The notes beneath the pieces are model-generated. The model saw only the letters and a program-made list of their open reading frames with translations. It searched no databases and was not told the origin of the DNA. Of a stretch of 64,000 nucleotides of DNA, positions 1 through 64,000 are shown one piece after another. The stretch's first letter is position 1. Each line of letters opens with the position of its first letter. The stretch is from Rosa chinensis (lineage: Eukaryota; Streptophyta; Magnoliopsida; Rosales; Rosaceae): NCBI RefSeq assembly GCF_002994745.2, contig NC_037092.1, positions 88,264,398 through 88,328,397 of the forward strand. The letters are read 5' to 3'. The position numbers were made by a program, and so were the translations under genes.

Positions 1-178
1 TTCTGTGTCTGGTACTGGTATGGTTCAGAGTTTCTGGTGCTGGTATTTTCTGGGTACTTGGGTAAGATGAAGAACAGAGTTCTTCTCTTGGTATTTCTGG
101 CAGCGGAATATGGGTATGGGTAATCTAGATTTCTAGAGATGGGTTATCGGTCTCAAGAGCAAAACTGCTCTGATACCA
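1..178 (-). mobile_element. Internal region of a Copia-type element, next to its 5' LTR
   Basis: Read on the minus strand, this is the stretch just after the LTR at 179-426. It starts with TGGTATCAGAGC, a primer-binding site of initiator tRNA-Met type, at 167-178. It matches 8553-8730 almost perfectly. No gag-like frame is seen. The element runs off the left edge of the window. Confidence 0.6.
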
Positions 179-426
179 TGTCAAATCTGGTAATGTATTT
201 CTGTATATTCAAGCACGTTCTTACATGTTTACAATTCTGCTCTTATAGAGCTGCTACCATAACTATCCTACCAATATTATTTGGAAGTTTACTGACACAT
301 CATTGAGGTACAGACAAATAAGTCAAGGCATTAATGTAGTATGGACAACTTTGTCAATGGTGGAGATATGATGATATAGAGCAGATCTCTTTGTCAAGGT
401 TGGTGTGCTGAGCAGCTCACGTAACA
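179..426 (-). mobile_element. Copia-type LTR, copy 1 (248 bp)
   Basis: The repeat begins TG and ends CA on both strands (TGTTACGTGAG...TTTGACA on the minus strand). The primer-binding site follows directly on the minus-strand side, so this is a 5' LTR of a minus-strand element. About five single-base differences separate it from the copy at 8731-8978. The flank at 427 is not purine-rich on the relevant strand, so it looks like target DNA and not a polypurine tract. Confidence 0.7.
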
Positions 427-797
427 GGGGATACATATGGAACAAGAGTTTAATAAATTATGATACATATGATACAAGGTTTGAGTGCAGATGGCAGATA
501 TGCGGATTTGCTGTATCCAGTAAATTATGTTTTAACAAGAGTTTCACAAGTCATCCACATATAGAAGTTACTTTAGATATTATAATTAGTATTTTCACAA
601 ATATGTTGGTAATTAGATATCATAATTAGTATCTTCACAAATATCTTCGCAATTGTTGCTACTATTATATATACGATTTGAGCACCTATTGTGTGTATGA
701 AATGAGTAAAAACAACCTTGCTTTGTTATGAGATTTAGATCAATTACGATATTGTTTACAATATATTTGAAATCATTTTTCATATAGTATTATATAT
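427..797. other. AT-rich spacer, nothing recognised
   Basis: AT-rich sequence with short local repeats (tagatat/cataattag near 570-630). I see no gene or mobile-element terminus. Confidence 0.5.
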
Positions 798-799
798 GT

Positions 800-2042
<1,243 letters not shown>

Positions 2043-2189
2043 GCATGCACAAGTTTGGTTTATGGGAAATAAGTGAAGGTTCCACTCATCAATACTTTCA
2101 CAACAGAGTAATCGAATAGCGGATGCAGACGACAACTTGTAGTCCTCTCCAATTGCACTCTTCTTTTCTTATAATTGCATTTTCTACTT

Positions 2190-3572
2190 AAGAAATGCCT
2201 AGGAAAATTCTGATGAATTATTTGCTAAAATCATCTTGTTGAACCTATATTATGTCTTTCCTTTCCATATTTCTGAGGTTATGATGAAAAGAAGTTTTTC
2301 CATTTTCCTTTCCAATCAAAAACTTGCTTGCTTTTGATAAAGACAATGTCTGTGAGAAGTTTGTAGTGTTTTACTCCAACCCTGCATTTCTGAAGGTTTG
2401 GAATCTCAAGCTTCGTACTTGCATCATGTATGTCTGTGTGCAATTTTTTATGAAGGCCATAGAAAGGCACTTGACCTATGTATTGCAATGGTTGCTCAAA
2501 TAGTCGAATCGTATTTCACTTGGTATCACACTATCACTCCCATCTATGATCTAATTCTTAAGGCCAATGCTCATATGGTGGGGATAGTTATCAGCCCCAT
2601 TTTTACTCTCCAAAAGGTAAGAAAGTTATCGGCCCCATCTCGTGCCCTGTCTAGGAAGTTTAGGTGATTAGTGAAATCATATTTGGTGTGTCATTATGCT
2701 CTTTGTACTGTTGGTCATTGTTTCCCTGAATTAATTTGCAACGTCCTTTGTCCTTTTTAAGCAAGATATAGTGGAGCAGATATTCTTATTAAAAAAAAAA
2801 TGAAGCCAATAGTTTTTTGAAATTGTTATTTTTTTCATTGATCCTTTAATAAACACTGAGCAGACAATTCTGAGTTAATAAATTTGGCAGCATGCATAAT
2901 CAGCAAATTTTTCAAGGGCTCATATTCATATGTAGATAGGAATGCCTTTGAAGTGAAACCAAGACCAAATTTGCAATTTTTAAGCTCTAAACCTTCTATA
3001 TCGTGTTGCTACTTGCTGTGAGTAGAAGGCTCTTGCATGAACACCCAGCTTCTTAGCCGAGTGTTTTCTGTTTGAAGAAAATCCTTTAACCCTAATTTAC
3101 ACCGGAGAATGTGTTCCCATTTGAAAGTTAAAAGTGCTTTGTTTTTTTTTGGCTCCTATCATCTTCCTTTGTGTGAAGCTTGAATGAATTATGCTAATGT
3201 TTGGTGGAGTAGTTTCCTTAATGGAGTTGCAGGTAGAAATAACTAAAATGGAGTTGGCATTTGAAGAAGAATAAAGTGTGCATATGTTTCTATCTGTTGC
3301 AAGAATTTTATGCTTGTTGCTCTCAAGTTCTCTCCACACAAGTGGCCTACAGAAGCAAATATATGTGCATATGAATTTCTTGTTAGTTGACACAAAAAGA
3401 AATAATGTGTTGTTATTTCCTCTGTGTGCCAACTACAGGCACTGATCTACACCGTATGAATTATAAGTAAATATATGTGAAAATTTCATGCTTGTCAATG
3501 AAAATTTGTGGGAATGTTTTATTATGATTATTACAATAAGAGTAGTAGAGTACTATGTCTACTATCTAACTT
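2190..3572. repeat. Duplicated downstream flank of the receptor-like protein gene, copy 1
   Basis: This non-coding block recurs, diverged, at about 9850-11280. Shared landmarks include CTTGTTGAACCTAT, GCATTTCTGAAGGTTTGG and CTTGCATCATGTATGTCT. It lies immediately 3' of the receptor-like protein gene, and the second copy lies 3' of the truncated gene copy, so gene and flank were duplicated together. I see no convincing coding frame in it. Confidence 0.75.
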
Positions 3573-5846
3573 CTAAACAAACTTTCTCCTCATGATTGCC
3601 ATCCACTTTGCTATCATCACATGGAAGCTGTCTTGTACATTGTCTAGGAAATGGTAATATGCATACCTCCACTTTCTCATAAGCACCAAGGGACCACAAA
3701 CTCCCCAAAATCCTGTGATGAACCCAAGTGCAACAGAAATATATAACCATGGAATTTGATGCTTCTTGGTGTCTACATCTTGGGTGCTCGTATCAGGTGC
3801 ATCAGCACCCGTTGTTGTCTGACACTTATTTGGAAGTGGGGCACCGCAAAGTTTCAGATTCCCCTCAAATGCAGAAGCATTGAAACTCTGGAGTTGAGTG
3901 CTTGATGGTATTGGTCCTCCAAGATTATTGTACGAGACATTGAACCTTGATAAGAAATTAAGACCTGTGAATGATGCCGGGATTTTTCCAGACAAATGGT
4001 TCATGGATAGATCCAGTGTCTCCATGTCCTTTAGGTTAGATATCTGGTCTGGAATGTTGCCAGAGAAGTTGTTAGCACTAAGATCCAGCAGTCGGAGAAG
4101 CTGCAATTGGCCAATCTCAATAGGTATATTCCCACTAAGGCAATTGTGACCTAGGTATATATATGGGGCAAAAAACAAATAATTGTACTGTAAAAATGCT
4201 GCATCAGCACTAGGAAGGTAGTAGATGGGCAGTTCAAGATAAACACGACCTACTTGAGCCGCAGTTTGTCCAGATACTAACATAGGTAGTGTGCACAATT
4301 CCTTTGGAAATTCTCCAGAAAGTTGGTTGAATCGCATATTTAAATAATACAGGCTTGGAAGAGTCCCCAGCCAACTTGGAATTGAGCCAGTGATTCTGTT
4401 GTGACTCAGATCCAAGACCTGTAACTTTTTCAGCTTCGATAGCCATGAAGGAATTATACCACTAAGGTTACATGAATTCAAATCTAAAAGTAGAAGATTT
4501 TGAAATCCATAAAAATCCGCCATTTCAACACTATTCGGCATTTCCTCACCTAAAAAGCTGGATAGTAATGATAGGACTGCAAGGCGTTTGCAACCCATCA
4601 GTATCCTCATTGCCTCTTTGATATTTGTCAAACGTTTGTTCATACCAAGTGAGAGGAAGGACAGGGATTTCAATGAAAGAATTTCAGGCTCTATTTGAAC
4701 CTCTAGATTATTATAGTTCAATCGAATTGCTTTCAAGAACTTGCACGAGTAGATGCTTCTCGGCAAGATACCAAAGAAGTTATTTTTCCGCAAGTCAAGT
4801 TTACTAAGTTGGCTAAGTTTGGAAAAATTGAGCATGGAGATATCACCTCCCAAGTTGTTGGTTCCCATACGTAGTTCAACGAGGTTTGTGCAATTCATCA
4901 GAGATAGGGGCAATGAACCTTCCAGATAGTTGAAATCAAGGAGTATGTGTTTCAACTTTGAGAGCTTCCCAAGATGGAGTGGGAGCACACCACTCAATTG
5001 GTTATAGGAGAGGTCAAGGGTTGTGAGGTTGGTGAGGTTGGTAATTCCATCACTTATTGCTCCATTTAATGAATTCAGAGGTAGTGAAATCTCTTCAAGA
5101 GTGGTAGAATTAAACATATCTTCTGGAAGCGATCCTGACAGGTAATTGCGACCAGCACGGAAGACCTGCAGTTTGGAACACTTCCCCAATCCAGAAGATA
5201 TACTACCTTTGAAATTATTGAAGGAAAAATCAAGGTGTCGTAACGAGGAAGAAGAAGGACGACAAATAGAGGATGGTATAGGACCTGAAAAGGTGTTGTT
5301 ACTGACATTGAAACTAGTCAAGTTCCAAGCTTGTTGGAAAAAAGAAGATGAAACTGCACCATGTAAACGATTGCTGGAAAGATCCACCATCCGAATATGA
5401 CTGGATGGTAGAGAAGATGGTAACACTCCAAAAAGAAGGTTATAGCTCAAATCTAGGATTTCGAGATCATTCAAGGACAAGAAGAATTCAGTTTGATCTG
5501 GAGAACCAGAGAGTGAATTGTGTGAGAGATTCAAGTGAGTGAGATGTGTGAGATTTGCAAGTGATGATGAGGGGAAAATACCTCCTTTTAGTTTAAGCCC
5601 TTTGGAGTGTAACTGCAAATGGGTGACCCAACCATCTCGATTACAAGTAATGCCTTGCCAATTGCAACAATCAGTGGAAGTCCAATTTAACAAGGGAGAA
5701 GACAGAGTGAGAGCGAAGGACAGCAGAGAGCTGCGTTCGCTTTGGTTGCAAGCATAAATGTTTTCAAAAATGATATTGGAAGAGAATATCAAGAGCAAGA
5801 AGAAAAGGAATGTATTAGCCATTTGGTGATAAAGCTGCACTAGCAA
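3573..5846 (-). CDS. LRR receptor-like protein (no kinase domain), RLP2/RLP3-like
   Basis: A 757-residue intronless cell-surface receptor. It starts with a signal peptide: the Met at residue 1 or, more likely, Met9 (MANTFLFF..., start at 5822), before a hydrophobic run ending near residue 33. An LRRNT cap carrying CNQSERSSLLSF and DCCNWQGITC follows. About twenty LRRs cover residues 80-670. They are split by a non-LRR island near residues 540-590, just before YIYLGHNCLSGNIP. A short acidic juxtamembrane stretch comes next, then a transmembrane helix at about 698-723 with a GxxxG motif (GFITGFWGVCG), and a basic cytoplasmic tail of about 34 residues. There is no kinase. The sequence style is that of the PSKR/PSY1R-related RLP2/RLP3 clade. 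Such proteins perceive extracellular ligands and usually signal through a partner kinase. The frame is open throughout. The ligand cannot be inferred. Confidence 0.9.
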   Translation of the reverse strand: MLVQLYHQMANTFLFFLLLIFSSNIIFENIYACNQSERSSLLSFALTLSSPLLNWTSTDCCNWQGITCNRDGWVTHLQLHSKGLKLKGGIFPSSSLANLTHLTHLNLSHNSLSGSPDQTEFFLSLNDLEILDLSYNLLFGVLPSSLPSSHIRMVDLSSNRLHGAVSSSFFQQAWNLTSFNVSNNTFSGPIPSSICRPSSSSLRHLDFSFNNFKGSISSGLGKCSKLQVFRAGRNYLSGSLPEDMFNSTTLEEISLPLNSLNGAISDGITNLTNLTTLDLSYNQLSGVLPLHLGKLSKLKHILLDFNYLEGSLPLSLMNCTNLVELRMGTNNLGGDISMLNFSKLSQLSKLDLRKNNFFGILPRSIYSCKFLKAIRLNYNNLEVQIEPEILSLKSLSFLSLGMNKRLTNIKEAMRILMGCKRLAVLSLLSSFLGEEMPNSVEMADFYGFQNLLLLDLNSCNLSGIIPSWLSKLKKLQVLDLSHNRITGSIPSWLGTLPSLYYLNMRFNQLSGEFPKELCTLPMLVSGQTAAQVGRVYLELPIYYLPSADAAFLQYNYLFFAPYIYLGHNCLSGNIPIEIGQLQLLRLLDLSANNFSGNIPDQISNLKDMETLDLSMNHLSGKIPASFTGLNFLSRFNVSYNNLGGPIPSSTQLQSFNASAFEGNLKLCGAPLPNKCQTTTGADAPDTSTQDVDTKKHQIPWLYISVALGFITGFWGVCGPLVLMRKWRYAYYHFLDNVQDSFHVMIAKWMAIMRRKFV

Positions 5847-5884
5847 GTCTGTTCGTTGTTTAGATCAGATTTCACTCATGTTTT

Positions 5885-5892
5885 TATTTATA
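5885..5892 (-). promoter_or_regulatory. Candidate TATA box of the receptor-like protein gene
   Basis: TATAAATA on the minus strand, about 40 bp upstream of the first ATG and about 63 bp upstream of the more likely second ATG. It implies a very short 5' leader. Position and sequence fit, but there is no transcript evidence. Confidence 0.4.
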
Positions 5893-5927
5893 TTGATCTA
5901 AAACGAGGTCGATCAGCATTGCCAAAT

Positions 5928-6430
5928 TAATGGATGACCACATAAGCTCCCAGAAGGATCAGTAAGTCCATACCAGTCTGACCGGCATTAAGAAAGATCG
6001 GTATCATTTTCATATGAAGATCTTTTGGCCCATATTTTGTAGGAATTATGCCCGCGGTTTGCTGCGGAATTTGTTCTTGTGAATAAAAAAGAACTATGAA
6101 ATACAAAAGTGAAATTATTCCATTAATTGATGGCCACATAAGTTCCCAGAAGGATCAGTAAGTCCATAACCCAGTCTGGCCGGCATTAAGAAATTGCCAA
6201 ATTAATTGATGACCACATAAGTTCCCAGAAGGATCAGTAAGTCCATACCAGTCTGACCAGCATTAAGAAAGATCGGTATCATTTTCATATGGACAAATTA
6301 TAGAAGATATTTTGGCCCATATTTTGTCATTACTAGGAATTATGCCCGCGCTTTGCTGCGGAATTTGTTCTTGTGAATAAAAAAGAATTATGAAATACAA
6401 AAGTGAAATTATTCCATTATATTGAAATAG
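5928..6430. repeat. Imperfect tandem duplication upstream of the receptor-like protein gene
   Basis: A unit containing GATGACCACATAAG, CCCAGAAGGATCAGTAAGTCC and GACCGGCATTAAGAAA begins near 5932, 6128 and 6208. The first and third copies are nearly full length and run into the same Helitron-like hairpin; the middle copy is short. Copies differ by small indels, so they arose by local duplication. Confidence 0.75.
6333..6430 (-). mobile_element. Helitron-like 3' terminus
   Basis: On the minus strand this stretch ends ...CCGCAGCAAAGCGCGGGCATAATTCCTAG followed by host T. A GC-rich hairpin (CCGC-A-GC-AAA-GC-GCGG, at 6346-6361) stands about 9 bases before a CTAG end, the signature of a Helitron 3' end. 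A decayed version of the hairpin sits at 6052-6067 and a related one at 63596-63609. The 5' end is not found and no Rep/helicase is encoded, so the element is non-autonomous or a fragment. Confidence 0.55.
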
Positions 6431-7076
6431 CAAAAAAAAATTTATACATTCCAATTGAGGTCTTCAAAAAACAGGTTAATTAGCAACAGTTGCTACTGAA
6501 GCTGGTTCAAAAATGCTAGTTATACAAAAAGGCTAGCTGCTCCACTTGTAGCTTTACAAAAAGGGTATAAAAGATAGACAACCTTGCAAAAGTTGGTGCT
6601 GGAGTATCTTCAACAAACAGCTAGCTGCTCTAGTTGGAGTTGTACAAAAAGGGCAGTTGCTTGATCACCTGTAAAAAATTTTTTGCCGTAGTCTTCCCTA
6701 TCTTCGGTGCCATAACTGCATGCATTCAAAAACTATCATTTATCATTCTCAAAAGATAAAAAAAATGCAACTCTATTTCTCTGCAATTTTTGTTGTGTTG
6801 TTGTTGAAAGTGATATTGTATGTTCAGTGATGACGCCAATTTGTTTTATTTGTACACCTTAATTGTGAACTCAAAACAAAAATGATCCGAAAGGAATTGT
6901 AGATATGCAGCTATAAGCATTCTGAAGCAAATATGCAGCGGTTGGAAATTGAGGAGAAATTATGTGCATATGGAAGAAGAAAATCACGAAAAAGAATAAT
7001 AAGAAGAGGTAAGACTTCAATAGTTTTTCAATTGAAATCCAACCAGAAATGACTTTTGGAAAGCCAATAAAGCTTT
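6431..7076. other. Non-coding, possible Helitron body
   Basis: AT-rich sequence with loosely repeated GCTAGCTGCTC and TACAAAAAGG words between 6490 and 6660. Similar words follow the hairpin near 63.6 kb, so this may belong to the same Helitron family. No coding frame. Confidence 0.35.
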
Positions 7077-8110
7077 TTAAAAAAAAAGGATTCTCTCCGA
7101 TTTACAGCTACATATCACCGAGATAACAAAAAGGCAGAAAGAACTCATGACACCTAATGGTCCTAATCTAAGCACCAATACAGATATCACAAACGCTGAA
7201 ACAGAACAAAAGTTCATCTCTTTCACACTTTGATCCCTAAAAGTTGGGGCTAAACACAATCTACTACAATCCCATATCAGATTTTCCAATGAAGAAAGGT
7301 TCTTTCCAAACAAATCAGCAGATTAACAACAAATGGGACACAACCCAGAAAAAGTCTCACACAAAAAATGAACTTTTTACAAAATCTATATAAATTCACA
7401 TATCCAAGAACAGATCAAAACTCCAAGATACAAAACTGAATGTTATAGAAAGCTGCGAGCTTCATAATGACAAAGCCAAGTGCATTCAACATGTTCAGGT
7501 CAGGAAAAAAAGACCCCTAAATTAGAATAGAATCATAACTATGCAGGAGAAAGTCAGAATGCAGTGATCCAATATAATGATTTCACAAAACTCTCTACCT
7601 AGGAGAGGACAATTGTTCCAAACAAACAGATATCAGACCATTAAACAGTACAATTGTTCCATTATCCAACAAACCGAGCTCAGTGTACCCAAACAGTACA
7701 CAAGGCAAAATATGAATGAATGAAAATAGAGAAAAAGAGAAGATTCGGTCAACTTAAGAGCAAAATTGAACAAAATATAAACCTACTGATATAGGATTAA
7801 CCGATTAAATACCAATCTGCATTTTTCCAACACCAATGAGATTTTCAGAATAAAATAAATAAATAAATAAAAATCTCATTGTTGTGTAAATGAGAAGAAA
7901 TTTTTTGACGATTTACTTGTCAACCACAGAAAAAAACCAAAAACTCACAGCCAAATCACACCAATTAGAGCCATCACCAACTGCAACCCTGCAAATCCCA
8001 AATAGCCAAGAAACCAAATCAGAAGGCAAAACGGTCTGTAAATACAGGGCAATAAGATGCAAGCTGGCACAGGACACTTGTCGAGCAACTATAGGGGACT
8101 ATTACTAGAA
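7077..8110. other. Non-coding AT-rich region, no gene recognised
   Basis: AT-rich sequence with no homology that I can name and only short reading frames. It contains a small (AAAT)n tract near 7852-7872. Its right end may belong to the Copia-type element whose 5' LTR is at 8731-8978, but the left border of that element is not visible. Confidence 0.4.
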
Positions 8111-8129
8111 ACAAATAACCTAATATTCC

Positions 8130-8730
8130 TTATGCGTCAAAACTCAGCGTTTCACACTCCCACAGATTCATAACATGAAGCAACAGCTTCACGATCAGTT
8201 TGGAATTTCTAAAAAGAACGGAACTCTAAAACTGATCTGGAATGGGTATGGTCTGGGAATGGTGAGAAAGGAATCAAGGTACTTTGATTGTCTTCCTAAG
8301 TATAGTATGGATACTGGGTATATTGAAGAACCGAAATTGTTCTTGGTTTTCTGGGTATGAGTTTGTGCTCGATCTTGAGCAAAAAACTTGGTTATGGGTT
8401 ATGGGTATGATCTGGTTTTGTTCAGAAAATAATCAAGATCAGTTTATGATCAGTTGATTTTGTCTGAGAATGGATACGGGGAAGAAATAAGCTTCCTGGG
8501 TATGATATTGGAATGGATATATTTTCTGGGTAAAAATGAAGAAACACAGTTCTTCTGTGTCTGGTACTGGTATGGTTCAGAGTTTCTGGTGCTGGTATTT
8601 TCTGGGTACTTGGGTAAGATGAAGAACAGAGTTCTTCTCTTGGTATTTCTGGCAGCGGAATATGGGTATGGGTAATCTAGATTTCTAGAGATGGGTTATC
8701 GGTCTCAAGAGCAAAACTGCTCTGACACCA
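8130..8730 (-). mobile_element. Internal region of the second Copia-type element
   Basis: On the minus strand this is the leader after the 5' LTR at 8731-8978. The primer-binding site at 8719-8730 reads TGGTGTCAGAGC (one change from copy 1). The stretch is rich in degenerate GGGTATGG words. No gag frame is present. The half nearer the LTR (8553-8730) equals window positions 1-178. No matching 3' LTR is seen to its left apart from the copy at 179-426, which has its own primer-binding site. Confidence 0.5.
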
Positions 8731-8978
8731 TGTCAAATCTGGTAATGTATTTCTGTATATTCAAGCACGTTCTTACATGTTTACAATTTTGCTCTTATAG
8801 AGCTTCTACCATAACTATCCTACCAATGTTATTTGGAAGTTTACTGACACATCATTAAGGTACAGACAAATAAGTCAAGGCATTAATGTAGTATGGACAA
8901 CTTTGTCAATGGTGGAGATATGATGATATAGAGCAGATCTCTTTGTCAAGGTTGGTGTGCTGAGCAGCTCACGTAACA
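8731..8978 (-). mobile_element. Copia-type LTR, copy 2 (248 bp)
   Basis: TG...CA repeat, about 98% identical by eye to 179-426, with a primer-binding site on the minus-strand 3' side. The DNA to its right begins directly with an exon-like open stretch, so the insertion appears to have cut a host gene. Confidence 0.7.
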
Positions 8979-9118
8979 GGGTCTGATTCAATTGAGTTTT
9001 ACGTTGGGGCTCTGTCCGAGAAATTGCCTGCTAAACAGTTCGAGGATATTCCTGTTTGTAAGAGCAATGCTTGCCGAGGAGGAGCTAGTGTTGAGTCAAT
9101 GAGGTAAATTTGGATTTT
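8979..9118 (+). pseudogene. Unidentified exon-like fragment cut by the LTR
   Basis: An open frame reads SDSIEFYVGALSEKLPAKQF, continues to CKSNACRGGASVESMR and meets a donor-like gtaaat. A possible following exon starts after the acceptor-like tttttag near 9793 and reads LIRATIEGSKES. I do not recognise the protein. The left end is truncated by the LTR, so this is a gene remnant at best. Confidence 0.35.
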
Positions 9119-9168
9119 TACTTCGAAAGAAAAATGATGCCTTTTCTGCTTTTATGTGAATTATATGA

Positions 9169-9621
9169 GAAAGACTGGATTTTTGTTTTTGTTTCTGAGT
9201 TTCCTTTTGCTTATAGTTTGGGCAAACAAAGCTAAAAACTGCAGCCAATATTTACTTCTGCTTCAAGTTAAGGGTAAAAGATTGAGTTTCTTTTGGTAGA
9301 GAATGTGTTATTGTACATAAAGAATCAGCTTAGAAGATTTTTATTATGTCCATATTCCTTGTTAAGTTAAAGGACTCAAAAGAGTTTTTATTTATGGGTA
9401 GTACATATCTTGCATTGAACTTGACATTGATTCGCTACTGTTTATGGGTGATTTTTTGTGGGAAAGACTGGATTCTGTGTTTCTGAGATTTCTAATTTTA
9501 CCTTGAAGAGTTGCGCAAATAAGCAAAGAAACCACAGCCAACATTTACTTCTACTTCAAGTTGAGGTTAAAAGACTGAGTTTCTCTTTGTAGAGAATTTG
9601 TTATTGTACATAAAGAGCTAG
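9169..9621. repeat. Two-copy tandem duplication in non-coding DNA
   Basis: The block at 9169-9330 (AAAGACTGGAT ... TTGTACATAAAGA) recurs at 9462-9621, diverged, with shared ACTTCAAGTT and TTGTACATAAAGA. Unit spacing is about 290 bp. No coding potential seen. Confidence 0.7.
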
Positions 9622-9849
9622 GTTTTAATTGTGTCCATATTCTTAGCTAGTTAAGGACTTTGAAAGTTTGGAAATTTCTGTTTTTCCAAGTGATTGAACT
9701 TAAAAGTGTGAAATTTTTATGCCATTTTGATGATAACCAAATCATAGTATCAAACAAAGGAAAAGGAAGATAACGTTTTTGATTGGTTTTTTAGGCTAAT
9801 TAGAGCAACAATTGAAGGATCAAAAGAATCTTGTAGTCATTTTAATAGG

Positions 9850-11280
9850 AGATGCCTGATGAACTATTCGCTAAAATTATCTTGTTGAACCTATGCTATG
9901 TCTTTGCTTTCCATATTTCTGAGCTTATGATGAATAAGAAGTTTTTCCATTATTTTTTTTAATCTAAAACTTGCTCTTTGATAAAGAAAATATCCGTGAG
10001 AAGTTTGTAGGTGTGTTGCTCCAATCCTGCATTTCTGAAGGTTTGGAATCTCAAGTTTCTTACTTGCATCATGTATGTCTATGTGCATGTTTCTGTGAAA
10101 TTGCAAAGTTTTCTGTAATCCCCTTTCACTTTGTATCACTCCCATCTATGTCTAACTCTTGAGGTCAATCATATGTACTGGTCACATGTGGGTGGGTTCA
10201 GGTAAGGAAGAAAGTTATCAGCCTGACTTTTAGCCTCCAAAAGATAAAAGTAAAAAAGTTATCGTCCCCATCTGTGCTGTCTACTATAGGAAATTTAGAT
10301 GATAAGTGAAATCATCTCTGGTTTGTTGTTATGCTCTTTGTACTATTGTTCATTGTTGCCTGAATCACTTGTTCATTCAGTATAGACTGATAATGCAATG
10401 TCCTTTGTCCTTTTGATTGAATATATGGTGGAGCTATACTGGTAAAAATCTTGAAATCTGTCCAAGTTTACTCCAGGAAACATTCAGCAGCAATTTGAGC
10501 CTATAGTTCTTCAATTGTATTATTGTCATTGATCCTTTACAATAAACATTACGCACATGCATAATCAGCAGATTTTTAAGGGAACATATTCACATGTAGA
10601 TACTAATGCCTTTGGAACTATACAAAAACCAAATTTGCAATCTTTAAGCTCTAAACCTTCTATGTCATGTTGCTGTTTGATGTGTGTAGAAGGCTTTTGT
10701 ATGAACAGTCTGGAGCTTCTTAGCAGTGTGTTTTCTGTCTGAAGAAAATTCTTCAACTTTACAATGGAGGACATATTCCCATGTTCAAAGTTAAATTCCC
10801 TTTTTGTCACCTATCATCTTCATTGGTGTGACTAGGCTCAAACTAATCACTCCATTGAGGACTACTCCATGCTGGACTCGCTCTCCATGACCTATATACA
10901 TCCTCATTTAATTGCCAATTCGAAATTATGCTAATCTTTGGATGTATAATGAAGTTGCCTTCATGGTGTTGCAGACAGAAAAAAGTCGATGGAGTCGGAA
11001 ATTGGAAGAAGGACAACGTGCACGTGCAGATGTCTCTATCTTGCAATCACTTTGTGCTAGTTGCTCTCAAGGTCCCTCCACAAGCAAATATATGCCATAT
11101 CAATTTCTGTTTGGGAGCCACAAAACGAAATAATGTATTGTTATTTCCTCTGTTTGCCAACTACGGACAGTGATTTACACCTTATGGATTATGAGTAAAT
11201 ATGTGTAAATCTCATGCTTGTCAATGGAAATTTATGGAATATTTTATTATGATTCTTACAATAAGAGTACTATCTATCTT
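9850..11280. repeat. Duplicated downstream flank of the receptor-like protein gene, copy 2
   Basis: Diverged copy of 2190-3572, colinear with it and ending at the truncated receptor-like protein copy. Roughly 80-85% similar by eye with several indels. Confidence 0.75.
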
Positions 11281-11757
11281 CTAATGAACCTTCTCTTCAC
11301 TCTGGCCATGCGCGTTGCAATCATCATCTGGAACCTGTCTTGTACATTGTCTAGGAAGTGGTAATATGCATACCTCCACTTCGTCATAAGCACTAAAGGG
11401 CCACAGACTCCCCAAAATCCTATTATGAAACCAAATGCAACAGAAACATAAAACCATGGAAATTGATGTTACTCCATGTCTGCATCTTGGGTGTTCATAT
11501 CAGGTGTATCAGTGCCCTTAGTTGTCTGACACTTGTTTGGAAGTGGGGCACCACAAAGTTTCAGATTCCCCTCAAACGCAGAAGCATCGAAACTTTGGAG
11601 CTGAGTGCTTGATGGTATTGGCCCTTCAAGATTACTGTACGAGACGTTGAATTTTGATAGGAAATGAAGACTTGTGAAGGACGCCGGGATTTTTCCAGAC
11701 AAATGGTTCATGGAGAGATCCAACATCTCCATGTCCTTTAGGTTAGAAATCCGATCT
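11281..11757 (-). pseudogene. Truncated receptor-like protein copy (3' end only)
   Basis: Minus-strand sequence equivalent to about the last 157 codons of the gene at 3573-5846: the last LRR (LDLSMNHLSGKIPASF), the LCGAPLPNKC cap, the acidic stretch and the membrane/tail region. A TAA stop at 11469-11471 falls in the acidic juxtamembrane stretch, so the membrane helix would be lost. Similarity to the intact gene ends abruptly at about 11757, inside the LRR array, where unrelated DNA starts. No 5' part exists in the window. Confidence 0.9.
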
Positions 11758-13538
11758 TTAGGGTTTGGTTTTCTTCAATTTATCTTGAATTTGCGTTTTG
11801 ATTGGTTTGGTTGCGTTTTGCCCTCTCTGCTCTCCCTAATCTCTAGTGTGTGTGTGTGTGTGTATCTCAGTTTAGGCTGTTGAATATTGTGTCGTGGAGA
11901 GGATAAACACAGTTACTCAGATCTTACGAATTGTGGGTTTCATCTGTAATTGGTGATACAGTTGTGTATAGTTCAAAAAACTAGTGTTGATGACAAGTTT
12001 GGGGATGAGATTGTTGAGAACTGGACGGTTAAGATGAACCTTCAAAAGGGAAAAGGCAAACCCAAAATGAGTGGAAGTAGTAGAAGAGATGCAGCAAAGC
12101 CATGGATCATGAGGTACCTGGCTCAGTGGGAACCAGTGCCAGCTTCTCTTTGAGATTGGGTCAGGCTATTTTTTCCTCTGCTTCACTTCTCTTCATGTCT
12201 TTGGGGGTTGAGTTCTACAACTACACTGCTTTCTGGTATTTTTTTAATTATCTCATACTGACTTGCCTCATTCTCTATTGGGTTTCTGCTTGTTGGAGTT
12301 TTAGATTTGGGGTTTGGTTGGAAATGGTGGAGCCAAAAGTTGTATATCTCTTGAGCTTTGAATGATTGATTTTGTTCTATGAATGTGAAATTGAAATTGC
12401 TTATTCTGTAGTTTAACTTGGTTTTAATAATTCACACCGGAAATTGGATAGGTATGGATTGAATTCTTTAGCTCCTTTAGTCAGTAAACCCTGACTGGAT
12501 TTAATAGTTAAAGCAAACTGGTTGTATTCCTTGATTTTGGTTGATTAAAGTTTTCTCTTGAATGCAAAATCATGATTGCTTACAGTTGTGGTACAATAAT
12601 GAAACTTAATTCTATGGATTTAACTGCGGCAAATAGATTGATTCTTATTCAGCTATAGTGTATTTGTATTAAAGCTACAATATTTAGGCTCAAACTCACT
12701 GCAATGGGGAGCTGTAGTTTGGAACTGCTTCTTTTCCTAGTTCTTGTTTGATCTTGTGTTAGGATTTCATGTCCAACATGAATATTCCCGTCATAAAGGT
12801 TCGCCTAGACATAAGTGGTTGTGAATCACTGATAGAGGTAGCGTCGCCGTCAGTTGAAATCCCACTTGCTATTTGTTATACTTGAAGCTCCATAGTGTGC
12901 CAGAACTTATAACATTTCAACATTTTTCAGGTTCGGGTATGAGCCTATTTTGAGGCTGTTGCAGGCTATCTTCATCTACTATTTACTCATCAATCTATAA
13001 GTTCATATATTCATCCTTTTCTTTTAGAGCACATGGGCAAATCTATGTTGTTTGTTATTGCATTAGAACTTGATACTTTGTAACCATGTACATCATCTAC
13101 AATTGAACTCTGCCCTATTTTGATGTGCATTAAGGGCAGGTTTCATGTTTTCAGCCTAGCAGCTGTTACTTCAGAATTGACCAAATGGCCCAATAAGTCG
13201 CTCACCATGAGCACTACATAGTACATTCAAATTGATGTATGCATTGGCAGTTAGAAATATGTATAGTCCATGGACTCTTTTTAGGCAGTAACTAGTGGTT
13301 ACAGCACACAAAGCTTTGACATTGATACTCCGAAACTGCTAATACTAGGAAACATTGATACTCTGTCTTTGGGCATGAAACATAAGGACTCCATAATAAC
13401 AATACCAATGATTGTTCCATAGAAGTGTTCACTGTTATTTTATGCAAAGAGGGATGAAAACTCGGCTGTCAGCCATAACCATGAAATACACATGTATGTG
13501 TGTCTCAATTTTCTGAAGAATGTTGTTGTTTCTTGTAG
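11758..13538 (+). other. Leader and intron-like region upstream of the COX19-like exons
   Basis: Starts abruptly with TTTAGGGTTTGG, of the kind seen in plant 5' leaders, followed by a CT-rich stretch and a (GT)n tract at 11845-11863. A 67-codon open stretch at 11950-12153 is not recognised. The first coding exon of the COX19-like gene may lie here (an ATGAGTGGAA followed by a GT is at 12066) but I cannot confirm it. Confidence 0.35.
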
Positions 13539-13892
13539 GTGGTGCCTTTGGTGGTAATAGGGGAGTCAGTCCAATTCCTTCAGAGAAAGGTGTCTTCCCT
13601 TTGGATCATATGCATTTGTGTGACCAGGTAATGCTTTATTCCATTAATCAACCAATGTCCCTATTATTAAAACTTTGTTTCTTCAAGTTCGTCAAAAGTT
13701 GTATATGCTACAGTGGGTTCGCCATGCTTGTTTACTGTAAAATTCCTTACTGGAGTTGTTTTATTAAATGCTCAGTGTATTGGCTTTGTTTCAGGCAGAA
13801 GGGGAATATCTCAATTGTCTGAAAACTTCGGGCCACCAATCTGAAAAATGTAGACACTTCTCAAAATTGTACCTGAAGTGGCGGATGGAAAA
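13539..13892 (+). pseudogene. COX19: COX19-like cytochrome c oxidase assembly factor, partial and probably broken
   Basis: Two exons, 13539-13627 (GGAFGGNRGVSPIPSEKGVF, then PLDHMHLCDQ) and 13795-13892 (AEGEYLNCLKTSGHQSEKCR, then HFSKLYLKWRMEK), match plant COX19. This small twin-CX9C protein of the mitochondrial intermembrane space helps deliver copper to cytochrome c oxidase. Splice signals are good (ttgtag before; gtaatg, tttcag and gtgagt after). The first CX9C is complete, but the fourth cysteine, where the family has YLxCRMEK, is Trp here (TGG). One disulfide pair is therefore lost. The first exon (start Met) and the final exon were not found downstream. I judge it a pseudogene; a sequencing error at the TGG codon is the main alternative. 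Confidence 0.75.
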
Positions 13893-14649
13893 GTGAGTTT
13901 GTTGGTTTCTGTAAAACACCGTGCTCATGTTTCTGCTAAATTTCGAGATTGTCAACAATGTGACGTCTGTTTATTCTTCTAAAATTAATAAATTTAACTA
14001 CAACTGTATGACTCTAAAAAGGTTCATAAAGTATACAGGTGAAGTGTCACTAAGACGCTGTTGGGAAAAAAATAGTCTAAGTAGTAACTTCCTTTGACTA
14101 ATTTCAATGCTTGTGTTCTCTGTTATTCTTGTAGATATCTGGAGTGTGTGTGGGTGTCTATATATATATATATATATTTGATAACTCGTAATAAATAGTG
14201 CTGGACAAGTCCATGTGTTGCATGTTAAAATAGTTTACCCTTTGTTTAACTCTGTGTGTAATGCACATATGAATGTCAGAGAAGTTATTTATTAAAGCAG
14301 AGCAAATACTGCTGTAGAACTACCGATAATTAAGCACACAGATTACATGTATGGTGTCACCAAGGTTCTTGGAATAGATGTGAGTGACCATAAATGGGAT
14401 TATATGCTCATGAACTTGATGTTTAATTTATTTCCATGATTTCGATGAAGGGATAAGTTTGATATTAAAAAGTATAAATCGGCATGGGATTATAAGCTTT
14501 CAAAATGAACCAGCAGTGGGACATAATGCCTATCTATATCTTTATTGTTGTAAAAGGTTTAGAATCAATATGCTACTTTTGGCTGTTCTCCTTTTAAAAA
14601 GTATAAATCGGCATGGGCAATACCTTCTTATCGGGACAGTTTGACTAGT
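13893..14649. other. Non-coding, no gene recognised
   Basis: AT-rich, with a (TA)n tract at about 14159-14177 and a short direct repeat (AAAAAGTATAAATCGGCATGGG near 14466 and 14595, trimmed here). Neither the last COX19 exon nor the left end of the CACTA remnant could be located. Confidence 0.4.
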
Positions 14650-14872
14650 TACATAATTGATTGGGACTTTTTTTTTTTGGTATAGTTATAGTATCAGCAA
14701 GTATTTTCTGGCAAGAATTTAAATTTTTGAACTTTTATTCTTGGTCCCGAATATATGTTGTAAGATTTTGTATAGTTATAGTATCAGCACGTATTTAAAT
14801 TTTGCTCACATATGTCCCTGCTCCAACGTCCTAAACAGTGCACCTGCAACAGTCAGAAGTAAAACTATTTTC

Positions 14873-14990
14873 AGGTCTTCTAGGCATTTTCAATATACTT
14901 GGAGACAGTTGCAATTATTCCACAATTAGTTTTGCTCCAACGAAGTGGACATGTGGACAATTTGACATAGTAGTATGTTTTCTTTCCTCA
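14873..14990 (+). pseudogene. ERD2 (KDEL receptor) exon fragment inside the CACTA remnant, decayed
   Basis: Reads AFSIYLETVAIIPQLVLLQR and then SGHVDNLT in the family frame, with stop codons before AFSIY and after DNLT. It is homologous to the better preserved exon at 50410-50529. ERD2 returns KDEL/HDEL-tagged proteins from Golgi to ER. This copy cannot encode anything useful. Confidence 0.75.
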
Positions 14991-15060
14991 TTGTCATGTG
15001 CTATAAAATTAAATAACTCATTGCTGTCTATTCTTTGAAGTTCAAGTGAATATAGTTTCT

Positions 15061-16080
15061 CTTAAAATTTTTCTTTCTTTACTATCATTATTCACTGTCC
15101 AATTTACCAGATATGTCCCCTATTTCACTTGTCACATGTTATGGAATTACAATTGGGCCAATTTCTGATCTCATTTTGTTTTGCAATCATAATTCGGAAG
15201 TCATTATTTGAAATACTGAGTTGTAAGTTGTAACAACCAACTTCATTGTATCTCAACATCTTCAGTAGGTTTTCATCCAATGAACAACTGCCTAGTGCCT
15301 TAAGGAACCTTGCCCCACCATACAGCTTGGTAATATTTAGTCTTAAACCAAGATGGACAACTTAGAAATGTCTGCATTGGATGTATGCCTAGTTTCTAAT
15401 GGAGTCTGAGAAATATGCTCAAACAAGGTAAGATCAGTTTTCATTCCTCGAGTTGTTTAGTCTTTGGTTCTTGTTAGCTATGAAAGCTTTACCACTGATG
15501 GCCTCGCTGCTATTGCTGGAAATTGTAGGTTAGATCAGTTTCCATTCCTTGTTTGTTGCTATTTCGATAGTTTGTGGAATGTGATTTGCACTTGTTATGC
15601 TTTTCTTAATCTAAATTCATGCCCAATAGTTTGAAAGACCATTGTTCCTTCAAAAAGATGAACGGTAGGTACTCGTGCCAGCAAAGATTAATTGTGTATG
15701 TTGATATGTATAGCTTGTATGTGTCCGATGTTGTGATTGAAAATAAGTTATTTTGCAGTTACGCTGTTCACAATTATGATGCTAGTAATTTATGGACTAA
15801 CAAGCGTTTACTATAGAATCATGATTTTGGCATAACATGCCTGGGAAAGGTGAATATAAACTATGAGAATGATCTGGATACGATGAGCAACATGCAAGCA
15901 CCAGGTCTGGCATGTGTGCCCCGCGCTGAACTATTGATCTATATGCAGCTGGAACTATAGAAAGAGAGCCAAAAGCTCCTACACAATCTTCCAAAGCTAG
16001 ACTCCAATGAGGTCATGAGAGCAGCAAAGCTTGCAAAGCTAGACTCCTTAAGTAAATTTGTGGATGTATATTGCTAGGAC
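15061..16080. other. Body of the CACTA remnant, no gene recognised
   Basis: AT-rich. A few exon-like open stretches occur (for example near 15845-15955, NYENDLDTMSNMQAPGLAC) but I cannot assign them. Confidence 0.35.
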
Positions 16081-16624
16081 AGTAGTATTAGATGTACTCC
16101 TTTTGTGGATGAAAGGTTGCCTCTGCACTTTTTGGTGCATGATGTGGATTATATATAACAATTTCTTCTATATATTGATCAGCTATTGTTAATTTGATCA
16201 TTTTTATTTCAGTTTCAGCATATACAATGCATTGAATCATTCTATTAGGACAACAATAACCACAAAAAAACTGTCGTATGTACACAATATTCACAATGAA
16301 CAAAAAATAAAAATTGTCGTCTGAATTTAAAATAGATAATAGATATTTTGAAAAACTGTTGTCTGAATGAAAGTCACACAACGGGCATAAACTAAAATGA
16401 CATCTGAGTTGCAATCACACAACAGTTTCTAAAATCACTCGTCGTCTGAAGAATAGTCACAGCTGCCAGCATGCTGTCGACATGTTGCTGCCATGTTGCT
16501 GAGCCCTTCACACGACGGTTCTCTACAATCGATCTTCATCAGACGGCGCCTCGATATACGACGGTTTGCCTCCATATCAGACGACGGTTTTTAGCCGTCG
16601 TCTGATTCAATTTTTGTAGTAGTG

Positions 16625-16735
16625 CTAAACAAATAAGCATTGAGTCCAAAAGATATTTTCCCTTAACAACATTTTTAAAACAACATATCAGTTTGTATAG
16701 GAATGCCAATATAACAAAAAAAAATTATACCAACA
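16625..16735 (-). mobile_element. 3' LTR stub of the Sirevirus-like Copia
   Basis: Matches the last 111 bp or so of the 5' LTR (20929-21040) with about three differences. The remaining 630 bp expected on its left are absent; CACTA sequence stands there instead. Confidence 0.8.
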
Positions 16736-17433
16736 ATCTCTCCCTTTGGCATTCCTATACAAAACAACTGCTCTACCGTATGTAGACTCCCCCTCAACAA
16801 GTACTTGAGAGAATTTACTTTCACTTGTGAACAAACTTGCAAATCCTGAAACACTTATCACACACCACGTTGTGAGAATACACAAGATAGAATAATGTTA
16901 TCACTGATTAAACAAAGCATGTAAATCCAACAGATCGCACAACACGTCATATTTCTCCCCCTTTTTGAATAGGAATGACAAAGGTAACTTATGTAGTGGA
17001 AGCTAAGTAAGAAGAGGATCACAAAGAGATGTTGCTTAGTAGACACTAGCCCAAGTTGATCATCAATCAGAGGAAGATAAGCCAAGTATTAATACTCCCC
17101 CTAAGTGTGATCATGTTATGAAAGATGCAAGAATGAAATGCAAACACACAATGAGTGGGTTTGTATCCAAATGCTAAGAACAGATTTAATTCGCATAGCT
17201 TTTCCAACAAGAGCAATACCACTTAACCATAAACAAGAGTGCAACAAAATAAGTTCACACGAGTGAATTGATTCCGACAATCACAAGGTAAGATAGAGTG
17301 TGATCGAGTATTCTATACCTCTTGTTATGAAGAGTGAACATATCTCAAGATGGGGTGTGTAATATTTGTGGAAACCTGAAAAGTAAGGCTCACATACGAA
17401 ACACATTTAAGCACATAAACTTTATTCCCCCTT
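16736..17433 (-). promoter_or_regulatory. Polypurine tract plus four extra PPT-like tracts
   Basis: On the minus strand, AAAGGGAGAGA abuts the 3' LTR (16736-16746). Further (A)AGGGGGA(G) tracts lie at about 16786-16794, 16955-16962, 17094-17104 and 17424-17433. Multiple PPT copies ahead of the 3' LTR are a described Sirevirus trait and support the lineage call. Confidence 0.65.
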
Positions 17434-18155
17434 ATAACACCGTGTGGGCATGATTTTGAATTTTTCTTTTGGCCTTTCACACAAAGTAACATTTTTGCTC
17501 AAGAAGACTACGACCCTTGTAACGAGTATTATGCTAGTAGCTCCCAAGTCAGATGACTTTAAGGTACTAGATGTAACAAGGACATCCCAAAGAGCACATC
17601 TACTCGAGTCAATAGTTTCACAATCCACCGGGGTGACCAAACCATTCCCGTTTCTTCCCAATCCTCATATCATTCGTCACAACCGAGGCTTGTTTACTTT
17701 GGGAATAGCCTGGCCAAGCTCCATTAACCAACTACATTTTTTATTTTTTTATTTTATATCAAGGAGCAACCAACAAGAGTAATTTCGTACATGAGCAATG
17801 AGAACAAGCCAACCATCAATTAAGACTTACCACCACTTAGAGTATGTGTGCATGTGAGGTTTCAAGATTGTAGAGAATATGTTGTTCAAGCTCACAATTA
17901 CAGAGTGACATAAGTACAAGTTCAAAATGTGCTATGCACCTTATTGCACACAGATTTAAAGAAAAGAGTATGGCCCTTGTCAATCTAAGTTCAAAATAAT
18001 CTGTCAAACACTCGGGGATACAAACCACTATTTTTCAATCCTAAATTTCCAGAAACTGAACCTAACAATGCAGAAACGTAAAGAAAATGCACCTATACTA
18101 TCATGAAGACATACACCATCAATGCATGCAAAATGGATCAAGCGAAGTGAGAGTA

Positions 18156-20245
18156 TCAATACTTAGAGCATCCACCAACGGTGCTTCTAAGTGATTCAAA
18201 TTGAGTTATGTCTAAAGGCCTAGTAAACGAATTAGCCAATTTGTGATCAGTAGGAACAAAAGCACGCTCAAGCATATTATCAAGATTATCCATATGAGTA
18301 GAAAAATGATTATTTGAACCTTTTTTAATCCAGATTTGCTTCTGCTTCATTTTTGTTTCCAGATCCACAGGGATTGAAGCCAGCTTTGCAATCCTGGTGA
18401 TCAGATTCAGACCCTCTTTCAACTTAGCTTGCAGCGAATCAGGTGAGTTAATTCTCAACATTTTTCTCTGATTTTGAGTAACCCTGCGAAGCATATTGCA
18501 CCTAGGACGAATGTGTCCTAATTTTCCACAATAATGACAAGTAGGAACAAAGTTTTCGGAGTTGTGAATATACCTGGGCTGACGCACAGAAGTGTACATG
18601 TCAGAACTTACTGAAAAGCCTTTCTGATGTGATTGAATGGTTTTATGAGGTTCTGGTCTTACATTCAATTCGGTGGCAGACTTGTTGTTACTAGAGCTTT
18701 GTGCCTGACTTGAGGAATTCTCACCTCCCACACTTTTTACAAACACCAAGGGTTTGCAGGACTCACCATTATAACCTAATCCTTCTTTATTACCATGAGC
18801 TTTGCCAATTCCCATCATCTTAGAGACTTTTCCAGACCCTCTAGAGAATTTGCTAAAGCTTTCCTTGACCCTCAATAATTCTTCCTGCAATTTTTCTTTT
18901 CAAGGGTTAGGGAATCATTTAAATTGGATTGAGCTTTTATTTCAACCTGCAAAATTTTGATTTTGTTAGTAAGCTCATCATGTTCCTTGTTCCAATCTTG
19001 AGACCTGGCATTACCCTGCAAAACTTTGATCTTATCAACAAAGTTAGTACGCTCTTCTTCCCAATCTCTCAAAGAAACTTCAAATTTTTGCTCAATTTTT
19101 ATCTTTTCCACTCCTAAGGATTCAATTGCTTTTTCAAGTTTATTAGTTTTTCGAAGAACAATCCTAGAGGCATTATACAATTTCTTGCATTTTTCATTTG
19201 TTTCTTCATCAAGGGTATCATCTTTAAAGTCAGAATCATCAGATAAATTAATATCAATAAAGGAAGTAAGAGCAAGATTTACCTCTTCACCATCAGATTG
19301 AGAGCCTTCATCACTATCACTCCATGTGGATTTTAAAGCCTTGTTCCCATGTGAGTTATACTTCTTGTTGCCACAATTGGCAGCAAGATGTCCAATTCCA
19401 CCACACTCAAAGCATTTAGGTTTGTTAGGAAATTTTTTTGAAGAGTTTCCAAAGGAGTTTTTGTTTTTCAGAAAAATTTTGAACTCTTTTGTCAACAATG
19501 ATAAATCCACATAATCATCATCAACATCATCTTTCTTTTTAACAAAAGAGAAAGCAATATTTTTTACCTTTTTCTCGGGCTTGATCCTCATCTCAAAGGT
19601 TTTGAGATTACCTATCAGTTCGTCAAGAGAATAGGTGTCCAGGTCTTGAGTCTCCTCTATGGCAATTTACTTGGATTGAAATTTTGAAGGAAGAGCCCTG
19701 AGAAATTTCTTGACTATTCGATGCTCCTCAAATGGATCATCAAGGCTATGGCATTGGTTTGTCACATTGAGAAGTCGAGCTTGAAAATCATCAATTGATT
19801 CATCTTCCCCCATGGTCATGTTCTCAAATTCCAATACGAGTCTTTGAAGCTTCTGACCTCTAACCTTCTTGTTTCCCTCATAAGTAACCTGAAGTAGATC
19901 CCAAGCTTGTTTGGCAGTGTCACAGTGGCTAATTCTCATCCTCTCATTCTTGGACAAAGCTGTGAATAGTGAATTCCTTGCCTTAAAGTCACAAGTTCTA
20001 TCACGAACTTCCTCTTCTGTCCATTCCTTCCTAGGTTTGAGAACCCTTGCAGAGGACCCTTCTACTTTTGTTGATTCTTCTGCCTTGGTTGGGTGTTCCC
20101 ATCCATTCTCAACTATATTCCACATGTTTTCATCTTGAGAGTAGAGAAAAGCCCTCATCATGATCTTCCATTGTGAGTAATCTTCACCATCAAACAAAGG
20201 AGGGCAATTTATCGAACTGGAGGCTCTGTTATATTCACGTTCCAT
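18156..20245 (-). pseudogene. Sirevirus-like gag fused by deletion to the RNase H tail
   Basis: Begins at 20245 with MEREYNRASSSINCPPLFDG and the gag (UBN2-type) fold, including GEDYSQWKIMMRAFL and KQAWDLLQVTYEG. A stop near 19667 is followed, in another frame (19591-18872), by a CCHC knuckle (CFECGGIGHLAANC) and a charged coiled-coil stretch. A third frame (18890-18156) carries a second knuckle (CHYCGKLGHIRPRC) and KQIWIKKG. It then passes at about residue 200 into AFVPTDHKLANSFTRPLD, the C-terminal end of Copia RNase H. Roughly 4 kb of pol is missing at that junction. The protein could still assemble particles in principle, but the frame is broken in two places. Confidence 0.8.
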
Positions 20246-20295
20246 CCTTGACCACGGATCAACTAAAAAGCTTTAGAACCTGCTCTGATGCCAAG

Positions 20296-21040
20296 TGAAA
20301 ATACAAGGACAAAATACGTTTTCTGGAAAATGGGGATTGCAGTATACGGATCAATCCCTACTGGGCAGAAATCAGAGATCACGAACCAAACTCCAGATTT
20401 TTGGTTACGTAGTGAAAATCTCAAATATGAGATTAAAAACACTGCGGGGCTCTTACTCTTGAGAACCCAAAATAAGAACAATTGAATTATGATGAAGGAT
20501 ATGTTCTTTACAACTTCAAATAGCACTAGCGCGGCTACAATGAATAGACAAAACTAATATGCAATTTGTCTTCAATCTTGAACTCCTTCTTCACTTGATT
20601 GTTCTTCGATTTTTCCTTTTCTTGCTTCACAGCAACTCTTCAGATCACAAGTAACTCCATACGCATGAGCAACTGACCTATAACACTTAACCAAGGAACA
20701 AGTGTTTAGGATTTTTATCACTACACAATATCAAGCAAGACTTTCAATTATTCTTGCGTTCCCTTGATTGGCTGCCAGTGTAGTCTGCATCCTATATATC
20801 TGTCAAAAAGCAACACCAACCCTAATAGACTTCTATTAGGAAAGAATCGTGGTGATTAAATAAAATAACAAACCCTAGAAGACTTAGGATTACATTACAC
20901 CATGTTAAAAGCCATGGGAATACCTTTCCTAAAAAAATAAGCATTGAGTCCAAAAGATATTTTCCCTTAACAGCATTTTTAAAACAACATATCAGTTTGT
21001 ATAGGAATGCCAATATAACAAAAAAAAACTTATACCAACA
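20296..21040 (-). mobile_element. 5' LTR of the Sirevirus-like Copia (745 bp)
   Basis: TGTTGGTATAAG...GTATTTTCA on the minus strand. The inner end (20296) lies two bases from the primer-binding site. The outer flank is TATAC (21041-21045); its partner duplication is lost with the left LTR. Confidence 0.75.
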
Positions 21041-21187
21041 TATACCTTGTCAAAGTTGAAGTTGGTTTTGATGGCTCCATAGATTTTCATTTGAATGGAA
21101 TATAATTGCCTAATAAGGCTTAATGAAATTACTCCACTAAAGGCCCTAATGCATACTGTAAGTGCCCTTAGCGCTTTTCCAGAAACT

Positions 21188-21542
21188 TGTTGAGGCTTTA
21201 GATCCCACATGAAAAAATGGGGACTGTGAAAATGAGTTTATAAGGATTTAAGAAACTTCATCTATTGCCAATTGGTTTTGGATGTAAAACTCTAATAACT
21301 TTATCACATAATCAGAGCAAGTTATCCCACGTGTGCATGCCACACGTACTCTACGTTATCCAACATAAATTGTCTATGTGTATAGCTTAAAAGTTCGCCA
21401 CACGTGCAGAGGCGTAAATAGGGACCATTGCCACCAATATAAATTGTCCATGTATATGGCTTGAAAGTTCGCCACACATGCAGAGACATAAATAGAACCA
21501 TTGCCAATTAATTTTGGATGTGAAGCTCAGATTACTTTGTCA
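21188..21542 (+). mobile_element. Decayed TRIM element
   Basis: Plus-strand relative of the TRIM at 39560-39913. It has an LTR-like 21188-21306 (TGTTGAGGC ... CTTTATCA, sharing CCAATTGGTTTTGGATGT), then a degraded primer-binding site with ATCAGAGC, an internal part with CCCACGTGTGCATGCC, and a truncated second LTR ending at 21542. An internal block of about 70 bp (GCTTRAAAGTTCGCCACAC) is tandemly duplicated at 21366-21435 and 21442-21511. No protein is encoded. Confidence 0.65.
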
Positions 21543-21884
21543 AAACAAAATAGGAACCATTTGGTGATTTTGGCTCTCTTTGGTTTGTTTATATAATGAT
21601 GCATATAATTAAGCAAATACCAAGTAAAAGTTTGGCAAACACAACCATAATTCCTTCCACACAATACAATTTTCTCCAACACAACCATAATAGTCAAGAC
21701 GTCGAATTAGACCAAATGAGGAATGGGAAAATAAAATTTATTCGTTCCAAATTTCTATGTATATGTCAATTTCTTGTTGATTTTGAGTTTTGATTGGATT
21801 AAATATGATTATTTATTCAAACTAGGTCTTGCCCCATTTGGAAGCAAGATTGACAGCGTCAACATTGTGACGACCTTCACAAAA

Positions 21885-21898
21885 AGTGATATGCACAT
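21885..21898. repeat. LINE target-site duplication, left copy
   Basis: AGTGATATGCACAT, identical to 61592-61605. It stands directly before the T run that is the LINE poly(A) tail on the minus strand. Confidence 0.9.
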
Positions 21899-22347
21899 TT
21901 TTTTTTTTGGTAAGCAAGTTAAGGAAAAATATGCCCCCTAACTCAAAAATTTATTGAATAAAAAAGAAAATTACAGTAGAGATAGAGGGATGATGCCAAA
22001 ATCTTTCTCACCAAAAAATACAAAGCAAAAACAACCCAAATGAAGGCTAATTTACAGCTCAAAATAAGCTCCAAGCATCTTGAATTACTTGATGAGGCAT
22101 CTACTATACTTCCCAGCAATAGAACATAGAACATCAAGTCTTGTGCCTCCATATATCTCATAGTCTAACATGAACGCCCAAATAAGAAATCTCCAAAGCA
22201 TGAGGTTTTTATTGTAGTCCTAAACTGAAACCCACAAAGGCAGCGTATGCATACAAAAACCAACAGTAGGCATCTCATATAATCATGAAGACCATACATT
22301 AATTGAATAGTGAGGCAACGACAAGTGAAGTCATAAAGGTAGCTAAC
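21899..22347 (-). mobile_element. LINE 3' UTR end and poly(A) tail
   Basis: AT-rich terminal part of the LINE, ending on the minus strand in GCTTACCAAAAAAAA. Its continuation resumes at 36629 after the Gypsy insertion. Confidence 0.75.
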
Positions 22348-22854
22348 TGTTAATGTCTAAGATTGAGCGGTAGCCCAAATCATGGTTAACGCTGGTCCGG
22401 TGGGCGGACCGCTACTTATGATGTTCTCAGAGCTTCCGCTACCTGTCAAGTAAAATACAAAGGGCGTCAGAGGGAGACCGCGCTGGGCGGTCTTCTCTTC
22501 TCCGATGCCTAAGTTAGTCAATGTATTTATGTTGACAGAATAACATTAGGTAAGTAGTAAATGCATAATTAATGAGGAGAGTAGTGGACCTTTTATATGT
22601 AGGGAAGAGGCTGATCTCTTTCTTGTTTTCGATGTGGAACTGATATGTTTCAGTTCCCAGCTTCTGATGCTTCAGCGAGGCTACCTTGAAGTGGCGCGTT
22701 AGCGGTGATCTGGGTGTGAGCCGGGGCTTAGGTGATAGCCTGCTTGGCCGTGTTTCCGTAGGTCACACCGTTGGTGCTTGTTATTACCGCTGGCGATAGC
22801 ATGAGTGTGGCTCATTATAGCTAATTATGCTTGGCCAATGCCTATGTAAGTACA
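22348..22854 (-). mobile_element. Gypsy 3' LTR (507 bp)
   Basis: TG...CA repeat paired with 36120-36628. A polypurine-like ACTGGGGACT (minus strand, 22855-22864) abuts its inner edge. Confidence 0.9.
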
Positions 22855-23351
22855 AGTCCCCAGTCAAGGAGGTCAATCTTGGTTAGGGAGTTACCTGGGG
22901 GTTTTGAAGCGTTACTTCTGCTAGTCTTGCATAAGCATAATTAGCGTCAGTACGTTGTCAACCACGGATTTGTTCTGAACAAACACTTTATACCCTCTTG
23001 GGTGGGCCCCTGCTAGGCCCCCCCTAGGGAGTCCCCCACTCCCCGGCTAAGATATACCTCCGTTTGGCCAGCGTATTGTTTGATGAGGGGGATCTGTACT
23101 GAGCAGAGGGTGCTGGGTAGTGAGCCCAATTTTGATACCCAAGTGGCAGGAGTCAACGTGCATGATCAGGGCAGTCGACGGTTGTTTGTTGGTCTTTTTA
23201 CTTGTCCCGGAGGAACGTAGCTTGACAGCAACGCTGCGAGGCGGTCGTCGTTAGAACAAGGCGTTGCCTCGGGAGTCGCTGTTGGCGGACGTCCCTCCGC
23301 TGATGTAAAAAGGTAAGAAGTTTCACGGGGACCTTCTTGCCTGCAACTCAG

Positions 23352-23666
23352 TGTTGCGCTCAGCGGAGACTGATCTATTGCGAGATGAAAGGGAGAAGTC
23401 CCGCTAGCTGTGTTGCGCTTAGCGGAGACTATCTCACTTGCAAGATGAAAGGGAAAAGTCCAGCTAGCGATGTTGCGCTTAGCGGAGGAGACTGTCGCTT
23501 GCAAGATGAAAGGGAGAAGTTCCGCTAGCGATGTTGCGCTTAGCGGAGACTCTCGCTTGCAAGATGAAATGGAGAAGTCCCGCTAGCGGTGTTGAGCTTA
23601 GCGGAGACTGTCTCGCTTGCAAGATGAAAAGGAGAAGCCCTGCTAGCGGTGTTGCATTTAGCGGAG
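23352..23666. repeat. Tandem repeat of about 60 bp in the Gypsy 3' region, first part
   Basis: Units start at 23352, 23411, 23471, 23532, 23590 and 23650 with TGTTGCGCTTAGCGGAGAC and contain CTTGCAAGATGAAAGGGAGA and CCGCTAGCG. The sixth unit is cut by the solo LTR at 23667 and resumes at 26330. Confidence 0.88.
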
Positions 23667-26329
23667 TGACAGGACCCGCCCCGGATTTCACCCCGAAATC
23701 TGAAGTGGCCCTGTGGGGCCCACCTTAGAAGAAATTCTACCAAAAATTTGGCAGAACTTCCCCTAAAAATGGACTACCCAAAACCTGTAAAAAAATATTT
23801 ACACTTCTAAACCATCCATCCATATTCTCCTGGAGCCACCCTGCTCTCCAAATCACAACATCTTCCAATTTACATTACACAATTCCGAACTTAATAACGT
23901 AATTCCACCGTAATCAGAGCAATTCTAAAACGAAAGGCATAACAGAATAAAAAGTAAAAAGGGTAAAGGATCAATAAATCCTATAATGCGGAAGTAGTGA
24001 CAACTATGCCTCAGCTCCATGTACACCCGACCCCAACTAATCTAACCCGCAAACTGGGCATTTGAAACCGAATGGCCCAGGGGAAAGTATTAAAAAACAC
24101 GTTAGTGTGAGTGGACAAAAATAAATAATTAAGATGATTTAAATGAAGCAAACTTGAATAGTCTCCCACTTATTTAAATTTATAAAACTCGATGCATGCA
24201 ACGTTTATAAAACATATTTCTCTAAACTCAAAATCTTGGAAAAACATACCAGCTCCACTGGTTAAGAGAAATCGGACTAGCCCCGCTAGTCAAATAATAA
24301 AAGGATATGGGGAAGAAATATCATCATACGGGTAAAGGAGCCCCTTAGGCTCTACCTACCCTCGACTGCCACTCACACATAGATTGTGTGAGGAGGAAAA
24401 CTAATAACCTCGACTACCACTCACGTGAGGAGGAGAATCTTCAACTGCCACTCACAAACACAAAGTAAGTGAGGAGGAGACACTAACCGAACGACCCGAG
24501 TATGGTGACGAAAAACAATCGAAAACCAGTAAATCCATAAAGCTTCCCCAATATCTCACGAGAAAAATAAGTATATTCCAATGACATGGCCCTGCACGCT
24601 AAAATATTCTTAAAATCATAACAAATAGGCGAGATCAAATTATAAATCGTAACTCAGAAAAAAAAAACTAATCCACAATCATCAATAAGGCATTCCCAAT
24701 GCCAAAACCGAAAGTCGATGAGTAAACAAGAAAAATATCTCCATCGAAATCCCATTTCGAAAATCTTGTAAAAAGCTCAAATCGACGAATAGAAATATAA
24801 TATATAATTCCAGAAATCATATCGGAAAATAATTCGTCGAAAAATCATTATAAATTGTAAATTCAAATTCGAGCGTAGAAAACTCTCGTTCTAAAATCAT
24901 GATGGAAAATCCTATCAATAATCCAAATATATATTCCAAAGCCAAATAATATCTGAAACTAAAAATAATATGATCGACAAAATATTATGATAATTAAATA
25001 AAGCATTAATTCAAGAAACAACGCATGCATCAACATTTAAAACAAAAGTCCACTCACAGTACTATATAGGCGACCACGCATACGAGTTTCCTTTGTCGAG
25101 TAGTAATTCGGTATAGTGCCCTGTACACAATTATATTCCGTGAATAACAATTCGGTAATTAAATACGATTCCTAAAATCAATCCTCTTAAGCGAACATCT
25201 CCATTTCCTTCTCCGATTCAACCCAAACTTTACCACTAACACCATTCCATTAATTTACAAGTTCTACAGCAGATTCAAGAGAAATCCGACGGTCGGATCC
25301 TCATAAATCGATAACCGAAATTCTATATTTCCAGGAATTTATAATCGATTCAAAACTTTCCCAATCTTCACTAAACTTCATATATAAGCTCTACAACATT
25401 TATAGGATTTAATAGGCTAAAAATTGAATTTAAAAAAACTGCCCTACGCGCCTCCACGCGCGACCTACAGTGGCGGCGCGTGGGGTTCACAAGCCACCGG
25501 CAACCACCTCCGATGGCCACCAAAATTTGGCAGCACCACGTACTCAACAAACCCAACATTTTTCTCAACTACAACAAGTTCCAATTTTACCTTGAAGAGC
25601 TCCAATTTGGCCGGTGAAAATTTTCCAGAAATTTCAAAACCCTAGAATCGGGTTTTTGCTTGATTCTTCCCCTACAAAGCAAATCGATGCTTGAAGCTTG
25701 AGGGGAAATGTCAAATGGCTCGAGGAGCTCCTATTGGACTTGGTTTGGTGGTCGGAGATGGCCGGAATTGGAAGAATCGACGGAAAACCTCCAACTTCTA
25801 CAGTGAGGGTTTTTGCTTCAATTTGGGGTTTTCTGGCCAAATCGCCGTAACCCACGGTCACTAGTGTATAGAGGAGGAAGAGGCGCTGCTAGAATGGCCG
25901 GTTGCACACCGGTTGGTGGCCGGACGGCGGCAAATCGAACTAAAGAAGAAGAAGCCGGCGGAAACGAGGGAGAGAGAGATCGGGGGAGAGGAGAGAGAAA
26001 AGTTATTGTGGGTTTCCCAAAATGGAAACCTACAGTGGTAACTTTCCATATATATATATATATATACCCAATTTACCATGAACAGTAACTTCCGTATTTC
26101 ACTTATAACTTTCACATACGAACTCCGATTTTTACGTACTACATATGCACCCGCTCGGTTTAACGTTCTCTACAACTTTCATGAAAAACATTTTCTCTAA
26201 TTTTGACTCGAATAAAAAGTCAACTTTTAGGGCCACTAAAAGTATCGAAACATAGTAAAAAGTGAAAGTAATTGTCGTTTACCGTCCATATAATTAGTAA
26301 ACTGATAAATTTAGGTTCGGGATGTAACA
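23667..26329. mobile_element. Solo LTR of a second LTR-retrotransposon family, copy A (2663 bp)
   Basis: Starts TGACAGGACCCG, ends GGGATGTAACA, and is flanked by CGGAG (23662-23666) and CAGAG (26330-26334), a 5-bp target duplication with one later change. It inserted into a Gypsy tandem-repeat unit. It is homologous end to end to 54191-57041. No gag or pol. It carries a minisatellite at about 24355-24480 and a (TA)n tract at 26049-26066. TG...CA ends and 5-bp duplications mark it as a solo LTR from LTR-LTR recombination; the parent lineage is not visible. Confidence 0.82.
24355..24480. repeat. Palindrome-rich minisatellite in solo LTR A
   Basis: About three to four imperfect units of CGACTGCCACTCAC ... 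GTGAGGAGGA. CCACTCAC and GTGAGGAG within each unit can pair as a short hairpin. The same array, longer, is at 54930-55152. Confidence 0.7.
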
Positions 26330-26450
26330 CAGAGACTGTCTCGCTTGGAAGATGAAAGGGAGAAGCCCCGCTAGTGGTGGTTGCGCTTAGAGAAGACTGT
26401 CGCTTGCAAGCCCGCTAGCTGTGTTGCTCTTAACGGAGACTATCTCGCCG
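26330..26450. repeat. Gypsy tandem repeat, continuation after the solo LTR
   Basis: The remainder of the interrupted unit and one to two more degenerate units (CTTGGAAGATGAAAGGGAGA, then GTTGCGCTTAGAG). Confidence 0.8.
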
Positions 26451-27199
26451 ATTGGCATACCTGCCCTTTGACGATTTCTTCGGAGAGATGCTTCGTCTGA
26501 CAGCGCCTGACACGTGGCTATCATGCATTGGGTTAGCGTGTGGGATAACGTCTCCTCAGCACGCCCGTATCTTCGTCATTAATGCGAGTAATTCGAAGAG
26601 TAAGTGCGATCGTGGGGCACGTGTATGGCTGTCGTTTGATGTCGTTTTTCAGCGAACAGCTTGGATTTGTTTGATGTTGACATAAAAGAGAGGGAAACTC
26701 AGGGGGTTTTGACATTTTGTGGACTTCAAAACTTAACTCATCGTCTTCAAGCCTTGTTCTCTAAGAGCCGAGGAGTGCCTTCTGTAAATTGAGTGAGAGC
26801 GTTCTTCTATGAAGGAAAGAGATTCTTGGAAGTGAAGATATACATCCCAAGTGTACCGAATCTCCCATATTTGCAGGTTGGTGATCTGAGCCCTCTGTTT
26901 ATTTGTTTGCTCGTTGTTTCTGTCAATTGAGATTTTTTGCTTTTTGGTGCCACTCCAATGTGTGTCTGAGGGTCTGAAATGGTTTTTGGGGGTGGGGTTA
27001 GCTGTTTGAGGCAGGGAGTTGGGGTTGATGGATTTTCTAGATGGTCGAATCTCAGTTTTGGATGCATGTATACATGTGTTCTTGTTTTTGTTGTTTCTAG
27101 GTTTTCTGGGTAATTGTTCTTGGTGTTCTTGACTAAAATCTGACATAGGGATAGTTTAGATCGTTTTGTAACTGACTGACCTAGGTTTTAGGGTTTGTC
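26451..27199 (+). promoter_or_regulatory. Likely promoter and leader region of the antisense ORF
   Basis: Unique sequence between the tandem repeats and the start of the plus-strand ORF. It holds an ACATAAAAGAGAGGG stretch near 26680 and an acceptor-like tttgcag near 26876. A promoter is plausible because the ORF is opposite to gag-pol, but nothing proves it. Confidence 0.3.
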
Positions 27200-29607
27200 A
27201 TGGCTAGCGTCATAGAGATCTCGAGCAGTGAGGATTCTAGGTCTGACGTGTCGCTGAACGTTGCGGATATAATTTTTATTGATTCCTTGCATCCGTCTGC
27301 TCCTGCAGGAACCGCTAGACATCAAACCTTTACAAACTATACCCTGGGATGTAGCAATAGCTAGAGGTGGGCGTCCAGAGAGTTCGACAGCAAGGGAGGG
27401 AACTGCTGCCCGCCAGCGGCGAGAGGAGAGGTTGGCTAGCAATAGCGCCGCTAGTGGTTTTGCTGATGGGGGAGAGGCTGGCGGGGAGGAGATAGAGTCA
27501 GCTTGGGTCATTCATGATGGTGCTCTAGTTAATGAAGCGGGAGGTCCGATGACTTCGCATGCCGTGAGTCGGCTAAAGCGAGTGTTTCGCCTTCCTAGCG
27601 TAGTGAAGTTATGTCCGCCAACGAGGGATGAGAGAGCGTCTATTTTGCCAGCGGGGCACACCACTGTCCACGAGGCCATCTTCCGCCAAGGAGTCACTCT
27701 CTCGCTGCTGCCAAACCTTCAAATCTTGGTTTGCGAGTTCGACCTAACATTTGGGCAGATTTGCCCCAACATGTGGCGGTTGTTGATGGCATTGAACTCG
27801 TTATGGCATCTGTCTGGCTGAGAAGGTCCGATTGTGGCGGAGGTACTACATTTCTATGAACTGGTCTATGTGAGGCGCCAAGGATACAGCGGACAGGTGA
27901 ACCTCACTCGCTGCCAAGGGGCGCCTAAGTTGATCGAAAATTTGAAAGATTCGATGTCTCCCTGGCGGTCGACCTTCTATGTTGCGACCAGGGGGTGGGA
28001 GTATGATGCCGGGGTAAATAAAGGGGTGCCGACGTTTAGGATTAAGTCGGAGTTTCAACCAATCCGAGGTTGTGTCCAGTCCCCGCTGAACGAATTTGGC
28101 GGTTTTGCCTGCGTGATATGCCCATTGTTTTTATTTTTTCTAATCATCCCTTCTCTGTGCAGCGGGTTTGCGCTTTAATTTGACGCGCAAGGAACAGTGC
28201 CGTGTAGAGAGGATAAAAGGGTGCTGGCAGAACCGGAACCTTCTTGACCTGCGCCTGCTCACAGGTTGGGAGTTGTTGGTCGACTTAGGATTGACTCGCG
28301 CCATTGGTAAGTATCTTCCGCCGACCAGTGTGTTTTTAAATTTTTTTGTTTTAACTTGTGTTGTGTCTGCCTGTTCAGATTCTGTTCCTGGTAACAAAGC
28401 GAGTCGTGACGTGTTTGACAAGGCCATGGACTGCGCGGAACTACAGAATTTCCTAGAGGGCATGTATGTCATTAGGCTGGCAGCTCAGCAAACCGTCGTT
28501 GATCCACAGACACTGGCAGTGAGTCAGTCAGAGACTCCGGTGGTGATGCCAATACCTCATCATTCACACCTCGCTCCTGCTGGCCAGACCGTGGTATCGG
28601 TCCAGGGTTGAGCTGAGCAAGGGGCTGCTGGCGGGAGCCATGTTGCTGCCGTCCCTGTGAAGACCAAGGAGACGGTTCCTGCCTAGCGGCGAGGACCCCA
28701 TATTGAGAAAACGGTGCCGAGGAAAGAGCCCGTTAGATTTGCGGGGCTGGAGCCTCAAGAGCTGCCTTGGCCTGTCGGCGCGGGTGCAGCCCAAGGTGGG
28801 GGTCTTCGGAAGAGGCGTCAGAATGACATCGACCAAAGTGAAGATGTCGTCGACACCATACTGATCGGGGCACGCCAGCAGAGGTAGAAGAAAGCCAGGT
28901 CGACCCCACGACCAGTGACTGTTGCTGCCGCCAAGGAGGGGCCAAGTGGAGGGTTGGACTTTTTCACCGCCTACGCGGAGTTCTTGACTGATCCAGAGCG
29001 AGAGTTCCTCTTTCATCTCTGCGAGCGGCTCGAGTTCGGTGGGTCGAATGGGACCATTCGCTTGACGGCTATTCAGCAGTCGCCGTTTAGTTCGGCATTT
29101 GTACATCTGTCCGTTGGGCTGCATGAGCTGTTCCTGGAGGCGTCGAACCAGCCTCAGGTTGAGCGGCAACTGAGGGAGGAGATTGAAGGTCTCCAGCGGG
29201 AATTGAGGGAGACAGAGGATAAGCTGGCAGAGACCGAACGACGCCTAACCAAGGCAGAGTGCAACCTGGCAGATGTCCGCGGCAAGTTGAGCGTCGCCAT
29301 TAACCAGGATGTCGAGCGGAACGACCGAGTGTCCCGGTTGGAGCAAGATACCCTGCTGCAGGAGCAACTGGTGGCAAAGACTAAGCGGGCCGATATCCTC
29401 CAACGGGAGTTTGCCGCCAAGTCTGCGGAGCTAAAGAAATTGGAGGTAGTGGTTGCCCGACTGGACGCTGAGAGGAGCCGCGCAGAGGCTGCTGCCGAGG
29501 AGTCGTTTAAGCAGTCCCCGATGTACAAGCAAGCCCTGACGGAGGAGGCGAAGGCTGGTGCTGCCGCTAATTTGGACCTGTTGACCAAGAAGGGCGCCAT
29601 TGATTAG
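27200..29607 (+). pseudogene. Tat-type antisense ORF (extra ORF opposite to gag-pol), spliced and partly broken
   Basis: Starts MASVIEISSSEDSRSDVSL at 27200. A frame change near 27300 leads into a globular part: VFRLPSVVKLCPPTRDERAS, a segment with FDLTFGQICPNMWRLLMALN, then VLHFYELVYVRRQGYS and FYVATRGWEYDAGV. An intron with clean borders spans 28307-28378 (ends ...LTRAIG, resumes DSVPGNKASRDVFDKA). The 3' part (28915-29607) has EREFLFHLCERLEFGG and then a long coiled coil (about residues 75-200 of that frame). Antisense ORFs of this layout between integrase and 3' LTR are described for Tat elements; their function is unknown. Stops and frame changes (27820, 28609) suggest it is no longer fully coding, unless more introns exist. 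Confidence 0.75.
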
Positions 29608-30387
29608 GTTAAAGCGTCTGGGCTGTCGGGTCAGCAGGAACCTTCTACAAGAGGCGTGGCTCCCGCTCAAACTGAGGGTGTTCGCTCATGCAGTGGCGAG
29701 AGTAGTGAGCTTCCGGCGGATGACTCTCAGCGGACTCCACCTCCAACTCAATCCTAAATTTCTCGCACTGACTTCATGGCTGCCCACACCCGAGCGGATG
29801 GTACCATGGTGATGCCGAGCCCTACCGCTGGTGGGTCTGATCAGACGAGACGCCTGACCGGGCAACAACCACCGTTGGATGGTGAGGATGTCACCGCTGC
29901 TCCCAACAATCCTTGAAGATCATCTTGGCTCTAGCTCATCTGTGCTATTTTTGTAATGCCGCTAAGGCTCCTTTTTTTTTTTTTGTAACCTGACAATATT
30001 TTTGGGCGGGGAGTCCCGACCCTAGATATATGGAGTATTGCTATTTGCTTCTAAAATTTTGCAAGTGTGGGATTGTTTCTAATGATTGTGTTGTTTGCAT
30101 GTTGATATACCGCTAGAGGTTTGACTTGTGCTTTTGCCTAATCAATGAAACATTAAAGGAATTACAATTGTTCTGTGCACAATGTAGCGGACGTGGTCCG
30201 CTGAGTGTTGTTGGCATTGCCAATTAACTTATGCGTGGAGAACAATGGTTTGAATAATTCCTCGTTTCATTGATAGCTGAGAGATCAGCGTTTACAAAAG
30301 AGGGGTTGTACCCGTTGGGTAGCTTCCCTTAGCTAAACATCGAACAAAAATTTAGCTAAGTCAAGATGCTCTTGGGTAGCGGTAGGA
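29608..30387. other. Region between antisense ORF and integrase
   Basis: Likely 3' UTR of the antisense ORF, followed by a spacer with a T run near 29970. No coding function recognised. Confidence 0.45.
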
Positions 30388-31942
30388 CTATTTGTAATAA
30401 TACCGAAAGTGTTCGGTATTCCAAGGGTGGGTCATTATGACTCCATCCTTGTCCATTAAGTAGAAAGTGTCGGGGCCGATGACCTCAACTATTTTGTATG
30501 GTCCTTCCCAAGTTGGGCAGAGTGCCTTTGGCGATAGAATAACTTCCTTCATAACCCAGTTCCCCAGTTGGAGGTTCCGGGCTTTGACTCTGGCGTTGTA
30601 GAAATGTGATACCCACTGTTTGGTTTGCAAGTTGCGCAAGTGGGCCTTGTAGAGTCTTTCCTCGAGGAGATCTTTGTCTAGGTTAATGCCTTCGCTGTTG
30701 TTCTCGGGGCAATAGCCCTCAACCCTAGCGGTAGGTTGGGTGAGCTCAATGGGTAGGACGGCCTCAGTTCCAAAAATCATACAGAATGGTGTTTCACCGG
30801 TAACAGATGTTGGGGTAGTTCTGATGGCCCACAGGACTTCCGGGAATTTCTCCGCCCATAAACCCTTGGCGTCGTCAAGCTTCTTTTTTAGCAGCTTCTT
30901 GATTATCTTGTTTACTGCTTCGAATTGGCTGTTGGTTTGGGGGTGAGCGACAGATGCAAAGCTCAATTTGGTGCCCAGGTTAGCGGTGAAAGATATGAGC
31001 TCTCTGTTGTTGAACTGTGTGGGGAATGTCGTAGCTGCAATAGATGTTCTTCCAGAGGAAATGAGTTACCTTGGTGGTGGTTATTGCTGTTAGCGGCTCC
31101 GCCTCTATCCATTTGCTGTTGTTGTCGATCGCGACAATGATGTACTTGAACTGTCCCTTGGCGGTTGGGAATTTTCCAAGTAAGTCAAGGCCCCACATGG
31201 AGTGAATCCAAGGGCCAACGATGATCGACAGGGGTTCCGCCGGGGCATGGGGGAGGTCAGCGTACTGTTGACATTTGTGGCAAGATCTGGAAACTTTCTT
31301 GGCGTCGTCGCCGAGTGTAGGCCAGAAGTAGCCTTGTCGCATTGTGTGATTGGCCAGAGATCTGGCGCTGGAGTGGTTTCCACATTCCCCAGCTTGTATT
31401 ATTGCTAGAACGACCCTTCCCTCCTCTGGGGTCAGGCACCGGAGGTTAGGATGGGTGAATCCTTGGCGGTAAAGCTTGCCATTCTGAATATTATAGAGGG
31501 TTGCTCTCCGCTTGAGTTGTCGTGCTCCGACCTTGTCTGCTGGCAGTGTCCCATTGAGCTTGTACTCAATGATTTCATCCATCCAGCTGGGGTTGACTTC
31601 AATGTTGAAAATCTCCACTAGGGTTTTGGTGGTGCTTGGCTTGTCAAGGCATTCTACCCTTGTGTCCGCTGGACTTTGGTGTGGTTGAGCAGTTGCTAGT
31701 CTTGCCAGTGAATCAGCCTTGGCGTTCATTTCCCTAGGGATTTGTGTGATGGTATGAAATTTGAATTTTCTGAGTAGCGTCTTGACGTACCCCAAGTATG
31801 CTGCTAATTGTTGGTCTTTGGCCTGGAAACTGTCATTGACTTGGTTAACGACTAGCTGGGAGTCGCTGAATATGTTGATGCTATCAGCACCGGAGTTAAT
31901 GGCGAGGAGCAAGCCTGCAATGAGCGCTTCATACTCTGCCAT
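30388..31942 (-). pseudogene. Gypsy second RNase H and integrase
   Basis: The frame at 31942-30980 starts within the archaeal-type RNase H (TNNMAEYEALIAGL, FSDSQLVVNQV, AKADSLARLA). It continues to the integrase zinc-binding domain (CHKCQQYADLPHAP) and the first part of the integrase core (WGLDLLGKF, with the first catalytic Asp). The reading frame breaks near 30980. The core and C-terminal part resume at 30966-30388 (SFASVAHPQTNSQFEAVN, with the catalytic Glu; then the GNWVMK...PTWEGPYKIVEV chromatin-facing domain). The short block that normally carries the second catalytic Asp is missing at the break, which removes activity. Confidence 0.88.
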
Positions 31943-32644
31943 GTTGTTTGTGGCTGTGAAATTGAACTTTAACGCGTATTCCCCCTGGCCCCCTGGCCCT
32001 GTCAGGATAACTTCGGCGCCGCAGGTGGAGCCGTCTACGTGGAGGTTCCAATCCTACTGTTGCTGGGGCGCTGGTCCCTCAGCGGTTATCATTTCTATGT
32101 TGGCTTCTTCTGCCCTTAGGTTATGTTCATCCTGACGCTTGGTGAGCTCTACTATGAAATCTGCCACCGCCTGGCCCTTCATGGCGGTCCTTGGCTTGTA
32201 GTCAATGTCGAACTCGCTGAGCTCGATGGCCCGCTTGCTGAGGCGCCCGGAGTGCTCAGGGTTTTGCATTACTTGCTTCAGCGGTTGGTTTGTTAAGACT
32301 TGAATTGTGTGGGCCTGTAAGTATTGGCGGAGGCGTCTAGCAGCGACAATGAGTGCGAGAACGAGCTACTCAAGGGGGGTATATCTTGTCTCCGTCCCGT
32401 TCATGCCACTGCCGGCGTAGAATACTGGGAGCTCTTCCTGGCCTTCTTGTCGTACTATGATGCAGCTTACCGCTGATGGGGATACTGCTAGGTAGATGTA
32501 CAGTGTCTCACCCTATACAAGAATGGAAAGAAATGGGACTGCTGCCAAATACTCTTTCAAGCTCTAGAACGCCGCCTCACAGTCTGGGGTCCAGTTAATT
32601 TCTTTCTTGTGGGTCCTCTTCAGAACTTTGAAAACTGGGTGGCA
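31943..32644 (-). pseudogene. Gypsy first RNase H, connection and start of second RNase H
   Basis: Pieces of the Ty3-type RNase H and its end (SKRAIELSEFDIDYKPRTAM, then VADFIVEL) at 32269-32054. After an in-frame TAG near 32054 comes WNLHVDGSTCGAEVIL, the start of the archaeal-type RNase H. Several stops lie at 32270-32644. Confidence 0.75.
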
Positions 32645-33523
32645 TCAGTCGGTGAGTCTAGAGATGAACCGAGAAAGGGCGGTTAGCTTGCCCTGGAGGC
32701 TCTGAACGTGCACCTTCCATTCTGGGGACTTCATGTTGAGGATGGCTTGCACTTTGTCAGGGTTAGCCTCTATGCCTCGTTTACTGACGATGTATCCCAA
32801 GAACTTGCTGGCGGTGACGCCGAAGAAACATTTTTCGGGATTCAGGCGCATACCATAAGCTAAGAGAATGGCGAATATAATGCGGAGGTTTGCCACGTGT
32901 CCGCTGGCCTTGATGCTCTTGACTAGCATATCGTCCACGTAGACCTCGATTATTTTGCCTAGGTGTTCCGCGAACATGGCATTCATCAACCGCTGGTATG
33001 TTGCCCCAGCGTTCTTCAACCCGAAGGGCATGACATTGTAGCAGTATAGGCCCTTGTCGGTTGTGAAGGTGGTGCACTCTTAGTCGCTAGGGTGCATCCT
33101 GACTTGATTGTAGCCTAAGAAAGCGTCTATCATGTTGAGCAACTCATGCCCCGCTGTAGCGTCAACCAGTTGGTCAATGCGGGGTAGCAGGAAACTATCC
33201 TTAGGGCATGCCTTATTGAGACCCTTGAAGTCTACACATATCCGCCACTTTCCGCTAGGTTTCTTGACCATTACCAAGTTGGAAATCCACTGAGGATAAT
33301 TGACTTGGCCGATGAACTCAATGCCCTGGAGCTTGGCGACCTCTTCCCCTATTACACGATATCTTTCCTCATCAAAGGCCCTTCGCATCTGCTTGACCGG
33401 ATAGAAGGATGGTTTGATGCTTAACTTGTGTGTGATGATCTCAGGGGAAATGCCCGGCATATCAGTGTAGGACCATGCAAAGACGGCGGCGTTGTCTCGT
33501 AGAAATTGAGTGAGTTCTGCCAC
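32645..33523 (-). pseudogene. Gypsy reverse transcriptase
   Basis: From 33523: a typical Tat RT entry (FAWSYTDMPGISPEIITHKL), then MVKKPSGKWRICVDFKGLNK. A stop near 33078 interrupts. From 33031: PFGLKNAGATYQRLMNAMF and the catalytic EVYVDDMLVKS, followed by the thumb region (GYIVSKRGIEANPDKVQAI). The YVDD box is intact; the frame is broken at least once between the two halves. Confidence 0.88.
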
Positions 33524-33584
33524 TATCTCTAGGGCTAGCTGAGCGCCGATGCGAACTGTCCGCTCAGGGTGCTCGTTGGAGATG

Positions 33585-34889
33585 CTAATACAAGGATGTT
33601 TCTGGGTTGACAGGTTCCTTTTTCACATATTTCTCCTCCTCGTCCCTAGGATCCTCGAAAATGTTTGTTGACTGTACATGGTTTCCCACTGTTAGGATTT
33701 CATGGCGTCGTGTCGACCGTGCCACAGTTGTCGAGTAACATTCACGTGCCAGTTGTTGACTTCCCTTCACGCAGCCTGTCCCGTTGGGTGTAGGAAACTT
33801 CATGAGAAGCATATACCCGGCTATGATGCATTTTAGTTTATTGAGCGCCGGTCGACCAATAATGGCATTATATGAACTGAAGCAGTCGACAACAATGAAC
33901 TCTGTATGTATCTCCGCTGTGCATGGGCTAGTGCCGATGACTAGGCGCATGTAGTCAGAATCTAGTGGTTGTGTGATGTCGCCGGAAAAGCTGAGCAGGG
34001 GCTCGTGATCCTGGAGTAATTTCTTGTTGACAGCGGATCCGCTGTTAACGAGGACCCTTCCCACGGACCATTTATCGAGCATGGCGTCGATCAAGAATGG
34101 ATCGTAGTGGGGTAAATGTGCTCCACACTCTTCTTCCTCCGAGAAGGTGATGGGTTCCTCCGAGAAGGTGATGGATCTCTCGTAGCGGATGTTGCAGATT
34201 TCTTTGGGGTGGTTGGAGCGTGCATAACGCTTTCTTGCCCTATGAGACATGTTGGTGATCTGAGCACCGCTATCAATGGTGTTGATGCGGCGCATTGGTT
34301 CGATGTTGGCGACCACAGGTGGCGGTTGACGCACCTTGAACTGTTCCAACTTACTGTCACGATACAAAGTCTCAATTGCCATTTTGAGGGCTTTACAGTT
34401 GTTGGTGTTGTGACCGCTGTCCTCATGGTATTTGCACCATTTGCTGGTGTTTCTTGGTTTGCCCGCCCTTGGGTACTTTCTTGGGGGTGGCGGTGGGATC
34501 TGGTCCTTACACTGGTCGTATATCTCTTCATACGATGTCGTCAGAACGGTGAACACTACATACCTCTGAGAGGACTCCATCTGTTTGTTGCGGTTATCCC
34601 GGTGGGATGAGCGGTTGCCCTTGTGGTAATGCTGATCCTTTTGCCACTTGCTCTGGTAGTTGCCTTGTTGCCACTTTCTCTTTTTATCAACTGGCGTCGT
34701 AGCAGAGGTTTTGTTAGCGGTCTCCTGCTGACTGGAGGAGGGTTGAGTGGACTTTGCTGGCGTTGGCGGTGGTGGTGAGGTTTCTCCGTATGTGATGAAC
34801 TCTGCCTGTGCGTGGACGACTGCCTCGCTCATGACGTGGTCATACGCGGCATTTGGATGATTGTAATTGAGATGATAAAGAAACGGCAC
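33585..34889 (-). pseudogene. Gypsy gag C-terminus and aspartic protease
   Basis: A 434-residue open stretch: linker rich in Pro/Ser/Lys, a zinc-knuckle-like CKYHEDSGHNTNNCKALK, then a retropepsin-type domain with flap and VDCFSSYNAIIGRPALNK. At the expected active site the sequence reads VNSGSA, so the catalytic Asp is Asn. The protease would be inactive. Confidence 0.82.
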
Positions 34890-36063
34890 CTTTAGCAGTC
34901 CTTGCTTAAATTAAGGTTGCGAATGCCATTGTTTTATCAAGATCGTAGCACTGAGATACCGCCGCTCGCCACCTAGTGACGAATGCCTTCAATGTTTCCT
35001 CTGTGCCTTGCTTGACGTTGAACAACTTAGTAGTGTTGTGATGTCCGGCGGCCAATAGGATGAACCGTGATAAGAAAGCGTTTGATAGTGCGTGGAATGA
35101 ATCGATGGATCCTGGTGGGCATTCAAAGTACCAACTCATTGCCTCACTATCTAACGTTTCGCTGAACAAGTGGCAGAGGGTGGTGTCATCAAATCCCTTG
35201 TCATTAGTGACTTTTTTGAATGTGTCCATATGGATGAAGGGATCAGTCATGCTGCTATAATGTGGCATTTTTGGTGTCTTTGCATGTGTTGGTCTGAAGG
35301 CCTGCAGAATCCTGGCGGTGAATGGCCTTGGTCTGGACGCAAAGAGAGGATTTAGAGTTGGCACTGGGGCACCTGTCTCTGCCCGGATTAGCCTTTGTTA
35401 TAGTTGTTGCATTCTTTCCAGGATCAAGGCGGTTGAGTCACTGGCGGTCCCCGCCTGGAGGTTCCGCCGAACTTCCTCCCGCCTGGGGGCAGGTTAATTA
35501 CCTTCAGTTCTAGCCTTGGTCGCCGAGCGGTTGGTGCGTGGTTGCGACTCCGCTTCTTGTTCTAGCATTAGTTAGGGTAGGGGAGGTGGTCTCATTCCCA
35601 GTAACTCGGGTGGGTTCAGTGGTACCTGCATCAGTATGATTGGTGCGGGTACCAGTCTGCCGGTATTAGGTCTACCACGTTTGGTGCTCTGCGCTAGGTT
35701 AGCGTTTGCCTCCAGCACCTTCTTTAGTTAGTCGAATCTTGACATCAGCGTGGCCACTTGCTTTTGGGCCTCGGCCTTCTCTCTGCGCTCTTGTTCGCGC
35801 TCCCTGTTTGCCTTATGGAGGTCCACAAATGCCAACGCATACATAGAGGCGAGATCCTGTCCTGGTGGGCAACTGTTACCTGATCGGGCCTCCGCTGCAA
35901 TTTGAGTCAGCGGGACCTGGGATATGTCCTGGGGTTCCACGCTAGGGTTGACCGGAGTGTTGAATAATGCACGGTTAACGTTAACCGCTGGGTTAACGTT
36001 AGTCGTGGGGTTGGCGGATTGGTCTACCTGCTCTTCAGCGTTTCCCCTACTACCATTAGTCAT
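34890..36063 (-). pseudogene. Gypsy gag N-terminal and capsid region
   Basis: Starts MTNGSRGNAEEQVDQSANPT at 36063, about 38 bp inside the primer-binding site. It has an acidic and coiled stretch, then after stops continues at 35364-34906 with the retrotransposon gag fold (DGFDDTTLC-like core: KGFDDTTLCHLFSETLDSEA and FEC, then FHALSNAFLSRFI). Stops near 35727 and 34905 break it into three frames. Confidence 0.8.
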
Positions 36064-36100
36064 GGTGATTATTGTGATGGGATGGCCTTTTGTTCAAGAG

Positions 36101-36119
36101 TTCCCACAGACGGTGCCAA
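36101..36119 (-). promoter_or_regulatory. Gypsy primer-binding site
   Basis: TTGGCACCGTCTGTGGGAA on the minus strand directly next to the 5' LTR. The form is usual for Tat-type Gypsy elements. Confidence 0.8.
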
Positions 36120-36628
36120 TGTTAATGTCTAAGATTGTGCGGTAGCCCAAATCTTGGTTAACGCTGGTCCGGTGGGTGGACCGCTACTTGTGCTGTTCTC
36201 AGAGCTTCCGCTACCTGTCAAGTAAAATACAAAGGGCATCAGAGGGAGACCGCGCTGGGCGATCTTCTCTTCTCCGATGCCTAAGTTAATCAATGTATTT
36301 ATGTTGACAGAATAATAGTAGGTAAGTAGTAAATGCGTAATTAATGAGGAGAAAGGAGTGGACCTTTGATAGGTGGGGAAGAGGCTGATCTCTTCCTTGT
36401 TTTCGATGTGGGACTGATATGTTTCAGTTCCCAGCTTCTGATGCTTCAGCGAGGCTACCTTGATGTGGCGCGTCAGCGGTGATCTGGGTGTGAACCGAGG
36501 CTCAGGTGATAGCCTGCTTGGCCGTGTTTTCGTAGGTCACACCGTTGGTGCTTGTTGTTACACCTGGCGGTAGCATGAGCGTGGCTCATTATAGCTAATT
36601 ATGCTTGGCCAATGCCTACATAAGTACA
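36120..36628 (-). mobile_element. Gypsy 5' LTR (509 bp)
   Basis: Paired with 22348-22854; outer flank CTAAC (36629-36633) equals 22343-22347. Confidence 0.9.
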
Positions 36629-36692
36629 CTAACCATGAAAATAACAGCAGTAAACTCCAAACTGCATGAACTTGTCAGTGCATACATCAAGT
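36629..36692 (-). mobile_element. LINE 3' UTR segment between Gypsy and hAT insertions
   Basis: Short LINE piece. It contains CTAAC, the second copy of the Gypsy target duplication, and ends with CATCAAGT, the first copy of the hAT target duplication. Confidence 0.7.
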
Positions 36693-37221
36693 TAGGCCTG
36701 GGCTCGGGTCAGGTCGGGCCCGAAATTTGGTAAAACTGAGCCCGAGCCCGAGCCCGAAACAATCGGTTAGGGCCGGTTCGGGCTTTTTTGAAAATGGAAA
36801 TCGACAAAAACCGATCCCAAACGGGCCGGTTCGGGCTTCGGGCTTTTCGGGCCCAATATGCAAAATACACAACAATCTGGTAAGAGGCAAGGTTCAAACT
36901 CCTGACCTCTTGCACCAAATCCTTACTCCTAACCACTGGAGCATGAAACACTCTGGGAATATTATGTTCAAAGTTTATATTTATTTGTCCTAAGCGGTAG
37001 AAATAAAACAAAACAAGACAAAAGGTCTTTTCTCTTTTACTTTCTGCTCTTTCTTTCTTTTCTGGTCTTCTTCGACACTTTCTTCTTCTTCTTCTGCAGT
37101 TCTATACTTCTATTCATTAATTCATATATTCTTCTGCTTTTTTTTCTTTTTTTTCTTCCTCCCTCTTTCTTTTCTAGTCTTCTTCGACACTTCTTATTCT
37201 TCTTCTTTTTCTGCAGTTCTA

Positions 37222-37260
<39 letters not shown>

Positions 37261-37941
37261 TTCCTCCTCAATCCCCATTATGCAGTTCGTCAGTGGTGCG
37301 TTGGATGGAGGGGAGAGTGAAGAGGGGATTGGTTAGGAGGAGCGAGGATTGAGCTGGGTTGACCCGAGGACTTGGGTGAAGAGGTGCCCAGATCTCTAGA
37401 TCTAAAGTTGGAGTTGCTAACAAGTCTGGAGTTTCAGGCTTTCAGCTAAAATTGCTAACAGGTATGGGGTTGAATCGTTGATAATGGGGTTGGGTTTTCA
37501 GAAATTGGGGAAGAACAAGGACTGACTGGCTAAGATGGTTTCGAAACTGCGGTGATGGACGCTTCTTTGGCTGAGGAGCTGAGTGCGATAACTGATGATG
37601 AGGAAGAAGCTAGAGAGGATAAGATTGGATAAGAGAGAACAGAGAAGATGCTTAAAGAAGGGGATGCAATGCTGGATTTGCAGATGAAACCATGAACGGG
37701 TTGACTGGCTGAGAAGTTGTCAAGAGAGACAGAGGCTGAGATCGTCAAAATGGAGAGGAATCGAGCCAAATCGGGCTTTCGGTCTCCAAGTATGTGAAGC
37801 CCGAGACAGAACCGAAAAAATATATTCGGGTCGGGCTCTAAACCGAACCAAGAATTTTTATATCAAAACCGAACCGAATCGGGCTTTTTTGCTCGGTTCG
37901 GGTCCGGTCTTCAGTTTTTCGGGTCCGGACGCCCAGCCCTA
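36693..37941. mobile_element. hAT-like non-autonomous DNA transposon (1249 bp)
   Basis: Terminal inverted repeats TAGGCCTGGGC and (reverse complement of the right end) TAGGGCTGGGC. The 8-bp duplication CATCAAGT is at 36685-36692 and 37942-37949. Both arms are rich in GGTTCGGGCTT-type words in inverse orientation. No transposase. An (AT)n tract lies at 37225-37258. The 8-bp duplication and terminus are typical of hAT. Confidence 0.82.
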
Positions 37942-38102
37942 CATCAAGTTGCTCGAAAGTATGGAAGACGTACGACTCAGATCCCTTTGGAAGAGATCTT
38001 AGCAAACTCAAGAAGTGAAGACCGCCAGTAACGTTCTGTGTGAGCCACCCCATAATTCGCAAAGACATCAACGACACAATTACCCTCCCTGAAGATATGA
38101 GA

Positions 38103-39554
38103 TTACTTCAAATCCATACGCCAAACTCGCCACAACCAATTAGCCCAAGCAACTCTTAGGTTCCACGGAACCTCCATAGAAAAGGAAGAGAGAATGTGAA
38201 CCACATATGTCGAGTTCGTCTCCAACCATAGATGATGCCAGTTCCGAACCCATGGAATTTCAATAGCTTCGATTACAGCAAGAATTTCAGCAGCAAAATA
38301 GCTGACAAAAGCTGAAGGGGCTACAAAAGCACCTAGACAAAGACCCTTAGAATCTCGGAAAACACCGCTACATCTCGCAACAAGATTATCTTTGCATGAC
38401 CCATCCGTGTTGACCTTTGTCCACCCTTGAGGAGGAGGACGCCAATAAACCAAAATAAAACTTGGAGTTGTAGCAGATAAGGGTGAGATCTGGAGAAGAG
38501 TACATAGAGGAATAGAACGACATGTAGCTGATGAAGGAAAGAGTATGGAAGCAGACTCCTTAAAATAGCGTAAGAGCTAGTGTTGAGCAAGGCAGATATC
38601 AAAGCAAACACCCTCAAAGCAAATCAAGTTTCTTGTATGCCAAATCCACCAGATCAATATACAAGCTACCACCACCCAAAGTTTGCGATGGAGCGAGTTA
38701 AAGATGCTGGAAGGGCCCCAAAAAGACAACCTCCAAAGTAGACCACGGAGAGAGACCGAGAGAACAGAATAATCACCCACTTCCACAAGGCAACAACTTT
38801 GGGGCAGCTCAAGATTAAGTGATCTAGCGTTTCCCTAGCAACGCCACAAAAATGGCAGTGCGTAGCCAAGGAAAAACCACGTCTCTATAGCAATTAGCAA
38901 GTCATCAGTTAGCAGCCTGCCATAAAGTGCTTTCCAAACCACCATGCTCCTAGTAAGAGGGATGGCTTTATTCCAAATAAGTAATCCCCACTCCTTACAC
39001 GACACATGCTCAGAGAAGAAGGAGAAAGCATCTTTTGCTATAACTGAACCAGAACTAGAGCCCTTCCAATAGAGAGTATCCTCAATATCAATATCAATGG
39101 GTAAAGCAACATGACTAATCTTCTGCGCCAAGTGGGAAAAGCTAGCACGAAAGCTTCAGGAAGGGCCCATTGAGAATGAGAAATTACATCCTTAACTTTA
39201 GCTTGGGATGGGATTATGGAGTTTAAACCAATGCGCACTGGACCGCAAAGGATCTCCAAGCCAATCATCATGCCAAAAAGAAATCTTGCTGCCATTCCCC
39301 ACACTCCATTGAAGTGAGCTGAAAAAAGAATGCCACACTTTTTTAAGCCCCAATACCACACGGAAGACTTTTTATAAGTCCTCACCACCTTAAAATCCTC
39401 CTGCATGAATCTAATTCTCCATAAAATAGCATATGGTGAAGAAGAGGAAATGACTTCCCAACAGCAGCGTTTAATCAACAAGGAGCGGTTTACTTCAGAA
39501 AGGTCCCTAGTGCCCAGGCCACCTTCCTGCTTAGGCTGACAACAAAGTCACCAA
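38103..39554 (-). pseudogene. LINE ORF2, C-terminal part with RNase H
   Basis: Broken frames. 39481-39038 is the region after RT. 39131-38666 contains the zinc-binding reverse-transcriptase-associated segment (CHFCGVARETLDHLILSCPK). 38453-38103 is an RNase H (GWTKVNTDGSCK, AAEILAVIEAIE). At the third catalytic position the family has a conserved Asp, but here the sequence is LETNS, so Asn. At least five frame breaks. 37942-38102 is LINE sequence just after the RNase H. Confidence 0.85.
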
Positions 39555-39559
39555 GAAAC

Positions 39560-39913
39560 TGATAAAGTAATCTGGGGTTCACATCCAAAACCAATTGGCA
39601 ATGGATGGAGTGGCCCAAACCCTTATAAACCCATAGGCAAGGTCCCATTTTTCCCATGTGGGATGTATATATTCTCAACACGCCCCCGCACATGTGGCGA
39701 ATTTTCAAGCCATACACGTGGACAACTTTTGGGTGACGTGGAGCCCGTGTGGCCGTTAGGCATGCACACGTGGGTAACCCGCTCTGATACCATGATAAAG
39801 TAATCTGGGGTTCACATCCAAAACCAATTGGCAATGGATGGAGTGGCCCAAACCCTTATAAACCCATAGGCAAGGTCCCATTTTTCCCATGTGGGATGTA
39901 TATATTCTCAACA
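39560..39913 (-). mobile_element. TRIM element with identical LTRs (354 bp)
   Basis: Two 121-bp terminal repeats, 39560-39680 and 39793-39913, are identical base for base and start TG/end CA. The 112-bp internal part carries the minus-strand primer-binding site TGGTATCAGAGC (39781-39792) next to the 5' LTR. Flanks are GAAAC on both sides (39555-39559, 39914-39918). No coding capacity, so it must be mobilised by proteins of another element. Confidence 0.93.
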
Positions 39914-39918
39914 GAAAC

Positions 39919-40677
39919 AAGAGGCATTCCACGTTTCAAAGGGTTTCCTGTCCAAAAGAAATTCCGAATCCAACCTTGAACCTCATGAAGCAGATTTGTC
40001 GGCCATGCATAAATTTGGAAACTATACACTAGGAGCCGATGAATAACAGAATTAATCACTTGCAAGTGCCCTGCCTAAAAAAGCATAGAACCCTTCCACG
40101 CTAATAATTTGGATCTCACCTTGTCTACAAGGGCTTGGAAATATAACCACTTAGGCCTTCCTTGAAAAATAGGGACCCCAAGATAAGTAAAAGGCAGTGA
40201 ACCACTTCGAACACCCAGAATTTTACGAATGACATGAGCACATGGACGAGCTGACTTTCCCAAGAAGACAAGAGACTTAGCTTTGCTTATTCGCTGCCCT
40301 GAGTTTGCACAATATTCCTCAACAAAATTCATTAAATTGCGCATTTAACGCTTGGAAGCCCTCATGAATTCCAGTATATTGTCAGCAAATAGCACGTGAG
40401 AGGGCGGAACAATACCAAGTGGGGTGGATAAGGGGTCAATTAACCCATTAGCTACCAGTGAGGAAATTCCACGACTAAAAACCTCTTCCGCTAGGCAAAA
40501 AAGAATGGGAGATAATGGATCACCTTGATGAACACCATGTGAACAAGTGAAATAACCATCCATCGATCCATTAATGAGAATAGAGAGGTGTGCTGCAAAA
40601 AAAATTACACGGATCCAATCAACAAAACGAGGCACAAAGCCGAAGGCTGTAAGGACCCGAAGTAAGAATTCCCAATC
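39919..40677 (-). pseudogene. LINE ORF2, reverse transcriptase second half
   Basis: 40635-40345 reads FFAAHLSILINGSMDGYFTC and HGVHQGDPLSPILFCLAEEV, the conserved LINE RT block. The catalytic box that is normally F/YADD reads LFADN here, so one catalytic Asp is lost. 40344-40075 continues (FTYLGVPIFQGRP). 40673-40677 (CAATC) is the target duplication of the Copia inserted to its right. Confidence 0.88.
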
Positions 40678-40855
40678 TGTTGAAGGATATCGGCATAACG
40701 TGTGCCTCTACAAACTAGGGTTTAAAGTTGTAATAGGAATGTGTTTTAGGTATTCAATTGTAATCGGATTCTATTACCTTTTGGGTATCTTGTAACTCCC
40801 TATTTAAAGGGCTCCTATTATCAATGATAACACACAATTCTATTCTCCTACAACA
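40678..40855 (+). mobile_element. Copia (Ale-like) 5' LTR
   Basis: TGTTGAAGG...CTACAACA, with a TATTTAAA promoter element at 40801-40808. Confidence 0.9.
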
Positions 40856-41929
40856 CGTTATCAGCACAAGTTCTAACCCTAGCTTCAGAAAAAAAAACCC
40901 TAGAAGAAAAATCTTTTTCTCTGCCGCCAACCCAAAACAAAAACAAAAAAAACTCCAACCGGCCTCCCCACTGCAGCCCCCCCTGCTACTCGCCCTGTAG
41001 CTCCGCGCACCAACCTCACCCCAGCAGCCTAGCCTCCAGCCCACTGCACACCAGTCTCATCTTCCTGCCGGCCGCATAGTCTCATCTTCCTACCGGCCGC
41101 AGCCTCCATCCACTACATCGCAAGCCCACTACAGCCCAGATCAACTCACCGCGCCTTCTCTGCCGTGCGCCGCCGCAGCCCAGTCCACGCTGCACCTGCC
41201 TAACGCTCCCAGACGCCGCCACACCAGCCCGCCGCAGCCCAGCATCCCATACCTCCGATTTGCAGCGTCGCTCCGGCCCCAGCATCTTCTATCTGCAGAA
41301 CAGAGAGGAAGAATAGAGGAAGACCGAAAAAAAGAGAAGAAACCCGAAAGAAAAAAAAGGAGGAGGGACCTGGCCCGAAAAGAAAAAAAAAACAGAAAGA
41401 AAAGGGAGGGACCCGGCCCAGAAAAAGAAAAAAAAAAAAGGAAGAAAGCCCAGAAAATAAAGAAAAAATCTGCTGCTGCCCTAACACGCCTGCTCCAACA
41501 CGCGCGTGTCTTCAAAAGCAAAGAACAATCACGTAAGTTTTTATAATTAAAGTTGCTGCTTTCTTGTATTTAAATTCCTTTTATTTTCTGCAAATATTGG
41601 AATATATGTTGCCAAATGATTTTGAGTACTTAACAAAGCAGAATTGTAGGGATTCACGCTTAACGAACTAAGAGTGTTCATATGAACTAAGAGTGTTCAT
41701 AATTAAACGAACTAAGAGTGTTCGTGTGAACTAAGAGTGTTCACAATGCTTGGACTAAGAGCGTCCGTAAGCATCAAATTGTGACCATATTAAAACATCA
41801 TTGTTGGTCTAATCCAAAAGAGATTCTTGGAAATTGATTTCTTGGTAGCATAGCTCGGAAATCTTATTATTTTAGTTTTCGTGGAAGTTTAGCTCTGAAA
41901 CTAATATATCTTCTCTTCTTATTTTCAGG
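40856..41929 (+). other. Long leader of the Ale-like Copia
   Basis: C-rich first half (40960-41290). Then a purine-rich stretch, 41290-41480, with two imperfect copies of GGGACCYGGCCC followed by A/G runs. Then 41650-41775, with four to five copies of GAACTAAGAGTGTTC. A related AACTAAGAGCGTTC also occurs inside gag near 42533. No protein recognised. Confidence 0.7.
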
Positions 41930-43039
41930 ATGTCGAATGAACCTAGACTCGACTTTCCCATGCTTGACTCAACAGGCTCGGATTACCACAGTTGGGTAAC
42001 CGATGTTGAGAACCATCTCACTTCAAAGGGAATATTACCCATAATCCAGGCACCTAACCAGGATCTTATGTTCAACCGAACATCTACAAAGCATGCTCAA
42101 CCAGTTATCTTGATGCGACGCCATATGGATAAGGCACTCAGATTGGAGTATATGTCGATCAAGGATGCAAGAGAGCTATGGGTAGCGCTAGAAGAGCGCT
42201 TTGGCAATGTCCAAGATTCCCTCCTCCCTGACTTGAAGGTTCAATGGAACAATCTGCGCTTTGCTGACTTCAAGTCTGTTGCTGAATATAATTCAGAAGC
42301 TCTTCGCATACAGTCCATGTTGAGGTTTTGTGGACAACCTGTCACAGAGCAAGCGCTAATTGAGAAAACTCTCTCCACCTTCCCTGTTTCAGCCATTGTG
42401 GTATCAAAGCAATACCGTACTGAAGTCAATGCTGGACGGATCACAAGATTTCATCAGCTTATCAATATCATATCTGTAGCTGAGAAACATGATAACATAC
42501 TCGTGAGGAATTATAATTCAAGGCCCATTGGAACTAAGAGCGTTCATGAGGCGAATTATAATGCACCCAAAGGAGGGCGCAAGGAGCGGTACCCTAAGAA
42601 TGGGGGACAAGAGGGACGTATGGGCCCATATAACCGCCCTAACCAGGAAGGAAACCGTAAGTTTGGTGTGGATACACGTGGTGGTAATGCCACACGTGGG
42701 AGAGGGGGTCGTGGTATCCCTAGCCGTAATGGTGGCTCAATGGGTCGTGGTGGTGGCACCAACCCTCCTAGGGAACGCCCGCAACGTGCACAACGTGCAC
42801 CTCAATTAAAGGGAGGCAACCGCAATGATGAGTGTCATCGATGTGGATCAATTGAGCATTGGTTCAAGCAATGCAAGGCAAGCGAGGAACTAGCTGCAAG
42901 CTACAGGGCATATAGAGACATGAGAGAGCAAGAAGTGTACCTTGCAGAAGAAGAAGAAGATGGTGGAGATGTCAATCTCACCATAGAGGACTTCAAAGCT
43001 GAAGATGATGTGCACATGGATGCAACAGACTTTGATTAG
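41930..43039 (+). CDS. Copia gag polyprotein, intact frame (369 aa)
   Basis: Structural protein that forms the virus-like particle. It starts MSNEPRLDFPMLDSTGSDYH at the first ATG after the leader, in the context aggATGtc. Residues about 15-200 are the UBN2-type gag domain (YHSWVTDVENHLTSKG, ARELWVALEERFGN, EYNSEALRIQSMLRFCG, LIEKTLSTFP). A Gly/Arg-rich basic linker follows (about 215-295), then a CCHC knuckle CHRCGSIEHWFKQC (about 303-316) and an acidic tail. There is a stop after the tail and no continuous pol frame. An undisturbed gag next to a wrecked pol suggests that the element was moved in trans by proteins from intact relatives. Confidence 0.9.
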   Translation: MSNEPRLDFPMLDSTGSDYHSWVTDVENHLTSKGILPIIQAPNQDLMFNRTSTKHAQPVILMRRHMDKALRLEYMSIKDARELWVALEERFGNVQDSLLPDLKVQWNNLRFADFKSVAEYNSEALRIQSMLRFCGQPVTEQALIEKTLSTFPVSAIVVSKQYRTEVNAGRITRFHQLINIISVAEKHDNILVRNYNSRPIGTKSVHEANYNAPKGGRKERYPKNGGQEGRMGPYNRPNQEGNRKFGVDTRGGNATRGRGGRGIPSRNGGSMGRGGGTNPPRERPQRAQRAPQLKGGNRNDECHRCGSIEHWFKQCKASEELAASYRAYRDMREQEVYLAEEEEDGGDVNLTIEDFKAEDDVHMDATDFD

Positions 43040-46000
43040 ATTAGTCCTTTTTATTTTTTCAAGAACTTTTGTAATGGCAATTTGCCTTAGTCAATAAATG
43101 ACAATTGTCTTAAACTCTTTCTTATGTGGCGGACCCAATAAAATGTGATGTCTAGGAAAGTCATTGAGATTATTGGTACTTAAGAGAGCCTTGCTCCACC
43201 AACATCTCTCTCTACTTTCCTGGTCATATTTGATTGGAGTTACCAAATGGATAGAGTGACTACAATGTGTCTTACTTTGATTTTATTTTGGATTAGACTT
43301 TGGAAACTTTGATGTAATCATTGGCTATTAATAAAGTGTCAATTCTTTTACTTAATGTCTTGGACATACCTTAATTCGAACTTTATTATATAAGAGCCAA
43401 TGGTTTTCATGTGGAAACACATTATGAGAATGGACAGAGTTCCTTTGCATCACCTCTAATGACTATGGACATAAACGAGTATTAGAGAAACTTATGTGTC
43501 ACTCTAGTGGGTTGTATGCAACCACTATTTGAGTTATTGAATCCAACTGTGTCATGAGAGACGACTTATGGGATTTTGGCACATATAGGCTTTGACATGA
43601 TGATCCGTGTATTAAAGACTTTACACGGACATTCATTTTCAGAACGAAGAAAAGTAAGAACCAAGAATTGGTTCGAGGAGCTGCACATGTGCCTCATGGC
43701 GCCATGATTGTGCAAAGACATGCCATACATGGCCAGTGCCGCCTACCCCCTGTGGCAAATACATGGCATTGACGCCATAAACTCCTCTCTCTACTTCTCA
43801 AGTCTATTGTGACACTATGGCTTCACCAAAACCTTTATTGGTTGATTATAAAGCCCATGTTTCATTCTGTTAGCCTGTTATTTAGGATTGAGACCATCCT
43901 ATGCAAAGGAGATTGAGGAAATATTTCCATTCTTACGAAGAATCTCAGGGAATTCTATGGATTTGATCAACCAACTTGCGGACCATATAGATGTTTTATG
44001 GTGTTGGTTGATACGCAAACACGCTGGTCACGTGTTGTGCCATTATCCACTCGTAATGCTGCTTATACTACACTCCTAGCACATAACATATGGCTACGGG
44101 CTCACTACCCAGATCATCCCATTCAGTCAATTTGACTTGATAATGCTAGAGAGTTTACATCGACAGTTTTCGATGACTATGCATATCATTGGGTATTGAT
44201 ATCAAGTATCATGTTCCCATGTACACACCCAATTGGTCTCGCGAAAAAGCCACCATTAAATGACTACAATGGTAGCCCGGACATTGGTAATGCGCACCAA
44301 TATTTCCGCTTGGGTTATGCAATATCGCATGCAGCTATGCTAATTCGTCTACGACTCATAGCAGCCACTCAACTTTTATTTGCGTTATAGCTAGTGACTG
44401 GGTTCGAGTTTAATATCTCGTATTTATGCATATTTGAGTGTGCGGTTCATGTGCCAATTGCGTCGCCACAGCGCATCAACATGAGTCATTGCAACGAATG
44501 CATATATATATTTGTTGGACATGAGTCTCCAACTATAAGTCCGCTATGTAGAACCCTTGACAGGCAATCTCTATTTTGCTGGATTTGCGAATTGTCACTT
44601 TGATGAGACAGTCTTCCCGTCGTTAGGGGGAGATTAGAACGTCAATGTTCAACAGGAACGACAGGAATTGTCGTGGTCTGTCCCCACTATGTCTCATCTT
44701 GATCCCCTAAAAGTGACGAGATCACATATACCTGCTGCAAACATACCTACAAGGATTAATGTCCCCACAAGAGGACATGGTGCCACCCAGAGAAGATGGG
44801 TACTGCACCACTACCATGGATGGTAGTATGGTGACGCCACAAAGGTGGCATAATGGCGTCACAGGCCATGGGTTCCGCTAGAGAGAGTAGGAGACCCATA
44901 GGTTCGATGGATTCTCACCCTAAGAAGAGAGCGAGTTTGGCACAACTTGATCCATTGATCATTGATACTCATAATCCGTCTCATGAGAATATTTTGGATT
45001 GTGGTTATGTCCAAGAGACATCATTGGGGGACGCCTCAATGTTAGAACCAATTCCTAAGAATATAGAGATCTCTACGAACTACACTAGTGTACATGAGGA
45101 CGTGGAATTATTGAGACCAATGACATCGAACCTTACTCCGTTGAAGAATGCCAACGTAGAGAAAATTGGCTTAAATGGAAAGATGCGATCCAGGTTGAAT
45201 TGGATTCACTAACGAAGAGGAATGATTTCGGGCCTGAGATGCCAACACCTCCTAACATAAAACCTATTGACATTAATAGGTCTTCGTTAGATAGCGTGAT
45301 GAGAAAAAGAGATGGTAATCTCACCTTATGGCGCAAGGTTTCTCACAACGCCCTGGAATCGACTACGAGAAGACATCTTCTCTCGTAATGGATGTTATTG
45401 CACTCCACTACCTTGTCAGTTTGGTAGTTTCCAAATAACTGAACATGCAGCTTACTAATGTGGTCACTACGTATCTCTATGGGGATCTAGATACGGAATA
45501 TAACGAAGGTTCTTGTGGACTTTATTTACCCAAGTCAAGTGGCTCTAGACCACGGAGCGCATTTGCAACGAGGTTGAAATGCTCACTAAAATGACTACTT
45601 GATTGGGAAGGGATATGATGAACTGTGCCCACGCGTTTCCATGACAAGTTCCGGATTTGCAATTGTCGCGGTTTATGTTGATAAACATAATTGGAACCCT
45701 TGAGAGTTAAGGGAAACCGCTGAACACCTGAAATACGAGTTTGAGAGGAAGGACCTTGGGAGAACACGGTTCTGTCTAGATTCAGAACTTGTATACCGTG
45801 TCAATAGACATTTTTGATAAAGTCAAAGATGCACCATGGTCGTCCGTAGTCTTGGCCCTAAAAGGGATCCGTTTCGTCCCAGGGATGATGACGAAGACGT
45901 GTTAATAGCAGAAGTGCTTATTTATGTACAATAGGCGCATTATTGTACTTAGCACAATACAAGACCGGGCACCTCAATTATTATGAACTTGTTGGCTAGA

Positions 46001-46325
46001 TATAGCCCCGCGCCAACGCAACACCATTAGATTGGTATAAAGACAATCTTTCGATATTTGAGAGGTACGATTGATATGGGCTTGTTCTATCCCTACAGAA
46101 AAAGAGACGACTGAAGTGTGGGATCGGACCCCATAAGGCAAAATGCCACCTTCCGTGCTCCTCCTCTCCTCCATCAAAATAACAACAAGCACTTCTAAAT
46201 ACTGAAGTGAACCAAATCCGATAAGAAGATAATGTAGCGGACTTATTTACTAAGTCGTTACCAAAATCCACCTTCGAGAAACATGTGAAGAGCATCGGAT
46301 TGAAAAAGTTATCCGAACTCCCATG
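43040..46325 (+). pseudogene. Copia pol remnants
   Basis: Scattered blocks in different frames. A pre-integrase zinc region lies near 43575-43650. The integrase core is at about 43900-44180 (RPSYAKEIEEIFPF, then in another frame FMVLVDTQTRWSRVVPLSTR). RT pieces are at about 45160-45790, with a decayed catalytic box (VYVDK). The RNase H C-terminus at about 46230-46325 is still readable (ADLFTKSLPKSTFEKHVKS). Many stops, frameshifts and deletions. Confidence 0.8.
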
Positions 46326-46530
46326 ATTGTAGCAATCAGGGAGAGATATTGACATCAGGGGGAGGCATGATGTCTACATGTTCGATCTCGAAGAGTGAAG
46401 GACGTGTTGTGCTCTTTTTGTCCTTCGACCAGGGTTATTTTTGTCCCACAGGGTTTTTGTTACCTGACAAGGTTTTTAACGAGGCAACAATTAAAGCGTC
46501 ATCACCAAGTTTGAGCGGCACAAGGGGGAG

Positions 46531-46708
46531 TGTTGAAGGATATCGACATAACGTGTGCCTCTACAAACTAGGGTTTAGAGTTGTAATAGGAATGTGTTTT
46601 AGGTATTCAATTGTAATCGGATTCTATTACCTTTTGGGTACCTTGTAACTCCCTATTTAAAGGGCTCCTATTATCAATGATAACACACAATTCTATTCTC
46701 CTACAACA
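46531..46708 (+). mobile_element. Copia (Ale-like) 3' LTR
   Basis: Partner of 40678-40855; about three differences in 178 bp. Confidence 0.9.
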
Positions 46709-46713
46709 CAATC

Positions 46714-48483
46714 AAGCGTATCAAAAGCCTTGCAGATGTCAAACTTGATGGCAATGTTCCCTCCTTGATAACTACGATCCAGAAGATTAATACACTCAAA
46801 TATTGTTATAATAGGATATGCAATTGAGCGCCCCTTGATAAAAGCACTTTGATGAGGGGATATGATCTGAGAGTTAATCGGGCTTAGATGGTCAGCTAAA
46901 ACCTTCGTAATGATCTTGAACACAAAATTAGCTAAGGTAATAGGCCGCGATTGAGTAACAGAGTCTGCGCGCCCCTTGAACTTTAGGGATCAAAACCATA
47001 AAGTTTGGCAAAATATAGCTCTGAGAAAAAAACCTTGAACCGCGGAAACAACATCTTGTCCCACAATTGACCAAGAACAAGAATAAAAGACCCCTCCAAA
47101 ACCATCAGGACCCGGGACACTTGAGTGATCCATAGAACACATCACCTGGTAAATCTCATCAGAAGAAGGCATAGCGGTCAACGCATTGTTTTCTAAATTT
47201 GAAACAAGGCAAGGGATGGTACGGTCAACCAGCCCAGTGTCCACCACAATAGGATCAACAGTAAAAAGAGAATTAAAATAGTCAATAATATGACCACTTA
47301 CTTCTTTAGGGTCCTCAAGTATTCTATTTCCATCTCTCATAACAGACAAGGATTGCTTCAGTTTACATTACCTTCACCATAGAATGGAAAAAAGAAGTGT
47401 TTCTATCTCCACTAGAAAGCCAATTAATATGAGATTTATCACAATAAAATTTCTCTTGAGACTCAAGGGCAACATTTACACGAATAGTAGCATCATCTTC
47501 ACGTAAGAACCTATCTTCAGAGGGCCCCAAATTTGAAATTTCAAGCTGAACTTCCTTCAAATCAGCAATTGCTGACTCAACATTAGCATTGACATCCCCA
47601 AATTCATTTTTATTCCATGCTCGCAGCTTGTGCTTCAGGACACGAAGTTTGCAGGCTAAAACAAATATTGGACAAGCAAAGAACTGAAAAGACTTCCAAA
47701 CTTCATCAACCACATAAATAAAACCCGGATGATCGAACCACATGCGTTAGAAACGGAATTGAGCCTTTGGAACATTTAAAATCTTAGAAAAGAAAACTAG
47801 TAGCTGGCAGTGATCTAAAGATGTTCGCAGAAAAGTGGAGCAATCCAAAATAGGCCAAGCATCCATCCATGCAAAATTGGAAAGGCACCTATCGAGCCGC
47901 ATTTCCACTTGAGCTCTAATACCCCTCTTGATAGTCCATGTAAAAGGCATACGTACCCTTTGTAGGGAGCTGGATAAGATCACAATTAGTCATCATTTCT
48001 TGGAATACAGAACAAGAAGCCTGCTTGGGAAGAACTCCTCCTCGTTTTTCATGAGAACCCAGCACACAGTTAAAGTCTCCCAAAACCAACCAAGGCCCAT
48101 GGACAAAAGATGTACTGACCTGCTGCAAATCCAACCATAATTGACGACGGCCAGTGATTGTTGTTTTGGCATAAACCCAAGTGATAATACAATTGACTAA
48201 ATCCAAAGTGCAAGACATAGTGCTGAGCAGTAGCCAAAATAAGAGAAACATGCATATTCGGATTAGCAAGAAGCCAAATATTTGCTGGTTACTCACCGCA
48301 GTCATTAGCTGCAACTGGGAAAAGACTAATAGAACGCCAAAATGAGTATTTAATAAAATTTAACTCAACAAAAGGTTCAGAGAGACCAATGAACATTGGT
48401 TGATGACGCCGCACAATTTGTTTGAAAACCCAATGCGTGGGAGCATTACCCAATCCCCGGGCATTCCAAAACATAATCTTCAT
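46714..48483 (-). pseudogene. LINE ORF2, endonuclease and first half of reverse transcriptase
   Basis: Starts MKIMFWNARGLGNAPTHWVF at 48483, the AP-endonuclease entry typical of plant L1 ORF2. Further endonuclease blocks are WLVLGDFNCVLGSHEKRGG and a terminal LDHCQLLVFF, where the usual Ser of SDH is Leu. RT begins at 47349-46693 with PGPDGFGGVFY, SAFIKGRSIAYPI and IAIKFDICKAFDTLDC, and is cut by the Copia at 46708. Several frame breaks (near 48290, 47745, 47355, 46960). Confidence 0.88.
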
Positions 48484-48836
48484 AAATTCAAATGATTGAT
48501 AAGTTGCCTAGATAAGTAGGACGCTCATCTTCTGCCTCTGCACGTAGCATATCTTCCTTCTGTTTCTTTTTTAGTTTCTTAACTTGAGATTTGGAGAGAA
48601 CCATCCTCATGCCATTATCAAGCTGATTAGTAATTCCCTTGTCAAGAGGACTAGTTCCGTGATCCTCTCACTGTAAGGAAGAACTTCGTGAATTTTCTAA
48701 ATTTACACTCATCATACCTGGCTCCAAGTCTTTTGAAATTACAGGAGAGCTTGTGGCCAACCCCCTAGTATTGTCGTCTAGAACAACATCACTCCCAAAT
48801 GACATTCCTTCAGTAACATGTTTCAATCCTTCCACA
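48484..48836 (-). pseudogene. LINE ORF1, C-terminal end
   Basis: Minus-strand continuation of ORF1 after the CACTA insertion. It ends MRMVLSKSQVKKLKKKQKED and RAEAEDERPTYLGNL with a stop shortly before the ORF2 start. An in-frame TGA near 48670 breaks it. ACA at 48834-48836 is the CACTA target duplication. Confidence 0.7.
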
Positions 48837-49330
48837 CACTAGGCCAATAATTCAATCAGACGACAGTTTTTCACTGTCGTCTGATTATAGGGGCTGCTGT
48901 TGTCTATCTCAATACCGTCTGATACATGAATCAGACAATACCATGAAACTGTCGTCTGATAAAGTTTAGCACAACAGCAGCAGCTTACATGGCTGTTGTC
49001 TGAACACCAGTTAGAACAACATCAATGAGTATCTTAACTCTTGTACAAATTAATTTCAGACAACAGCTGCTAGAGGAGAGAAACTTGTGAAGAATAGTCA
49101 GAAAACATTGGCTTGTAAATAAACTGTTGTCTGAATGAAGCTTGTACATCATCTGACTAGCTGGTTACTATTGATTGAGTACAAACAAGATGACAAAAAA
49201 TTGAAGATAGCATTGTCTGTTTGTATTTGATAGTACAAGTTTCTTAAAAAACTGTTGTTTGAGTTTTTAACAGACAATGGTTTTGATATAGAGTCTTGTT
49301 GTGTTGAAATGGCTCCAACAACATGCTATC
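48837..49330. repeat. CACTA left terminal and subterminal repeats
   Basis: Ten or so copies of a (T)CAGAC(G/A)AC motif in direct and inverse orientation, several of them paired into short palindromes around TTTTTCACTG-like spacers. Confidence 0.8.
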
Positions 49331-50409
49331 CATTTAGTTGTGTTTAACTCCCTTGGACAATTGTTTTTACTTAGTTGAGAGTGGTATGAAAGTGACTATA
49401 TTTTACTGAAAGCAACTTTGATACATATAATAAACTCCAATAGATCCAACAAAAATAATTTCATAAAGCATTAATCCATTTCATTAGCTTAACAAGCTCT
49501 CAAGATTCATAAGGTTTACATGATGATAAAGAATAATACAATTTGCTGGGTGTTCCAAGCTTGATCTCCCAATGACTGCACATTGCCTTTCATTTCCACC
49601 ATCTCAGTTCAAAGCCTTGAGTAATTTGATACAAAACTTCTCCGAAGTGGTTGATCTGCAAACAATAGCAAAGATGTTGCGATTAAGGAGTAACAATAAA
49701 GGAGAATGCATATGCCAACTGCAACAATATTCTGGGCAAGTATTTCCAACATTTTGTCAGCAATCAAAGAGAATGCATATACCAAAATTGGACATCATGC
49801 ATCAGCACCAACTTTTAATAAAGTTATCTATAGTTTTTGTCCTTTACATTCAATTAGAGTTTAAGATTTTAAAATTTAACCTTTCATATTTGGTCCATTC
49901 TTTTTCCATGATGGCTTGTCTATGATTTCCTTGGGGCTCGTCTTTATATGTTTTCAGACCACCAACACTCTAAAACTAACACAGAATGATCTGAACATAA
50001 AAAATAAAATAAAAATCAAAACTATGCTGAAATGAGAACTGAAGTGGCAATCAAAGACATAAGTATCAATTTAGCTTCTGAGAGCTAAATTTTCCAATTC
50101 TGGAACTTGCAGAAGATAAAGAAAAGAAAATATATGCAAGATACATGTGATAGGTTTATTTTCTTGCGTACTGAAAAGTAAAGATAGAAAAAGAAATGCA
50201 AGTTTGATATAATGGAAAAGTAATTAAATCTCGATATAATGTCTGATAGACCATACACTGATAGACCATACATAAACTGATCGACCATTGCTGCATGCAA
50301 GAAAGGCTTTTATTTATGGGAGCAGGTCCATTCACTTGAACTTCAAAGAATAGACACAAAAGAGTTATTCAATTTTATGGCACATGACAATGAGGAAAAG
50401 TGTATATAC
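49331..50409. other. CACTA interior, no gene recognised
   Basis: AT-rich. Part of it (50340-50409) is homologous to 14990-15055 in the older CACTA remnant. No further ERD2 exon could be read. Confidence 0.45.
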
Positions 50410-50529
50410 TTACCCCAGAAAGAAAACATATTGCCCTATCAAATTGTCCACATTTCCACTTCGTTGTAGCAAAACTAATTGTGGAATAATTACAACTGCC
50501 TCCAAGTATATTGAAAATGCCCAGAAGAC
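50410..50529 (-). pseudogene. ERD2: ERD2 (KDEL receptor) exon captured by the CACTA
   Basis: On the minus strand this exon reads VFWAFSIYLEAVVIIPQLVL and then LQRSGNVDNLIGQYVFFLG, ending at a good donor (G|GTAAGT). It matches the segment of plant ERD2 spanning transmembrane helices near the middle of the protein. ERD2 is the Golgi receptor that returns HDEL-tagged proteins to the ER. Frame and splice donor are intact here. The other ERD2 exons are absent, so this is a captured fragment, not a gene. A decayed copy is at 14873-14990. Confidence 0.85.
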
Positions 50530-51019
50530 CTGAAATAGTTCTACTTCAGCATCAGAAGTACACTATGTTGCAGTGCACCATTATGGCTTAGGGAAGTTGG
50601 TGCAAGGACATATGCGAGAACAATTAAATTCTTACAAAATATATCCGGGACCAAGAATCAAACTTCCAAACATTAATTCTTGCCAGAATATAATTATTGG
50701 TATTATAACTATACAAAATTAAAGTAAGAAGTCTCAGTCAATTTCCAGTCATAGCAATGAATAATAAGCACTATCACAAAGCCAAAATTATCCCCCTAGG
50801 CTTTAACTGGTATATCAATCGTAAAATGAATAATACCCTGATCATGTCTCAATAGGTAATACATTAGAACTTGTATCAAGGCTTTCAAGTTTCAAACCCA
50901 ATAGAAGTTGGAAAGCTAAAATATGGGAGAACTTTTAAAGCTCCAGAGCCCAAAATGCAGCACAAAGCCAAGATAGAGAATAGTTAAATACTGAACAACA
51001 GTTCTAAACATACCGTGAG

Positions 51020-51500
51020 TTCCACTAGCTAGATCAATGACTGTTCTCGAGCTTCTGCCAATTCAAGATAGATATGTTTTAGTTTATATTTTAAGAATCC
51101 AGTGAAGTTCAGGGTTCCAATTATAAGAAGGAAATAGTACCTTTTCCAAGAACAATTATATGGATGAGAGACAAATTGACAGAAAAAAATAACAAAGGAG
51201 TGAGTCACAGAGAAAAGATTATACCTTACAAGCGTCACCTTACCTGGATCTCCTTCCACAATTCGAGCATTAGTCCTCACCTGCTTCCAAAAGGAACATA
51301 CAAAAATTAAACATAAAGAATACCCTACAAAAGAAATTAAGCATGTTATTTGTATAGTACTTCACCAGCAGCAAATATGTACTTTTTTCTAGTAGGACAG
51401 TACTCACCAAGCAATCTAATTAATGACCAATAGAGAGAGGCCCGCTCAGACAAAATGCAATGTAGTAGAATGAACTACCAACTTCCTGCAAGCAAATAAT
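51020..51500 (-). pseudogene. Further exon-like fragments in the CACTA, source unknown
   Basis: On the minus strand, three short open pieces have splice-like borders. One is near 51490-51410 (after ttgcag, EVGSSFYYIAFCLSGPL, ending before gtgagt). One is near 51281-51246 (VRTNARIVEGDP, between gcttccaaaag-type acceptor and gtaagg). One is near 51053-51013 (ARTVIDLASGTH, then gtatgt). I do not recognise the source gene or genes. They may come from a locus different from ERD2. Confidence 0.35.
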
Positions 51501-52359
51501 AAAGGTATTCAGAAAAACACATTCTAAGGAACATTTAAGTACGTCCACCAGTAAAAGAGTACTTTCACTTATATGGTCATTGAAGGCAACAAAATATCAT
51601 TCACATTCACACAAACAGCCATCAACTTCGCAATCAGGTAAGTTATGAAGTGATTAATTTCCAGTGTACATAAGATTTCTTATTTTCATATTCACATTAC
51701 ATACAATCAAATATATTTTGTCACACAAATAACCATAGCTGACTGTGAATAAGAGTTCTGATTTTCAGATAAACAGCATATTTGATAGTGCAAATAAAAA
51801 ATAGTAAACAAATTAAACCCAGTCATTTTCCAATTCCAGGTATCAATAGTGAAAAACCTGAAGGTTCATGAACCCTTGAAACTTCTTTACAAACAAACAA
51901 AACCTCTTGTATGAGCTGGAGCTACGCAAAACCTACAGATTTTATTTTTCATTCCAGCAATTAAGACAACAACATAAACCAAATGGCTTGTTTCAATTGA
52001 ACCACAATTCATGTGAAACAACAATATCCCAAAATGGCTTCGATTCAAACACAATATCCCAAACAGTCAATTTCATAAACATAATAAAAAAGAAACAAAA
52101 ATTTCAAAAGACCCAGTCAAGAAACCCAAACAATTTCAACATGTATCAATCAATTCAGAAATCCAACAAAGAAAGAAGAAAAAAATAAAAAGGAAGAACT
52201 TAGTTTGATTGAGATTGTACGTTTGAAGATAGGTGGAACTGCGGTGGTGGTATGCTCGTCAGGACTGGCGGTCATTGCGGTGGTGGTCGACTGGCGGTCA
52301 CTGCGGTGTGAGAGAGAGCTGAGAGTACGATTTATTAGACTGAGACAGAGAGGGAGAGG

Positions 52360-52360
<1 letters not shown>

Positions 52361-52414
<54 letters not shown>
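52361..52414. repeat. (GA)n microsatellite
   Basis: About 27 GA units. On the minus strand this is (CT)n lying upstream of the exon-like pieces, like a plant 5' UTR, so it may be the captured leader of a source gene. Confidence 0.85.
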
Positions 52415-52416
<2 letters not shown>

Positions 52417-52598
52417 TCTCAGAGAGAGAAAGAGGATGTCTTAAGGTCGAAGGTTGAGGCTAGGGCGCGCTAAGGACTAAGGGCCGATAAGATTGAAAGT
52501 GATTTTCAAAGAGAGAGGCGGGAGCTCTGGTTTTTTGGTCAAATGGAGAGGGAAAGAGTTTAATTTTTTATTTTTGTCCAAAGTGTTAAAAATCTAAC

Positions 52599-52806
52599 TG
52601 CAGAAAATGATATTTCGATATGTTGATGTTTACAAATGTACACATATATAGCAGTGAGATACTACTGGTACAATGCAACCATTAAACTCTATTTTCAGCT
52701 ATAATCAAAATTGATATGCAATTATAGCATAATCAAAATAGCCTATGTATTCAATGGAGGAGAATCATATGGCTGGAGTTTAGGAGAAGATTTAGCTTCT
52801 CTAACA
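52599..52806 (-). mobile_element. Nested Copia 3' LTR
   Basis: Partner of 59559-59766, about eight differences in 208 bp. Confidence 0.9.
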
Positions 52807-54190
52807 TCCCTCCTCAAACTTGGCGGTTCTGGACAAACAAGTTTGCCAGAAAAGAGAAGATGACGAGACTTGTGAAGCGGTTTGGTGAGTAAATCAGCAG
52901 GCTGATCAATGGAAGGAATGAAGCAGACACGGTGACTGCCAAGAGCAACCTTTTCACGAACATAATGATAGTCCAGTTCAATGTGTTTGGTGCGAGCATG
53001 AGACACAGGATTAGACGCCATATAGGTAGCACTTAGATTATCACAATGCAAGAAGATGGGGAACTGAATGTTAGCATGGAGTTGATACAGCAGATAGCCC
53101 AACCAAGTAGTCTCTGCGTAGGCATGAGCAAGAGAACGACATTCCGACTCGGCACTCGATCGAGCAATAGTAGGCTGCTTCTTGGAGCACCAAGAGATCA
53201 AATTGGAGCCAAGATACACAAGATAACCGGATGTGGAACGACGGGAGTCAGGGCAGCCCGCCCAATCCGCATCAGAATAAGCAGAAATATGAACCGGTTG
53301 CTTCTGAGGCGCAAAAAATAAGCCATCACCCAAGGTGCCTTTGACATAGCGGAGGATGCCTTTCACGACAACCAGATGAGGGTCACAAGGCTTACTCATA
53401 AACTGGGAAACCGAGTTGACCGCAAAAGCGATATCCGGACGGGTAATTGTGAGATATTGTAAGGCACCCATAAGTGCACGAAACTCTGTGGGATTGGCAA
53501 GTAAAGCACCTTGAGTGGTAGTGAGGTTATGTTTGCCAGACATAGGGGTATTGACTGGCTTACTGAGCAACAAATCATGCTTGGAAAGAAGATCATAAGC
53601 ATATTTCATTTGATTAATATGCAGGCCAGGGGAGACGATATGAACTTGCAAACCAAGAAAGTAGTGCAGGGACCCCAAGTCTTTAATATCAAAACAGCGA
53701 CCAAGGGCATCAAAGAAGCTCTGGAGAAGACCATCATTACTGCCCATAACCACAATATCGTCAACATACAGCAAGAAATGAATAGTGTCTTGACCGTGGT
53801 GAAAGATGAACAAAGAGGAATCTGCCAAACTGACAACAGAAAAAAGCTCATTCTCTGGAACCATGCCCGAGGAGCCTGTTTAAGGCTATAAAGTGCCTTG
53901 TGGAGCTTACAAACATGAGTTGGCCTAGTTTGATCAATAAAACCAGGAGGTTGAGTCATGTATACTTCCTCCGTAAGAAAACCATGGAGAAAAGCATTCT
54001 TGACATCTAATTGGCGAAGAGACCAACCACGAGACACAACAAGACTAAGAACAGTACGGGTTGTAGCAGGTTTGATTACAGGGCCAAAAGTTTCTTGAAA
54101 ATCAATACCTTGCTATTGATGGAAGTCCTTAGCCACAAGACGTGCTTTAAAGCGGTCGACTGAGCCATCCGGATTGCGCTTCACCCTAAG
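52807..54190 (-). pseudogene. Nested Copia RT (second part) and RNase H
   Basis: From the solo LTR edge: RT block [20 protein letters not shown] and [16 protein letters not shown] frameshift near 53870 follows, then [14 protein letters not shown] (YVDD intact) and GILRYVKGTLGDGLFF. RNase H has SAYSDADWAGCPDSRRSTSG, SSAESECRSLAHA and HCDNLSATYMASNPVSHART, ending near 52743. The RNase H catalytic residues are present. Confidence 0.9.
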
Positions 54191-57041
54191 TGACAGGACC
54201 CGCCCTGGATTTCACCTTGAAATCCGAAGTGACCCTGCGGGGCCCACCTTAGAAGAAATTCTACCAAAAATTTGGCGGAACTTCCCCTAAAATGGGCTAC
54301 CCAAACCTGTAGAAAACATTTACACTTCTCAATCAATTCCTCCTTATGCTCCTGGAGCCGCCCTGCTCCCCAAATCAACATCAGTCTCCAATTCACAAAA
54401 CACACATCTCAACTCGAATATCATAAATCCCATAGGTAATCAGAGCAATTCTAACAGAAAGGTATAAGAGGAAAACCTAATTCAACGGCAGATGCGGAAG
54501 CCATGCTGTTGACTATGCCTCAACTCCGTGTACGCCCGACCTCAACCAATTCGCCTGCAAACTGGGCATTTGAAACCGAAGGGCCCAGGGGAAAGTACAT
54601 AAAATACGTTAGCATGAGTGGACAAAAATAAACAATTTTTAAACCAAATGGATTTTATACTTTCCCACATTTATTTCCTTAAAAACTCTCGATGCATGCA
54701 ACGATTTAGAAAACAAATCACGAGAAGCTCCGCTCAAGAAAAACCGACTAGCCCCGCTAGTCACAAACAACTGAGAGGAAAGATCGAAACTCCGATACTC
54801 AACAGGATAAGACCAGCCCCGCTGGTTACACGGAAATCAGACTAGGCCCCGCTAGTCGAGAAATGATAGGATATGGGGAAGAGATATCACCATACGGGAA
54901 ATGGAGCCTCCCAGGCTCTACCTACCCTCAACTGCCACTCACACATAGATTGTGCGAGGAGGAGAACTAATAACCTCAACTTCCACTCACACATAGATTG
55001 TGCGAGGAGGAGACCAAATAACCTCGACTGCCACCCACGTGAGGAGGAGAATAAATCACCTCTACTGCCACTCACCAACACAAAGTAGGTGAGGAGGAGA
55101 ACAAGCTACCTCAACTGCCACTCACCAACACAAAGTCAGTGAGGAGGAGACCTAATCACATAACCCGCGTATGGTGAGGAAAAATCATCGAAAACCAGTA
55201 AATCCATGTAGCTTCCCCACATTTCTCACGAGATAAAACCATGTATTCAACGACGTGACCCCGCACGCCAAGATTACTCTCAATCTCAAAATGGATAAGT
55301 GAGAAATAGGAATAAATCGACGGCATGTCCCACACGCCCAAATTATTCTCATATCCGTAACCGAAACCGGAAATTAGTATAAGCAAATCCCATTTCCAAA
55401 AAATCTCTCAAAATCTCCAAGAAACCAACCAAATCCAAAATCCTTAATTAGGCATTCCCGATGCCAAAATCGAAAGTCAATAAACAATTGAGAATATCCA
55501 ACTCCATCGAAAACTCATCTCGAAAATCTTCCAAGAACTTAACTTGGTGATTAGGGATATACTTAATTCCGGAAAATTACCTCGGAAATAAGCAATTTGT
55601 CAAATAATATTATAAATCATAATCAACCTTTGAAACTCATTATCAAGAGCAAATCCACGAGATAAACCGAGATCGAATTTCCGAAAATCAAATCATTTGC
55701 TCAATAAGTAATATGATTAAAACTAGAGCATTATTTAAGAAAATAATTGCATGCATCAATATTTAAAAATAAAAGTCCACTCACAGTACTATTCTGACGA
55801 TCACGCATTCGTGTTCCGTCATCGAGCAATAGCTCGGTACGTCCTCCTGTACACAATTATATTCCGTGAATAATTCTTCAATAATTTAATACAATTCCTA
55901 AAATCAATTCCTCATAATTTCACCTCCCAATTCTCCTCGGATTTAGCCCAAATTATACCATTAATACCAATTCGTTAATTTAAAGGTTCCAAGGCAGAAC
56001 CGAGAGATATCTGACGGTCGGATTCTCGTAATTCGATAATCGAAACCCTAAACTCCAAAATTCATAAATAATTCCAAGTTTCTCCAAAAATTACCAAACT
56101 TCACATACAAGCTCTACGCAATTTATAGGATTTAAAGGACTAAAAACCGGAATTAAAACACCGCCTTACGCGCCTTCACGCGCCACCTACAGTGGCGGCG
56201 CGTGGGGCTCACGCGCCGGTGGCCACCACCTCCAATGGTCACCAAATTTCAGCAGCGCCACCTACTCATCAGACCCAACATTTTTCTCAACCACAACACA
56301 AACCAATTTTACCTTTAAGAACTCCAATTCGGCCTGTGAAAAATTTCCAGAAAAATCCCAAACCCTAGGATCGGGCTTTCCTTGATTCTCCTTCCATGCT
56401 ACAAATCGCGGCTCAAGGCTAGGGGGGAAATGATCCTTGGCAAAAACCCCGCCTTCGACGCTTGTTTGGTGGCCGGAAACGGCCAGAATCTCCGGAAATC
56501 GACGAAACCTCCGTTTAGCTACAGTGGACTTCTTGGCTCAAATCCGAGCTCCTCCGGCCGAGCCACCGCAAAACACCACCCCAGGCATGACAAGGAGGAG
56601 GAGGCGAGCTTGCCGATGCCCGGATTCCGTCATGGGGTGGCCGGAAACGAAAGAATTCGCCGGTGGAAGAAAACGGCAGAAGGGGAAGGAAAATCGGGGA
56701 AGAGGAGAAAGAAAATTCAGTAGATTTCCGAAAATGGAAATCTACCACAGTAACTCAGCTATTTATAGAAAGTTACCGTAAACAGTGACCATAAACAGTA
56801 ACTTTAATCTTTCGCTTATAACTTTCGCGTACGAACTCCGATTTTAGCGTACCACATATGCACGCGCTCGATTTAACGTCCTCTACAACTTTCATGAAGG
56901 AAGTTTTCTCAAATTTTGGCCCAATCAAAAAGTCAACTTTTAGGGCCACTAAAATACCGAATTAGGGTAAAAAGTGAAAGTAGTTGTCGTTTACCGTCCA
57001 AATGACTAGTAAACGGGTAAGTGAAGATATGGGATGTTACA
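54191..57041. mobile_element. Solo LTR of the second family, copy B (2851 bp)
   Basis: TGACAGGACCCG...GGGATGTTACA with a perfect 5-bp duplication CTAAG (54186-54190, 57042-57046). Homologous along its length to 23667-26329. Carries the palindromic minisatellite at 54930-55152. It splits the RT frame of the nested Copia exactly; that frame resumes in phase on the other side if the insert and one CTAAG are disregarded. Confidence 0.88.
54930..55152. repeat. Palindrome-rich minisatellite in solo LTR B
   Basis: Five imperfect units of about 45 bp with CCACTCACACATAGATTGTG-type or CCACTCACCAACACAAAGT-type cores closed by GTGAGGAGGAGA. Each unit can form a small hairpin (CCACTCAC against GTGAGGAG). 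Confidence 0.75.
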
Positions 57042-58447
57042 CTAAGAACCCATTTGCAGCCAACTATGTTCTGAGCCGGAGAGAAGGGAACCAGAGACCA
57101 AGTGTTATTCTTCATGAGAGCATTGATTTCTTCTGTCATGGCAGCACGCCACTCTGCTTTCTTTGAAGCTTGAGAATAACAGGTGGGTTCGACAAAGTCA
57201 ACCAAGGTTAGGAGAGCTCGAGGAATGGGGTACCTGATTGTGCCGTCAGTTCGAATTCTGGGTTGGTGAGTACTATCCCGGAGTCGTGTGACCATGGGGT
57301 GGTGTGGAGGAGCTGGGCTCATAACAGGCGCTGGAGGAGGCGGGCTCACAGCAGGCGCTGGAGGAGGTGGGCTCGCAGCAGGCACCGGAGGTGGTGGGCT
57401 CAGTTCAAGCGCCGGAGGAGAAGTCATAGATGGCGACAGAACCGGAGATAAAGGGTCAGCTACAGATGCGGCTGCTGATGGTAACGGATCCCGAGCTGGA
57501 GGGTCAGCTGCAGAGTAAAGAGATGAAGGTTCTAAAAGCGAAGTGGGATGTGAAGCAGCGTCGGGTAGAGGAGCAATCGGCGCTATGGTCGGGATAGGAG
57601 GAGAGATCGGCGTTGTGGTCGGAAATGGAGGAGAGATCAGCACTGTGGCAGGCGCAGTCGTTGGGCGACGACGGTAGGCTGCAGACGGCGACGGAACTGG
57701 TGCAGGGATGAGAGAAGGCCCCTCGTTGACGGCGATGGGCTGGTAATGAGCGACGGGGGTAGGCCGGGGACGGCGGTGGTAGGTGATGATGGGGGCAAGC
57801 GATGTAGGGATTGATGGAGGCGTGGTTGGGTCTGATGATGGTGATGCCGAGATAGAATCCTGAAGGGAGGAATTGGGCTGAAAGCTTGGGCTGCCAGGCA
57901 ATTGGGCCTCTGGAGCAACATTTAGGTTTGGGCTAGACAAAGAAGTGAGCTCCAATGTGCTTGAGGCCTGAGTAAGCTGGTCCTGTAAACTTTTATAAGG
58001 AAAATGTGATTCATTAAATATTACGTGCCTAGAGATATAGACACGACCAGTGCGGGGATCAAGACAACGATAACCTTTATGGTGAGGGATGTAACCTAGA
58101 AAAACACACTCAAGACTACGACTAGAGAGTTTATTAGAGACATAAGGACTGAGATAAGGGAAACAAGAACAACCAAAGACTCGAAGAGAGGAATAAGAAG
58201 GTGGACTCCCATAAAGACGAGTATGTGGTGTATCCCAGTTAAGAACAGGTGTAGGAAGAATATTAATGAGGTAAACGGATGTTAACATGGCTTCAACCCA
58301 AAGATGATGTGGAGCTCCTGAAGTAAGAAGGAGGGTGTGAGCCATGGTGGCAATGTGGCGATGTTTATGCTCGGCAAGACCATTTTGTTGTGGTGTGTGA
58401 GGACAAGAAAATCTCTGTTGAATGCCCAAATTCAGTCCCATTGTCAC
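57042..58447 (-). pseudogene. Nested Copia integrase C-terminus, proline-rich linker and RT start
   Basis: A 504-residue frame begins within the integrase core (FSCPHTPQQNGLAEHKHRHI, carrying the catalytic Glu), then the typical YGSPPSYSSLRVFGCSCFPY and PHHKGYRCLDPRTGRVYIS. A long Pro/Ser/Thr/Ala-rich linker follows (about residues 170-400, with repeated SPPPPAPA). RT starts at AEWRAAMTEEINALMKNNTW and GCKWVL, where the solo LTR cuts in. The last part of that frame (below 57042) is solo-LTR sequence. Confidence 0.88.
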
Positions 58448-59501
58448 TTTGGAGAAATTGAGGTGATTGTTGAAAAATATTGCGTATCATAGCAATGAAG
58501 GTTTGAAAATGGGTGAGAACTTCATTTTTGCGACGCATTGGATAAATCCAAGTGTACCGAGAAAATTCATCGGTAAAAAGGACATAATATTTGAATCCGC
58601 TAACGGAAAGGGTAGAAGAGGACCAAACATCACTATGAAGAATTTGAAAAGGAAAAGATGCGCATTCTTGATTATATGGAAAACGCAATTGATGAGATTT
58701 GCTAAGTGCACAATCTCTGCAAAAAGAGCAAAAAGATAACTTAGAACCAATGCTAGACCCTAAACGAGCTAAGACATTTGAAGAGGGGTGACCCAAACGG
58801 TTGTGCCAGATGGCGGAGTGAGTGGAGGCAAGTGCATAGGGAGTAGTGGACACGCTGGATAGATTAAGAGGATAGAGACCATCTTTACAAGGGCCTTGAA
58901 ACAAGAGACGACCAGTGAGTAAACAATAAATTTGATAGAAATCAGGAGCAAAGAGGAAAAACACACGATTATCTTTAGTGAACTGTGCAACCGACAATAG
59001 ATTTTTACTAATGGAAGGAATGCGGAAAACATCAGATAAAGAGAATTGAGAGGAGCCTAAGGACAAAGGAAGAGTACCGGTATGAGAAATGGGCATGGAA
59101 TCCCCATTACCCATATACACGTAGTGTGGACCACCATAAGGTTGAGAATTGTTGAGAGGCATAGCAGTCATATGGTGAGTGGCACCCGTATCAGGACACC
59201 AATTGGGATCAGCAACAAAATGAGCTCCAGCAAAGGGTGTAGCTGTGGATGTGCCAGGAAATTGAGGAGGACAGTGGTGCAGCGAATGAGAACTTGTGTA
59301 GCAATTGGGACACCAATTGGGAGGTGAAGAACGCACAGCCCAAGCAGGAGGAGTGAAAGGCCCAAAAGGCTGAGCTAGCCGTTGTTGCGCAATGGTGGAA
59401 GGCGATAGAGACAGAAATGGACGACCACCATAGGAGGAGTTTGGTGAAGGATTAGAGTTGGTGGCAGCCATGGAAGAGGAGGGGGTGGTGGGGGAAGACA
59501 A
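58448..59501 (-). pseudogene. Nested Copia gag remnant, protease and first half of integrase
   Basis: Opens at 59501 only about 40 bp from the primer-binding site. The gag capsid domain is absent; after a Ser/Pro-rich stretch there is just a CCHC knuckle (CPNCYTSSHSLHHC). Then comes the protease with WCPDTGATHHM (active-site DTGA intact), the pre-integrase zinc site (WHNRLGHPS ... CSFCRDCAL) and integrase core blocks ILHSDVWSS and FLQSDNGTEF. A frameshift just after the last block ends the frame at 58365. Confidence 0.88.
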
Positions 59502-59558
59502 GGGCAGATAACAGATGAAAGAGGATCAATATGGGGAGAACCTAAACTACTGATACCA

Positions 59559-59766
59559 TGTAGAAAATGATATTTTGATATGTTGATGTTTACAAATGTA
59601 CACATATATAGCAGTGAGATACTGCTGTTACAATGCAACCATTAAACTCTATTTTCAGCTATAATCAAAACTGATATGCAATTATAGCAGAATCAAAACA
59701 GCCTATGTATTCAATGGAGGAGAATCATATGGCTGGAGTTTAGGAGAAGATTTAGTTTCTCTAACA
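59559..59766 (-). mobile_element. Nested Copia 5' LTR
   Basis: Partner of 52599-52806; outer flank CTAAC equals 52594-52598. Confidence 0.9.
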
Positions 59767-59771
59767 CTAAC

Positions 59772-60255
59772 CCTAGGTAAAACTCGGCTTGTATCAGGAG
59801 AAAGGAAAAAAAAACACCTAAATTCAGACAACATCAGTTAGGGTGCATTGTCTAAAGATAATGTGACAACAGACAAATAAAAACAGTTGTGTGAAACAAG
59901 CAAATCAGACAACATCTTTTCGCAAGCATTGACTTAAAGGTTATTGCACAACAGACAACTAATAACAGTTATGTGATTGAAAACAATCAGACAACATCAA
60001 AAATCAACCATTGTCTGAATAAACGTTGGACAACATTGAAATAATAACTATTGTCTGAATTGATCCATTCAGACAACATCATAATATCAACCATTGTCTG
60101 AAAAGTAATTGCACAAGAGCCAAGTAATAACTGTCGTTGGATTCAAAACTTCAGACGATAGAAATATTTTTGCTGTCGTTTGATTATTTCAGACGACAGT
60201 TAAAATGTTTGCTGTCCTCTGATATATGTTGTCTGATTGAATTTTTGGCCTAGTG
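59772..60255. repeat. CACTA right subterminal and terminal repeats
   Basis: About a dozen CAGACAACA/TTGTCTGA motifs in both orientations, ending in TTTTTGGCCTAGTG at 60255. Confidence 0.85.
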
Positions 60256-60258
60256 ACA

Positions 60259-61472
60259 AGTCTTGTGGTCTCACTGGACTCATTCTTCACAATGTCAGCT
60301 AAGCGTTCAATATGCTCATTAGCAGCTTTTTCAAAAGCTTCACTAACCAAAGTAGCATACGGGTTGTCATTAACTAGACCCGTTACAACCTGAGATGTAC
60401 TAATAACCATATCGGCTTGAATCAAAGGTTCCTGATGAACAACAACATCAGTAGCAATACTTTGGATAGCAGCCTGCTTGGCCTCAACCAACGAAGCAAC
60501 AATTTGTTCATCAATAACCTTATTCACCTCTACTGCATCAATTTGAACCACTGAAAGATCAGCTCCTTCATTGGAAGAACGAGGGAATCACTCTATACTC
60601 TTGATACACAACTTTGCATTTATTCTGATCATGAAGGGAGCGTGTCTTAGGCTCTTGCTTTTGCAATAGTCTGCAGCGACCCACAGAGTGACCAATGATC
60701 TCACAATTGGAACACTTATCTGGCAGATTTTCATACCAAATCTCCACTGGAAAATAAAAGTTCTCACGTTCAACCATAATCAAAAAAGGGAAATCAGTAG
60801 CCAAATCACATCATCTAACACACGAGCATAGTAACCATATTGACTTTCCTTTGTCTCCCGATCAAGTTTTGGAGGAGTACCCACACCCCGGGCTATCTCC
60901 ATAAGGAGGTAAGGATGCCAATAGTCCTGGCTTAAACCCGAGATTTGAATCCAAACCTATGCATGAGTTTGGGGCATGGCATCACTAGGATTGAAGTCAG
61001 GCTTCCATTCAGAGAGACGAAATATGCCACTTGCAAGAGTGCAAGTAGCCCCTCCCCAGATGCGACGCATGTCCTCTTCAGTGCTAAAGTGAATATCAAA
61101 GTAACCTTTCCCCAAAGGTACCAGACGCCATGGCCCTGAGGCTTTCCATAAATTGTAGAGAGCAGCTTTGAAATCAACTGTTTTCAAAGGAACAAAACCA
61201 TTTTTCAAAAGTAATCTCCCAATGAGGTTTGTGCGAAAATATTTCAGTTGCTCTTGATAAATTCCCTCATTGATCTTGACATAGATCTTGTCCCCACGCA
61301 CAACTAGGGCTGTCAGTTGATTGAGGTTGAAGGAAGATTCAACGAAGTCAGAAATGATGGAGGGAAACATTCTAACTTTGAGAGGAGGCTTAGGAGCAGA
61401 GGCCTTTAGGACGCTGTGGTATAAACCCCACGGGAAAGTGTTTGCCCTAGGTCCACCGAAAGGATTCTGCAT
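60259..61472 (-). pseudogene. LINE ORF1, N-terminal and central part
   Basis: Starts MQNPFGGPRANTFPWGLYHS at 61472. Residues about 35-165 are a DUF4283-type RNA-binding domain (GRLLLKNGFVPLKTVDFKAA, LWKASGPWRLVPLGKGYFDI, IFRLSEWKPDFNPSDA). After frame breaks near 60955 and 60810, a CCHC knuckle CSNCEIIGHSVGRC occurs at about 60710-60670, then an acidic helical stretch. The CACTA inserts near 60256. Plant LINE ORF1 binds the element RNA. Confidence 0.85.
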
Positions 61473-61591
61473 CTCAGGCTTACAGCAACACCATCAAAAC
61501 AAGGCGGTGAAACGGAGGAGAACAGAGACTAGCGCTGCCACCACAAACCCTAGAGGATTTCAGTCGCAACGGTGACAAAATCCACAAGTCC
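61473..61591 (-). mobile_element. LINE 5' leader
   Basis: From the first base after the target duplication to the ORF1 start; about 119 bp, which suggests that the insertion is not 5'-truncated or only slightly so. Confidence 0.65.
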
Positions 61592-61605
61592 AGTGATATG
61601 CACAT
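61592..61605. repeat. LINE target-site duplication, right copy
   Basis: AGTGATATGCACAT, identical to 21885-21898. Confidence 0.9.
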
Positions 61606-61814
61606 GTTGTAGACATGTAAGAGAAACCCATATATCAAAAATATAACTCTTTATATTCTTTTACTCGAAGTTCATTTTTTATTCAAGGGATTGTATTTGA
61701 GATGTTTCATATAATTTCATCTCGATCATCTGAACTATTCAAATTTTGACCTAAAAAAATTATATATATCAAAGAAATCATCAGCTAAATTGATAGTCCT
61801 AAGGATCTCACCTT

Positions 61815-62055
61815 CTTTTTTTTAACTAAACCTCGTTTAGCGAGGTAAAACTTTTATTAAAGTATAGGAAGATATAAGTATGAGGAGAGAACATACCCTA
61901 ACCATTCAAAAAATAGAGTACCAATGATGAGGAAGGGTAGACAATATCCCACCTTCCAAACAGTGGTGGAACTATAAACTTATGTTTGGGGGCAGAAAAA
62001 TTATAAAGTATATGCTTAACAAAAAAAAAATCTTTTATAAAAGTCAATTATTATA

Positions 62056-62092
<37 letters not shown>

Positions 62093-62930
62093 TGAAGGCA
62101 TAGCCAATATATTAATCTCAAGCCAAAATGATCATTACATACCCCTCCGCTGCTATTAACTAGACAGACAAGAGGTTGTGGGGGTATTACGATGGTCCAT
62201 AGGGATATAATAGACCATTCATTAAACAACCAAGGCTCACAAAAAGTGGGCCTATAAACTATGAAATTGTCATAGAAAATAGGCACACTATAAACACACA
62301 AGTGCATAGCTCCTTGAAAAAAAAAGGGAATTAATTAGAAAGAAAAATTAACCTATCTACTTAGCAATCCAGAAGGCCCAAGGACAGCTCAATCCAAGAC
62401 TCACCACAGTAGGCCCAGCTCTATTCCCTTCTTCCCACCCTGTGCAAACTAGTCTCGTACACCACTGCCTGGTGGCCACCGCCGCATGTCTCCCTCGCAC
62501 CTGGCTCCACCACATGCCACCCAACCACCGCACCACTCAACCTCCGCTGCCACAACCCGCCACCATTGAGAGGACAGACGATGCCTTGGATTAGAACAGC
62601 CAAACCCAAACATAAATCTAGGTAAGGGTCCTGCAACCAAACGCCACCAGATTCCACTGATAATGCTCGTGCCACCCCTCCTCGCCATCAATGTACACAA
62701 AAGTCAACCACATCGATGCATTGAGCAAGAACAAAACCAAGTTTTACCATTCAACCTTCGACCAAGCCATCTCGAAGACTAGGCTTAGAATTCAACACCC
62801 GTCCGGCAGCAGCAACGACATCAATGCGACCAAGATCAACACTGAAGCCGGCCACCGCCGAACGAGCAACTATTGGAGGTCGGGAGCCGCCTAGGGTTTA
62901 AGGATGAGAGAGGCGGCTAGAGAGAAAAGT
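61815..62930 (-). mobile_element. Possible LINE-derived remnant
   Basis: On the minus strand the left end looks like a LINE tail (CTAAACGAGGTTTAGTTAAA followed by an A run) and the right end like a GC-rich LINE or gene leader (AAACCCTAGGCGGCTCC). No ORF1 or ORF2 domain lies between. A (TA)n tract fills 62058-62089. I could not find a target duplication, so the call is tentative. Confidence 0.3.
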
Positions 62931-63580
62931 CTAGCCTAAATTTTTTCTACCTAAAGTATACTTAATGTAAGATATATTCCAGCTTTAATGTTTTGAGATA
63001 CATACCAATGTTTTCTTTCACAACATTCATTCATGTCTTTCTTTTAGTTTTTCAAAAGCATTTATTAATAATTTAAAGATACTATACAACCTCTGGCCCT
63101 GTGTAGTATAGCATGTGCTTCCAGAACAAATAAAACACCAATAAACAATGAAGCATGACTCCCAATGCCAAAACAAAAGGAATCATCTAAAATGAAAATT
63201 AGGAAGACCTAATTTATCTCTAAAGCAAATTGATTAATGAAATATGGATATGAATCCCACCAAGTGAAGTCCGTCAACGAAGAACCAAAATTGGCCAATA
63301 TCACTTGGTTCCTTTCTCGAAAGATATGTGAACAACAAAATTACATCAATGAAATCTGATTAACACAATTCTGCCATGCCACCTGAAATTTGTAAGGTAA
63401 CATTTGAGAAGACGGAGAAAAATGAGAATTTTCAATTGGATCCTCCAATGCAAATTATTCAGATCTTTCTATGTATTATTTGGATATTGGATGACCAAGA
63501 AAGAACCAAATTTTAATTCTAGTGAAATATAATTGACTGAGGGAAAAAAAAAAAAAGGCCTTTTACAGTTTTACATCATC
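62931..63580. other. AT-rich intergenic DNA, nothing recognised
   Basis: No coding frame, terminus or repeat that I can assign. Confidence 0.5.
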
Positions 63581-63581
63581 A

Positions 63582-63830
63582 CTAGGAAATAGTGTCGCGC
63601 TTTGCTGCGAAATTTATTGTTATTAATGAATAATTTAATGAAATAATAACTGTTTTTTATTGAAAATGAACTGCGCAATGCCACAGGTTTGTTCACATAT
63701 TTACTGGAGTTTGTTCAAAAAGTTAGTAACTCCAGTCATACTTGTACAAAACATTTTAGCTGATTAGCTAGCTGCATTTGTCCAAAAACTTAAATTACAG
63801 TAGCTGCAGCTAGAGAAAATGCAGCGAATG
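63582..63830 (-). mobile_element. Helitron-like 3' terminus, second locus
   Basis: CTAG at 63582-63585 with host A before it (minus strand CTAG|T), and a hairpin CGC-GC-TTT-GC-T-GCG at 63596-63609. The following AT-rich sequence shares words with 6480-6660. The 5' end is not found. Confidence 0.5.
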
Positions 63831-63874
63831 AGTTTCATTCAAATCTCTGTCTCTCTCTGTCTCTCTCTTAAATG

Positions 63875-63875
<1 letters not shown>

Positions 63876-63916
<41 letters not shown>
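63876..63916. repeat. (TA)n microsatellite
   Basis: About 20 AT units preceded by a CTCTCTGT-rich stretch (63848-63870). Confidence 0.9.
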
Positions 63917-63919
<3 letters not shown>

Positions 63920-64000
63920 TTTGTGAATGAAAAAAATAAAAAGTCATACCAAGATGAACAAATTGTTTGTTGTAGCATATATATAAGCTAATGTATAGAA

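Follow-up and report, generated by a model that had tools for sequence, protein, structure and literature searches.

A LINE in six pieces

The window analysed here is a stretch of 64,000 nucleotides from Rosa chinensis, of which about 40 kb are taken up by pieces of LINE sequence on the minus strand and by the transposable elements that lie between and within them (Table 1). The preliminary description had ascribed this part to one LINE of about 6.33 kb, and the six pieces listed here total 6,333 bp when one duplication copy is kept per site. The 14-bp duplication that had been proposed to bound the LINE was recovered, and both copies of AGTGATATGCACAT are exact. The left copy adjoins a run of 10 T on the plus strand (21899-21908), which represents the poly(A) of the minus-strand LINE, and the right copy precedes the ORF1 start codon (base 120 of piece 1) by about 120 bp. 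The LINE thus has the poly(A) tail and the target duplication of variable length of plant L1-type elements. Its target on the primer strand is GCACAT/GTTG, and the T-rich endonuclease site is absent. The L1 endonuclease target TTTT/AA is a preference and not a rule, and a target that is not rich in T therefore does not bar membership of the L1 group.

Table 1. Positions of the LINE pieces, the elements inserted in them and their target-site duplications (TSD) in the window.
Feature	Positions	Strand	Remarks
LINE TSD, poly(A)-side copy	21885-21898	.	exact 14-bp match to 61592-61605
LINE piece 6	21899-22347	-	3′ UTR and poly(A), terminal Gypsy TSD copy CTAAC; placed by T-run and TSDs
Gypsy (Tat-like by RNase H/integrase order)	22348-36628	-	LTRs ~22348-22854, 36120-36628; K = 0.062; TSD CTAAC
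Solo-LTR-like element inside Gypsy	23667-26329	.	TG..CA; flanks CGGAG/CAGAG, 1 mismatch
Extra coding-like region of Gypsy, between integrase and 3′ LTR	27188-29935	+ (opposite pol)	bounds by eye
LINE piece 5	36634-36692	-	3′ UTR, terminal hAT-like TSD copy CATCAAGT; placed by TSDs
hAT-like non-autonomous element	36693-37941	.	ends TAGGCCTGGGC / TAGGGCTGGGC (inverted); TSD CATCAAGT
LINE piece 4	37950-39559	-	ORF2 C-terminal part (zf-RVT, RNase H RVT_3), terminal TRIM TSD copy
TRIM	39560-39913	- (presumed)	identical 121-bp LTRs 39560-39680, 39793-39913; TSD GAAAC
LINE piece 3	39919-40677	-	RT part 2 (RVT_1 83-205), terminal Copia-1 TSD copy CAATC
Copia-1	40678-46708	+	LTRs 40678-40855, 46531-46708 (98.3%); TSD CAATC
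LINE piece 2	46714-48836	-	ORF1 tail, ORF2 start, endonuclease, RT part 1 (RVT_1 7-80)
CACTA, apparently non-autonomous	48837-60255	.	TIR CACTAGGCCAA.., 29 bp at 93%; TSD ACA
Copia-2, nested in CACTA	52599-59766	-	LTRs 208 bp at 96%; TSD CTAAC
Solo-LTR-like element inside Copia-2	54191-57041	.	TG..CA; TSD CTAAG
LINE piece 1	60259-61591	-	5′ leader ~119 nt and most of ORF1 (DUF4283, zf-CCHC_4)
LINE TSD, 5′-side copy	61592-61605	.	exact 14-bp match to 21885-21898

A DUF4283 domain with a zinc knuckle is typical of plant L1 ORF1. In piece 1 we found DUF4283 (E 2.1e-18) together with a zf-CCHC_4 match (E 4.2e-5, below its cut-off), and the RNA-binding type domain and the zinc knuckle of plant L1-type elements are accordingly present, the latter sub-threshold. 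The reverse transcriptase domain RVT_1 is split at Copia-1 between pieces 2 and 3, and both parts are above the Pfam cut-off. The C-terminal arrangement of plant L1-type elements is found in piece 4, where RVT_3 RNase H is above the cut-off (E 1.6e-12) and zf-RVT below it (E 0.0035). The match of the LINE's own endonuclease was weak (Exo_endo_phos, E 0.083, below cut-off); the position of the endonuclease ahead of the RT is supported by the relatives P0002, P0003 and P0010, which carry PF03372 and an RT and aligned in order. The best relatives were plant proteins with an RT, several of them with endonuclease and zf-RVT as well. Pieces 5 and 6, together 508 bp of 3′ UTR, gave no coding match and were placed solely by the duplications and the T-run.

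The coding sequence of the LINE is damaged. Compared to P0003, piece 2 contains three frame changes and piece 4 one, with stops in pieces 2-4, and ORF1 has one stop and one frame change relative to P0175. With these lesions, the LINE is dead even apart from the insertions.

Elements inserted in the LINE

The ends of the Gypsy, the TRIM and both Copia elements were derived from the edges of their LTR alignments and are accurate within a base; those of the hAT-like element and of the CACTA were set by eye with the duplication in view. For the elements inserted directly in the LINE, the flanks reported before were all retrieved as exact pairs (CTAAC for the Gypsy, the 8-bp duplication of the hAT-like element, GAAAC for the TRIM, CAATC for Copia-1 and ACA for the CACTA). 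Altogether, the LINE itself and seven of the eight elements within it have exact duplications. When random pairs of positions were compared, identical flanks occurred in 246 of 200000 pairs for 5 bp, in 8 of 200000 for 8 bp and in 3588 of 200000 for 3 bp. Because of this last frequency the ACA of the CACTA is weak by itself, and the assignment therefore leans on the 29-bp terminal inverted repeat at 93%.

The Gypsy contains a gag domain (Pfam) and, in one frame, RVT_3 followed by the integrase zinc-binding domain and by rve, the last below cut-off. Its extra region has open frames at 27273-27821, 28144-28611 and 28888-29607, and the three frames scanned gave no Pfam family above cut-off. The same holds for the two solo-LTR-like elements, with two frames scanned in each.

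The termini of the hAT-like element are alike in 10 of 11 positions, and it combines short TIRs with an 8-bp duplication, as hAT elements do. Blastn found no longer TIR. There is no open frame of at least 150 aa, and the three scanned out of nine frames of at least 60 aa gave nothing above the Pfam cut-off. Going by its ends and flanks, the element may be named hAT-like only. The TRIM has a total length of 354 bp with short direct terminal repeats that are 100% identical and a 5-bp duplication, all features of its class; its strand is presumably the minus strand, as read from a primer-site-like motif.

In Copia-1 the gag frame is open, with a copia-type gag match below the Pfam cut-off, and is followed by no frame of at least 150 aa. 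Among six frames of 70-125 aa downstream of gag, none had a match above the Pfam cut-off, and one matched SH3_retrovirus at E 0.05. Copia-2 shows the order gag_pre-integrs, rve, SH3 and then RVT_2 on the minus strand, with the integrase ahead of the RT as is characteristic of Copia elements. The CACTA carries inverted repeats with CACTA termini and is flanked by a 3-bp duplication, both being features of its class. Its own sequence has no open frame of at least 150 aa, and in its left part none of 7 of the 14 longest frames of at least 60 aa listed was above the Pfam cut-off. The duplication CTAAC is found at both the Gypsy and Copia-2, which we take as chance.

Five insertions with their own duplications had been described, and all five direct ones were confirmed. 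However, this count was incomplete, since the LINE harbours at least eight elements, three of them at a deeper level (one each in the Gypsy, the CACTA and Copia-2). The larger elements may contain further ones beyond the eight identified. Nesting orders the LINE before the CACTA, the CACTA before Copia-2 and Copia-2 before its solo-LTR-like element, which is the deepest chain with four members, LINE included; in a second chain the LINE precedes the Gypsy and the Gypsy its solo-LTR-like element. The LTR distances (K2P) were 0.062 for the Gypsy, 0.040 for Copia-2, 0.017 for Copia-1 and 0 over 121 bp for the TRIM, and the ages that they indicate do not conflict with the nesting order. With substitution rates between 7e-9 and 1.3e-8 per site per year, the Gypsy would be about 2.4 to 4.4 million years old, and the LINE, into which it was inserted, would be at least as old.

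Coding sequence on either side of the insertions

The LINE pieces were kept separate throughout the protein mapping and never joined. When the ORF2 part of piece 2 was used as the query of a protein search, 54 relatives were obtained, and all were compared to pieces 1-4 separately by tblastn; the best of them is from Rosa chinensis, with 81% identity over 37% of the query. Two relatives (P0001 and P0050) match one piece each. All 52 that match at least two pieces do so in the right order, as judged by midpoints. At the Copia-1 junction, zero net residue change was observed in 49 of 52 relatives, the exceptions being P0022, P0030 and P0042, which lack 31 to 93 residues. The TRIM junction gave the same result for 26 of 39; among the 13 exceptions, P0053 is off by a single residue, whereas the other 12 lack at least 25. 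In all exceptions at both junctions except P0053, the alignment edge lies at least 93 nt from the junction, and these relatives are therefore no close test of it. The alignments of P0008 and P0009 stop no more than a codon from where piece 4 ends, and the hAT-like element is thereby placed at the end of ORF2.

With ORF1 as the query, 45 relatives were obtained, of which the best was again from R. chinensis (84% identity over 55% of the query). Pieces 1 and 2 are both matched at E <= 0.01 by 20 of the 45, in the right order in all 20. The stretch expected to hold the ORF1 tail, the first 322 bases of piece 2, is matched by 17 of these 20 in a single frame, and this frame is in the phase expected from the frame in which P0180 and others align to piece 1. 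Among the remaining three, P0209 and P0216 match piece 2 only well inside ORF2, and the matches of P0215 to it are at 351-470 and 616-789. At the CACTA junction, the closest relative, P0175, has an unaligned stretch of 170 residues compared to 173 residues' worth of DNA, whereas in P0176, P0178 and P0185 this stretch is about 32 to 45 residues shorter. This junction is therefore supported less tightly, and its apparent fit is limited to the order of the pieces, the phase of the reading frame and the spacing seen in P0175. We rejected the residue count as a test of the CACTA junction, as the length of the ORF1 tail varies among the relatives. The junction falls in this tail, which is a fast-changing part of ORF1.

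The order of the LINE domains that had been claimed is thus borne out by the relatives of both reading frames. Colinearity of the pieces with one LINE family had been set beforehand as the point on which the description could fail, and the comparison with proteins revealed no failure.

Origin of the nest

The outer duplication, the poly(A), the domain order and the continuity of the proteins agree with the proposal that one LINE explains about 40 kb. We are highly confident that a single LINE insertion was later split into six pieces by five independent insertions, with three more inside those. In such a scenario a plant L1-type LINE, probably full-length or nearly so, would have inserted once in minus orientation, presumably by target-primed reverse transcription, which would have made the 14-bp duplication. 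The LINE would have decayed, and five elements would have entered it independently, each creating a duplication of its own: the CACTA would have gone into ORF1, Copia-1 and the TRIM into ORF2, the hAT-like element into the end of that frame and the Gypsy into the 3′ UTR. Three later insertions would have placed solo-LTR-like elements in the Gypsy and in Copia-2, and Copia-2 in the CACTA. The locus would then have no function as a unit and would document, layer by layer, ordinary transposition into DNA that is under no constraint.

It had also been suggested that nearly all major classes of plant transposons used the LINE as a landing pad. Five classes are indeed represented (Gypsy, Copia, TRIM, CACTA and hAT-like), but the suggestion is overstated, as no preference was shown; none of the eight identified elements is a Mutator, Harbinger, Helitron, Mariner or SINE. 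If the LINE sequence or its chromatin attracted insertions above the level of neighbouring DNA, the finding of five direct insertions in 6.33 kb, compared to three in the approximately 33.3 kb of inserted elements, would be accounted for, as would the location of two of the five at or in the LINE 3′ UTR. However, the LINE is the oldest element by nesting and hence was exposed longest, and age alone can explain the number of insertions in it. Moreover, the five positions along the 6.3 kb are compatible with a uniform distribution (KS p = 0.49, with little power from five points). A genuine landing pad is therefore very unlikely in our view, and we are just as doubtful that this Rosa LINE family draws Class I and Class II insertions beyond its share by age and length. 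A survey of 12 plant genomes describes the nesting of LTR elements as non-random, favouring 3′ UTRs and nucleosome-occupied sites (PMC6911290), so that some target preference is conceivable; in the same survey, such nesting is common and becomes more frequent the more LTR elements a genome has. Clustering of the insertions was considered as support for a landing pad and rejected, since the five points, with their little power, did not depart from uniformity; for the two direct insertions that are only 59 bp apart, p = 0.17 under uniform.

It is very improbable that at least two copies of the same LINE family came to lie here, adjacent to each other or brought together by rearrangement, with the outer 14-bp repeat arising by chance. 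Distant repeats of this length do arise by chance: 20 first-order Markov simulations gave 2 to 15 14-mers each that recur at least 20 kb apart. In the window itself 193 complex 14-mers do so, and 17 remain without those common to the two solo-LTR-like elements. Repetition across the window is weak as a stand-alone proof of the outer duplication, and because distant 14-mers are common we judged the duplication by its place, at a T-run on one side and upstream of ORF1 on the other. The window contains eight plus-strand T-runs of at least 8, and the left flanks of these were compared with the 300 bp beside the ORF1 start. Seven flanks share at most 5 bases with this region, whereas the flank of the T-run at 21898 shares 14. 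Several copies are further contradicted by the abutment of the pieces to the residue at two insertions, and by blastn within the window (E 1e-3), in which each of the six pieces matches itself only. A second LINE-like trace is present at 61816-63427 (T-run and RNase H match), and no 8-mer or longer is common to its left flank and 63381-64000. An assembly error joining unrelated repeats, which the repeat-rich nature of the region might invite, has a negligible chance of being correct, because misjoins are not expected to give exact duplications and residue-level continuity at junctions.

Comparison with known nests and elements

A LINE split by successive insertions resembles known nested transposon clusters such as the maize adh1 region. 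In the TE-nester survey, 1491 nested pairs were counted in 12 plant genomes, with younger elements lying within older ones as is seen here (PMC6911290). The pairs treated in that survey are LTR elements in LTR elements, whereas the rose nest is built on a LINE and has DNA transposons among its inserts. The analysis of the R. chinensis genome gives 35.1% class I, 5.0% LINE and SINE and 11.7% class II (PMC6786968), and with such a make-up a mixed nest is to be expected and would not be a new kind. The rose locus is a very clear example of ordinary nested transposition, with no new mechanism. It provides a clean transposon stratigraphy, in which at least eight later elements overlie a single base element in a largely fixed relative order. 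Software for nested-repeat annotation could be tried on it as a worked case, and it could also supply a set of presence/absence markers across roses.

Plant L1 LINEs with an archaeal-type RNase H were reportedly described by Smyshlyaev in 2013. With such LINEs, as represented by Ta11 L1 (PMC5348765), the rose LINE shares the endonuclease, RT, zf-RVT and RVT_3 RNase H in ORF2, the poly(A) and the target duplication. The typical DUF4283 and zinc knuckle of plant L1 ORF1 are common to them as well. In contrast, the rose LINE is a dead copy, with stops, frame changes and five insertions.

The Gypsy resembles the abundant Tat-like Gypsy of R. chinensis, as characterised in the sections of PMC6786968 on this element. 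In the latter, the extra ORF has a class II transposase domain (PMC6786968), whereas here the three frames scanned gave none above the Pfam cut-off. Shared by both are the further coding-like region after pol and an RVT_3-type RNase H ahead of the integrase (PMC6786968), and an additional archaeal-type RNase H located between RT and integrase is listed as a feature of Tat Gypsy elements (PMC10508981).

Additional features inside the Gypsy element

The Tat-like Gypsy element within the LINE contains tandem repeats with a unit of about 60 bp, at 23351-23666 and 26332-26448, and this array is interrupted by the nested solo-LTR-like element. In addition, the Gypsy carries a coding-like region between its integrase and 3′ LTR (see table). 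For this region, no Pfam family above the cut-off was found when three open frames were scanned. An extra ORF with a transposase domain is reported for a Tat-like rose family (PMC6786968).

Features of the flanking sequence

Coding-like features and domain matches in the flanks and in the Gypsy
Feature	Position	Strand or frame	Remarks
Receptor-like protein gene with LRRs	3573-5864		Similar to Rosa receptor-like protein 2
Copia-type gag (Retrotran_gag_2) and zinc knuckle (below cut-off)	18156-20272	Minus, adjacent frames	Pfam matches
Coding-like region of Gypsy	27188-29935	Opposite to pol	Between integrase and 3′ LTR

To the right of the LINE, another LINE-like trace was observed at 61816-63427: it has a T-run at 61816, and its minus strand matches an RNase H-like protein at about 63230-63427. 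A comparison of its left flank with 63381-64000 yielded no duplication of at least 8 nt.

In the left flank of the LINE, 14655-15051 and 16316-16605 gave an inverted match (73%) to the interior of the CACTA element, and GTCGTCTG motifs in this region resemble those near the CACTA ends. Judged by these similarities, the region is possibly a related CACTA element. A diverged relative (75%) of the TRIM inserted in the LINE lies at 21199-21415, in the opposite orientation.

At the left end of the window, the LRR gene lies between direct repeats (1-429 and 8553-8981; 98.8% identical), which may be LTRs or a duplication. The region of this gene is matched at the DNA level (69-81%) by 9856-11757, about 7.7 kb from it. 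The motif GCTCTGATACCATG, at 167 within the first repeat, also occurs in the TRIM.
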